The position numbers and the translations under genes are program-made. 64,000 nt of DNA from Liolophura sinensis (Eukaryota; Mollusca; Polyplacophora; Chitonida; Chitonidae): assembly GCF_032854445.1 (NCBI RefSeq), contig NC_088306.1, positions 1,738,501 through 1,802,500 of the forward strand, written 5' to 3'. The notes under the pieces are model-generated. The model saw only the letters and a list, made by a program, of their open reading frames with translations. It had not been told where the DNA came from and searched no databases. Shown here piece after piece: positions 1 to 64,000 of this stretch; the first letter of the stretch is position 1, and every line of letters begins with the position of its first letter.

Positions 1-727
1 TTACTGTTAAGTGATCTGCAGGAATGCACGGAAAGAAATGCTCCTTAGGTAAAGTGCTCAACATTTCACATTTTGTCAAATGACAATAAAGTCAATCCAT
101 CAGACAAAAAGTGTGAAGTATTGAAAACAGTCTGGGGCCTACTGGGATAGAACTAACAGTCCTGATCATCGTGTGTAGTAGTACAGCTTGTTTTAGTGGC
201 ATTTAGAAGTTAGCACAGAAGTACACTAGAGAAGGCATTGCTTATGGATTGAAGACATTAAGCATTAATCAGTACGACTAGAAAGAAATGAAAGCTACAG
301 GAAACCATCCTGATCAAAAGACTGAAGCCCAACCTGAAGAGAGATCAAAGTGTCTGTCTCCCTTCGTGACAATGTGACAATAAACCAAGAAGTTGTAAAT
401 CCATAAGCAATGCCCTGTCTAGTGTGTGTGGCAGTAGTCTGGTTTGACTACACACTCTTTCTAATTTCTTTCTAAAGTGCTTGTAAAGTTATTGCAGTTT
501 TAACATTTATATAGAGAAATGTGTCAAAATAAGTTATTTAGCAAATAAAGTTTCTTTTTATTATAGACATGATAGAGATACAAGTACACGTTTCAGAAGT
601 GATTTGGTGATGCACACAACCAGTGGTAATACAATTTGTCAGTGAACAGGTGAAAATGCTCAGGACTACCTTTGCTCTTTGTTTAAGTGTTGCATAGTGT
701 ATTGTTTTCATGAGTTTGTTGTTTTAG
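1..727. other. Unassigned sequence at the window start
   Basis: AATAAAG at 544-550 followed by T-rich sequence could be the 3' end of a plus-strand gene outside the window. No coding exon is visible. Confidence 0.3.
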
Positions 728-931
728 TGGGGCTGCTGGGAGTTCAAGTCCAGCTCATGCTGGCTACCGCTTCCTCGTTCTTTATGGGAGGGTTTGTTCA
801 AAAGCCTGCGGGTGGTCATGGGTTTTCCCCGGGCTCTTCCTGATTTCCTCCCACCATAATGCTGGCCACCGTCGTATAAGTGAAATGTTCTTGAGTACGG
901 CGTAAAACTCTAATAAAATAAATAAATAAAT
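728..931 (+). mobile_element. SINE family A copy, 5'-truncated
   Basis: The B-box-like GAGTTCAAGTCC is followed by AGCTCATGCTGGC, CACCATAATGCTGGCC, GTATAAGTGAAATGTTCTTG and the end GGCGTAAAAC, with an AATAAATAAATAAA tail. The A-box end is missing. Confidence 0.85.
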
Positions 932-1379
932 TTTGTCCTGGTGCTTACTTTGCCACTTCAGTGTCAGTAATCCATTTCCTGTATTCTTATTGAAATCTGT
1001 CGCTGTTGTGCTGGTGAAGATTGTGTTCTGACAAAGCCCTATTTTTGACACTTTTTGCATTTCTTGTAAACTGTCATCTTGAAATATAAGTTGTTCAAAG
1101 CGTACCTCATGGGATGCCTTCATTCTGTATATAGTTTTTGTTTTCTTTTGCTGTCTTTAGCATAGAATACTTCTCCGCCTTGATTGGGTCAATCCAGGAC
1201 AACAAATAAAGATGCATGTACAGTAAGAAATCTCCGAGATAGGAGTCGTCCTAAGAGCTTGGAACCTTAAAAATCACAGCTTTTTTTGTTTTTCTCTTTG
1301 TACATGTAGTCAGGCCTGGCAAAACCTAGAAAATGACCATTCACCAAACACGCACAAGGTACAAGTTCAAATCCAGCCT

Positions 1380-1870
1380 TGGTTACAAGTCACGGTCGAC
1401 GCTGCTCGTGCGGTCGGTGGTGCTGTCTGAAGACCACTTGTCTTCCGCCAAATATGTTGTGCACATTTATATGTGACCTGCGTGAAAGTGCACCAGCGAT
1501 GTGCCAAAGGTGGTTTCCACCAGGCACTAGGCTTCCTCCATTCACAAAAACATGAAGTGTAGCACTGAAGAACACACCTTTAGGAAAAAAAAGGTACCCT
1601 ATTTCTTCTACTTTTAAAATTACATTTCTCTCTCAGTAATTTGGGAAAGTCAAAATATGAATATGTTGGTCATTAGATGTACTAACCACGTGAAAAAAAG
1701 AAACTAAATATTCCTGCTACAATTACATGTAAATTGGTTGAAAACAGCAGACCAGGTGTCCAAAAATTGAGAAGAATTAGGGTGAGGATTAACCAGGATC
1801 TTGACGGGAAAAAATGCGTTCTGGAACTCTGTCTGACCTGTTGACAGCGCGTACACATTTCTGATTTCAT
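1380..1870. repeat. Dispersed repeat, copy 1 (second copy at 38150-38520)
   Basis: Two segments recur in CEP295 intron 4. One holds GACCACTTGTCTTCCGCC and ATGTTGTGCACAT. The other holds GAAAAAAAGAAACTA, ATTCCTGCTACAATTACAT and AGCAGACCAGGTGTCC. The two segments are in opposite order in the two copies, so the full element may be longer or tandem. No coding capacity was seen. Confidence 0.65.
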
Positions 1871-1921
1871 AATGTACGTTTGATTTATTTCACTTGACTG
1901 GTGTTTTATGGCATCCTCTAG

Positions 1922-2178
1922 AATATTTATTTATTCATTTGATTGGTGTTTTACGTCGTACTTATATTATATTATAATATTTCACTTATACGACGGCGGC
2001 CAGCATTATGGTGGGGGGAACCCATGGCCATCCGCAGGTTGCTGCCAGACCTTCCCACGTACGGCCGGAGAGGAAACCAGCATGAGCTGGACTTGAATTC
2101 ATAGCAACCGTGTTGGTGAGAGACTCCTGGGTCATTACGCTGTGCTAGCACACTAACCAACTGAGCCACGGAGGCCCC
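1922..2178 (-). mobile_element. SINE family A copy, near full length
   Basis: On the minus strand it runs from GGGGCCTCCGTGGCTCAGTT (A-box region) through the B-box-like segment to the GTGAAATATT and AAACACCAATCAAATGAAT tail. It is interrupted near the tail by an AT-rich insertion around 1961-1976. Confidence 0.85.
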
Positions 2179-2189
2179 AACTCTAGAAA

Positions 2190-2290
2190 ATGTCACTTAC
2201 ATGATGGCAGACAACATTATGGTGGTAGGAAAATGGGCAGAGCCCAGGAGAAACCCACAGCCATCTGCAAGTTGCTGGCAGACCAGTATG
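2190..2290 (-). mobile_element. SINE family A fragment
   Basis: It matches only the central domain (reverse complement of the CATTATGGTGG...GAAACCCACAG segment). It abuts the copy at 1922-2178. Confidence 0.65.
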
Positions 2291-2567
2291 TGTTTGTGAT
2301 GTATACATATTAATTCTACTGGTCACACTGGGAAAACTAGTGTCGTATGTCAGCAACTTCTGTTTTAAGTCACAGATTTCGTGGTCGAGTGACTTTGTTA
2401 ACAGTAACTCCGATGTGCAGGATGACTGAGCATGATTGATGGAACAGACTGCCCTTGACCAGGCACCTGACAAACATCCTGACTTTAAGCTCCAAGCTAA
2501 CCAGTGAACACCAGGCCTCATGGATAGATCCTGCCTGCCCGATGACCCAGCAACCCTTCTCCTGATG

Positions 2568-2713
2568 GCCATATGTGGGAAGGTCTGCCAGCAACCTGCA
2601 GATGGTTGTGGGTTTCCCTTGGCCTCTGCCAGGTTTCCCCTCTACATAGGACTGGCTGCCATCGTACAAGTGAAATATTTTTGAGTACCATGTAAAACAC
2701 CAATTAAACAAAC
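2568..2713 (+). mobile_element. SINE family A 3' half
   Basis: It contains TATGTGGGAAGGTCTGCCAG, TGGTTGTGGGTTTCCC, GTACAAGTGAAATATTTTTG and the end TGTAAAACACCAATTAAAC. The tRNA-like head is missing. Confidence 0.75.
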
Positions 2714-3902
2714 CCTTTTCATGACCATATTGTTTAAATTATTACATGTGACTGTGGCAAGAACTGGAGATTTTCATCAGGAGCAGCCACAGTTGATCCT
2801 TGTACTTTTATATACACAAAGGGATGACTTTTCTTTAGTGTACATAGAAGAACCCATCAGACCTCTTGGCCAGTGATGGCTTCTGGAGTATTGTTGAAAT
2901 GGATGTGAACGCTGCAAGAAAAGGGTTGAATAACCACCAACTCAGAAAAGTAAACAGGACAAGAAAAAAATTCGTTAAATCGTGGCCATATTTCATACAT
3001 GTATTAAGAGAACACGAAAGCACTCGAAGTTCCTATAAATTAGTACAGCAGGAAACTGTAATAAATATCCCTTGTGTGTGGTCAAAATAACCCAATACAA
3101 TAATAACCCAAATAGATACTGTGCATCTATACACACTATCCCTGATCTGTTTGAAATGAGTCTTAACAGTATAGATATAACAGTTGTGGTGTGTTGTAGT
3201 TGTTCTGTATTACAAGTATGTGGCTGAGGCTCACGTTTCAAAATACTACACCCAGCTGTGACAGATCAACAATGATGAGAGTCAGATCTGCTATGTTACA
3301 AAGTACTACACCTAGTTGTGACAGATCAACACTGACGAAAGTCAGATCTGCTATGTTATAGGCCCGACATCTACGGAACTGCCCAGGTTTTCCACCTTGA
3401 AAGCTACGGGTGGGCAGACAAGGAGTTAGTCGAAAAGCAGAAAAGAGGAACAAATGTATCTTTTTTTTTCGTTTGATGGACAAAAACAGTGATGTCATTC
3501 TGTATGTACAATTGACTGTTCCTCTACTTTAAATCTGATAACACAGAGCCTGCAGAGACAATACCAACATTCTGAGATATACGTATTGCAAACAGACATA
3601 GACGTATGTACACAAACATGATATTAATACACACTAGCAAAAATTTCATTGCAGGTCTACATGTATGTAGATAATCACAAACTGGTCAATTCCAATCTTC
3701 ACAAAATGTATCTCTGTTTCTGTGATAAAACACACCAAATTAATCTTGCCACGAAAAAAACAGTCACCACAGTTGCCTTCCTGTAAAGAGTCCATGAGCT
3801 TTGTTCACAAGACAAAGCTTTTAGTTGTCATTGCACCAGCTTGCACGAGTGTCACAATGATACTGTTTCAGATTTAAAGATATCACAGATGTTTACATAT
3901 TG
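2714..3902. other. Downstream of CEP63: mostly unique DNA with one 60-bp duplication
   Basis: A direct duplication lies at about 3238-3355 (units with TACTACACC.AG.TGTGACAG and AGTCAGATCTGCTATGTTA). No credible exon was seen. I could not find a convincing minus-strand polyadenylation signal for CEP63 here. Confidence 0.5.
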
Positions 3903-4372
3903 CCACAGTCTTCCTCCATTAGTCATGTTAACACAGTTGTTCAAATGTGCATTAGAACCAAAGCTCTGTATTAAGTGCCAGTCTTCCTCCATTAGTCTCG
4001 TTAACACAGTTGTTCAAATGTGTATTAGAACCAAAGCTCTGTATTAAGTGCCACAGTCTTCCTCCATTAGTCATGTTAACACAGTTGTTCAAATGTGTAT
4101 TAGGACCACAGCTCTGTATTAAGTGCCACAGTCTTCCTCCATTAGTCATGTTAACACAGTTGTTCAAATGTGCATTAGGGCCACAGCTCTGTATTAAGTG
4201 CCACAGTCTTCCTCCATTAGTCTCGTTAACACAGTTGTTCAAATGTGTATTAGGACCACAGCTCTGTATTAAGTGCCACAGTCTTCCTCCATTAGTCATG
4301 TTAACACAGTTGTTCAAATGTGCATTAGGGCCACAGCTCTGTATTAAGTGCCACAGTCTTCCTCCATTAGGT
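3903..4372. repeat. 75-bp tandem array, about 6.3 copies, ending 25 bp from the CEP63 stop
   Basis: A unit beginning CCACAGTCTTCCTCCATTAG starts at 3903, 3976, 4051, 4126, 4201, 4276 and 4351; the last is cut to 20 bp and the first unit is 2 bp short. Copies differ at a few positions (CATG or CTCG before TTAAC; AGAACC, AGGACC or AGGGCC). The period is a multiple of three, so about 120-codon frames stay open on both strands, but there is no sign of a gene. The array would lie in the CEP63 3' UTR. Confidence 0.95.
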
Positions 4373-4397
4373 CTCTAAAGGTCTTTATCTCTCTCCC

Positions 4398-4541
4398 TTA
4401 GCTCACCCACTTCTGAATAACAGCGTCAGTGTCCAATTTCAGATTTTCTATATGCGAGTCAATCAGTTTTTCCAGCTCTCTGGCGCGGATGTTTTCCTCC
4501 GCCAAGAATCGCTCTGAGAATGATACATCACTCTGCTGTCC
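4398..4541 (-). CDS. CEP63: CEP63 last coding exon: predicted CEP152-binding helix
   Basis: This exon encodes the last 47 residues. It contains SFSERFLAEE and the helix RELEKLIDSHIENLK, and ends in QKWVS before the TAA at 4398-4400. It aligns with the C-terminal end of human CEP63 (ATRFLEEEEL..LDAHIEELKRE, from memory), the segment reported to assemble with CEP152. The acceptor reads CTGCACAG and the join to the upstream exon is in phase 0. A 3.8-kb intron, mostly 77-bp repeats, separates this functional end from the rest of the protein, so skipping or early polyadenylation would give a CEP63 lacking the CEP152 contact. Confidence 0.92.
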   Translation of the reverse strand, partial: GQQSDVSFSERFLAEENIRARELEKLIDSHIENLKLDTDAVIQKWVS

Positions 4542-7500
4542 CTGTGCAGGTAGAAAAAATAGATAATACATATAACAAAATGAATGACAAAAATATGAAA
4601 TAAAAAAAAAAGGGCCAGCATGGCTCAGGAGAAAGATACTTTTGTCAAGAATAATAAACTAAACAGGAATTACGGCCCATTACACAAAGCGACAGTAACG
4701 CTATGCTTATGCAACTACCATGTCAGTGTACATGTAACATCTGCTTGTACAGTACTGGCCAGGCCACTTTCACAGAACTTCATACATGTAACTACCATGT
4801 CAGTGTCCTAGTAATACCTGCTTGTACAGTACTCGCCGGATCACTTTCACAGAACTTCCATACATGTAACTACCATGTCAGTGTACATGTAACATCTGCT
4901 TGTACAGTACTGGCCAGGCCACTTTCACAGAACTTCATACATGTAACTACCATGTCAGTGTACATGTAATACCTGCTTGTATAGTACTGGCCACGCCACT
5001 TTCACAGAACTTCATACATGTAACTACTATGTCAGTGTACATGTAACATCTGCTTGTACAGTACTGGCCAGGCCACTTTCACAGAACTTCATACATGTAA
5101 CTACCATGTCAGTGTACATGTAACATCTGCTTGTACAGTACTGGCCAGGCCACTTTCACAGAACTTCATACATGTAACTACCATGTCAGTGTACATGTAA
5201 CATCTGCTTGTATAGAACTGGCCAGGCCACTTTCACAGAACTTCATACATGTAACTACCATGTCAGTGTACATGTAACATCTGCTTGTACAGTACTGGCC
5301 AGGCCACTTTCACAGAACTTCATACATGTAACTACCACGTAAGTGTACATGTAACATCTGCTTGTACAGTACTGGCCGGGCCACTTTCACAGAATTTCAT
5401 ACATGTAACTACTATGTCAGTGTACATGTAACATCTGCTTGTATAGTACTGGCCGGGCCACTTTCACAGAACTTCATACATGTAACTACCATGTCAGTGT
5501 ACATGTAACATCTGCTTGTATAGTACTGGCCGGGCCACTTTCACAGAACTTCATACATGTAACTACTATGTCAGTGTACATGTAACATCTGCTTGTACAG
5601 TACTGGCCGGACCACTTTCACAGAACTTCATACATGTAACTACTATGTCAGTGTACATGTAACATCTGCTTGTATAGTACTGGCCGGGCCACTTTCACAG
5701 AACTTCATACATGTAACTACCATGTCAGTGTACATGTAACATCTGCTTGTATAGTACTGGCCGGGTCACTTTCACAGAACTTCATACATGTAACTACCAT
5801 GTCAGTGTACATGTAACATCTGCTTGTATAGTACTGGCCGGGTCACTTTCACAGAACTTCATACATGTAACTACCATGTAAGTGTACATGTAACATCTGC
5901 TTGTATAGTACTGGCCGGGCCACTTTCACAGAACTTCATACATGTAACTACCATGTCAGTGTACATGTAACATCTGCTTGTACAGTACTGGCCGGGCCAC
6001 TTTCACAGAACTTCATACATGTATCTACCATGTCAGTGTACATGTAACATCTGCTTGTACAGTACTGGCCGGGCCACTCTCACAGAACTTCATACATGTA
6101 ACTACCATGTCAGTGTACATGTAACATCTGCATGTATAGTACTGGCCGGGCCACATTCACAGAACTTCATACATGTAACTACCATGTCAGTGTACATGTA
6201 ACATCTGCTTGTACAGTACTGGCCAGGCCACTTTCACAGAACTTCATACATGTAACTACCATGTCAGTGTACATGTAACATCTGCTTGTATAGTACTGGC
6301 CGGGCCACTTTCACAGAACTTCATACATCTAACTACCATGTCAGTGTACATGTAACATCTGCTTGTATAGTACTGGCCGGGCCACTTTCACAGAACTTCA
6401 TACATGTATCTACCATGTCAGTGTACATGTAATACCTGCTTGTATAGTACTGGCCGGGTCACTTTCACAGAACTTCATACATGTAACTACCATGTCAGTG
6501 TACATGTAATACCTGCTTGTACAGTACTGGCCGGGCCACTTTCACAGAACTTCATACATGTAACTACCATGTCAGTGTACATGTAACATCTGCTTGTATA
6601 GTACTGGTCGGGTCACTTTCACAGAACTCCATACATGTATCTACCATGTCAGTGTACATGTAACATCTGCTTGTATAGTACTGGCCGGGTCACTTTCACA
6701 GAATTTCATACATGTAACTACCATGTCAGTGTGCATGTAACATCTGCTTGTATAGTACTGGCCGGGCCACATTCACAGAACTTCATACATGTAACTACCA
6801 TGTCAGTGTACATGTAACATCTGCTTGTACAGTACTGGCCGGGCCACTTTCACAGAACTTCATACATGTAACTACCATGTAAGTGTACATGTAACATCTG
6901 CTTGTATAGTACTGGCCAGGCCACTTTCACAGAACTCCATACATGTATCTACCATGTCAGTGTACATGTAACATCTGCTTGTATAGTACTGGCCAGGCCA
7001 CTTTCACAGAATTTCATACATGTAACTACTATGTCAGTGTACATGTAACATCTGCTTGTACAGTACTGGCCGGGCCACTTTCACAGAACTTCATACATCT
7101 AACTACCATGTAAGTGTACATGTAACATCTGCTTGTACAGTACTGGCCGGGTCACTTTCACAGAACTTCATACATGTAACTACCATGTCAGTGTACATGT
7201 AACATCTGCTTGTACAGTACTGGCCGGGCCACTTTCACAGAACTTCATACATGTAACTACCATGTCAGTGTACATGTAACATCTGCTTGTACAGTACTCG
7301 CCGGGCCACTTTCACAGAACTTCATACATGTAACTACCATGTAAGTGTACATGTAACATCTGCTTGTATAGTACTGGCCGGGCCACTTTCACAGAACTTC
7401 ATACATGTAACTACCATGTCAGTGTACATGTAACATCTGCTTGTACAGTACTGGCCGGGCCACTTTCACAGAACTTCATACATGTAACTACCATGTCAGT

Positions 7501-10500
7501 GTACATGTAACATCTGCTTGTACAGTACTGGCCGGGCCACTTTCACAGAACTTCATACATGTAACTACCATGTAAGTGTACATGTAACATCTGCTTGTAT
7601 AGTACTGGCCGGGCCACTTTCACAGAACTTCATACATGTAACTACCATGTCAGTGTACATGTAACATCTGCTTGTATAGTACTGGCCGCGCCACTCTCAC
7701 AGAACTTCATACATGTAACTACCATGTCAGTGTACATGTAACATCTGCTTGTATAGTACTGGCCGGGCCACTTTCACAGAACTTCATACATGTAAGTCAC
7801 ATTTCTCATAACTTTTTTCTGAAAACATGTTGTCTAGGTTATAGGGCCATAAGTTGACGTCATTTATGAGAAAAGTTATGAAACATTGATTCACAAAGTT
7901 TTGTGAAAGTGCCTCCAGGTCGTACTGGGAGTTATGTGTCTGTCACACAATATGCGCTTTGTGAAACCTTTCCTCCGAACACTTAATTCTACATACTGGG
8001 TGTAAAGATTTCCTTAAGACTCGCTGTTTTTATCTCTGCTTGTTACAAACCTGTCCACAGTTATGATGTGAAACATCATAACACTCCCTTAAACAAGAGT
8101 AATAAATACAATATATCAAAACACATTTTCTTTAAATTTCACTCAAAGAAGTGCCTTTCCCGAGCCATATAAAATATTTTGGTGATGAAACTTAATTTTT
8201 CAAGTAACATATCACACTATTTTCAAAACATACCTCAAACACCTTTCTAAGATCAATAGACCTCTCAGAAGAGGACAAAATTTACAACTTAGCAATGGGC
8301 AAAATGTTAGGTTATTTACTGAAAAAATATGAAGCTATTAAAATGAGCCACACTTACATTTTCACTTGCACTCTCCTCGCTCCTGTGATATGCACTGTCC
8401 CTAGACTCCTTGTCATCCTGTATGGAGCTCACCACAGAAATGGAGAGTCGAGAATCCCACAGACCAGGAGAGTTCCGAGATGAGTCTTCTGTGAACGTAA
8501 GTGTCTTGCTTGTGTTGGACGGGCTCTGAGCTCTACCTGGAGTTTACATTATCAGAGAGACATTCAAATTTGTGGTAAAAGTAAGTTCATGTATATGCAT
8601 ATGTATCAAAAAAAAAAAAGGTAAAAGATATCAGGGTTCATTGTCTTACAATGCTTGATTGGTGTTAAGCACAGCACTCAAGAACAGGTATTTTCTGTTC
8701 TGTCTGCACCTCTTCAATTATTTTTCAAGAATCACCAGTTCTCCACTACCTGTTGGTGTATTTTCGTGCGGCAAGATAAAATTAGGATTGCTTTGGATGA
8801 AACACAAAGAAGCACAAAGAATTTGCTCTGCACTGAGCCAAATACCTCTCAGGTAATTACATTAATTACTTAATGATCTCCCAGAAACTCTCTAGTGTAC
8901 ATCATTCTACACACTTCACTCTTGGAGGCAGGTAAACATATTCTTCACATTAACTTCACCAATATGACGATAAGCTGCTTGATTGGCAATGACAAGACAT
9001 TTGCAATGTCATAAAGAAAAATACATAATTTCTGCTGAATTCTTTCCAAATCAGTGTGTTTTTCTAGTGCCAGCAAAGTGAACTTCCACAAGTTTGTTCT
9101 TTAAGACAGTCACCAGTTGAGTTTCTACCTTCATGTATGGATGCGTCTGTCTCGTTGCTCCTCTGCGAAGTCCTCAGTGAAGATGACATGCCTGGTGACC
9201 CACGCATACACGCTCCAGGGGACGCTGACCCCCCGGGGGAAGGTGGGTATTCTAGTCCCTGTACACTGGTAGACATCTCCCGTTGTATGCGATGGATCCG
9301 CTTCTCCGCAGACTTCTCAACCTCCTTGATTTTCCTATAATTGTAAAATGGAGGATAGAATGGATAAGGTGAGTTATGCACTGACACAGGTGGCACAGGT
9401 AAAGTCCTTACCACAGTGCATCAGCTCCTCATCAATCAGGCTGCAGGCTTCAGGGCAGCTCTGGTCATTTTGGCTGCAGGTTAAAGGCTGAGCCCCCTGA
9501 GTAAACTGTCGCGCTTCATCAAGTACGCCACACCTGAACCATCGAGAGCTGAAACAGCCCTGTGGCTAAGCCTCAACCTCTATCAAAGCAGGTGTGTCTG
9601 CTAACGTTCTCACCTGTGCTCCTTCAGCTTGAGCTCCTGCAGGGAGGTGTTGGTTTGCTCCTTGGTCAACCTCAGCTGGCCTTGTACACTCTCCAGGGCT
9701 CCTGTAAACTCAGACTTCAGTTGGGAGAGGTCGTCTTTCAGTCGCTTGTTCTCATCCTAACAGAAAAATCAAACAGTTTCATGTGGAAGGATATCTGTTC
9801 AAAACTGTCTTACTGTTGCTAAGCCTCTTTGGAGATCTTTGCACAAACACAGGTATGTCAAAGGCAATAAAAAGACTTGAGATGTGACCACATGTTTGTC
9901 AATGTTGTACACTTCCTTCGATCCCCACCAATACACGTAATGAGTGTCAACTTGAACAAAGGAATTTTTGTAGAGAAAATCAATGGTCAATTGTCCATAC
10001 ATAGACAGAAATCTTTCACACCTGAGAAGCAGTTGCATTGTCAATATTGCCTACAGGTACCTCATAACTCCAGTATTTCACTGCATTACAAAATCCCCTC
10101 AAAATAAGCAGTAAATCTCAACTACAGTCTACTGTGGTCTTTCTGCAGACACTGTGGTCTTTCTGCAGACACTCACAATGTGCATTTTCTCACAATGGGG
10201 GAATTTCAAACTCTTTTGTCGTTAAAGGTAAAAACAGTCCTACTGTATCAGATGATTTGTGGAAAATGTTAAGCAACGTTTCCTGACTTTAATTTACGGA
10301 TCAACTATTGCACTGCGTTGCATTTAGGAACTTACTGAGTTCAGTTTTCTCTTTGGTTTGTCTACTTTAAATAACTTTTTGCGAAACCTTTATCAGACTT
10401 CCTGTGCGTTTAGGGATAGAAGAGTTTTGAACTTGAAACTCCCTTATTGGCATCTTGCAATCTCAGCTGACATTTCCGCAGATATTAGTGACCACCATCA

Positions 10501-13500
10501 TGACTGATACATCTATACGCACAGATTAGAGAACAATTTCTCTCGCTGCTCTGTTTACCTCTAGCTGGTGTATGTTGTTGTTGTAGGTGTCAGTCATCTC
10601 AGACACACGCCTTTTTAGCCGACTTATTTCGCTCCTCGATTGATCGCTATGTGAAATCTCTTGACGTAACTCGCGATTTTCTTTCCTTAACGTCTCCAAC
10701 TGAGAATTGGCTACCTGCAAAGGTAAAATGATGATCAAACAAATGTTGTAGATTCAGACACGTTATTATTAGTGAATGTCTAGGTCTAAGGATTATACCA
10801 GACTATGGCCAAAACTTGACACAAGGAAAAACAAAAATATAATCTCCAAGGCTAGCAAATGAGAAAATGCTATTTTACTGAAACACAAGAAGGTACTTTA
10901 CATACAGGCAATGCCAAAACTGCATGAGAAAGTGTACACTACATATCTTACAAGTGGTAACTTATTCCTTATGTCTAGCATGGTTTCAGTCAGGTTTATA
11001 TGTTGGGAAAGCAGGCACACTGCATTAACAAACACATTAATATCAAAATTAATTGACTGTAATGCTTCAACCTGGTGTTTATTCAGGCATATTTTGGAGG
11101 CATTTTTCTGTGTTGACTGATAAAATTATACTTTTTGTGTAGCACTTAAAATGGCTAATCCAACCAGTGTACTTTTGCCTCCAAAATGAAAATAAAAATG
11201 TGGCCATAAATGGCACTGAAAGTTGCTCTGTGTGAAAAGGTTGAGAGATTAGGGTAACATGGCAAACATTCCGACAAATAATCTGCATGGCTGGGTAACT
11301 GCTGGATTTGAACTCAGGGTTTCAATGACAAGCCAGTAGTCATAAGTTATGTTAGCATCCACAACCATGTGGTCTTACATAAATTTCAGCGTCTTTCTTA
11401 TCCAGGACAACAGTGCCCTCTCGGAGTTGTCGTTTCATCCCAGCGTTCTCCTCAGTCAGCTTCGTCACAGTTGTTGTACGATCGTGCAGCTCACTCATCA
11501 TGGTGGACAACTCTTTCCTCATACCCTCGAATTCAGACGAGTGCGAACCCTCCAACAAGGCTAGCTTATCTTTTAACTGCCAACAGTCAACAGTTCTCTG
11601 GGTACAAAGGTGCTGTCTATAAGCACATAACTGACACAAATACAATTCCATTAGGAACATTTACAGCACACGACACAACAACAACATCTCCGCACAATAA
11701 TTATTCATATATTTGATAGGTGTTTTATGCCGTACTCAAGAATATTTAACCAATACGACAGCGGGCAGCTTTATGGAGGGGGGAAACTGGAAAGCCCGAG
11801 GGAAACCCACGACCAATTGGAGACCTTCCAATGTACTTCCACAGAATAAAGCTTAGATTTATACCTAAAGTGCTGCAATGCAGGCAAACAGTACTGACAT
11901 GACCGAGTGGTAACTATACCGCGCAGTACAGTTTTTACACAGTACTCAGCTGCTGTCACAAAGTGTTATGTGGGTGCTGTGGCTTATGACCGTACTACAG
12001 CATATGCTACCGCTAATACTAGTACTGACATGACTGAGTTGTAACTATACCATGCTGTACAGTTTTTACACAGTACCCAGCAGATGTCACAAGGTGTTAT
12101 ATGGGTACTGTGGCTTATAACCGTACTACAGCATACGGTATCGCTAATACTAGTACTGACATGAATGACTGGTAATTATACCGTGCTGTACAGTTTTTAC
12201 ACAGTACCCAGCAGATGTCACAAAGTGTTATGTGGGTACTGTGGCTTATGACCATACTACAGCATATGGTACAGCTAATACTAGTACTAACATGACCGAG
12301 TGGTAACTATATCGTGCTGTACAGTTTTTACACGGTACCCAGCAGATGTCACAAGGTGTTATGTGGGTACTGTGGCTTATAACCGTACTACAGCATACGG
12401 TATCGCTAATACTAGTACTGACATGACTGAGTGGTAACTATACTGTGCTGTACAGTTTTTACACGGTACTGAGCAGATGTCACAAGGTGTTATGTGGGTA
12501 CTGTGGCTTATGACCGTACTACAGCATATGGTACTGCTAATACTAGTACTGACATGACTGAGTGGTAATTATACCGTGCTGTACAGTTTTTACACAGTAC
12601 CCAGCAGATGTCACAAGGTGTTATGTGGGTACTGTATCTTATGACCGTACTATAGCATACGGTACCGCTAATACTAGTACTGACATGACTGAGTTGTAAC
12701 TATACCATGCTGTACAGTTTTTACACAGTACTGAGCAGCTGTCACAAGGTGTTATATGGGTACTGTGGCTTATGACCATACTACAGCATATGGCACTGCT
12801 AATACTAGTACTGACATGACCGAGTGGTAACTATACCGTGCTGTACAGTTTTTACACAGTACCCAGCAGATGTCACAAGGTGTTATGTGGGTACTGTATC
12901 TTATGACCGTACTATAGCATACGGTACCGCTAACACTAGTACTGACATGACTGAGTGGTAATTATACTGTGCTGTACAGTTTTTACACAGTACTGAGCAG
13001 CTGTCACAAAGTGTTATGTGGGTACTGTATCTTATGACCGTACTATAGCATACGCTACCGCTAATACTAGTACTGACATGACTGAGTGGTAACTATACCG
13101 TGCTGTACAGTTTTTACACGGCACTCAGCAGCTGTCACAAAGTGTTATGTGGGTGCTGTGGCTTATAACCGTACTATAGCATACGGTACCGCTAATACTA
13201 GTACTAACAGTAGTTGCCACATACCACAGAGCAGATTACAGTATTCTGTATGATCATCTATGACAACATGTTGAGGCCTTTCTGGGCACAGATGCACTTT
13301 TCAGAGCTGTACAGTACTATCAGGTCTTGACAAAATATGCACCATTTGCACCATTTCCCCGTGCAATTCTGAGAGAAAATGAAATAAGCTTACCCCAATA
13401 TAATACACAATTACTAAAAATTAAACAAGTCTGCATGAAACAGAGGGATTTTTTTCTCGTTTTTTGTTTAGTTCATTTCATCAAAAATTTTTTTAAAAAG

Positions 13501-16500
13501 TGGAAACATCTCATGAACTTTCTTCTGCAAACGATGAACCCACGACCCTGCCAGAATGAGACTAACCTTTTTTATTTCTGACCTCAGAGATTGGATTTCT
13601 TTCTGCTCCAGGGACCCCAACTGTTGGGTCTGAAAATAGCAAAGTTACAGTTTTCATACTAGCTACAAGGTTAATTTACAATGATCCGTGGCTATTTTAC
13701 ACTACCCTGGTTCTTCATCCTTTTTGCAGATGAAAGAGAAACTTTCCGACAGAGCGTAATTTTTGCACATTTTTAATTTGATTTTGGAGACAAAACTAAA
13801 CTGGTTGGGTTGGCTAGTTTCAGAATATGCTTGAATAAACACCACGGAAACATGAGACAAGGTTGAAGAATTACAGTACAATTTAAAAAGTGTACATTTT
13901 CCTGAGAGTCATGAGAGCATAAAAAAAACAGTTTCTAGCTTTTGACAGAAAAGTAAATTATGAATACATATGTACGTCTCCTGGCACATGGTCTGTTTAT
14001 GTCAGAAAAAGAAACACAAAAAGAACAGGCTTAGGTCATAAATCTTGGGACAGGTGTGTTACACATCAGCTTTTGTGGAGCCAGTGCTGTGGGTCTTCAT
14101 ACTTGTACCTTATTGGTAAGCTGTTTGCAGATGTCCTCAAAGTCAATCTGGAGCTGCTCGTTCTCTGCTTTCAGAGCTGTGATCGTCTCTAATAGAGACT
14201 TCTCCGAGCGTCTGGAATTCCTAGGTAACAGAGCACCAAGATAGTTTAGCTGAGTTAACCAGAAAAATACACAAGCCCCTGCAACACTACTGGTTCTATG
14301 GACAGTTTCCAAAAATTGCCCTCAGACATTTATTCATTTAATTGGCATTTCTCAAGAATATTTCGCTTAGCAGGCCAGCATTACGGTCATTAGCGTGCTG
14401 GCACAGCTTTATTACCCAGAAACCTCTCCCCAATGTGGCCACTGTGAGCTCCAGCTCAAGTCCTGCTTGTGCTGGGGTCCTCCCACTTCATACATGAGAA
14501 GGTCTGCTACAAATCTGCAGATGGTCATGGGTTTCCCTCCCAGACTCTGCCCAATTTTCTCCCACCATAAAGCCAGCTCTCATCATATGCATGAAATGTA
14601 CAGCGTAAAAAAATCAATCAATCAATCAATAAATAAATCAATCAACTATCATGACTATGGCCAAGCACATTAAAATAGCTTTTTACAAGAATGCTTGACA
14701 TCCATTTCTGAGGATCATGCTAAAGAAGCATTCAGAAAGTATTGCCATACATATTCCCTACAAGTTGGACCCATCAAAATAATAACAGCTGTACATGTAT
14801 GTAAGAACCCATAGCCGAAAAAAACAACAGAGAGAAAAACGGCCATAAACGTAAGTATGCTGAAAATGGTTCCACCAGAAACACGAACTGTTATTTGTCT
14901 TGGTGATGAAGCCATGTGCGAAAAGTCAATCCAGAGTAATGGCCCCTTTTCAAAGAAAGTATGAAAATTGTTTTATAGGTGATAGAGAGACAAGGTAGGG
15001 AGCTAGAGAAAAGTTTGCCAATGTACGCAGATGCTAAATGAATATTTAGCTTACATGACTTCTACTAAATTGTTACCTCCTGTATGACATACATGATGAA
15101 AATGAATATTCATTAGAACCATGTCAGGGTTTGTTAAGACGAGTAGAGATTATAAGAATGTAGAAATCTCACTTGGTTTCTTGGCGTGAATTTCGCAGCT
15201 CCACTTTCATTCTCTGCACCTCCTCTGATTCCTCTTGCCGGCTCGCCTCCGTGAGGGATCTACAACAACAGCAACGTTCACACCACACACAAATCTCACA
15301 AAACATAACACATGCAATATGCTACTTCATGGTATATACAAATGATGGAACTTTATTCGATGCCTGTTGGTCATTTTGGCAAATAAGAGTTTTATTTATC
15401 CTGGGAAAGCATTCTGAGGTTAGTCTGAAAGGTAGAGTGATGCAAAAGTGTAGGCCTAAGTCACGGCACTAAACGTAACACTTTCTGATACTTATTTGTC
15501 TCACAATAGGCACAGTTTTGGGTGATTTATTAGGTCATTTAGTATAGTTTGTTATGTTGGTTTGAAGAAAATAACTGGATATTGTTTGTTTGCTTTCAGG
15601 TTCAACATTTAAACCTGAGAAATAACCTGTCCAATGATTAAATCTGGTTAATCTGGTAAAGTGGTTACTTTAACCCCTCAGCAACTACAGTGTCGTAAAA
15701 ATCAATGAATAATGTCACTTGAATAAAAATAACTCAAAGGTTAACAAAAGTTGGAGAAGGTACCTGTTTTCATGAGTATTACTTTTCTCCGATTCTTTAG
15801 ATATTATGCATGCTCTTAAGAAGAAAATCCTTCTTAACAATCTTTAAAACTTTCTGTGAAGAAAGGAAGGCCAAAAGAGTCACCACCTGCCAAAGGGAGA
15901 TAATCACTAAAGGGGGGTAACTCTATCTGTACCTGATGACTTCATCCTTGTCAGCCAGTGTTTGCTCCATCCTGATCAGATCTTGATTCCTCTGACTCAA
16001 ATCCTCCTCTAACATCCTGATAAAACCCTCCTGGGATTGGACGTCACCCTCAATCTTACATTTACCATCTTCTAGGGTCTGGAGGGGAAAATGTATACAT
16101 GCAGTAAGAAATCAGCTGTACATCAATAGAAGAGCTTCCATGAACAGATGTATGTTTGACTACACATGCTTCTTGTTCACTATTTGAGTACGATAATTCA
16201 AACAAATCATGTTTCAAAATCTCATGAAAATAAGTGTCACTAATTTATTTATTTATTTATTTGATTGGTGTTTTATGCCATACTCTGGAATATTTGACTT
16301 ATACAATGGCGGCCAGCACTATGGTGGGAGGAAACTGGGAAGAGCCCGGGGAAAACCCACAACCATCCGCAGGCTGCTGGCAGACCTTCCCACGTAAGAG
16401 TGTTACTAATTGCTTCAGTATATGGTGACTCAGAGAAACATTAAACTTCAGTTTAATTTTATGTGTTTATTTTAAATTAAACTTGAACTGAACAGTCACA

Positions 16501-17433
16501 ATTTAAAAATACCCCCATCCACCGCTCTTCATTTCTTGAATTATTGTTGCTCAACTCATTAAGTGCTTACTTGAAATAACATCACTAAAACTCTCTAACA
16601 CATAGCATGAATCATCTGAAAACATCACACTTATTATTCTATGTTTATATGTGACAGCTTTGATTTATTTACGCAAAATGATATACAAAAAATCTGTACA
16701 TTTCTGAATTATTGCCAGTTAACTTATTATGCTGAAAAGGGAACCTTTCCTGCCAAAGGTTATTTTGGTATAAGTTGTCCAGTTTTTTGTTCTTTGCCCG
16801 ATGATTTCTGGACAAATTGGTACTATATATACTAATGTATTGCAAGAGAACACTGGTCAAACTAACATTGACCTACACCATTACTGACATTGTACTCACT
16901 CTAATTCTGGAATTAGCTGCATTCAGATCTTCCAGCAGCTTCTCATTCTCTCTCGTCCCCTCTCTCTGTGTAACGGTCATCTCATCAAGAGACGCCTTTA
17001 GTTTGTCTATCTTCTCTTCCTGTACATCCACATAAAACAAAATATCAGAATACCAAGGAGCAAATACCGCACTGACCTAAACTTTCATCAAATGGCTAAG
17101 ATAGTCATTTAGCTTAGTCCAAGACAAATTTTAATTCTGTTAATTCTTGTTTGGACAGCAGAGTATAAACGCTATGTATTTTTTAAGCCATTTGGGAGAC
17201 TCGAGGGTGATCTCCACAAAAGGTCCAAATGACCGCAGAACGCATCTTTTGTGACACTGCAGTGCCTGAGCACTTCATATATGTTTTCTATGAGCAAGCA
17301 TGCACCGATGATTGTGATGTAATAAAGGAAAGAGCAAAAGGCTTCCCAGCTCTGGATCGTCTTGATACAAGCAGGGAGGAGATTTACATGTTCCCCACTT
17401 ATTAATGCTGGCCAAAATACAAAACTCTGTCAA

Positions 17434-17485
<52 letters not shown>

Positions 17486-20400
17486 CACTTCACCCGAAAA
17501 ACATCAACTGCATTTAAGATCTCTCAACACTTATGCGACTCTCCAAAGCTGATGTCCTATTTTTTAACATTCTGTTGTTTCTGGAAAATATTTGTCACTT
17601 TTGTGACATAACCTACAAATACATGCTGCAAGTCTCAATACTACGAAGGGGCCTCCGTGGCTCAGTTGGTTAGCGCGCTAGTGCAGCGTAATGACCCAGG
17701 AGTCTCTCACCAATGCAGTCGCTGTGAGTTCAAGTCCAGCTCATGCTGGCTTCCTCTCCGGCCGTATGTGGGAAGGTCTGTCAGCTACCTGCGGATGGTC
17801 GTGGGTTTCCCCCGGGTTGTGCCCGGTTTCCACCCACCATAATGCTGGCCGCCGTCGTATAAGTGAAATATTCTTGAGTACGGCGTAAAACACCAATCAA
17901 AAAAAAAAAAAAAAAAAAAAACACCACTACAAGGTCCCACTTATCGTAGTTTCACGCCTTAAGACCTAATCTTGGGTTATGTCATAGTCTCTATTGTGTA
18001 ACAAGGGTGGTAATTCAGATATATTAAAGAATGTTTTCGAGCACTTTGTAATTATGAGTTTTCTTGGCCTTGAAAGTTTTCACAATTACTCACCTGTACA
18101 GCAATGGTATCCTTAGCTCTCTGTAGCTGACCTTCTAACTGTGTGATCTGAGTCTTTAGGTTAAACTCTGAGCTGTCCAGTATTTGTCGTCGTCGGTCTA
18201 GCTGGGACTGATACGTTTTGGACTGTTGCTGTAAACAAAAGCAACACATTCATAGACTGATGGATTTTACACTCTACATATTATATAATACATAATTATA
18301 TATTCTGCCTTGTGGTAAGATGCAGACAGCTACTCAAAAAGCGAATATACAGCGACACTGTATCACTTCAGGTTGTCTTGCAAAATTTGTGTGAATTTAA
18401 GAAATACAGGCCATATGATTCCAGAGTTATGTGCTATATAACAGTCAAAATATGTCTGAAAAAAAAATTTGCCATTTACTAGACCAGCAAATATGTACAA
18501 GGGCAGACAACTCCTAAAAAGGACAAAGTCTGATGTAAGTCTAAGACAGCTTTGTGATTCTGGGGCCAGCGCTGTCAAACAGTAGTAAGTATGCTTTCTG
18601 GAATATAGTGACCGACAAGTTAGAACCACATGTCAGGGTCTCACTCATTCCACAAGCAAACTAAGGGCAAACTACTGGCAGACTAGAGGCTCACTGCAAA
18701 GTTGCCTGTAGAGCATTATTAGCCTGACTTGTACAGTATTAGCCATTACTCCATGACCTACCTGTAGGAAGTCACACTTTTCACTGACAGCCTTCTTCTG
18801 TGCCTCCAGGTTCTCTATCTGGTTGAGGTACGACCTCTGCTGAATCTCCCAGTCACGGCTTTCCTGCTGACACGCCTGGTGAATACAGAGACCAGTGCAC
18901 AATGGTTATCTGATCGGTGTTTTATACCATACTCAAGAATATTTCATTTATACAATGGCGGTCAGCATTATGGTGGGAGGAAACCGAGCAGAGTCCCGTG
19001 GAAACCCACGAACATTGGCAGGTTGCTGCAAGACCTTTCCATGTCCAGCCGTAGAGGAAGCAAGCATGAGCTGGACTTGAACTCACAGCAACCCGTATTG
19101 GTGAGAAGCTCCTGGGTTCTTGCAACGCGTTAACCCCCTCAGCCAAGGAGGCCCTTCACTGTACAAAGTTAGAATGAAACCTAAACTGAGTAAAATTGTC
19201 AGGAGGCCTGATGTAATGTATGACTATTTCCTCACTCTCAAGCTGTCTTTGCTATTCATGCTTGACTTTTATATAGCCAAATCTGCACGTCCAAATTCAA
19301 ACAAATTCTCTGTGAGCTTCAGACAGCTGCATGCCTCACCTCTAGTTTCACTTTCAGTTTCTCCACCTCATGCACTGTCTCCTGGTGATCGTCGGTCACT
19401 TTCTCTTTCTCTCGCTCAGCATCTTTAGAACTTTTCTGCTGCTTCTTCTGCAGCCTGTCGTAATCACGTTTAATTTTCTGAACCTGTTTGTAGACATGAC
19501 AGATGGACTACTATTGAACTATATTGAAAATTCTGACTGATACCCAGTTAACACTTGGTTCACTGTTTGCAAACAATATGCACCTGGCTCTGCCATAAAA
19601 GCACTCTCTCTTACACCCAGTATATGTAAAAAAATAACAAAAAAATAAACAACAGAGAAAGTTTTAAAAACTGCATGCAAAATATTCTCAGCAGAAATCA
19701 TTTATACACATGATTATTAGTGTATGAATGACATGTATTTCATTTACAGTACTTCATTACCATAAAATTTAACTGATTGCAAGAACTACATTTTATCAAA
19801 GGCAAAAGATTTAAATAAGGAAACACCTGCTCACCTCTTTCCTGAGCAGAGTTATCTGCCCCTCGTACTGAGCCACCAGTTCCTCCTGAGCATGGGTCAG
19901 TTCTTCGAGTTTCTCTCTCAGCTCCACCACCTGTATGTGAGGTGGGATTGGGGGGGGAGGAGAAATAAGAACAGATACATGTTACACATACAATTGCTCA
20001 TACCCTTTAGCTCTGTCTTAAGACTTCCATCCATCCAATCACTGTATTGAGAAACGGGCTATTACAGTACAAGTTAATCTTTAACGCTGGCACAGCTAAA
20101 AAATGGCCTGATCAGGTGTAAAACTTTCTATCTGTCAACTGGTTTGACACAGGAGCTTCATACAAGTTGAAAACAGTTGATTAAAACAGAATTCTTGGAT
20201 AAATATCCTGATGAAGCCTTTCAGGAACAATGTCATACAAAGCATATCAATTATTTCATGAACACCTTTTTCATCTGATCTTTATAATGTTTTCTTGACA
20301 GGACACCTAATCTACTGACGTCGAAACCCTGTATGCCCTGAAAGAAAACATTATAAAAACTCCACCCTCCACACAGATTTATGTATAAGCAGTAATGTCC

Positions 20401-22061
20401 TTGAGGTACCTCTCTCTGTTTCTGCTCCAGCATCTTTCGCTGCTTGTTGACTTCTCTGTCCCTGACCTCCAGCTGTGAGGTCACAGCCTTCAGCTCGCGC
20501 TCCCACTCCAGTTTCCGTGTGTTCACCATAATGTCAATCTGCCGCATCAACTCCTGAAGTTCCACCTCACAAGCTGTCGTCAATGTACCTTTAGGGAGCC
20601 TGCCAATGAAATCACACCATGGTGTTCTACAGGGGAGTTGTCTGCTGCCTCATCTATTTTAATTTTTATTTGCTTATTTTATTTATTGGATATTTTGTCT
20701 GATTTGTGATAAATGAAGTATTCAAAAGTGAGATATGCAAAGTCTTCAACATTTGCAGAATGGTTGTCTACCACTTTCTGATGGTATGTTATAAGTTAGA
20801 CTTCAAATCAAAGGGAGACAAACCTTGTGGTTTAAGAAAAAATGATTTTTGTTATCTAGTTTCTGTTGTTCATTTTAGCACAGCAAATGTAACAAGTTCA
20901 AATTTTAAACCACAGTGCCACAACCTACAAAACATGAATACCAGATTGAGGAACAAGATAGCATGGTCTTCCATCAAACTGTGAAATCTCTAAATGATAT
21001 CAACTAGCACAGTACTGTGACATACGTGCACACGTACCAGTCCTTTACCGGAGCAATGAACAATCATACACACCTGTTAATAAATGCCTTAAACTGTTCC
21101 TCCATAACAGTATATTTTCATACCTCTAAGGTAAATTTGCTCCTTGGGACAGTGTCACACAGTCTGTGGCAAGCCTAGGTACTGTGGTATAAATATTCCA
21201 CTATATCCAGTTTGCATGACACCTTTCCGAGGTGTTAACAACATGTGTGATTGTCACAAAACATGAACGAATGGCATCATATGTCACATGTCTGAATGAC
21301 TGTCACTTGTGTACCTGCTTTAATAGCCCCAACAAAACAATGTTGTCACTCAGTCCGACAATCTGACATTATACCAGGAACCAGCTCTGACACCACACCT
21401 GTACATCTAACAATGTTTTCAAACCTTTGTGAACTGTATAACACATGCACTGCTTTCAGAGCTACATGTACCAGTTTGTAATAAACTTTGCAGACAATCA
21501 CCAGGTTGTTCAGCAATATTTACCTTGTCTGTCTTTTGGCAAGAAATATGCAATAAACATGTAAGCTCTTGGATAGTTGGAGAGACTTCTTGATCTTTGA
21601 CTTAGCTAAACAGTCAACCTAGACAGTGTGCAAGTTAAGGCATGTCACAAATAAAGCTGCACGCCTCATGGGGTGTGGTTCTTTTTCTAACACTGCGGGA
21701 GCTTTAAGCACAGTACATGTTTAGATAATATGTATTATACATATATCACTGCAAGGCATGATTTTCAGTGTATTGTTTAATTGATGCACAACATTGTAAT
21801 GTCTCTTTCTGCACTCAGTACTGCTGGCAAATTCACATACATGTAGAATAAATTGCACGAACAACCTACCATGTAAGTAAACTTTACAACTGAGGGCATC
21901 TCAGTGATACCTTGCCTTCAGGCTGTAAATAAATTGTTGTAATTAGAGAACATTGCTAGCCAATAATCTGCTTTGTTCTGGTCCTACCTGTCTGAAGACT
22001 GGAGCTCTTCCCAGAGACAAGACACCCTCTCGATCGAGTGGCTTCTTTTGGGGGACTGCAT
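4398..22061 (-). CDS. CEP63: CEP63/DEUP1 centrosomal coiled-coil protein, 17 coding exons, 765 aa
   Basis: Family role: CEP63 helps recruit CEP152, and so PLK4, to the parental centriole; its vertebrate paralogue DEUP1 does this at deuterosomes. The coding exons in transcript order are 22061-21988, 20599-20410, 19930-19835, 19483-19340, 18866-18762, 18228-18094, 17019-16900, 16078-15933, 15259-15173, 14220-14109, 13629-13567, 11576-11379, 10714-10559, 9756-9614, 9334-9129, 8536-8358 and 4541-4398. All introns are GT-AG, every phase joins, and the sum is 2298 nt. Residues 35-50 read CEVELQELMRQIDIMV, the family's most recognisable N-terminal motif. Most of the rest is coiled coil, with family-like stretches such as DWEIQQ, LEAQKKA, LQRAKDTI and LEGMRKE-type segments. 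The C-terminal helix matches the CEP152-binding end. Human CEP63 is about 703 aa. The ATG at 22061 was chosen because it opens the exon that splices in phase onto the conserved domain. The 18866 acceptor could instead be 18863. An invertebrate gene is expected to be the pre-duplication ancestor of CEP63 and DEUP1. Confidence 0.95.
4712..7797. repeat. 77-bp minisatellite, about 40 copies, in CEP63 intron 16
   Basis: The unit runs through CTACCATGTCAGTGTACATG, ATCTGCTTGTA, GTACTGGCCGGGCCACTTTC and AGAACTTCATACATG. Neighbouring copies differ at a few diagnostic sites: TACAG or TATAG; CCAGG, CCGGG or CCGGGTC; CAGT or AAGT. In the distal part the AAGT variant recurs exactly every 231 bp (at about 6874, 7105, 7336 and 7567), which shows recent trimer-wise amplification. 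The array lies about 170 bp from the splice acceptor of the last CEP63 exon. Confidence 0.96.
10222..10455. mobile_element. Dispersed MITE-like repeat, copy 1, in CEP63 intron 13
   Basis: It begins TAAAAACAGTCCTACTGTA and ends TTGAACTTGAAACTCCC..ATTGG. The same two ends, at similar spacing, occur at 24926-25240. The interior is diverged and there is no coding capacity. Confidence 0.6.
11698..11822 (-). mobile_element. SINE family A 3' half in CEP63 intron 11
   Basis: The reverse complement carries the GGGTTTCCCTCGGGCTTTCC, AATATTCTTGAGTACGGC and ATAAAACACCTATCAAATA segments typical of the family. It lies just upstream of the 131-bp array. Confidence 0.75.
11890..13207. repeat. 131-bp tandem array, about 10 copies, in CEP63 intron 11
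   Basis: Units start at AGTACTGACATGA (11890, 12021, 12152 and so on, spacing 131). Each contains GTGCTGTACAGTTTTTACAC, a GTCACAA.GTGTTAT block and a TACTAGTA palindrome at the unit junction. The array lies between coding exons at 11379-11576 and 13567-13629, about 310 bp from the acceptor. 131 is not a multiple of three, so no long frame is open. Confidence 0.95.
14388..14645 (+). mobile_element. SINE family A copy, divergent, in CEP63 intron 9
   Basis: It shows the head segment TTACCCAGAAACCTCTC, the AGCTCAAGTCC B-box-like segment, ATGGTCATGGGTTTCCC, TCCCACCATAAAGCCAGC and a (TCAA)n/(TAAA)n tail. A separate minus-oriented scrap lies at about 14334-14383. Confidence 0.75.
16240..16396 (-). 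mobile_element. SINE family A 3' half in CEP63 intron 7
   Basis: The ATTTATTTATTTATTTATTT tail is followed by the reverse complement of the family end (GATTGGTGTTTTATGCC) and the central domain as far as CCTTCCCACGTA. Confidence 0.85.
17437..17483. repeat. (TA)n microsatellite
   Basis: About 23 uninterrupted TA dinucleotides in CEP63 intron 6. It accounts for the YI-repeat peptides in both translations. Confidence 0.98.
17648..17921 (+). mobile_element. SINE family A, full-length reference copy
   Basis: This is the best copy in the window. The head is GGGGCCTCCGTGGCTCAGTT with A-box TGGCTCAGTTGG, and the B-box-like segment is GAGTTCAAGTCC. The central domain has TGGTCGTGGGTTTCCCCCGG and CACCATAATGCTGGCCGCC. 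The end is CTTGAGTACGGCGTAAAACA followed by about 22 A. Internal Pol III-type boxes plus an A tail indicate a tRNA-derived SINE mobilised by a LINE. I cannot assign it to a named molluscan SINE family. Confidence 0.92.
18911..19154 (-). mobile_element. SINE family A, near full length, in CEP63 intron 4
   Basis: On the minus strand it reads from GGGCCTCCTTGGCTGAGGGG through the B-box-like segment to the GTATAAAACACCGATCA end. It lies 45 bp upstream of the exon ending at 18866. Confidence 0.88.
20600..21987. other. CEP63 intron 1, no recognisable element
   Basis: This 1.4-kb AT-rich intron separates the start-codon exon from the conserved N-terminal exon. I saw no exon, repeat array or recognisable transposon in it. 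Confidence 0.6.
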
Positions 22062-22571
22062 CGTGATCAGGGTTAGTGGACAGTAGTCTTAGGAATATTT
22101 GGCATCAGACATTACACATCATTCATGTAGGATCAGCTACTGATAGCCACTTCATGACAGTTACAGATCTGCAAAGAGAGATTCAAGATTTACAAAAATA
22201 ATGGAAAAGTTACACACACATGTCGTACTATTTTGTTACCAAGATTTTTGCTGAAATTTCCAGCTTTGGCTTAGAACAAACGTCTTATTTTCTCTGATCT
22301 CTCACGTTACCTGTAATCATACATGTACACAACTATTAAAAAATTTAATTAAATTATTTAGAATGCATATAAGGAACATAAAACTTTGCCATTTCAGGAT
22401 GATTTTCCAATTAATTAATGATCTTTAAGAATGAGCAAATATTAAATATAGTCATACAGCATGCAACAAATAGCCCAAAGATAAGCTGGACATTCCTACT
22501 GTAACGCCCAACTTTGGTTATATAGATTTCCACGCTGACAATTTCACAAAAAAAAACAACCCAGCTTGAAC

Positions 22572-22965
22572 GCTACCTTATTTTTGCTATCCACCAATTC
22601 CCTATAATGCCCGAAATGTTATTTGTCAAAGCCAGCATTGGTAAACCATCTTTCAACAGTAATCCAGCTGTTTAAACTTTTGAATCAAAAAACTCAATCA
22701 ACGTCTGCCATGTTCAGAATTGTTTTACAGGGCATGCAATTCTTAAAGAGAATGTTGGGCAGGATAAAACTGTTGTGGCCCATCACCTTGCTATCGAAGA
22801 AGAAATTCCAAACATTGCAGATGTTGATTTGAGATTTGATTTGTCAGAGTCGATATGTTTAAAATGCTGGATTGCTGTTGAAAGATGGTTTACTAATGCT
22901 GGCTATATATAAGTTATATTTCAGGCATTTTAGGAAATTGGTTGTTAGCTACAATAGAGTAGGTT
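22572..22965. mobile_element. Fold-back (long inverted repeat) element between CEP63 and COMMD2
   Basis: The left arm (about 22575-22680) and right arm (about 22850-22965) are inverted copies. The best core is CCAGCATTGGTAAACCATCT and CTTTCAACAGTAATCCAGC, against its reverse complement near 22865-22908 with few mismatches. The similarity extends outward through CCAATTCCC..ATAATGCCCGAAAT. The interior is about 170 bp and shows no transposase. It is a MITE or Foldback-type element sitting in the divergent promoter interval. Confidence 0.75.
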
Positions 22966-23589
22966 TCCAGTCATTGTGTTTAGTGAAATTGCCCACGTGG
23001 AAGTCCATATGATCGCAGCTGGGTAAATAGTAAAATCGTCCAGATTAGCATTGGGCTAGCAACGTTAAACTTTCCTAGTTCTTACTACTGCATTCGTCAT
23101 TCCAAACGGTTAATCTCTACCAAAATAGCTTCAACTTTGTGTGTTTCATCGGTTAGTAACAATTCTCATGTAAGTCTCGCTTAAAGGTTGCATGTACATT
23201 GTAGATGCAGGTTACGACAGAAGTTTGGAAAATTTTCAGTCAACATGGTCAATGCACATTACTCTTGGAAGTACTGAAAACTGAATGTGTAGGGAAATTT
23301 GACCAACCTGGCATGATTAATGATTTGTTCTTAATCCCGACGCAGTGGGATTGTCTTATCGTCGGCGTTGTCTGATCGTGTTAAAACATGTCTGTCAGTG
23401 TCACAAAATTGGTGAAAAAAACAGCAGCGTCGGTGACAACATCGGAAGCCTGCAGGGCTGTTTTGAGGACAACTCACGCAACTGTCACGAAAACACAGCA
23501 AGATTCAAACAATCCAGACTGCTGTATTTTCTTAGGTGTAAGGTGTTAAAGTCTCAGCAAACACTTCACAAAATAAGAGACATCTTTAC

Positions 23590-23798
23590 GGATTTTCAAA
23601 CAAACCGGGGAAACTGTCATCGTTCCGGAAGTAAACAAAAGGCCCGATTTTTGGTGCCAAAAATCGGGTACAGGCATGCGTATTTTGATAATTTGAAACT
23701 TCCGGGGCGTGATAAAGCAGACGATTTTTGGCTTCACAATTCCTGCGTGATTTACTTACTTACTTTGATCCTATTTCTGTGTATTTGACGGTGTCACA
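23590..23798. promoter_or_regulatory. Candidate divergent CEP63/COMMD2 promoter core
   Basis: Two exact ETS-type sites lie in opposite orientation, CCGGAAGT at 23625-23632 and ACTTCCGG at 23698-23705. Between them is a perfect palindrome with 12-bp arms and a 2-bp spacer (23643-23668, CCCGATTTTTGG-TG-CCAAAAATCGGG). One base at its centre separates it from an E2F palindrome with a GGCGCC core. TTTGAA (CHR-like) at 23692 abuts the second ETS site. The COMMD2 ATG is 94 bp downstream. No TATA box was seen. The function is inferred from motifs and position only. Confidence 0.5.
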
Positions 23799-26700
23799 AT
23801 GCTTCTGATGTTGGAAGATGAGCACAAAGAACATCTCTCGTTTCTTACTGATGTAAATCTAGACGGTAGGACCATTAATCCTAAAATAATTGCCTAAATA
23901 CGAAAAAAAGCTTTTGTTTAGCAATGATTCAATGAGACTCAGAATGTCTTAAAATCTCTATTTGACAAATTGAAAGATTCATACGAAAAGACCTTCAGTA
24001 AAGAACTGTTCTGTCTATGTGCAGATATAGGTCGAAAATAATAACATTATGTCAGCATAAGAAAGGAACATTATTCGTACAATATCAGATATAGGCCTAC
24101 ATTATTCCATCCCATTGATTATTATGTCATAGCTGATTTGCTCCCTCCTGCTTTTCTGTTTTAACCCGCAGTTGTGAGAGAGTTCTGTCGGATATCCTTG
24201 GAATTCATAAAGAAGGGAACGAACACAAAAGTGTACCAAGGGGCAGCACGTATGTAGATGCCTTTCCAGATGTGTTGACTTTGTTTTGTGTGGAATCCAA
24301 GAGGACTTGTAATTGTCTTAATCATTTAATGTCTGCTAAGCTCATTTGTCTGCACTATGTCTTCATGAAGTTGATTATCAATGGGGAACTTGTAAAGCTC
24401 CTTCCAGCCTGTAACAAGACGGTCCAAAGCTATGAACTGGTGTTCTTTCCTTCATCACATCACAGTGATCGGATGGGTGTTGATGAGTGCTTATAAAACA
24501 GATGTGACATAGGGAGGCATTGCCATGTCAATTGTCTCACTTAATCGCTGAACTACACTTACATTTGTTGGTGAATCGTGTGGAAATTACTTATAAGTGA
24601 TGATATGCTCCAGACTTAATTAGGGTCTGAAATTGTTTTTGACCTAGCTGCCTGAGCCTAAGTGTTCTTAAGAGTTGTTTTAGTTTCAGTTTTCACACAT
24701 GTACATCAACATGTATGTATAAATGATTTTAAATTTGCGGTCCTGTATTATTGTGGATTTAATAACCATATTTATTGTATGACACTTATTTGAGCTGTAT
24801 GGTAGTTACTTGCTTTATGTTGTACAAATAAGTGTAATTTTTGGTTAGTTTTACAAATATGTGTTAAAATTGATTTGAGCAAGAAACACTAATTGGTAAG
24901 TATCAGGTTTGAACTCTTTAATTGCTTAGGTAAAAACAGTCCTACTGTACCAAATATTGTTGACATTAATTTACCCATCACCTGTTTCTCTATATTCTGA
25001 AGGAACAAATAATACCTGTGTCCTACAGGAACATCTGAAGTTCAGAAACATTCAATTCCCCAGTGTTCTCCATTGATTGTCTTCTCTGAATATGTGTGAA
25101 ATTTGTTTCAGATGCCCATGTTATAATAACTGTAATCCAGAATAGGTGCCTGACATTTCTGACAGCTAACATGATAGTGTAGGACTTTTTTATGTTTAAT
25201 GATAGCAAAGTTTAAACTTGAAACTGCCCTATTGGTTCTTTAAACCATTCTTTATGAAGTGTATATTGTGAGAGAGACTCCTCTTGGGTTTCAGAAAAAC
25301 TTGGCGTATCCCCAGAAAAAGTCCACCATGGTGTTGAAGGGTTGATGTATCTGCTGACAGAGAGCTCCAAGCTCATGGTAAATAGTATGTCAATTCTGAA
25401 GGAATTAGTATTTGCAAATTGTGGTTCATCATTTTAAAATCTGCGGTCGCTGGGAGTTCAATTCCAACGCATGCTGGCTTCCTTCGTGGGGAAATGCGTA
25501 CAAGTAAACTGTGGACAGTTGTGGGTGTTCCCGGGGTTCTGCCCAATTTCCTCCCACCCTAATGCTGGCCGCCGTGGTGAAATAAGCTTTAGTGTGACAT
25601 GAAATACCAGTCAAATAAATAAATCATTTGAATATAGTGCTAGAATTTTTCGTTTCTGTTCATTGGAGCTCAGCTACATTGTAAGATTCCTCCATCTGAA
25701 AACCTTACCGTTGTCTTTTAAGTGAATAAATGTTTACTGAGCACAGTGTGAAACTGATGAAAATCTTAACCAGAGTATTTGATATGTAGCGATCATCTAG
25801 TCTTTGTTTTTTTCAGCTGAGCGAAATTGACTTCCAGGACTCCATCTTGACGTTAGGATTCTCAGAGGAGCTGAGATCCGAGTTGCTGACGATGTATTTA
25901 GAGAACAGACGGAGCATCAGATCCATCTTGTCTGAGATGTCCATGGGCTTGCCTCATTATCATAACTTAGAGTGGAGATTTGATATCAGGGTAAGGTCAT
26001 TAATTTGCAATCATTCAGCTATCAGGAGAGTGCACATGAACCTGCAAACTTGTGTCAGTGAAATGAATAACATCACCATATATAACAAAGACAGATAAAA
26101 CAAAGCTTGCCAGTTTCTCTACTGATTGTTTTCAGCTTTAATGTTTACTTCACATGGAATTTCTTGAAAGGTAGAAAAATCACTGCTGCAGACTTTGGAT
26201 AGTTAAAAATTATTTCTCTCTGAAGAAGTTTTTCACCATGGGTGAAAAGCACAAGAAAGGCACTTTGAGAGGGCAAAATGAAACACAAATCCTCTTTGTT
26301 ACATGTTATGATGAAAGGTCAACAAAATTTAAATCTTCAGTGACTTGATATGACATGATATTTGCCTGGGCCGCTGTGGTGTAGATAGTGAAAGCACAGT
26401 TTCTCCATGACCATTATGTCATTTACCAATTAGGTCATATGTTTGAATATAGCTCTGGCTGTTTTGGCTGTGACTTTGAGTGAAGAGGTTTGTCAGGCAC
26501 ATGGAGAAAGTTGGCAGTTTCCTCAACCAGTAGTCCCATAAGCCTGGCAACAGTTGTGGAATTGAAACATTTTTGATTACTGCATTGAACCTAAAACAGT
26601 TAAATATATGAATGTTACTAGATATATAAGCAATATCTACCTCCAAGCTGGAGGGAATTTGCCCTTAGTCTAGTCAAGGCCTCCATGGCTCAGGAGTCTC

Positions 26701-27378
26701 TCACCTATGCAGTCACCGTGAGTTCAAGTCTAGCTCATGCTGGCTTTCTTTCCAGCCATATGTGGGAAGGTCTGACAGTAACCTGTGGATGATCATGGGT
26801 TTCCTCAGCTCTGATTGGTTTCCTCCCTCCATAAAGAGTAAATCAAATAAATTTAATTTAGTGATAGAAGCGTGGACTCCAAATCCAGAGATTCCTGGTT
26901 CAAACCCCCAGCTGGTAGGCTTTGATGGTTTGGTGGACCCTATGTATGTTGGACCCCTGCTTTCCTGGGTAGTCACGAGGAATTCACGAGGAAAACTGGG
27001 GGTGAGTGTATTAGTCTAGTGGTAGAAGTGTGGATTCCAAACCCAGAGATCACTGCTTCAAATCCCCGGCTTGTAAGCCACATCACATTAATAAAATAAC
27101 ATATATTGGGGAAATTTGATTTATTAATCAATCATTTATCAGCTTCATTCAATGGAGTCACCCATGACCTCTGATTTCAGTTGGCAAGTCGCTGCCTCAG
27201 GTACCAGGTTAATCCCATAATGCTCATGAAGCTCCACCTGGACAATGGGGGAAAAAGGGAGACAACTGTACTACAGGCTGACCCTGTCAATCTTGTTCAC
27301 TTGACAAATGTCCTAGATGGCGCTTTGCAAGAAATGAAATCAGCACATTGTCGGAGGATAGTACGGAACATCAAGTGA
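23799..27378 (+). CDS. COMMD2: COMM domain-containing protein 2, 5 exons, 199 aa
   Basis: The exons are 23799-23865, 24172-24249, 25295-25377, 25817-25990 and 27181-27378 (600 nt including TGA). The product is 199 aa, the length I recall for human COMMD2. The N-terminus MLLMLEDEHKEHLSFL matches the family start, and exon 3 encodes KVHHGVEGL and LLTESSKLM. Exon 4 encodes DFQDSILTLGFSEEL and YHNLEWRFDI. The C-terminal COMM domain (exons 4-5, residues about 118-199) ends HCRRIVRNIK, essentially identical to vertebrates. COMMD proteins form a hetero-oligomeric ring in the Commander/CCC complex, which acts in endosomal cargo recycling and cullin/NF-kB regulation. The gene is divergent from CEP63 and about 1.7 kb from its start codon, so a shared promoter is plausible. 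All splice sites are GT-AG. Confidence 0.97.
24926..25240. mobile_element. Dispersed MITE-like repeat, copy 2, in COMMD2 intron 2
   Basis: It starts GTAAAAACAGTCCTACTGTA and ends AAACTTGAAACTGCCCTATT, as in the copy at 10222-10455. A partial inverted match (GTGTAGGACTTTTTTA near 25178) suggests terminal inverted repeats. Confidence 0.6.
25437..25625 (+). mobile_element. SINE family A, 5'-truncated, in COMMD2 intron 3
   Basis: The B-box-like GAGTTCAATTCC is followed by GCATGCTGGCTTCCT, GTTGTGGGTGTTCCC, CCCACCCTAATGCTGGCCGCC and the tail CAGTCAAATAAATAAATC. Confidence 0.8.
26678..26850 (+). mobile_element. SINE family A, internally deleted, in COMMD2 intron 4
   Basis: GGCCTCCATGGCTCAGGAGT shows an internal deletion joining the A-box to a later segment. 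It continues GAGTTCAAGTCTAGCTCATG and TATGTGGGAAGGTCTG, and ends early at AAATCAAATAAATTT. Confidence 0.8.
26855..27090 (+). mobile_element. Tandem pair of tRNA-Trp-like SINE heads
   Basis: Two related segments, about 26861-26913 and 27011-27070, each have an A-box-like TAGTGGTAGAAG or GTGATAGAAGCG, an anticodon arm with a 7-base loop reading CTCCAAA or TTCCAAA (anticodon CCA, tryptophan), and a B-box-like GGTTCAAACCC or CTTCAAATCCC. No acceptor stem can be formed, so these are tRNA-derived repeats and not functional tRNA genes. Confidence 0.55.
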
Positions 27379-27716
27379 CGAAAAGACATCGTTGACTTGT
27401 GTATCATACTTGTTTATTATGTAAATGTATTATGTAAATGTATTATGTAAATGTATGACTGTTCACACAATTCCATTGTATTCTTGTTCTGTGAATGCAG
27501 CTAACAGATACCCTTGAGGACATCAGGGATCACAAAGCAATCTTGGACTGAATACTTCAAATCACTTTAAAATTGTTATCTCTTATGTAACAGCATCAAA
27601 ATATTTCACCGTAACGGAAATTCTTGGTAGGCTATTGTAAGACAAATTTCAGCTAAAATAACCAAAACGGAAATGAAAAGCTTAAAATTTGTAAATTGAC
27701 TGAAGTCTAAGATCGC

Positions 27717-28300
27717 TTCATGATACAAGGGCCAGTGATGTGGCCAAGTCTAAACAGGGCTATGGGCATTGCACAGACTCCATGATCCCGGGGCCAGTGA
27801 TGTGGCCAAGCCTAAACAGGGCTATGTGCATTGCACAGACTCCATGATCCCAGGGCCAGTGGTGTGGCCTAAACTGAACAAGGCTATGTGCATTGCACAG
27901 ACTCCATGATCCCGGGGCCAGTGATGTGGCCAAGCCTAAACAGGGCTATGTGCATTGCACAGACTCCATGATCCTGGGGCCAGTGATGTGGCCAAACCTG
28001 AACAAGGCTTTGTGCATTGCACAGACTCCATGATCTCAGGGCCAGTGGTGTGGCCAAAACTGAACAAGGCTATGTGCATTGCACAGACTCCATGATCCCA
28101 GGGCCAGTGGTGTGGCCAAACCTGAGCAAGGCTATGTGCATTGCACAGACTCCATGATCCCGGGGCCAGTGATGTGGCCAAACCTGAACAAGGCTATGTG
28201 CATTGCACAGACTCCATGATCCCGGGGCCGGTGATGTGGCCAAACCTGAACAAGGCTATGTGCATTGCACAGACTCCATGATCCTGGGGCCAGTGGTGCC
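27717..28300. repeat. 62-bp tandem array, about 9.4 copies
   Basis: The unit contains GGCTATGTGCATTGCACAGA, CTCCATGATCCC, GGGGCCAGTGATGTGGCC and AAACCTGAACAA. The CCATGAT landmark recurs every 62 bp. The array starts about 340 bp downstream of the COMMD2 stop. Minus-strand frames through it are artefacts. Confidence 0.95.
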
Positions 28301-29039
28301 ATACTTGTCAGGCCATACATTAAAGCGTCAGACTAATAAACTAATATAATTTAAGATGTACAGCCCAAAGAGCAGGACTAGAAAAACGACAGTGTGATAG
28401 CTGGCTGATGGTCACAAGTAACTGGTGAAATACACCCTCTTGTCAATTTACCTCACAAGGTTTCATTCTAACTGTTCATGTAAATGCATAAATAGTAGCA
28501 GAAAACGATTGTAATGATGTTAACTGCCATTTATTAGATGTCACAGGTCTAGAATTACTCAAAATGCTGTGTTAGACGGATCCTCTGGTTATATTTATAG
28601 ACATGCCTCACTGTAATTTATGCCAAAGAGAGACTCTCAAGGCCCCAGGCATTTACAGTGTATGGACAACAGTTAACCAGTACTTCACACATCCCCATTC
28701 TGATCATTGTGAACTAAAACAGAGCGCCAATTTGAACATTTTGGCAAAACCAAGCATCCAGGCTTTAATCCACGTGTCTTACTTTAATCAAAACAAGACG
28801 AAAGTCCTAAACCCTCTAGTAAGATTCACTGGGAAACAAAGCAGTACACAGAAATCTACATTTCTTTTAAATACATTTAAAAACTTTATTTAAAGCACAG
28901 GAGTTGAACAAAGGGCAAGTTTTTTTCTTATATTTACACACATGTAGGCTGAACCATATAATGTATTAAACAGTCACAATCATCTCGATGTTGTTGGGTG
29001 TTTGCATGGTGGCTGAGTACATTATGTAATGTGTGCATT

Positions 29040-29215
29040 ACTGAGGTAATGCATATATTGAGTATATCTACAAAATGAATACATTATTGAGTAAATGTAC
29101 AATATGAATAAATTTTTGAGTAAATGTACAAAATGAGTACATTATTGAGTAAATGTACAAAATGAATACATTATTGAATAAATGTGCAAAATGAATCCAT
29201 TATTGAGTGCGTGTT
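29040..29215. repeat. 29-bp AT-rich tandem array, about 6 copies
   Basis: The unit is built on AAAATGAATACATTATTGAG plus TAAATGTAC. Outer copies are degenerate. Confidence 0.9.
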
Positions 29216-29249
29216 CAGACTGTTTATCAAAGTAACAATAATATGTGTA

Positions 29250-29480
29250 GGGCCTCTGTGGCTCAGTTGGTTAGCGCGCTAGCACAGTGTAATGACCCAG
29301 AAGCCTCTCACCAATGAGGTCGCTGTGAGTTCAAGCCCAGCTCATGCTGGCTTCCTCTCTGGGAAGGTCTGCAGCAACCTGCGGATAGTCGTGGGTATCT
29401 GCCCAGTTTCCTCCCACCATAATGCTGGCTGCCATCGTATAAGTGAAATATTTTTGGGTAACACCAATCAAATAAGTAAG
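29250..29480 (+). mobile_element. SINE family A, near full length
   Basis: The head is GGCCTCTGTGGCTCAGTTGG. The B-box-like segment is GAGTTCAAGCCC. The central CACCATAATGCTGGCTGCC and GTATAAGTGAAATATTTTTG are present. The end is AACACCAATCAAATAAGTAA, with a short deletion before it. Confidence 0.88.
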
Positions 29481-30946
29481 TTTAAGTGTATATTATGTGT
29501 AAAGCTGAAATAATGTCACCAGACTAAAACCGATTTGCATGATCAAGCTGTGATGGATGTGACATTACACATTCTCAGGAACTTAGGATTTACTCCGGGC
29601 ACTCTGTTTTCCTCTACCAATAAAACTGACCTCCACCGTATGCACAAAAATTTTAGGATGTGGTAAAAAAAATTTATGGCATTAACCAAAAATCAATTAA
29701 ATAACGATCATATGGCACAAGTGTTTTAAAGGAAAAGACCTGTAAAAATCAAAGCAGGCATCACCAAACAGATAGCTTAAAACTATCCACAAGTATACTT
29801 TCATTTTTTTCTATTTTTTTGAAAAGAGTTCAAGGCTTTCAAGCATTTGTGGGCTTTATGGACCATACTATCAGGGTTTAGGAACTCTAACGTCACAGAA
29901 AGCTTTTCAAACTCTATTTACGACACTGAATGTTGGAATAACTCCTTTTACCCATGAGTATAACAATTAACATTACTGAAATAATGTTCCCAAAAATTTG
30001 TTTCCTCTGGTGAACATCAGGAAAGAAGATGATGTGATGAGAGAGTTCTCAGATACCGCCAGTAGAGCTTGTGAAGCCCACATAACATTCAAATATTTGA
30101 ATGCCTTTCAACACTCTTAAACAATTCTAAAAAAATAAATGAAAGTATTTTAATGCATAGTTTTCCATAGTGAAACCAGAAGATTTGCAGCATTTCCACA
30201 TGCAGCATACTGCAGGTGTTTCGACACCTGAGCTAAAAACATATTTGTAGAAGTAGACATTAGTGATTCATGAAAAAATAAGTTGAAGTTATCTGCATGT
30301 AAAAAAATATACATGTATGAACGCCAGTTAAAACATGACTGTCAAATATATTTATAGCCTACACTTGAAGGCATACTGGTTGTTATTTCATTTAAAATTT
30401 CATTTTGCAAACAAATCCCACCTTGTTCGATCTTTGGGCGTGTGATATTTTACTAAACGGTATTGTCGTTATTAACACTTTCTGAATCTATATGAAAATT
30501 CTGTGACTAGTCACATGACATGTTACACGCTTTGGAAAAGCAACGGCATCACTGCATGGCAACAAATCAAGGCAAGTCTTTCTTCCCCTTGCAGGCCTCT
30601 TAAAGGAGCAATCAGCTGCAAATCCAAGGCATTAGAGCTGTAAAATTCGATGTCTTCACTTCCAAACAGGCTGACACACCATCTAATATTCATTTACAAG
30701 TACAGGTTGTTTCCTTGAACAGGTTAGCATGAACGTGATGAAGAGCACACCATAAGTGTAAAAGTTTTCCATGTGATTGAGAGGTCTCCCAATATACTGT
30801 GTGTAAAAAGAAACACTCTAACATATCAGATCTGATAGATACATAAACGCATTTATATAAACACACATTTCTAATGCTATCAAACAGTTCCCTGAATAGT
30901 ATGATTGCTTCTGCTGTTCTTTGCATGTCAACTTGACCCTGATGGA

Positions 30947-31120
30947 TCATTCTCCTTTTGGACGTGTTTTGACGTAGATGTAGGCTACTAGCATGGCTGC
31001 CAGAATGATGAGAACGGGCAAGGCTATTGTGAAAAACTGATTCTTGCTGCGTACATTTTCCAGCTTCCTTTCACGTTTTTCCTTCCTTGATTCTTTCACT
31101 TTTCCTTTTAGCTGCCTCAT
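30947..31120 (-). CDS. SMCO4: Single-pass membrane and coiled-coil domain protein 4, 57 aa
   Basis: The single coding exon starts MRQLKGKVKESRKEKRERK and ends in KTRPKGE before the TGA at 30947-30949. Human SMCO4 is 59 aa, starts MRQLKGK and ends ..YVATRP.., so length, start and end agree. Residues 1-25 are basic and helical. Residues about 29-50 (FFTIALPVLIILAAMLVAYI) form one transmembrane helix followed by a short KTRPKGE tail. No signal peptide is seen, and the strongly positive N-terminus favours a cytosolic N-terminus. The molecular function of the family is not established to my knowledge. A splice acceptor (TTTTCAG) 36 bp upstream, at 31157, suggests at least one upstream non-coding exon; a minus-strand donor GTAAGT at 31762-31757 is a candidate partner. 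Confidence 0.93.
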   Translation of the reverse strand: MRQLKGKVKESRKEKRERKLENVRSKNQFFTIALPVLIILAAMLVAYIYVKTRPKGE

Positions 31121-31184
31121 TTTGGAAACTCACTTCCTTGTCTCTGAAGAGAGGAACTGAAAACAAAAACATCATTAGTGATTT

Positions 31185-31262
31185 ATTTATTCCTTCTTAT
31201 TTATTTATTTATTTATTCAACTGTTGTTTAAAGCCTTACTCCAGAATTTTAACTTACACACA
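31185..31262 (-). mobile_element. SINE family A tail fragment
   Basis: TTATTTATTTATTTATTTATT is followed by a degenerate reverse complement of the family end (CAACTGTTGTTTAAAGCC..TACTCCAGAAT). Confidence 0.45.
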
Positions 31263-31759
31263 GCGAGAACTGTGGAACAAAAGACAGACTAAGGAACCAA
31301 TATAGAGTCTGATGGAAGTTTGAACCCAGAGGTCATGCATGTAATCTAATCATGTGTCTATGGAGAAGCACATGCCTGTGTACCAAATGACAAAGCTAGT
31401 TGGCCTATAGTAAAATCAGTGAATGTGCCATCTGAGCTCCCCATTCATTTTTTTTTTTTTTAGCCAAAAAACATCAGTAAATGCACGTGACCGTGGGAAA
31501 ACAAATGACATCGAAGGGCACGTGGAATGCTAGGCGTAAATAGCAATGTAGTATTTACAATTCCATTAAATGCCCTTAGTTTGACTTGTCTGATATCAGC
31601 CTCAGCACACATCGCCACTTCGCTCGTACATGTACATATTTGGAATTTAAGACCTGTCCAAAAGCTCATGAAGATGATCGAACGAGAATAATATTCCTTA
31701 TTCTGATCACAACCTCAAGTCAGGGAGATTTGGGAAGACTGCCGGAGACATCAGTTACT

Positions 31760-32345
31760 TACACTTCAGTAAATTCACAGAAAGAGTCAAATAGTTCAGA
31801 TTTCTCTCTTGCAGTTTACACTCATCACTTTCTAACGTCAGACATGTTATTTCAAAACGCCACGTGTGACACCACAACGATTTTGTTATGTAAGGGAGGA
31901 AACTCGTTAAACATCAACAGCATTACCTCCCTTGACCATAAATATTATCCGCTTGAAGCTGCAAGGAACAGCTTTCCCTCCCACAAGCAACGCTTGTGTG
32001 ATTATAACATAAATCAGAAGTATCGTCTGTATGAAAAGAACGTATATTAAGTAGTTTTGTCCAAAAGTTCAGAAGAAATTTTGTTTATCAAAGAAAAAAA
32101 GCACCAGGCGGAAAGTCCGATTCCATAACATTTCCTTAGGTGATACACATTTACTTGATGTCGTAAAACAGTTCGAACCATGTCGCAAAAGCTGCGCGCG
32201 CAAACAGGAAGCGGCCTTTTCAAAACGTTGTTTATGTTCGGACTTGTCAGGGATTTAGCGGCATGACCACGTAAAGTTTTTGGTTATCTGTCACGATTTG
32301 ACTGATTTCCACAGAACAATAAACGAGGATGAAGACATAGCTGGT
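31760..32345. promoter_or_regulatory. Candidate divergent SMCO4/CEP295 promoter and first non-coding exons
   Basis: A CpG-containing patch carries TGCGCGCGCAAAC (32193-32205, NRF1- or E2F-like), AGGAAGCGG (ETS-like), TTCGAA at 32172-32177 and TTCAAA at 32219-32224 (CHR-like). A plus-strand donor CTG|GTGAGT at 32343/32344 is a candidate CEP295 5' UTR exon end. A minus-strand GTAAGT at 31762-31757 is a candidate SMCO4 5' UTR exon end. Everything here is inferred from motifs; transcript data would be needed to place start sites. Confidence 0.4.
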
Positions 32346-33054
32346 GAGTATATCAGGGAAGACATAACTCTTGTTACAAAATATATAATTTAGTACTATG
32401 TGTTAATTTTCGGCTTGATCCTTTCAGTTTTCTCTCCAAATTTTGGATTATTTCTTTCTCGATTTGGCAGGCAGTAGGATGACAGCTGCAAGTGAGACAA
32501 AGATGGCATGGGCATGTGCCGTTTATGTGATTTGGACCACAAATCCAAATTAACTTAAGCTGAAAGAAGAAAATGAAATGGATTATGACATCTTCGAATA
32601 GGCAAAATTTGTACATGATTTATTTATTTATTTAATTTATGGTCTACATGTAGGTCTATAAATCTTTTTGATTGATGCTCAAAGCCATACTCAAGAAGCC
32701 TATGAACTTCCAACCTTTAGGAAGTTACTTATGAGCTTTCCCATATGTGACACACCAGTGTTTACAACACCTGGCTGGAACACAAGCCATCTTTAATAAT
32801 ATCATTATACTGTGCGACTAGTCACATAGTCTGAGTGCACTGGCTGTTGCTTGAGAAATGTTTGGATATGCCACATTCATGGCTGCTCAACCTACAGCCA
32901 GATACAAGCACCTTTGTTGGGAAGAGGTGGCAGCCTGAACAACCACTCCACGTACCCATGGAACATGGGTGCTCATTTCTGACTGTCACAAGCATTGGAG
33001 TATAACATATCCAAATATTCCTCAACAAACAGTCAGTATACTTGATCTGAGTAC

Positions 33055-33188
33055 GTGAGCAACGTGCGCATGGTCGTAGGTTTCCCCAGGGCCATGCCGG
33101 TTTCCTCCCACCATAATGCTGGCCGCTATCGTATAAGTGAAATATTCTTGAGTACGGCGTAAAACACCAATCAAATAAATAAATAAAT
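33055..33188 (+). mobile_element. SINE family A 3' half
   Basis: It contains ATGGTCGTAGGTTTCCCC, TCCCACCATAATGCTGGCCG, GTATAAGTGAAATATTCTTG and GGCGTAAAACACCAATCAAA, with (AAAT)n. Confidence 0.88.
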
Positions 33189-34929
33189 ACTTGAACTAAG
33201 GCCCCTCAATCAGTGACAACTGTGAGTTCTATGTGAGTTTTGAACCCACACCTAGTGTGTCAGATTTGAGCAAGCTCCATTTCAAAACCTTCTTCGGTTG
33301 GCAAAGCAGTTATTCAAGGTGCTATAGACAAAAATTACCTGTCAAATAAGTTTCCACTAGAATGCATGTAAGTCTGTTGTCACTTTCATTATTGTCCATT
33401 GATTTAATGGAAGTGTATCACCTTTCCGTGATCATTTCTCTTTGGTAATGATCAGTGTAAAATGCTGTATCAACGGCCTCAACCTGCTGTGATTGACAAG
33501 GGCAGGTATCTGCATCATATTTTTATATGGTGCACTCACCATGTTCAGGTGAATGTTTGGAGCATTCCTAGTCTTAACAAAAAGTTTGCCCAAGCTATCA
33601 GCAGAGCAGTCTCAGACTTAAATGAACATTTTCAATCTGAACACCTGCAGTGCACTTAGCTAAAGTGTTACTGTGCAGTTTGCAGTGAGAGTCTCTAGAT
33701 TCTAAAGAACACAGTTTTTTCAAGTCAGATTTTCTCATAAAAGTGTGTTTCCTTACCTTGCAATATTGCATTGTTGAAATGCATCTGAACTTTTACCAGG
33801 TTTGTTGGTCTTCATTGCTAAGACCCCTGAGTCTGGTCATCCTTAGTGCTAGACTACTTTTGCCAGTCATGTTTTGCTTCTGCGACTTGACAACAGTCAC
33901 GTTATGTTAACACTGTACATACGTGCAGATCTGGCAACCTGCTGGCACTCTCAACATTTTATTGGCATTTCCCTGATGCCATCTCAACCTGGCCTGTGTT
34001 GAGGCAGGTTGTGATTAGGAACCTTAATCAAGGTATGGGATTAATCCAGAGGTTAATCCTTTAATCCCTACAGTCAGTTCTGTACACGTAATTCTGGTTA
34101 CATTCTTACCTAGAACAGCTGTGAAAAGGTCAACCAGACTGTGTTGGTTGTGGGCCTTGTTATACACAGACACATTTCAAGTTCTCTGATTGACTTCATT
34201 GTGTTGGTTTTACCTGAGTGTGAAAACAGTATCGCAGTACAGCATGATCCATGTACAAGTTATGATAAATGTACTGTAACATTAAGACGATGCATTTGAA
34301 GCTTCAGCGATGGTAGGAGAGCAGTATATTCTCTGTAATACTGGGCTCGGAGTATATGCTTATGAAACTTGATCTGTGTGGATGTGTTTACCGTGGTTTT
34401 GTGTGAGTCCTCGTGTAAACTAAACATGGTGAGTTCTGTGGGCCATTGTCAGATTGTGGATTCTGTAATCTATCTTCACGTACATGTATGTGCAAGTGTC
34501 TTGCTTCTGTGCATGCTGCTGTCTCCATGTGATACATTAACTAATACAATCATTGTTCTGTGATGCTGCGACCATGATATGGCTGTGATATTGCTGATAT
34601 TCATGCACATAAATAGACATCATTAATACATTCATTTCAGCAGACTCTGCACAAAGTCAGAAGTTGCCTGATAATTATTTTGCGAAAAATAATGATGATC
34701 CATCAAGTTTTCCCTGAAAGCTATGAATTTTTAAATTCTCTATCTTCTGACGGGTTGCTTTGTGCATAACTTAAATATATATATATATAGACATCTAGAA
34801 TTTAGATATAGACATATAGCAAATCGTGTCAGTTTTCAGGAGAGATTTGTTTTTGAACATGTTTGTCTTTCTGGTGTTTTTCAGCCACACGTAAGTTATG
34901 TGTATGAAGGGAATTTGAGGCCTCTGAAG
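33189..34929. other. Upstream region / 5' UTR intron of CEP295
   Basis: No exon of a second gene was recognised here. An acceptor TTTTTCAG at 34884 precedes the start-codon exon, so translation probably begins in the second or a later transcribed exon. A short (TA)n lies near 34776. Confidence 0.4.
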
Positions 34930-37900
34930 ATGAAGTCCAAACATGCCAAAGGTATACGGTGTAACGGGTATCGCCTTAGCCCTAATGAGGAGGCGAGGAT
35001 TCTCCAGGAGGAGACAGAGAAGAGGCGGAAACTGCGGCTTCTGCAGGTGAGGGCAGGTGTACTTATGAGGGCAAAGGTCAAACGGATTACTCACATCTCT
35101 ATGATATATGTTCTCTTCTATTTGCCTTCAAATTTGTCAGAAGAAATAAATGTTTAGAGGCAGTTAAATGTCATTAGATATTACTCTTGGTGCTGAAACT
35201 CACAAATTTTCAGTAGGTTGTCATGTTACCTTCCAAACAAGCCTCCAGACTCCTTCACTAAGATGAGGAATCAGTATTCTGAGAATAAGGGAAACTGATC
35301 AACTTACGGGACATGTAGTCATGGTCAAACTTTTGGGTTGTGAATTTCCATTCAGATGTCCGAAGACAGATTTTGGACTTTGGTCTTTTTGTTTTTTGTT
35401 TTTTTTTTTCAGAATTTACAAAACCAAATAAGTTTGTGCAAAACCTTGAATCTTGCTTGAACTGTTTAGAAAGGATCAGGTACACAGATCTGTATATATG
35501 CTGTGGATGGAAATTCTGACTGATGTATTTCATCAGCCTGTTGTCACATATAAAAGGTTTTCTTATTTGTCTGCACAGGTATAACAGTACATGTGCATGT
35601 GTCCATATCCAAATTCCCTGGTAGAATATTGTTGGAATTAAACATGTCCATGATACAAGTGAAATATTCCAAATTATGGGATACACATACATGCATGTCA
35701 AACACAAATCAAACAGATAAGTACATGTAAAATGAATATGGTTTGGGGTTTTTTCTGTAATCTATGAAATATGCTTGATGGGTATCCAGGTGAGAGAGCT
35801 TTCCAAACGCAATGCAGCCAGCATACGACAGTCCGTGAAAGCGGAGAAAGAGCAGCAAATACAGAAACTGGCCAAGAAACTAGAGGTGAGATTCTAAAGA
35901 TAATATTGTTCAATGGACCGAGAGACTGGAGCTTTGTGCCACTCTCTAACAACACTATGGGCATCAAGGTGGAAGTGGTTTCAGTTATATTCTTAAAAAG
36001 AAAGAAACTGTACATTTGAAGCTAGCTTCAATTTAAAGATCCTTGAAAACACGTGTGTCTGAAAATACCTTTGCTAATTTTATTAAATACAGTCTTATAT
36101 TGGGAATGTAAGGTGGGTTTGACGTACCCTATTGTTAGTGTACGTTATCATTGATGTCACGCATCATTGTCTGTACCTTAGTGTTCAGTGAGTGAGTGAG
36201 TGACTTAGGGAGTGAGTGAGTGCTTGGGGTTTAACATCGTACTTAACAATTTTTCAGTCATGACAATGAAGGAATCCTGAGAGTGCATGTAATGTACCCC
36301 CTTGTTGCTAGTGTTCAGTGCTGAACAAAATCTGTATGAACTGTAGGCTTGCAATTTGTGTGCTTGGGGTTTTCGCTTGCAATTTGTGCCTGTGGAAGAA
36401 AAGGCAAACATGTATCTGGTATTAAATACTTGTTCTAGGGCCGGGAAAAAGTTGAGACAATGGGTCGAATTGGGAAAGGGTCTTGGGTGCACTGGTGCAA
36501 CCAGTACGTGCATCCTTAATTTCAAAGTGCTTCACGCTCAGCAGTGAGAGGTTAGAGCAAGGAAATAGGACTGGTTGGACTGGTGTCAGTATAATGTGAC
36601 TGCATGGGTTTCGGGTGCACTGGTGCAACCAGTACGTGCATTCTTAATTTCAAAGCGCTTCATGCTCAGCAGTGAGAGGTTAGAGCAAGGAAACAGGACT
36701 GGTTGGACTGGTGTCAGTATAATGTGACTGGGTGGGGTGTTATGTCTGGTGTCTTCAGCATGATACTTCAGTGGTGGCAGCACTGTGCCACAAGGAGACA
36801 CAGTATATGTACACACCCCTAATGGCTTGTCGTCGTGATATAACGTGAAAAATTATGAAGTACAACGTTAAACCCCAAGCATTCATTCATTCATTTTTTG
36901 TTTGATTTCCAAGCCTAGTACTCCATTACCATAAATCATTATGTGTGCAAGGATTGCTGACCACAAAAAGAGATAAAGCTATATTGTGAATACATTGTTA
37001 TTACAGAAGAACTTAGCATCTGTGAAGGAAGAAAAACTGAGGAATCTTGAGGCGAGATATGATAACAGTATGCGGACCATCGGGATAGCCCACAAGGAGG
37101 CTGAGCAACAGGTATGTCTGTGTGCCCAAGAAATCAGGATGAGGCTTGTGACGTGTGTTTCAAGCAGGTGCTTGTAGTGATCAGTTGTCTTGGCTGTATC
37201 ACGTCACAACAAATTGTCACCCTAGAACAAATTACACGTCACCCTATGTGTAATGAGTGGAAAGGTTTGTCACCAGTAGCATAAGGAGGGATATTTGGCA
37301 ACATTTACAGCCCTCTTATATACAGCCATGACTGCGGTTGTGTTTGTCTGAGACGGCTGAATGATCAGAGTGTTGGTCTCAGAATTCAGAGAGGCATATT
37401 CTCAAGTCTTCACTCAAGTAGTGCCTGAATATACTAATAATGACATTACTCAGAGACTGAGTATTGAGATGGATATCTTTGCACTGTTCCCCCGTACATG
37501 TAGCTAATAACCTACAGATGGTCATTTGGTTCCCCTAGGCTATGCCCAGTTTCCACTCACCACAATGTTGGCCACCGTCATATAAGAAGTGAAATATTTG
37601 CGAGTGCCATGCAAAAGACTTAATCTGATAAACAAATAAATATTGTAACTAGACATTTGCATCTGCAGGAGGACAAAACTGAAGAGTTACTAGCCCTTGC
37701 CGAGGAGAATACCAGAAAGGCAGAGCTGCGGTATAAAACAGCTCTGGATGCGCTTCATGTGGAGCAAGAACAGCAGCAGATGGAGGAGAAATATCACATA
37801 CTGGCGAGGTGAGTGACCAGGCTTTGTGGCCTCGTGCTAGCATACATTGCTCTCAGGCAGGGGCAACTTTTCCAAAACTTCATATATAATACTTCTTGTA

Positions 37901-40900
37901 ACTTTTTGTGTTAAAGACGTCATCATTTACGAAACAAGTTGTCAAAAATTAATTTTTGTGAAAGTGGGCCCTGACTCTCCTTTCTCATATAGTGAGGATG
38001 TCATCTCAGGTTCAAACCCAGCTAAGGGCAGGGAATTTGTACACATACTCTCTATCACTGCTTGTAGGGCCTTGGTGACAGTAAGTAGTATATACCTTAA
38101 TTCTTCTCATTTTGGTGATTAGTATTAGTGGTGATGAAAGCAGAAGAGTACATTTCTTTCCCAGCATTTTGGAAAAGTTATGACATGAGTATGTTGTTCA
38201 TGATGATCTAACCATGTGAGAAAAAAGAAACTATTCCTGCTACAATTACATATGTATATATAGGCTAAAAAAGAGCAGACCAGATGTCCCAAAAGTTAGA
38301 AGAAATAGGGTCTGCTCATGTGGCCATTTGAAGAGACTAATATTGGTTGAAAACCACTCATCTTTCTCTAACATGTTGTGCATATATGTACGTCACAGGT
38401 GGGAAAATTCTTTGTTAAATTGCCAAAGGTCAGTGGCACTGTAGTTTGCTGCACCCATGGAAGTGGTATAAGTGGAAAATTTCTGGAGTGTAACAGTAAA
38501 CAGCAGACAAAATCAAATCATCAAATCAAGTTGTGCTTCTACACCCCAATCAGATAAATAAATAAATAAATATATCAGTGCTGAATGAAAGCTACCTTAA
38601 GTTTTGTCTGACTATATTTGTGAACAGTTTTAGTACAGCTGTGTACTTTAACTGTGTTTAAAATGATAGTCAATGAAGTTAGTAACATTTTGTGATTTTC
38701 AGAAAAGCAGCTTTGGAAATGGAAAGAATCAGAGCCAATCAGATTGCATCTCTTCCTCCTCCTCCACCCGACCCGACATTAGACATCGGCAAAGCTAAAC
38801 GTAAGGATACGCATAATTATCAAAATGTTTTGCATGTATGCTTCATATTAAAATTTACCATCTCTGTTTGACATTTATTTTACTTTAATCATTGCCATAA
38901 AATGTTTGGTAAATTTGCTTCACTGATCTGATATTGGTACTACTGTGTGCATACATTCTGACCATAAATACATATGATATTTGGGTGTAAAAGCTACATT
39001 TTATGGAAAAATAGTTTACCTGGTGTAATAATTGAGCTTCACTATATGACATTAATCTATGCCTTTCGTCAGGTAATCCATGTATGAGTATTGCAGTTTA
39101 GTTCTCCTAAAGCTGTAGTTCAGTAATTGGATAATTCCACCACCAGTAAGGTCTTGGGTTCAAATCCAGATGATCATGTACTTGTAAGTCTGCAAATTGC
39201 AATTTTTGCCATGCTGAACTTGCCTTGGCGTCTGTCTTATGCTTGAAATGTTTCGAAAAAAAAAAAATGTAACAGAACTCGAATAATTGTCAGTCATTGT
39301 TTTTAGATAAACCTGTGAAGATGACAGATGCAACAGCTTTCTCTCTGACACATTTTCATATGGCTCAAGATATTGCTGTGGAGAAGGAAAACCCAGAATT
39401 ACAGGTAGAGTTAGCTCCCTTGTTTTGTTTTTTCTTTAATCTTTTTTTACTGAAATATATTAGTAAATAGAAGCATTGTTAGAGCATATTTTGCAAACAT
39501 TTGCCCCTATAATTTCAGTCTTCTTCAGTAGGGTACATGGACATTAGAAACTCCAGAGCTGAAGGAATCCATAAACCTTTCTGAACTCTCAGTCAAATAC
39601 TATCATAAATGCATTTAACAAGTCATAGCCAAATATTCAGCGTTTCTGTGACACGGTAGTGTCAGGGTGGGGAAGCAGCACATTTTCAATCCTGTGTAGC
39701 AGTGCCAGTATGAAGAGGGGTGAGAAGAGACATTGTTACATAAAAAACTGATTGCAACAACGTATCAGTTTCTGCTGTCATGATGTATGTAATATGGTGA
39801 GCAGTGAATTCTGCTCCAGGCCATTTGCTGGGTTCCCATTTCTTTAATGTATTGGAATGAAATGAGAAGTTGTTACAATAAGAGTTGGTGGGACATCTGT
39901 CCAGTATGTGATTAAGTCTGGTTCATAGCATGCGTATAATGTTGGCGTAAAGGTTAGCAAAAGATGTATGACAAATCTGCATTCGATATTTTGAATTTTT
40001 TTTTTTTTATCTACCTGGTGGTACTTACCTGTATGATGCTGATAAATGCAAGTACATATTTAAAGGAAGTTGGGTAACTTTTGTGATTAGAACAATAACA
40101 AATTTTTTCTCTCAACCACGCAGGCTGATGCCAGAGTATTGGCTGTCGATGAAGAGGAGAGAATCAAAGAAGAACAGCGGAAGATTGAGCAAGGGGAGCA
40201 GGAGAGGCGAGAGAGAGCACGAGTGCGACACAACCTGGCACGGGAGAAGGAACTACTCAAACAGGTAAACCATTGAGTGGAAAAAAGGTAACCCTGTGAG
40301 GGAGAAAACAGGTAACCCCGTGAGGAAGAAAACAGGTAACCCTTTGAGGGAGAAAACAGGTAACCCCGTAAGGAAGAAAACAGGTAACCCCATGAGGAAG
40401 AAAACAGGTAACCTTGTGAGGAAGAAAACAGATAACCCATTCAGGGAGAAAACAGGTAACCCTGTGAGGGAGAAAACATAACCCAGTGAGGAAGAAAACC
40501 GATAACCCCGTGAGGGAGAAAACAGATAACCCAGTCAGGGAGAAAACAGGTAACCCTTTAAGGGAGAAAACAGGTAACCCCAGGAGGGAGCAAACAGGTA
40601 ACCCCTTGAAGAAGAAAACAGATAACCCCGTGAGGGAGCAAACAGGTAACCACGTCAGGAAGAAAACAGATAACCCAGTCAGGGAGAAAACAGGTAACCC
40701 CGTGAGGGAGAAAGCAGGTAACCCTGTGAGGGAGAAAACAGGTAACCCTTTGAGGAAGAAAACAGATAACCCTGTGAGGGAGAAAACAGGTAACCCTGTG
40801 AGGGAGAAAACAGGTAACCCCGTGAGGAAGAAAACAGATAACCCAGTCAGGGAGAAAACAGGTAACCCCGTGAGGGAGCAAACAGGTAAACCAGTCAGGG

Positions 40901-43900
40901 GAAAGCAGGTAATCCCATGAGGTAGCATACAGGTAAACAAGTCAAGGGAAAACAGGTAAACCAGTCAGGGAGAAAACAGGTAACCTCGTGAGGGAGCAAA
41001 CAGGTAAACCAATCAGGGAAAAACAGGTAAACGAGTGATGAGGAAAGCAGATAAGCCAATGCATGTATATATATGTACATCTGTACATTGTGTTGTTGTT
41101 GTAGGACTATGAGCACATGCTCCATGACCTCAGTGACCTCCAGAGGGCAGACATGTACAGACGACAGAAAGTTGTGGCAAATATCCCGGTAAGTATCACA
41201 CTCTATCAAAGAGGTTTTACTACTTGACCAATATCTGTAATAAGTGACCTATTTTGCCCATGGTGTCCCATTAATCGTGGAAAGGTGTGTTGAGGTTTGT
41301 TTGGAGGTAATATGTCATGTTTGCCTCTAAATGTGTATCTTTTTGGGGGAACATCTTTAGGGCAAATACAATAACCATGTGTTCACATTTTCCAAGTTTT
41401 CAGTTTATCGTATTTAAAAAGAATGGGTTTTTATAAGATCTCTTGAGATCAGGGTAGGTATGATTTATAATACTGAAGTTAAATGGAAATACTGTAAATA
41501 CTGTACTTATAATTCACTGGAATTTATCTTTGCTGATTTACTCCTAAAACATGTTCGCGTGAATTAATTTTCATGTATTTAATCAAGGGAATACTGAAAA
41601 AAAAATCTTAAAAGTGTTTAATTATCCCAGTTGTAACGTGGCTGAAATTACTCAAGCACGTCAAACAGGTTGTATAAAGGTTGCCATTGGTCCTCCTCTC
41701 TTGCCTGCAGTGTCACTAAACACCTTATTTCTTAGAATGTTGTCTGTCGCACACCTTAACTCAGTCATGAGAGTGATTCTCACACAGTATACTGAGTTTT
41801 CATTTGATGTAAAAAATGTTAGAAATTTACAAATCTTATCTCCAGTCATTTGTGACAGCCAGTTGTTATAAAGTCTACATGCATGCCCCCGTTAAAGCAT
41901 TGGTACAGTTTTGTCTAATTCTGTTTATGTTCCCTTTTCCCTCCCACCACCTGCTAACAGAAGCAGGTGTTTGAGCCCCCTCACCGCCGCCTGGAGCACC
42001 GCCGGGACAGACAGCGCACCATGGAGCAGGCATTTGAGGATATGTACATGAAGGCTACAGGTGAGCTAGGGAGTTAACTCCATAAGGTCACTGTGCTGTA
42101 CTGAAAGATCGATTTGTGGTTTGCTTGTGGTTGCTTAAGTATTTAACATTCTCGGGGTTTGACTCAGTACGAAACTCTATGGTACACAACAAACAAAAAG
42201 ACGAAGGTCCTAAGGTAAATTCTGCCTCCAAAAATGAAGAAAATGGCATATTTCAGGCATCTCTTTCTGTGGTTCTCTTTCACTTTTTCCACAGAGGTCA
42301 TGCATTTTAGACCAATCAACACTAAGCTTAGGACATTGCAATTAACCTAGATACTACAGAGCTGTGTTTGTATCACGTGCCTTATTGTGGTGACTAAAAC
42401 TTTGCTGTACATTTGGGTGTGAAATATCAAAAATGTTAAAACAAAGTGAGCGATAGATCTGTAAACTGTGCTAAGTAACACTTTGATCACTGAATTAAAT
42501 TCCTATAGTTCGCCTTTATATATATTATTATTTCTTATCATAAAAACAAATCTAACAAGTAAATAAATCCAAATTCTTTTATTTGTAGAAATAAACAGCA
42601 TGAACTGATATTATTCTGGGAGGTAAACACACCGGCCAGTGTTTTGCTGGATGTTTGAAAGGTCATCTCTATTCATTGTGTATTTGTACACGGCCCACAA
42701 ATAACAGCAGGGCAGAATTACTGATGATTGATGTTATTCAAATACCACAGCAAGCCTTACACTTACACAAAGCTGTATTATTTTATACCCTCTCTGGCAT
42801 GTCGTGTATGGTAACAATTTTAGATTTTATGAAGAGCTTGTAAATTGATCATTTCAACTGCTATATTGTTTCTTGTCCAAAATTAAGATTAAAGCTGAGA
42901 TTCCTTACATGCGGTAGCGGTATACGGTACGCGGTATGCGGTACGCGGCAAAAAATCGAAATAGTTAAAATAAGTTGCAATGATTCCATAGGTATGGTCG
43001 CGGATCCGTTTTTTAATGCGGAAACGTATACGGCAAAATCAATCGCACCAATTAGCGATCGGTGCGGTATGCGTTTTCAAAACCGGACAGGGTATCCCAA
43101 GAAATGACGTCACTGGTGGGGTGTTTCCCCGACACGTGGTCGGAACTTGTTTGAATTGTTCTCTGGTTAGACGAAAGTACTGTTGGAATTTTTCTCCATC
43201 CAGCTGCAATTCCAAGACCAAGTTTTCGGAAAGCTCCCTGCTGAGCTCTTTGCCGCAAAATACTGTGGACCCACCATCGGTGTTTTCTCTTTTTACGCTT
43301 CTTTAGTTGCAACAACTTATATGACATTGCTATTATGGCAAGGTCTGAATCTTGCTCTAAAGCCACACGTCGTGAAATGGAGGAATGCGACATGTTTGCT
43401 CTGATAAAAACGCACCATGAATGAAAGAAAACGCATAGGTTACCGCATAAATGGAATCAGAGAAAGCGCACACCGCATGACGTATCCGCGTACCGCGTGC
43501 CGTATACCGCAAACCGCATACCGCGTATATGGAATCTCAGCTTAATTATGCTGAACATAGTTTGCTGCTTTATGTACAGATAGGTTGGATGACACAACTT
43601 TATGTGGTTACATATACATGTTCCTGACACAACTGCATGTGGATGCATATACATGTTCCTGATACGACTTCATGTGGTTGCATTTACATATTCCAGACGC
43701 AACTTCATGTGGTTGTATGTACATGTTCCTGAAACAACTGCATATGGATACATATACATGTTCCTGACACGACTTCATGATGATGCATATACATGTTTCT
43801 GATGCAACTTCATGTGGTTGTATGTACATGTTCCTGAAACAACTGCATGTGGATACATATACATGTTCCTGACACGACTTCATGACGATGCATATACATG

Positions 43901-46900
43901 TTTCTGATGCAACTTCATGTGGTTGTATATACATGTTCCTGAAACAACTGCATGTGGATACATATACATGTTCCTGACACGACTTCATGATGATGCATAT
44001 ACATGTTTCTGATGCAACTTCATGTGGTTGTATGTACATGTTCCTGACACAGGTTTATGTGGTTGCATGTACATGTTCCTAGCATATCTCCATTGTGTGT
44101 GTTTTACAGATTACACAGGTGATTTGAGCCTGGCCCTGGACCCTTACCCTCAGATGGACACGCCATCTGCCACAGAAGCCTCAGAGGTGTCAGCCACATC
44201 AGATGCTGACCAAGCCCATGATCTGTCAACCACCCAGACAGACAGGCCTCAGCCCCTCCCACCACCCCCTCGCTCAGAGACCCTCAAAGATGTCACCAAT
44301 GTTGCTAAAGATTCCAGTGGACAGAGCCCTAAGAAATCAGGTTAGAATTACTGTATTTGATCTAAAATTGTGACGTTTAGAAGGTAGGATGATATTCTAT
44401 TGAAAAAATTAAGTTTCAGCACTAAGATATTTTGTGACCTTATTTACTTCTAAAAATGCACTTTTTGGAGGCCAATTTTTAGAGCAAATGCAAAGGTGTC
44501 GAAAAACCAGCCATCACAGCTTTGAGCGTAATATTTTCACATTTCGAAGGCATTAATTTATTCCCTCACTTATTATTTTCAGAATAAAAGAAGGCTGTTT
44601 TATGAGGTTTAAACACTAAACAACACAATGTTTTTAGCAAATTTTAGGGACAGAAATGATACGATTGCCTCTTTTGTGATGCCAAATGAATGATAAGCAA
44701 AGTAGAAAGCTGATACTCATGCTCTTGGACCTTCAAATTATATTCTTCCATCTGTAATTTGAGTGAGTGAGTGAGTGAGTGATTGGGGTTTAATGTCATA
44801 CTTAATCTTTAATTTGAGAAGATGTGTTTGTTAATTTATTTTTTTGATTTCATTGGAGTTTTGTGCCATACTCAAAGATATTTCACTTACACGACTGCAA
44901 TCAGCATTAGAATGAGAGGAAACTGGGCAAAGCCCGGGGGGAAACCCACGGCGATCTACATGTTTTGCTAGCAGACCTTCTTCTTGAGGAAGGACGCATG
45001 CGCTGGACATGAACTCACAAAACTGGCGTTGGTTAGAAGCTCCTGGGTCATTTTGCTGAGCTAGCATGCTGACCACCAGGCCAGTTAGGCCCCCAATAAT
45101 AAAACTAATATAGGTAACAACGGTACATTTCAGTTAAACATAGAATTTAATTTTCATAAACTTTCTCTTATTGCACCAGTATGTTGCTCTTACAATTTTC
45201 ATTTTTGTTATCAGAGACAGTCCTGAAGAAACTTCTGAATCAAATCAAGAACCAGCGAGATGATTGGATAACCAGGTCCAGTCAGGAGGCCCCGGAACCT
45301 GAAGACGTCCTGTCCATGTCACCTCAATTGTTCAAGAAGTACCAAAGAGAGAAGGAGTGTCCAGTAGCTACCCTACCTAAGACAAATCAAGGTAAGATAA
45401 ATGAGTGTTTTCTCAACCTCTTACTGGTGGTATTTGTCAAGTGCCATTCTTTTGTTGTCAGTTTTGTGTGTTGTTGTTGATGCTCTGATCTCTAACACTG
45501 TAATGTCAATAGTTAGGCAAGTAGCCCTACAATGTCTGATCTCTAACACTGTAATGTTAATAGTTAGGCAAGTAGCCCTACAATGTCTGATCTCTAACAC
45601 TGTAATGTCAATAGTTAGGCAAGTAGCCCTACAATGTCTGATCTCTAACACTGTAATGTCAATAGTTAGGCAAGTAGCCCTACAATGTCTGATCTCTAAC
45701 ACTGTAATGTTAATAGTTAGGCAAGTAGTCCTACAATGTCTGATCTCTAACACTGTAATGTCAATAGTTAGGCAAGTAGCCCTACAATGTCTGATCTCTA
45801 ACACTGTAATGTTAATAGTTAGGCAAGTAGCCCTACAACGTCTGATCTCTAACACTATAATGTTAATAGTTAGGCAAGTAGCCCTACAGTGTCTGATCTC
45901 TAACACTGTAATGTCAATAGTTAGGCAAGTAGCCCAACAATGTCTGATCTCTAACTCTGTAATGTTAATAGTTAGGCAAGTAGCCCTACAATGTCTGATC
46001 TCTAACACTGTAATGTTAATAATTAGGCAAGTAGCCCTACAATGTCTGATCTCTAACACTGTAATGTTAATAGGCAAATAGCCCTACAATGTCTGATTTC
46101 TAACACCATAATGTTAATAGTTAGGCAAGTAGCCCTACAATGTCTGATCTCTAACACTGTGATGTTAATAGTTAGGCAAATAGCCCTACAATGTCTGATT
46201 TCTAACACCGTAATGTTAATAGGTAGGCAAGTAGCCCTACAATGTCTGATCTCTAACACTGTAATGTTAATAGTTAGGCAAGTAGCCCTACAATGTCTGA
46301 TCTCTAACACTATAATGTTAATAGGCAAGTAGCCATACAATGCCTGATCTCTAACACTGTAATGTTAATAGTTAGGTAAGTAGTCCTACAATGTCTGATC
46401 TCTAACACTATAATGTTAATAGTTAGGCAAATAGCCCTACAGTGTCTGATCTCTAACACTGTAATGTTAATAGGCAAGTAGCCCTACAATGTCTGATCTC
46501 TAACACTGTAATGTTAATAGGCAAGTGGCCCTACAATGTCTGATCTCTAACACTGTAATGTTAATAGGCAAGTAGCCCTACAATGTCTGATCTCTAACAC
46601 TATAATGTTAATAGTTAGGCAAGTAGCCATACAATGTCTGATCTGTAACACTATAATGTTAATAGTTAGGCAAGTAGCCCTACAATGTCTGATCTCTAAC
46701 ACTATAATGTTAATAGTTAGGTAAGTAGCCCTACAATGTCTGATCTCTAACACTATAATGTTAATAGTTAGGCAAGTAGCCCTACAATGTATGATCTCTA
46801 ACACTATAATGTTAATAGTTAGGAAAGTAGCCCTACAATGTCTGATCTCTAACACTATAATGTTAATAGGCAAGTAGCCATACAATGTCTGATCTCTAAC

Positions 46901-49900
46901 ACTATAAAGTTAATAGTTAGGCAAGTAGCCCAATGATGTCTGATCATAAAATACTATCATGTTAAAAGATAGACAAGTAGCCCTACCATGCCGTAAACAT
47001 TTCTTTGTAAATTTAAATTAGCTCTACATGCACTTGTATTTGAAGTTTAATTAACATGTTGGTGTTTGTACAGACAACCACGTCCCAGATACTTTGGCGT
47101 CTCCTCCCCATGCGTTAACTGACATGCCATCAGAAAAGGCTTTTCCATTGGGAAGAGAGCAAGGTCGTCATCAAAAGTTGTCTCCCCCTGTCAAGGACCA
47201 ACCAAGTCAACATGTGACAAGCGATAGGGAGCCTGTTGGAAAGGTGCCTGCTGGGGTTGCAGAGGTCAGTTTACATGTTGCTTCATTTAGTGCTGCTAGA
47301 CTGTTCATTGGAAATTCTGTATTTGTGAAGCACTGATTTGCCAGTCTTCATGGTTTGCACTTCCTGGTTATTTTTACGTACGCATCGGTGTTAAACACCA
47401 ATGCAGTCAGGTAGGTAAATAATTCAATAGAACCTCAGAGGATTTCAAAGTCATCATTGTGGTTTACAGGTCATGGATTTCCCCCAGGCTCTGCTCGGTT
47501 TCCTGTCACCATAAAACTGGCTGCCATTGTATTCAGTGTACGGCGTAAAAACAAATAAATAAATGTGCTTTACAAAGCTTGTCTTTACTAAAATTCAGCC
47601 TATGAAGGCATTAAATCCTTAATATTCATTTAAATTTAAATTAAGTTAAAATTAATAACACAGGGAAAGGTATGTGTTGAATACAGTTTGGAGTGTTCGT
47701 CTAATAATTTTATGTATTTTGGAAGGTGATTTTTGGTGGTTTGTTGATCATGTTGCCATCTTGTCAGCAGGACTCTCATGAACGTTGTGTGGAGGAAGCC
47801 AGAAGGGAGCTACAGCAAATACAGTAAGTACTAACGTGTCAGATCCCACTCAAGCCATGGTTTGGGTGGAACTGACACGGTACAGGACCTAAAATTTCAC
47901 CCGTCACCGAGGTGCAGCCTGATTCTGAGTTCCTGTAATCTTAGAAATGTGTTTTGAGGCTTGTTTGAAAGGTAAGGTGATATCCTAATGGAAAAAGATG
48001 AGTTTCACCAACAAATGTAATCTTTTATGACATTTAATGGCCTCTAAAAAAAATCACTTTGTTGGGCAAAAGTTTAGGTTGTTTGTCGTATTTACAGTGT
48101 AGAAGATATTTACACTGTTCTAGTGAAAGGTGAAACTGATAATAGAAAAAATATTTGCACTGTTCTAGTGAAAGGTGAAACTGATTATAGAAAAAAAATA
48201 TATATGCATGTATGTTTTCAGGCCACACATGGCACACCACTGCAGGTTCCCTTGAACTTCCTGATAAAAGAGCTCTCCATTCATTCACATGCCATGAGAT
48301 GAAGATTTGAAGCTTCAGAAGGGTTATTGTTTTCAGAAATGTCTTAAGAAAAGTATTTATCACCTGAAAATGTAACTGGAGTATTGTATTTAAATCTCTT
48401 TTGACTCATCCTGAATGCCCCAGCTTGGTGTGAGGGCTCATAATCAGTTAAACAGTTTTGATTGTATCCTGGTTTTTCTTTACAGAGAGAAGAAAGCCGC
48501 TTTGGAAGAAAAACTGAGACAGTATGCTGTACAGCAACAACAACAGCAGCACAAGCAGCAGATGGAAGAGTCTGTCGTCACGAGGTCTAAAAATGTGCTA
48601 GGTAACCTTGACAACCAGCTACAAGATCAACATTTGTATGTAGCAAGAAATCTCAAGGATATTGATAATGCTGATCAAGTGATATTTGCTACTAGTGCCC
48701 TTCCACCCGGAGCGGAATCCACACAAGAGGGTCAGAAAACTTTAGACGATGATGTTTATCCAGAAAGTTTGGCAATAGTCAGAGGACAGACTGGAATTAA
48801 AACAGCAGACCAACAAGATAGCGAGCAATTGCGAGGAGAGCCTGCTGGTTTGGACCTGAATGTCTTGTCCGAGGTGTTGGCGGGTAACACTGAATCAGAC
48901 CATGTGCGTCGAATCAGGGAATACCAGCAGCGTTTGCTGGAGCGACACAAGAGCTGGAAGATGTTGGCTGAGACGAGGTCTGATATTGAGCGACGGCGCA
49001 TTGAGCTTCGTCAGCGTTATCCTCAGCTTAACATTCCGCAGATGGAACCTCTGCCAACTTCAGGCTCATTAAGTCTCCTTAATGCACCAAGACCTTTTCC
49101 TCCAACGTCATCGGTACTCCCGTCACAAGACCCACTCGTGACTGCAGAACCCTCTCTGGCTCAGCCTGTTTCAGCCATCCACAACATAAATCCAAACCCC
49201 AAAGAACAACCAAATACATTTTCTCTTCAACAGTCTAATGGTGTCTCAGCAACCATTTTTCCTCCTGCATTGCCATCTGGTGTTGTTGCCATGCCAACCA
49301 CTAGTTCAACAATTCTTCAGACTAATGGTTTATCAGATAAAGGGGCCCTTGCTTCCAAAGTGGAACAACCCAAAATGGACAATGTTCGTAAGCAACTTCT
49401 TTTTGATTCAGAGACACCTAAAACTAGCCCAGAGAAACAGAAACCCAAAAGCCCTTTGACAGGGAGAAGAGACATGAATCGAGTTGTCCATTCGGAGAAA
49501 AACGAGCTACCACCAAACGCTGCAGTCAGTGATTTTGCTACAGCAGTTCCGCTCGGTCAGTCAAGAGTGAGGAAGAAAATCCAAGTCTCTCCAGCAAACA
49601 TTTCTCCAACAGAAGACCAGTCTTTGGACCATTCAGGAATTGATCCTATCCTGGCTCTCACAGAAGCAGCCAAGGAACGGAAACTTTATTTTGAAAAACG
49701 ACAGAGGCAACTGACGCAGCAACTTGAAGAGATTCAGAACCAAAAGGCTGCATACCTGAGCCAGCATGAAGACAGTCAAAGGAGACTGCAAGAACACCGC
49801 CAACGTGTTCTGCGAGAACTCATTCAAGGCTTTCCTTCTGAAACCTTGGACGATGCTATAACTCGTGAACAGCCCTTAGAGGTTCTGAGATCATCAAATT

Positions 49901-52900
49901 CTGTGGCCAAGCCAGAAACTGGAACCAGGCATCCAGATTCTTTGCAGAATGTTTCTTTTAAATCATTGAGTTCGGTTGGTCGCAAAACCTGGGCAGACCT
50001 TCTTCACGACGCAACAGAAAGTGCTGACTCAGCATCAATAGATCCAGTGTCACTTCTGAATGGCAGCCAGGCATCTGCGCCCGACTCCCATCAACCACAC
50101 GAGCTGAGCACTATTCTGGAGGTGGACACGCCCCCACAGAGCAAGAGTCTGTCGACAAGCCGGAGAAGAAGTGAGGGACAGGATGACGCTGATGGTCTTG
50201 TCATTGGACCACCTTCCCATGGCAACAGCATCTCCGGTGCTGAAATAACAGATGACAGATTTTCATCTCAGGTGAGCCATTTTCTCCTTAGTCCCACATG
50301 TATTTATGATGTTTTAACATGGCATTTCCAATCTACATGTTTAGACTGTGATTTATTTTTGAACCAGTGCTTATACGCTCTGACTGAGTGGAGTTGTCCA
50401 GCCCTGTACATAGGGAACAAATACTATTACTCAGCAGTGCCCTTTACCTGCTTGAATAATAATGTCAGCTTACATCAGTGCCCTCTACCTGCTTGAATAA
50501 CATTGTCAGCTTACATCTGTGCCCCCTACCTGCTCGAATAACAATGTCAGCTTACATCTGTGCCCTCTACCTGCTCGAATAACAATGTCAGCTTACATCA
50601 GTGCCCTCTACCTGCTTGAATAACATTGTCAGCTTACATCTGTGCCCTCTACCTGCTCGAATAACAATGTCAGCTTACATCTGTGCCCTCTACCTGCTCG
50701 AATAACGTTGTCAGCTTACATCTGTGCCCTCTACCTGCTCGAATAACATTGTCAGCTTACATCTGTGCCCTCTACCTGCTTGAATAACATTGTCAGCTTA
50801 CATCTGTGCCCCCTACCTGCTCGAATAACAATGTCAGCTTACATCTGTGCCCTCTACCTGCTCGAATAACAATGTCAGCTTACATCAGTGCCCTCTACCT
50901 GCTTGAATAACATTGTCAGCTTACATCTGTGCCCTCTACCTGCTCGAATAACAATGTCAGCTTACATCTGTGCCCTCTACCTGCTCGAATAACGTTGTCA
51001 GCTTACATCTGTGCCCTCTACCTGCTCGAATAACAATGTCAGCTTACATCAGTGCCCTCTACCTGCTTGAATAACAATGTCAGCTTACATCAGTGCCCTC
51101 TACCTGCTTGAATAACATTGTCAGCTTACATCAGTGCCCTCTATCTGCTTGAATAACAATGTCAGCTTACATCAGTGCCCTCTACCTGCTCGAATAACAA
51201 TGTCAGCTTACATCAGTGCCCTCTACCTGCTCGAATAACAATGTCAGCTTACATCAGTGCCCTCTATCTGCTTGAATAACAATGTCAGCTTACATCAGTG
51301 CCCTCTACCTGCTCGAATAACAATGTCAGCTTACATCAGTGCCCTCTACCTGCTCGAATAACAATGTCAGCTTACATCAGTGCCCTCTACCTGCTCGAAT
51401 AACAATGTCAGCTTACATCAATGCCCTCTAATATAGTTAATCATATGCATGTACATAGAGGCCACAGTTGTTTTATGTGTTGCAAGATTAGCCTCCCCTA
51501 CATAACATTAAATGTAACGTTTAATCCAAAGCAAACAAATGAATGTAGTTTTAGGATATGTATTAATTTATAAAAGAAGTTATTGTGTGTGTTTGCAGAG
51601 GATTTCAATGCTGCCACCACCCGGTTATGAAGATGTAACCAGAATAAGAGATGGTTTGGATGAGGATGGTTTGTACCGTTTGTTGGGTTTTTTTCCTGAG
51701 TTACAAGAGAAGATACAAAATACAAAACTACACACACTGTAAACATGTATTGGTTGTTCTGAGAGTTTATAGAACAATATGCACCCTTGTTATGCATGAG
51801 CATGTTAAAACATATCTTAGTTTTTGAGAGCTGCTGTCATGTAAGTGAAATATTACAGCGCAAAATTCAAATCAAGGTAATAAAACAAACATTTTTTTGG
51901 AGAAATCATGTCAACAAAATAACACATTTTCTTTGAGGCTGAAAATTGAAAAAGTGATCACATCTAAAGTTTAATCAGGCTTTGTTCTCATTCAGCAAAT
52001 TTAGAAGCTGTATGTCAAATGGTTCTGTGGGCCTCCATGCAAGCACAGCACAGCACAATGGCTGAGGAGCCTCTTACAAATATGGTCGTTGTGAGTTTAT
52101 GTCCAGCTCATGCTGGCTTCCTCACTGGACATGCACGGCGAAGTCTTCCAGCAACCTGCGGATTGTCGTGTGTTTACGCTGGGCTCGATTTCCTCCCAAT
52201 ATAATGATGGCCAGGGTCATATATGTATAAGTGAAATATTCTTGAGTACAGTGTAAAATACCAGTCAAAGAAATTCATAAATCAAATAGTTTTTGTAGAA
52301 ATCATATCCACAAGCATGACAAGGAACACACACACAGACAGATGGGTGCAAATCAAGATCCATTTCCAAAGGTGAATAAAAATACACTAGGAGAATGTCA
52401 TTTTAAGGGTCAGTGATATTCCTAGAATCTAGTATTAATTCATTACATTTAAACCTGAACAACTGATCATCTCATTTATTGTCTTTGTAGATTTTGAAGA
52501 AGGTTACGAGCCATTTGCTACTGGACTGGTGTTGAGAAAGTCTGATGACATCACGCTGAAAACAGTCAGCGAAGCCTCAGCGGCAGTGGCTAGAGCCCAC
52601 CAACTCTTAGCCCAAACGGCAATCCCTCTGCTCACAGGTTCCGATACAGACGCACATCTCTACGACAACCAGTCGTCTGGAAGCGATTTAGTCAGTGCGA
52701 TTTCAGGATCACAGAGCCACGCATCTGCCGAGTTTTGCGGCGCAGAGTTGCTGTTTTCCAAACGTGACCAGAAGGAGAGCTCAAACAACAGCTCTGTGTG
52801 GAGATCGCCTGATATATATGAGGGGTCTTCCCCGCATAGCTCAGAGGTAACCCAGTATTCTGCTCCTTCTGAGTCTGCTCGGTCAAACGGCTCTGAGGCA

Positions 52901-55900
52901 ATCAAGTCAACGGAAAGTCTCACTCAGTACATGGCCTACAGCAATGGTGAGAAATGGGGTAATGGCACCATGTGGATGACCAAGGATCGGCAGCTCTCTC
53001 CCTCAGGGGTATCAGAGGTAACTCAGTACTCTGGGGCGTCGGGGGTATCCCAGGACTCCACTGGGAAAAGATTGCACTCCTCGGAAGTTTTGGGAGATTC
53101 AGGAAAAGTCAGGGAGATGGGATCAGCAGAGATGAAGGGTAGAATTGTGGACAAGGTCGCGACCTTCAACTCACCTTCAGAACTAGAGCTGACCCAGTTT
53201 TCTCACAATTCAGAAAAAACGTCCAGTCAGGATAAGTCTTCCACTCTGTTTATAACGAGCAAGTCTCAGGTTGATGAAGAAACCATTCCTGGTTACCACG
53301 GCAACGATCCGTTGACAAGCCACACAGAAATTGCAGAGTTGCGTCCGAAATCTTCAACCAGTGTGTCTGCCACAGAAATAACGCAATATTCGTGCTCCCC
53401 AATATTAGAATTAAATACAGAACTTGAAGTTAAAGGCGGAAAATCGACTGAGACAAAAGAGTTGACACATGCAACATCACCTAGCATGCCTGGTATTGAG
53501 GAAGGCACAAACATTCCAGTCACAACCGAGTCCCAAATCCTGGAAAACGCCTCGTCACAGATGGAATTGACAAAAAATGTTCTCAACAAGCAGAGTTTGC
53601 ACTCTGCCAAGTCTTTGACTGAAAGACGTGCAGTGACATCAAGCGAGAATGTCTGGTCATCTGATCTTACTGAGTGTTCGGCCACTTCAGTTGGAGAAAG
53701 TTGTCAGAGAAACAACAAAACCTATCCGCAGAAAAACTCATCTCTGAGGGAAGTGTCAGACATAGGAGACATGACTTCCTACAGTTCAAGTCCTGCTGAT
53801 CACAGCACACCTGCTCAATCAGAACTAGGGAGAGATGTGAAACAAATGTCTAACTCAGAATCACAAAAAGAATCACTCCCTTTCCTGGATTTGTCACAGA
53901 AATCCAAGGAAAACCAGAGAGATATTTTCCGAGCCGTCAAAGTTTTCATAGAACCCCCAAACAGCCAGTCGTCTCCTCAAGGAACGGAGCGGTCGGGAAG
54001 GGATCGCACGCAGGGATCGTCAGTATCACAGGGCGTTGGCATAGACGTGCAATCAGGCCCTTCAGAGAGCAGTAGTTACATGACTCTGCCTGCCATGAGC
54101 AGAGCAAATCCCCTGGCCATGACAGACTTTTCTGCCTTCAGCAGCCATGTTAATGGAGACTTCCACTCCAAGACAGACTCTTTCGAAACTTTTGGTAGCT
54201 CCGGGTACCAGCCTCTTTCTGAAGATTCCTGGAAAACGCCGGGTATGACCTCACATCACGAGGACTCCCTGGCCCTGGACCTTCACAAGTGGAAGGAGTA
54301 TTTGCAGCTGGGTAGCCCTGATAAGGTGAGAATGAAAGAAAAGAATCCAATTTTCTGATATGTCGGTCAACTGGAAATTCCCTGACAGATTGAAATACAG
54401 GTATGGTCTTGATGAAACTGGTTACATGTGTTTGCATAAGTGCGATGTGTTTGTACAGCATTGTTCACATTGTTCAAATTGTGCTGACAGTGTACACGTC
54501 ATACGTGGTTGTTTGACAGTGTACACATCGTGTGTGGTTATGTGACAGTGTACACATCATATGTGGTTATGTGACAGTGTACACATTGTATGCGGTTATG
54601 TGACAGTGTACACATCGTATGCAGTTATGTGACAGTGTAACATCGTATGTGGTTATGTGACAGTGTACACATTGTATGTGGTTATGTGATAGTGTACACA
54701 TTGTATGTGGTTATGTGACAGTGTAACATCGTATGTGGTTATGTGATAGTGTACACATTGTATGTGGTTATGTGACAGTGTACACATTGTATGTGGTTAT
54801 GTGACAGTGTACACATTGTATGTGGTTATGTGACAGTGTACACATTGTATGTGGTTATTTGATAGTGTACACATTGTATGTGGTTATGTGACAGTGTAAC
54901 ATCGTATGTGGTTATGTGACAGTGTACACATTGTATGTGGTTATGTGACAGTGTACACATCGTATGTGTTTATGTGACAGTGTAACATCGTATGTGGTTA
55001 TGTGACAGTGTACACATTGTATGTGGTTATGTGATAGTGTACACATTGTATGTGGTTATGTGATAGTGTACACATTGTATGTGGGTATGTGACAGTGCAC
55101 ACATAGAATGTGTACATGTATGTTAGGATTATTGTATTTCACCCAAAGGTTGGCTTGTAAAAATGTACTTTCAAGTTGCACATATTGTGCTTTAAATATA
55201 TTATAAACAATATTATTGATGCCAGCGCTAAAGTTTTTCTGATGATGAATTAATGCAGCTTCACAAGAATTTCTTAAGAGGCCATTTACATGTAAGGTGG
55301 ATAAATCAATCAGAATTGAGCAAAATGTTTCCCTTGAAAAGACCAACTAAACTTAAGGTGATACAGTATGTATAAATATAACTATCATGAGTGTCATCTT
55401 TCACATCAGTGAGATGAGTGTCATTTTTGATGAAGGTTGTTTTCAGATAGTTCATTTCAAGCAGAGGGTTAACAAAAAATGTGAAAAAGGGTGTCCAAAC
55501 AGCTTTTCCTGAAGCTTTTTTATTTCAACAGAATGTTCAGATTTTCGAACAGTGCAGAAAATACATTAAGCAGAATTAAACGTCAACCAAGGAAAGAAAC
55601 ATTTCTTAAAGAACAAGGCGAACTATGCCGAACCTGTAACTGTTCAATCTTTTTGAAAAGTGATATTGCATTTTTGTGTCAACTGAAGTGGTTTTAAAGT
55701 TGCCATGCCAATTTAACCACAGCTTCATTTTAATAACACGTTTTAACTCCAATGGTCAATAAATGTTGCTTTTGTTGTTGTTAGTCGCAGATCTCCCTCT
55801 CAGAGCCTGGCATAATGGAGGAGGCTGAATTGACATTGGTGTCATCTGCATCAATAACCAGTCCATCCCGACTGCACGACAGCCAATCGGAGAGCTTGGT

Positions 55901-58669
55901 GTCATTTGAGCGTCACGAGGCCAGTGTGGATGACATCGGAGTGCTGACTCCCCGGCAGAAGTCAGACCAGCGTCATGACGACATCATGCTGTATTTGGAA
56001 CCTGGTGAGTTAGCCCTCAGTAGATGACTTCTGTGTTGTTGTTGTTGTTGTTAGGAGAAAAAATAGTGCCGGTGATAAGATTCATATTATAATCCATATT
56101 TGAAAATCTTTCAAAGACATGCTGATATACATACATGTATACGTGTACATGTGTTCAACCTGGAAATGGCAAACATCCTAAATCTTCTACTGGAACCGTT
56201 GCTGGTCTAAAGGACTGTATGTGGCTTCATAGCCTTTCTTTGCCTTTGACCAGTGAGGTCACGTGTTCAAATCCGGCTCGCTGTTTTGGCCACAGTTCTA
56301 TGCCAGGACGTTTGTTTGTTTTGTTGCTTTATTTTGTTGTGTTTGGCATAAATGTACCCACTGTACATTTGCATTCAATGCCAGCGGCACCCTGTTTTAG
56401 TGGCTATTTTCAAAGGTCATAGTGAATTGCCCCCGTGTACATGTCACTTTTTTTTTTGTCATTTATTTATTTCATTGATGTTTTATGCCATACTCAAGAA
56501 TATTTCACTAAGACGGCGGCCAGCATTATGGTGGGTTGAAACCAGGCAAAGCCCGAGGGAAACCTACGACCATCCACAGGTTGTTGGCTGACCTTCCCAC
56601 GTACAGCCGGAGAGAAAGCCAGCATGAGCTGGACTTGAACTCAATGTGACCGCATTGGTGAGAGACTCCTGGGTCATTATGCTGTGCTGTGCTATGATCT
56701 TGTCAAACTTGGAGTGTTTCACCACTGTGATACACTGCTCTCAATGTTGTTTGGCAGGAGACAAGATGAGCTCAGAAAAACGAGGCATGACATTACAAGA
56801 TGCATTCCTGGCCAAGAAGAAGGGCTTTGCGACCGCGTCAGAGAAGAGGGTTCTGGAAGCGAAAGAGAAAGCGCTTGGGCTCAGTGCCAAAGAAAAACCT
56901 CATGTGGAACCAGCTCAATCTGGTCTGACCAAAATGCTCGCATCATGGAAAAAATCTAGAGGCATTAGAGGTACAAGATTTAATATTGCTTCTGTGTCTG
57001 CTGTTTTTGTCTTCATGTGTTTTTTTCCCTCTGATAAGTGTTTTATGCTGAACTAACAGAATTTCGCTTGCATCCGATAGCATCAAAAATGACCTTTTTT
57101 GTAACCCCCCGTCTTTCTCATTTAACATGTTGGATGTCACATGTGAAGTACAACCCAGACTATGTCATTCATTGTATTTGAGGACAATTTACGTACTCGT
57201 TTCATCAGAATGTCTTTTCTCTTTTTTTTTGCCTTAAGGTTTCTCTGGTATAATTACGGTGATCTTCGGTCGATATGAACTGACAGATTGTTTATACAAT
57301 CAGAAATAATACTGTAAAACAATTCTCTTCCTATTATTTCAGCTCCCTCAAAGCCTTCTCCTGGCAGATCACAGCTGACACAGAAAACCAAGACGACCCC
57401 AGATCGTAAAAAACAGGAGAAAGAGAAAGTGGAGAGGACAAAGAGGTAAGGGGAGATAACCGTGTGTATCCAGCTTTTTCATGTCAAATTTTAGGAAAGT
57501 TATCACAGGCACTTTGGTTTCCATAAAACTGGCTGTTAGTTAAAAATTCCGGAGGACAGCATTTAACAACAATCAGATAAATAATGCATGTGTTTACATA
57601 AATTCTTAACCTTGTTACTACATTGAGAAAACTACATTGATTGGATTGGCCAGTGTCATGGCGTCTCAATGAGTATAATATTATCAGTCAACACAAAATA
57701 ATGCCATCAGAATATGCTTGAATAAAAATGTTGTGGACTTGTGAAGCGATTGAAGAACTACAGTATGTCATGTGCATTGTGTGCTGACCACTGTGGTGTT
57801 TGCTGATCACTACTTACTGATTCTCTGTGAAAGTTTTGAGGCCTTCTCATTGGTCAGGTTGTACAATCAGCTGGAGGAAGTGAAGGAGAGAAACCTCATA
57901 AAAGAGAGAGAAAAACAGTACGCCGCTAACAGAGACAAAGCCAAACAGTATCACAAGGTATGCACCAAAACCTCAACTACAAGTGGCTCTGGATCCCATT
58001 GTTCTAGGTTGTCCCTGTACCGAGAATTATGGTCTACCGTATTTCACCTTAAGTTTGGCGTATAAAACTATAAAGCTGCTGTTTTCAGGAGCACATAAAG
58101 GCCTTAAAATGATACTTCTGATATCAACATTGTTTTTGATAAGAAATTTATCAAACTTTACAAAATTTTTTTAATTTTATTCTTCAGATAAATCCCCATA
58201 TACCTCAACACACTGTTAACACGTTTTTCTGAGCATTGGTATTAAATAGAAATTATTTCTGCACACATGTGAAGCTGAGCTGTAAATTCAAGTTATTTTA
58301 AAGTTCATACAAAAGGTCTCAAATGTTGTTATAAAATTGGATGAATAAGTCAGAATCAAGCAATATGTGTCACCTGAAATGTGCCAAACCCCTCGTGAAA
58401 TACGGTACCTGTGTATAGCTGGCTGTGAACATGTTGGCTATCTTAAAAGTATTCATTTCTCCTCCTGGATCATGTCTTTTGCTTTGTGCACTGGACCATA
58501 TAGTTCTTTAATTGTTAGAGATCCAACATGGCCGCAAGTACATGTAGATGTGAGGTATACAGCAATAGTTTTACACATTTGTAGTGTATATTACTGTAAC
58601 TGTAAGATTTTTTTATTTTTGCAGAAAATGCAAGAAAACCTGAAGAAGAAGAGAGCATCAAAGAAATGA
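34930..58669 (+). CDS. CEP295: CEP295 (Drosophila Ana1 orthologue) centriolar protein, 21 coding exons, 2000 aa
   Basis: Family role: CEP295/Ana1 sits on the centriole wall and is needed for daughter centrioles to become centrosomes. Coding exons are 34930-35046, 35790-35885, 37007-37111, 37669-37808, 38703-38800, 39307-39404, 40124-40264, 41105-41188, 41961-42060, 44110-44340, 45215-45391, 47074-47264, 47771-47823, 48486-50271, 51599-51668, 52491-54325, 55785-56004, 56758-56970, 57343-57445, 57858-57957 and 58625-58669. The total is 6003 nt with all phases compatible. Residues 14-40 (RLSPNEEARILQEE, KRRKLRLLQV) are the N-terminal signature of vertebrate CEP295. Residues 1-290 are a charged helical region with the family's SLPPPPP stretch. 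The middle is low-complexity and coiled coil, and the last about 150 residues are an ALMS motif. Human CEP295 is about 2600 aa; the shortfall is in the disordered middle. Exon 15 has a weak donor (GTTTGT). Confidence 0.95.
36185..36895. mobile_element. Non-autonomous TIR element with internal tandem duplication, CEP295 intron 2
   Basis: The left end (GAGTGCTTGGGGTTTAACAT..GTACTTA) and right end (GAAGTACAACGTTAAACCCC..AAGCATTCATTCATTCATT) are inverted copies, including the GTGA/TTCA simple-repeat borders. Inside, a block of about 127 bp starting GGGTGCACTGGTGCAACCAG occurs twice (about 36485 and 36612). No transposase is present. A lone end of the same family lies at 44763-44805. Confidence 0.75.
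37490..37640 (+). mobile_element. SINE family A 3' half, divergent, CEP295 intron 3
   Basis: It contains TGGTCATTTGGTTCCCC, CACCACAATGTTGGCCACCG, GTGAAATATTTGCGAGTGCC and AACAAATAAAT. It stops 28 bp before the exon 4 acceptor. Confidence 0.75.
38150..38520. repeat. Dispersed repeat, copy 2, CEP295 intron 4
   Basis: It shares GAAAAAAGAAACTATTCCTG, GCTACAATTACAT, GAGCAGACCAGATGTCC and ATGTTGTGCATAT with 1380-1870. The order of the two segments differs. Confidence 0.6.
40265..41045. repeat. 24-bp tandem array beginning at the exon 7 splice donor, about 32 copies
   Basis: The unit is CAGGTAACCCYGTGAGGGAG plus AAAA, in many variants. Almost every copy contains ACAG|GTAA, the same core as the real donor AAACAG|GTAAAC at 40264/40265. 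The period is a multiple of three, so KTGNPVRE-type frames stay open on the plus strand and FSLTGLPV-type frames on the minus strand. The exon's own frame meets TGA 9 nt into the intron. Confidence 0.95.
41270..41390. repeat. Ancient dispersed repeat, copy 1 (others at 44365-44500 and 47930-48090)
   Basis: It shares the order GGTAATATG, TGCCTCTAAATG..ATCTTTTTGGG and TTTAGGGCAAATAC with two other CEP295 introns. All copies are diverged and non-coding. Confidence 0.45.
42893..43542. mobile_element. PIF/Harbinger-like deletion derivative, CEP295 intron 9
   Basis: The inverted ends AGCTGAGATTCC / GGAATCTCAGCT are flanked by TAA on both sides (42890-42892 and 43543-43545), the 3-bp target duplication expected for PIF/Harbinger. 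Just inside each end are runs of CGGTAYGCGG-type repeats, likely transposase-binding subterminal motifs. The interior keeps a broken transposase N-terminus on the minus strand. The element is 650 bp, far too short to be autonomous. Confidence 0.85.
43039..43393 (-). pseudogene. Harbinger transposase N-terminal fragment, frameshifted
   Basis: One frame gives KKRKKRKHRWWVHSILRQRA. The adjacent frame continues LELQLDGEKFQQYFRLTREQ. Together these follow the order of the conserved region upstream of the DDE domain in Harbinger/HARBI1-type transposases (RRWWVHP..; ..RFxxYFRMxxxQFxxL). A frame change of one base near 43215-43240 separates them. The catalytic DDE part is absent, replaced by sequence leading directly to the right terminal repeats. 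Confidence 0.75.
43590..44080. repeat. 35-bp tandem array with 105-bp higher-order repeat, 14 units
   Basis: The 35-bp unit is of the type CAACTTCATGTGGTTGTATG + TACATGTTCCTGA. From about 43696 three subtypes alternate in order (ACAACTGCAT.TGGATAC, ACGACTTCATGA.GATGC, GCAACTTCATGTGGTTGT), giving a 105-bp period. The array ends about 30 bp before the acceptor of CEP295 exon 10. Confidence 0.93.
44365..44500. repeat. Ancient dispersed repeat, copy 2, CEP295 intron 10
   Basis: GGTAGGATGATATTCTATTG, AAGTTTCAGCACTAAGATAT and ACTTCTAAAAATGCACTTTT correspond to segments at 47930-48090. Confidence 0.55.
44840..45095 (-). mobile_element. SINE family A, near full length, CEP295 intron 10
   Basis: The minus strand runs from GGGGGCCTAACTGGCCTGGT through a degenerate B-box region to GTGAAATATCTTTGAGTATG and ACAAAACTCCAATGAAATC. 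Confidence 0.82.
45484..46990. repeat. 51-bp tandem array, about 29 copies, CEP295 intron 11
   Basis: The unit is TGATCTCTAACACTGTAATG + TTAATAGTTAGGCAAGTAGC + CCTACAATGTC. Several copies lack four bases (TTAATAGGCAAG), which ends the otherwise open frames. The period is a multiple of three and explains plus and minus frames of over 200 codons. The array starts 93 bp after the exon 11 donor. Confidence 0.96.
47470..47565 (+). mobile_element. SINE family A 3' fragment, CEP295 intron 12
   Basis: It contains GTCATGGATTTCCCCCAGGC, GTCACCATAAAACTGGCTGC and TGTACGGCGTAAAAACAAAT, with (AAAT)n. Confidence 0.8.
47930..48090. repeat. Ancient dispersed repeat, copy 3, CEP295 intron 13
   Basis: GGTAAGGTGATATCCTAATG, GAGTTTCACCAACAAATGTA and GGCCTCTAAAAAAAATCAC match the copy at 44365-44500. 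A separate 43-bp direct duplication lies at about 48112-48196. Confidence 0.55.
48486..50271 (+). CDS. CEP295: CEP295 large exon 14: coiled coil and disordered linker
   Basis: This 1786-nt exon encodes about 595 residues. It opens with EKKAALEEKLRQYAV and a Gln run (six Q, then HKQQ). It carries a helical IREYQQRLLERHKSWKML segment, then a Pro/Ser-rich linker (about 49020-49600). A second coiled coil (AAKERKLYFEKRQRQLTQQL to RRLQEHRQRVLREL, about 49650-49830) follows, then more disordered sequence. The donor is CTCAG|GTGAGC. The frame remains open for 225 nt past the donor into the 41-bp array, which is an artefact. Confidence 0.9.
50438..51429. repeat. 41-bp tandem array, about 24 copies, CEP295 intron 14
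   Basis: The unit is TGCCCTCTACCTGCTYGAAT + AACAATGTCAGCTTACATCAG. C/T in the CTCGAA or CTTGAA position and CATCAG or CATCTG subtypes alternate in blocks. It starts about 165 bp after the exon 14 donor and ends about 170 bp before the exon 15 acceptor. Confidence 0.96.
52029..52290 (+). mobile_element. SINE family A, divergent full-length copy, CEP295 intron 15
   Basis: GGCCTCCATGC, AGCTCATGCTGGCTTCCTC, AGCAACCTGCGGATTGTCGT, GTATAAGTGAAATATTCTTG and GTGTAAAATACCAGTCAAAG are in family order. Confidence 0.8.
52491..54325 (+). CDS. CEP295: CEP295 large exon 16: disordered region with repeated [VIL]TQ[YF] motif
   Basis: This 1835-nt exon encodes a Ser/Thr-rich, low-hydrophobicity segment (residues about 1163-1774). 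A short motif recurs: SEVTQYS (52841-52861), SLTQYM (about 52916), SEVTQYS (about 53012), LELTQFS (about 53183) and TEITQYS (about 53372), plus weaker forms (ELTHATS, DLTECSA, DMTSYSS). The exon starts D|FEEGYEPFATGLVL. It ends in the better-conserved HKWKEYLQLGSPDK before GTGAGA. Confidence 0.9.
54485..55105. repeat. 29-bp tandem array, about 21 copies, CEP295 intron 16
   Basis: The unit is TGTACACATTGTATGTGGTT + ATGTGACAG, with ATGTGATAG and 28-bp TGTAACATCG variants. It begins about 160 bp after the exon 16 donor. Confidence 0.96.
55120..55345. mobile_element. Degenerate relative of the 13-bp TIR element at 58035-58407
   Basis: ATTGTATTTCACCCAAAGGT and GGATAAATCAATCAGAATTG..AGCAAAATGT correspond to the left and right parts of the intron 20 element. 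No intact terminal repeats remain. Confidence 0.5.
56459..56697 (-). mobile_element. SINE family A, near full length, CEP295 intron 17
   Basis: The tail ATTTATTTATTTCATTGATG is followed by the reverse complement of the family end and central domain, and by the B-box region (CTGGACTTGAACTCA). It ends about 60 bp before the exon 18 acceptor. Confidence 0.87.
56758..58669 (+). CDS. CEP295: CEP295 C-terminal exons 18-21: ALMS motif
   Basis: These four exons encode the C-terminal module shared by ALMS1, CEP295 and C10orf90. MTLQDAFLAKKKGFATASEK resembles the SLQEAF..KPEFI.RS..R start of the ALMS motif. It continues with VLEAKEKA, a basic linker (RKKQEKEKVERTKR) and RLYNQLEEVKE, which matches the characteristic RLYNQLPEVK. 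The end is NLKKKRASKK and a TGA. In known family members this part helps place the protein at centrioles. ATTAAA at 58738-58743 is a possible polyadenylation signal. Confidence 0.92.
58035..58407. mobile_element. MITE-like element with perfect 13-bp TIRs, CEP295 intron 20
   Basis: TACCGTATTTCAC at 58035-58047 and its exact reverse complement GTGAAATACGGTA at 58395-58407 bound a 373-bp AT-rich, non-coding segment. It makes up over half of the last intron. I could not define a target duplication. Confidence 0.7.
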
Positions 58670-60189
58670 ATTTCAGCATGTAATACAAGACCATGAAAAA
58701 AAAAATCCTTCCTGTTTTAAATGTTAATAGTGCTTTTATTAAACAAGATATGAGATCACACATCGAGTAGTGTAACACCAATCATCATCAAGGATATCGC
58801 CACTCTTCAAAACCACCTCTCTGGCTCATTTACCAATGTGTTATTGCCGCAGGTGATTGCCCCGGCATCTAAATCACAGACTTCATTCCACCTGCAGATG
58901 GTATTTGTGTTGGTGTTGAAAGGTACCTAGCATTCATGTTTCATTCTTGTCACTTTTCCACTGTTATCTTACTTATGTTGTCTTAAGAAAACACTAAACT
59001 TACAAAATTCAAACGTGAGGATTGCCTAGGATCAAACTGCCCACAGCCATTGCTCAGTTGACAGCGTCTGCTACCTCTAGCAGAGCAGGGATTAACAGAG
59101 TTGTGATAATCCAGGAAGCAGTGTCAGAATCATTAGTCTATGAATGGTGATTACGGGAAGTTATCTCTTTTATAAACTGAAACAGTACATAAATGATGCC
59201 TGTGTACTTTGTATTGACGAATGCTAAAAAAAAAAAAAAATAGACTTATTTGCACCTAAGTACCAGTCAGTAGTTCCAAGACACCCGTGTGTCAGGAGAT
59301 CAAGAGGTCGACACTTGTCAAGTGTCTACTGTAAGAGATGTTCAGCTATGTTAACTCAGAGAATGCAGTATCGAAATTTTTCAGGACTAAATAACTGCAT
59401 GCATGCTTGAGGTTTAACCCTTGAATAATTCTACAAGCGTATATACTGCCCAATTTGCAAGGTAATTAGGCCAACTGGTAAAATGTAAATTTATGTGTGT
59501 AAAATTGATCAGTTACCATTTGTTGTATTTACATAAGGTCTTTACAGATAACAAGTTTATGGAGGCTTGCACGAACATGTATATATGTACAGGGACCAGT
59601 TTTGAATGAGCTGATTTACTAATTGTAATTACAAAGGGTAACAGCTGTTACTTACATCTATTACTCTTTAAGTGTAAGTAACATGATTAGTCTAACCTGA
59701 GTATTACAAAGAACCATTACTTTCTGTAATGAATGGGTCATATCACGTTTCTGTAACACAGAAGAAATATACGTTGATACATTTTGCCATGTACTCTCAA
59801 AGTAATTTATTGTACAAATGTACATACAAATATGTTACCTTCTATCTATTTATTTTGCTAACAATAAATCTGTGCTGTTATATTATGTAAGTTGTCATGT
59901 TATTTATCTCATGCAAGCCATAATCTAGAGACATATACGATGGTGGTCAAATTTAGTAGGAAAGTGCCTGGGGAAAACCACTGACCTTTGGCAAGTTTCT
60001 TGCATAGCTTCCACATATGCACACCAAATTGGTGGAAAACAGGTGATCTTCAATGAATGTTGAAGAGAGCAAACAAATTTATTTGTCTTTGGCTGGGTTT
60101 GAACCCATACCTAATGTTTTATAGTGAAAGGCAAACTCAAGTTCTCATAACATTACAAGCGTACATGTACAACATTTACCACTGGTCGT
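58670..60189. other. CEP295 3' UTR and downstream DNA
   Basis: ATTAAA at 58738-58743 is the nearest polyadenylation-like hexamer. Beyond it I see no exon; a degraded SINE-like scrap (GATGGTGGTCAAATTTAGTA..GGAAAACCACTGACC) lies near 59935-60010 on the minus strand. Confidence 0.45.
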
Positions 60190-63100
60190 GATGTTTCACC
60201 TTCAATATGTACGACATGTATCAGTGATAGTGATATTCCACCTTCAGTATGTACGACATGTATCAGTGGTAGTGATGTTCCACCTTCAGTATGTATGACA
60301 TGTATCAGTGGTAGTGATGTTCCACCTTCAGTATGTGTGACGTATCAGTGGTAGTGATGTTCCACCTTCAATATGTACGACATGTATCAGTGGTAGTGAT
60401 GTTCCACCTTCAGTATGTACGACATGTATCAGTGGTAGTGATGTTCCACCTTCAGTATGTACGACATGTATCAATGGTAGTGATGTTCCACCTTCAGTAT
60501 GTGTGACATGTATCAGTGGTAGTGATGTTTCACCTTCAGTATATGTGACATGTATCAGTGGTAGTGATATTCCACCTTCAGTATGCACGACATGTATCAG
60601 TGGTAGTGATGTTCCACCTTCAGTATATGTGACATGTATCAGTGGTAGTGATATTCCACCTTCAGTATGCACGACATGTATCAGTGGTAGTGATGTTCCA
60701 CCTTCAGTATGTGTGACATGTATCAGTGGTAGTGATGTTCCACCTTCAGTATGTGTGACATGTATCAGTGGTAGTGATGTTCCACCTTCAGTATGTGTGA
60801 TATGTATCAGTGGTAGTGATGTTCCACCTTCAGTATGTACGACATGTATCAGTGGTAGTGATGTTCCACCTTCAGTATGTACATGTATCAGTGGTAGTGA
60901 TGTTCCACCTTCAGTATGTACGACATGTATCGGTGGTAGTGATGTTCCACCTTTAGTATGTACGACATGTATCAATGGTAGTGATGTTCCACCTTCAGTA
61001 TGTGTGACATGTATCAGTGGTAGTGATGTTCCACCTTCAGTATGTGTGATATGTATCAGTGGTAGTGATGTTCCACCTTCAGTATGTACGACATGTATCA
61101 GTGGTAGTCATGTTCCACCTTCAGTATGTACGACATGTATCAGTGGTAGTGATGTTCCACCTTCAGTATGTACGACATGTATCAGTGGTAGTGATATTCC
61201 ACCTTCAGCATGTACGACATGTATCAATGGTAGTGATGTTCCACCTTCAGTATGTGTGACATGTATCAGTGGTAGTGATGTTTCACCTTCAGTATATGTG
61301 ACATGTATCAGTGGTAGTGATGTTCCACCTTCAGCATGTGCGACATGTATCAGTGGTAGTGATGTTCCACCTTCAGTATGTATGACATGTATCGGTGGTA
61401 GTGATGTTCCACCTTCAGTATGTACGACATGTATCAGTGGTAGTGATGTTCCACCTTCAGTATGTACGACATGCATCAGTGGTAGTGATGTTCCACCTTC
61501 AGTATGTACGACATGTATCAATGGTAGTGATGTTCCACCTTCAGTATGTGTGACACGTATCAGTGGTAGTGATGTTCCACCTTCAGTATGTGTGACATGT
61601 ATCAGTGGTAGTGATGTTCCACCTTCAGTATGTACGACATGTATCAGTGGTAGTGATGTTCCACCTTCAGTATGTACAACATGTATCAGTGGTAGTGATG
61701 TTCCACCTTCAGTATGTACGACATGTATCAGTGGTAGTGATGTTCCACCTTCAGTATGTACGACATGTATCAGTGGTAGTGATGTTCCACCTTCAGTATG
61801 TGTGACATGTATCAATGGTAGTGATGTTCCACCTTCAGTATGTGTGACATGTATCAGTGGTAGTGATGTTCCACCTTCAGTATGTACGACATGTATCAGT
61901 GGTAGTGATGTTCCACCTTGAGTATGTACATGTATCAGTGGTAGTGATGTTCCACCTTCAGTATGTGTGACATGTATCAGTGGTAGTGATGTTTCACCTT
62001 CAGTATATGTGACATGTATCAGTGGTAGTGATGTTCCACCTTCAGAATGTACGACATGTATCAGTGGTAGTGATGTTCCACCTTCAGTGTGTACGACATG
62101 CATCAGTGGTAGTGATGTTCCACCTTCAGTATGTGTGATGTATCAGTGGTAGTGATGTTCCACCTTCAGTATATGTGTCATGTATCAGTGGTAGTGATAT
62201 TCCACCTTCAGTATGCACGACATGTATCAATGGTAGTGATGTTCCACCTTCAGTATGTGTGACATGTATCGGTGGTAGTGATGTTCCACCTTCAGTATGT
62301 GTGACATGTATCAGTGGTAGTGATGTTCCACCTTCAGTATGTACAACATGTATCAGTGGTAGTGATGTTTCATCTTCAGTATGTACAACATGTATCAGTG
62401 GTAGTGATGTTCCACCTTCAGTATGTATGACATGTATCAGTGGTAGTGATGTTCCACCTTCAGTATGTACAACATGTATCAGTGGTAGTGATGTTCCACC
62501 TTCAGTATGTGTGACATGTATCAGTGGTAGTGATGTTCCACCTTCAGTATGTGTGACATGTATCAGTGGTAGTGATGTTCCACCTTGAGTATGTGTGACA
62601 TGTATCAGTGGTAGTGATATTCCACCTTCAGTATGTACATGTATCAGTGGTAGTGATGTTCCACCTTTAGTATGTACAACCTGTATCAGTGGTAGCGATG
62701 TTCCACCTTCAGTATGTACGACATGTATCAGTGGTAGTGATGTTCCACCTTCAGTATGTGTGACATGTATCAGTGGTAGTGATGTTCCACCTTCAGTATG
62801 TACGACATGTATCAGTGGTAGTCATGTTTCACCTTCAGTATGTACGACATGTATCAGTGGTAGTGATGTTCCACCTTCAGTATGTACGACATGCATCAGT
62901 GGTAGTGATGTTCCACCTTCAGTATGTGCGACATGTATCAGTGGTAGTGATGTTCCACCTTCAGTATGTACGACATGTATCAGTGGTAGTGATGTTCCAC
63001 CTTCAGTATGTGCGACATGTATCAGTGGTAGTGATGTTCCACCTTCAGTATGTGCGACATGTATCAGTGGTAGTGATGTTCCACCTTCAGTATGTACGAC

Positions 63101-63258
63101 ATGTATCAGTGGTAGTGATGTTCCACCTTCAGTAAGTGTGACATGTATCAGTGGTAGTGATGTTCCACCTTCAGTATGCCAACATGTATCAGTGGTAGTG
63201 ATGTTTCATCTTCAGTATGTACAACATGTATCAGTGGTAGTGATGTTCCACCTTCAGT
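60190..63258. repeat. 42-bp satellite-like array, about 73 copies
   Basis: The unit is ACATGTATCAGTGGTAGTGA + TGTTCCACCTTCAGTATGTA + CG or GTG variants. A few copies are a few bases short (for example TGTACATGTATC). The period is a multiple of three, so frames stay open on both strands (up to 472 codons plus, 331 minus; TCISGSDVPPSVCT or HVVHTEGGTSLPLI repeats). Substitutions between copies change residues freely and several frames are open at once, which argues against a protein. Confidence 0.97.
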
Positions 63259-64000
63259 GATGTTCTTCCTTGGTGTAGGAAGCATTATGGCTTGTACAGC
63301 CATTGCTGTACCTTTTTTCAGCAAAAAAAAAAGGAAAATACAAATCACAATTAAAGTGGAATAAATTTAATGGCAGCTCAACAAAATGAAGGCCCATGCA
63401 CACACGTGCACTGTAGACTGTGAAGCTCATAAAACTAATTTGCATCTATGAAGAATACAAAGCAGGACATCCCAAATCATGGCCTTTTGTGCTGAGATAG
63501 TCAACCAATGGCGTTACCACTTTGAAATTGCTTTCGACTTGCCTGCTTGAAGTTGGTGCCAGCTAAGACCTTTCCACGGGTTCAGCCATGACTTCAAGGA
63601 GTTTCGTAAGATAAAGGGCCATGTGTTGCAATTTACTGTGGACTGATAAAATTTTGTATGTTTTCTGCATGTATTTATTGGCTTTCAGAGAGACGTACAC
63701 TTTCTCCATACTCCGTTCAGTGTCACATATCGTGTATACATAGCTAAAGATGCTTTATTATAGTCCTGTCAGTTACATACTATATAAGGCATATATAAAC
63801 AGGTGTTTTAAACACCAGCCCCGGTTGTTCCAAAGTGTATTTGTTGATACCAGTACTAAGCTTTATTACATACATGTATGTAATCAGTACAATTGTAAAT
63901 AAATCAAATGGCACAGCAGCATATTTAATTCATATTTAACATGCTGATGTGCAATAATGTTTCGGCCAAGTATGAACTTATGAACCGGTTTGTACATGTG
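63259..64000. other. Unassigned sequence at the window end
   Basis: AATAAA hexamers occur at 63360-63365 and 63898-63903. No exon, array or recognisable transposon was identified, and the next gene is out of the window. Confidence 0.35.

Follow-up and report, generated by a model that had tools for sequence, protein, structure and literature searches.

Human DEUP1, SMCO4 and CEP295 presumably follow one another in that order at 11q21, with SMCO4 on the minus and CEP295 on the plus strand, and we take human CEP63 and COMMD2 to share the 3q arm, about 15 Mb apart. CEP63 and DEUP1 are described, in the portion of PMC4628622 considered here, as derived from one locus through gene duplication, and an excerpt of PMC8470418 assigns DEUP1 to centriole amplification in multiciliated cells. 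In sheep, a 526-kb interval of OAR21 (400,938-926,701) is credited in a section of PMC8472390 with C11orf54, CEP295, MED17, SMCO4, TAF1D and VSTM5, a list in which DEUP1 does not appear. A buffalo gene set excerpted from PMC7863760 comprises DEUP1, CEP295, TAF1D, C11orf54, MED17 and SLC36A4, does not name SMCO4, and is unordered, so that it may mix regions. The two lists share members, and both are consistent with the human order that we assume; neither, as excerpted, has all three names, nor COMMD2. The literature searched yielded no account of DEUP1, SMCO4 and CEP295 together or of CEP295-CEP63 synteny, which is not to say that the linkage has never been published. The part of PMC8169753 at hand gives no gene order.

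The chiton assembly examined here has 28,010 genes according to an excerpt of PMC11068029, where the animal is called Liolophura japonica; it was renamed L. sinensis in the authors' correction (PMC12441733). The window, that is, the whole stretch of 64,000 nucleotides that was analysed, is C12:1738501-1802500. Contig C12 is 31 Mb long (31,077,156 bases) and makes up 5.1% of the assembly (609,464,459 bases, 632 contigs).

Genes of the window

Four genes were modelled, beginning with a CEP63/DEUP1 gene on the minus strand (4398-21105; 17 exons, 761 aa), which is followed by COMMD2 on the plus strand (23799-27378; 5 exons, 199 aa), SMCO4 on the minus strand (30947-31120; one coding exon, 57 aa) and CEP295 on the plus strand (34930-58669; 21 exons). 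The initial annotation had named these four genes on these strands, and it is borne out by the exon models, by Pfam and PDB matches and by alignments to the presumed human sequences. Two large centriole genes do enclose two small ones, with CEP63 and CEP295 outside and COMMD2 and SMCO4 inside, and the end points that had been given coincide with the outermost bases of two stop codons, that of CEP63 at 4398 and that of CEP295 at 58669. CEP63 and COMMD2 stand head-to-head, with about 2.7 kb (21106-23798) between their start codons, and so do SMCO4 and CEP295, with about 3.8 kb (31121-34929). Between CEP63 and COMMD2 lies a 48-nt inverted repeat, whose arms (22630-22677 and 22857-22904) are 92% complementary and 179 nt apart; this element (22630-22904) may be a small mobile element. 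Searches of the window for tRNAs and Rfam families gave no match.

The reading frame of CEP63 is open throughout its 17 exons and 761 codons. The product matches the Pfam family CEP63 (PF17045, the N-terminal coiled-coil domain) with an E value of 1.5e-54 over positions 2-263 of the 263-position profile, and CC_CEP152-bind (PF25771) at residues 724-758 (E 6.8e-8). The C-terminus of the model also matches human CEP63 in PDB entry 6csu (E 6.1e-4) and was aligned to 6csv as well; this CEP152-binding coiled coil is encoded by the last exon (4398-4541, minus strand). At the other end of the gene, the first exon (21074-21105) and the acceptor of exon 2 are tentative, having been picked by hand, and at the junctions of exons 10-11 and 15-16 the site pair used scored below the best pair.

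COMMD2 was assembled from exons at 23799-23865, 24172-24249, 25295-25377, 25817-25990 and 27181-27378 on the plus strand. When exon 2 is omitted from the model, the best solved structure is human COMMD2 (8f2r_B, E 4.2e-61), the next being COMMD5 (E 4.6e-6), and the Pfam COMM_domain is recovered with an E value of 1.2e-11, while COMM_HN stays under the cut-off. One scan of viral contigs found no COMMD2 homologue. SMCO4 is recognised by Pfam DUF4519 (E 3.6e-24), its 57 residues comparing with about 59 for the family, and in an alignment of 55 columns it shares 45% identity with the presumed human SMCO4 sequence.

The CEP63 family has one match in the assembly, with no separate DEUP1 seen in this family search, the count being a lower bound; SMCO4 likewise has one match in the whole assembly. 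As a control, COMM-domain genes were sought in the genome, and six places were found, all on contigs C6 and C8. This number is also a lower bound, since the COMM_domain search missed the COMMD2 gene of the window, in which the domain is split by an intron; family searches of this kind therefore give lower bounds, and this includes the single CEP63 match. The two family searches of the assembly revealed no second copy of CEP63 or SMCO4, and both are likely to be single copy in this genome. A partial genome duplication has been reported in this chiton, according to a portion of PMC12005716.

The C-terminus of CEP295 carries the Pfam ALMS_motif (E 4.5e-9). No Pfam family was recognised in a 186-aa segment from the N-terminus; across 334 columns this end of the protein shares 39% identity with the presumed human CEP295 sequence. 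The frame is open across exons 1-14 and exons 16-21; between exons 15 and 16 (about 51717-52490) no canonical join was found.

Intron repeats and outer neighbours

Most of CEP295 intron 7 (40265-41104) is occupied by a 24-bp minisatellite (40259-41030, plus strand; approximately 32 copies), the unit of which derives from the end of CEP295 exon 7 together with the 5′ splice site. Sixteen copies carry the exact form aaacag/GTAACC. Long minisatellite arrays are also present in the CEP63 and CEP295 introns and just 3′ of CEP295, at 4709-7795, 11890-13209, 43590-44080, 45484-46990, 50435-51430, 54485-55112 and 60165-63263. Among the arrays listed here, only that at 40259 begins at a modelled exon boundary.

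The left neighbour of CEP63 is CLNS1A (pICln), the exons of which lie on the plus strand at about -10.6 to -1.4 kb of the window. One of them was identified by the Pfam family Voldacs (E 2.3e-6) and by solved pICln (E 9.6e-5), and the others by eye; a long repeat array is located between CLNS1A exons. To the right of CEP295, at about 65.4-73.6 kb, are the minus-strand exons of BRCC3 (BRCC36), which show the C-terminal domain (E 2e-13) and an N-terminal exon matching solved BRCC36 (E 1.2e-12); an HSH stretch in one BRCC3 exon is presumably JAMM-like. CLNS1A, CEP63, COMMD2, SMCO4, CEP295 and BRCC3 are on one contig with alternating strands, and no further gene was recognised between them; the outer genes were found by eye and with nine chosen frames, so that an overlooked gene between them is possible. 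Past BRCC3 is a DUF229 gene, and the strands from CLNS1A to DUF229 read + - + - + - +, an alternation expected by chance in 1.6% of cases for seven genes, which we consider unremarkable.

Other features of the surroundings include a single open frame of 1103 aa (piece L007:2472-5780) with LDLa repeats, leucine-rich repeats and a rhodopsin-type 7TM domain, a layout that we take to be relaxin-receptor-like. The right flank contains dense mobile-element frames, reverse-transcriptase-like by eye, at approximately 89-94 kb and 126-153 kb, and frames at 129-141 kb appear by eye to be Polinton-like.

Origin of the neighbourhood

In a random order of 28,010 genes, three given genes would fall within four consecutive places with p = 2.3e-8, and for 20,000 triples chance clustering amounts to 4.6e-4; this null is crude and the margin is wide. 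The comparison with a random-linkage expectation that the initial annotation had proposed thus places the clustering of the trio far beyond chance, provided that the assumed human order holds. The annotation had also taken DEUP1, SMCO4 and CEP295 to be consecutive in human. The excerpted mammalian lists bring these genes together in pairs, SMCO4 with CEP295 in sheep and DEUP1 with CEP295 in the unordered buffalo set, and the full human trio is presumed. SMCO4 and CEP295 are close together in a second distant lineage, within the 526-kb interval of the sheep excerpt. Conserved microsynteny is well supported by these data.

Two other accounts of the clustering are much less probable. The position of CEP63 beside SMCO4 and CEP295 might be a coincidence or an independent convergence, with only the SMCO4-CEP295 pair being ancient; such a history would suit the orientation of CEP63, which differs from the one we assume for human DEUP1, as well as the intervening COMMD2. 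Strong rearrangement is reported for chitons in part of PMC12005716, and the sheep interval excerpted from PMC8472390 has SMCO4 and CEP295 without DEUP1. However, three genes would cluster by chance with a probability of only about 2e-8, and DEUP1 and CEP295 occur together in the one buffalo gene set (excerpt of PMC7863760), so that we hold coincidence to be quite improbable. Alternatively, the linkage of CEP63 and CEP295 may have been selected through a common pathway (CEP152 recruitment and centriole maturation) combined with shared regulation. Of the four, CEP63 and CEP295 are centriole genes, and each of these large genes is head-to-head with a small one, as such selection might lead one to expect, yet COMMD2 (of the Commander complex) and SMCO4 are not known to be centriole genes. 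The RFX X-box was considered as a shared regulator and rejected: seven matches with at most two mismatches were counted where 5.7 are expected, which is chance level. The only perfect RFX-like site, at 53292, is within a CEP295 exon, and none of the seven matches falls in the CEP63-COMMD2 or SMCO4-CEP295 divergent stretches. The suggestion that the linkage had been retained for functional reasons finds no support here, the RFX-like sites being at chance level and the intervening genes presumably belonging to other processes. A functional link between the neighbours is unsupported, selected linkage is the least credible of the explanations considered, and the common centriole role of the genes at the ends of the block is probably a coincidence.

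We consider it probable that the block is an inherited conserved neighbourhood and not a functional, operon-like unit, and that the CEP63-like gene was duplicated in vertebrates, where one copy left. The CEP63/DEUP1 gene, SMCO4 and CEP295 would already have adjoined one another in the ancestor that molluscs and vertebrates share. After duplication of the CEP63-like gene in vertebrates, the DEUP1 copy would have remained beside SMCO4 and CEP295 and that of CEP63 would have come to lie on another chromosome, for which a genome duplication followed by reciprocal loss is the simplest route. Slow small-scale rearrangement is probably the main reason why the genes stayed together; putative promoter regions may be shared within the divergent pairs CEP63/COMMD2 and SMCO4/CEP295, and breaks within a pair would then be slightly costly. 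Counted against this inherited neighbourhood are the presence of COMMD2 inside the chiton block and the derivation of the evidence from one invertebrate genome. In addition, chitons are described in a portion of PMC12005716 as extremely rearranged: linkage groups have mostly persisted and gene order has not. The premise of a slow-evolving genome is for this reason not safe.

The initial annotation had gone further and read the window as the arrangement that preceded duplication, with human 3q and 11q as its two halves. One part of this stands: as predicted, a single CEP63-family match is found beside SMCO4 and CEP295, and it fits a gene from before the duplication. The orientation does not agree, CEP63 being inverted relative to human DEUP1 as we assume the latter to lie. 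Five presumed neighbours of human CEP63 or CEP295 were sought in the chiton genome by family searches, namely Angiomotin, ANAPC13, MRE11, C11orf54 and MED17. In the Angiomotin family, AMOTL2 is presumably near human CEP63 and AMOTL1 near human CEP295, and we take ANAPC13 to be the head-to-head neighbour of human CEP63. Angiomotin gave one match, on C12 at a distance of 18 Mb from the block, which would favour the two halves; ANAPC13 and MRE11 are on C1 and C11orf54 is on C10, which would not. The search for MED17 gave no match, and this does not show its absence. One of the four detected neighbours is hence on C12, a result with a chance probability of approximately 0.19 at 5.1% each and thus compatible with chance.

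A whole-genome-duplication split of the block into 3q and 11q is plausible and only in part supported. It competes with a history in which the neighbourhood is equally ancestral, but a single-gene or small segmental duplication moved one copy, CEP63 or DEUP1, away from SMCO4 and CEP295. The position of ANAPC13 on C1 in the chiton would agree with such a move, given the head-to-head arrangement that we assume in human, and so would the approximately 15 Mb that we take to separate COMMD2 from human CEP63, which means that the 3q side retains little of the block. Against this, Angiomotin paralogues are presumably near both human loci and the single chiton match is on C12, and in human COMMD2 presumably shares its chromosome arm with CEP63. 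We judge a single-gene move to be unlikely, though far less so than coincidence or selection. A more ambitious reading, which we put forward tentatively as somewhat doubtful, takes CLNS1A-CEP63-COMMD2-SMCO4-CEP295-BRCC3 as a near-intact piece of an ancestral bilaterian segment, the vertebrate descendants of which would have been distributed by genome duplication and gene loss over their presumed human positions on 11q, 3q and Xq; DEUP1, the deuterosome gene, would then go back to a segmental duplication that can be dated.

Should the block be ancestral, vertebrate DEUP1 would be the copy that stayed and CEP63 the copy that left its old neighbours, and the origin of the deuterosome pathway could be dated by synteny and not from sequence alone. 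Otherwise this would be one more conserved neighbourhood, a known phenomenon.

Comparison with known systems

The 24-bp minisatellite resembles the amphioxus "mirage" minisatellites, in which, according to an excerpt of PMC3087553, an exon-intron boundary is likewise duplicated in tandem with repeated splice signals. Here the gene is CEP295 of a mollusc, and the unit of 24 bp is present in about 32 copies. Conserved linkage of centriole-amplification genes is also a feature of the MCIDAS-CCNO-CDC20B multiciliation locus, as presented in part of PMC8470418. That locus is described in vertebrates, and a functional link within the chiton block is unsupported.

With human 3q22-25, where we place CEP63, ANAPC13 and AMOTL2 and, farther off, COMMD2, the chiton locus shares the location of CEP63 and COMMD2 on one arm. 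These two genes are adjacent in the chiton, the presumed human distance being about 15 Mb, and chiton ANAPC13 is on C1. In comparison with the mammalian 11q21-type block of DEUP1, SMCO4, CEP295, TAF1D, C11orf54 and MED17, the chiton has COMMD2 in between and CEP63 turned round, the next recognised gene is BRCC3 rather than TAF1D, and C11orf54 is on another contig. What the two have in common is that the CEP63/DEUP1 gene, SMCO4 and CEP295 are close together, with SMCO4 on the minus and CEP295 on the plus strand, the human order and strands being those that we assume.
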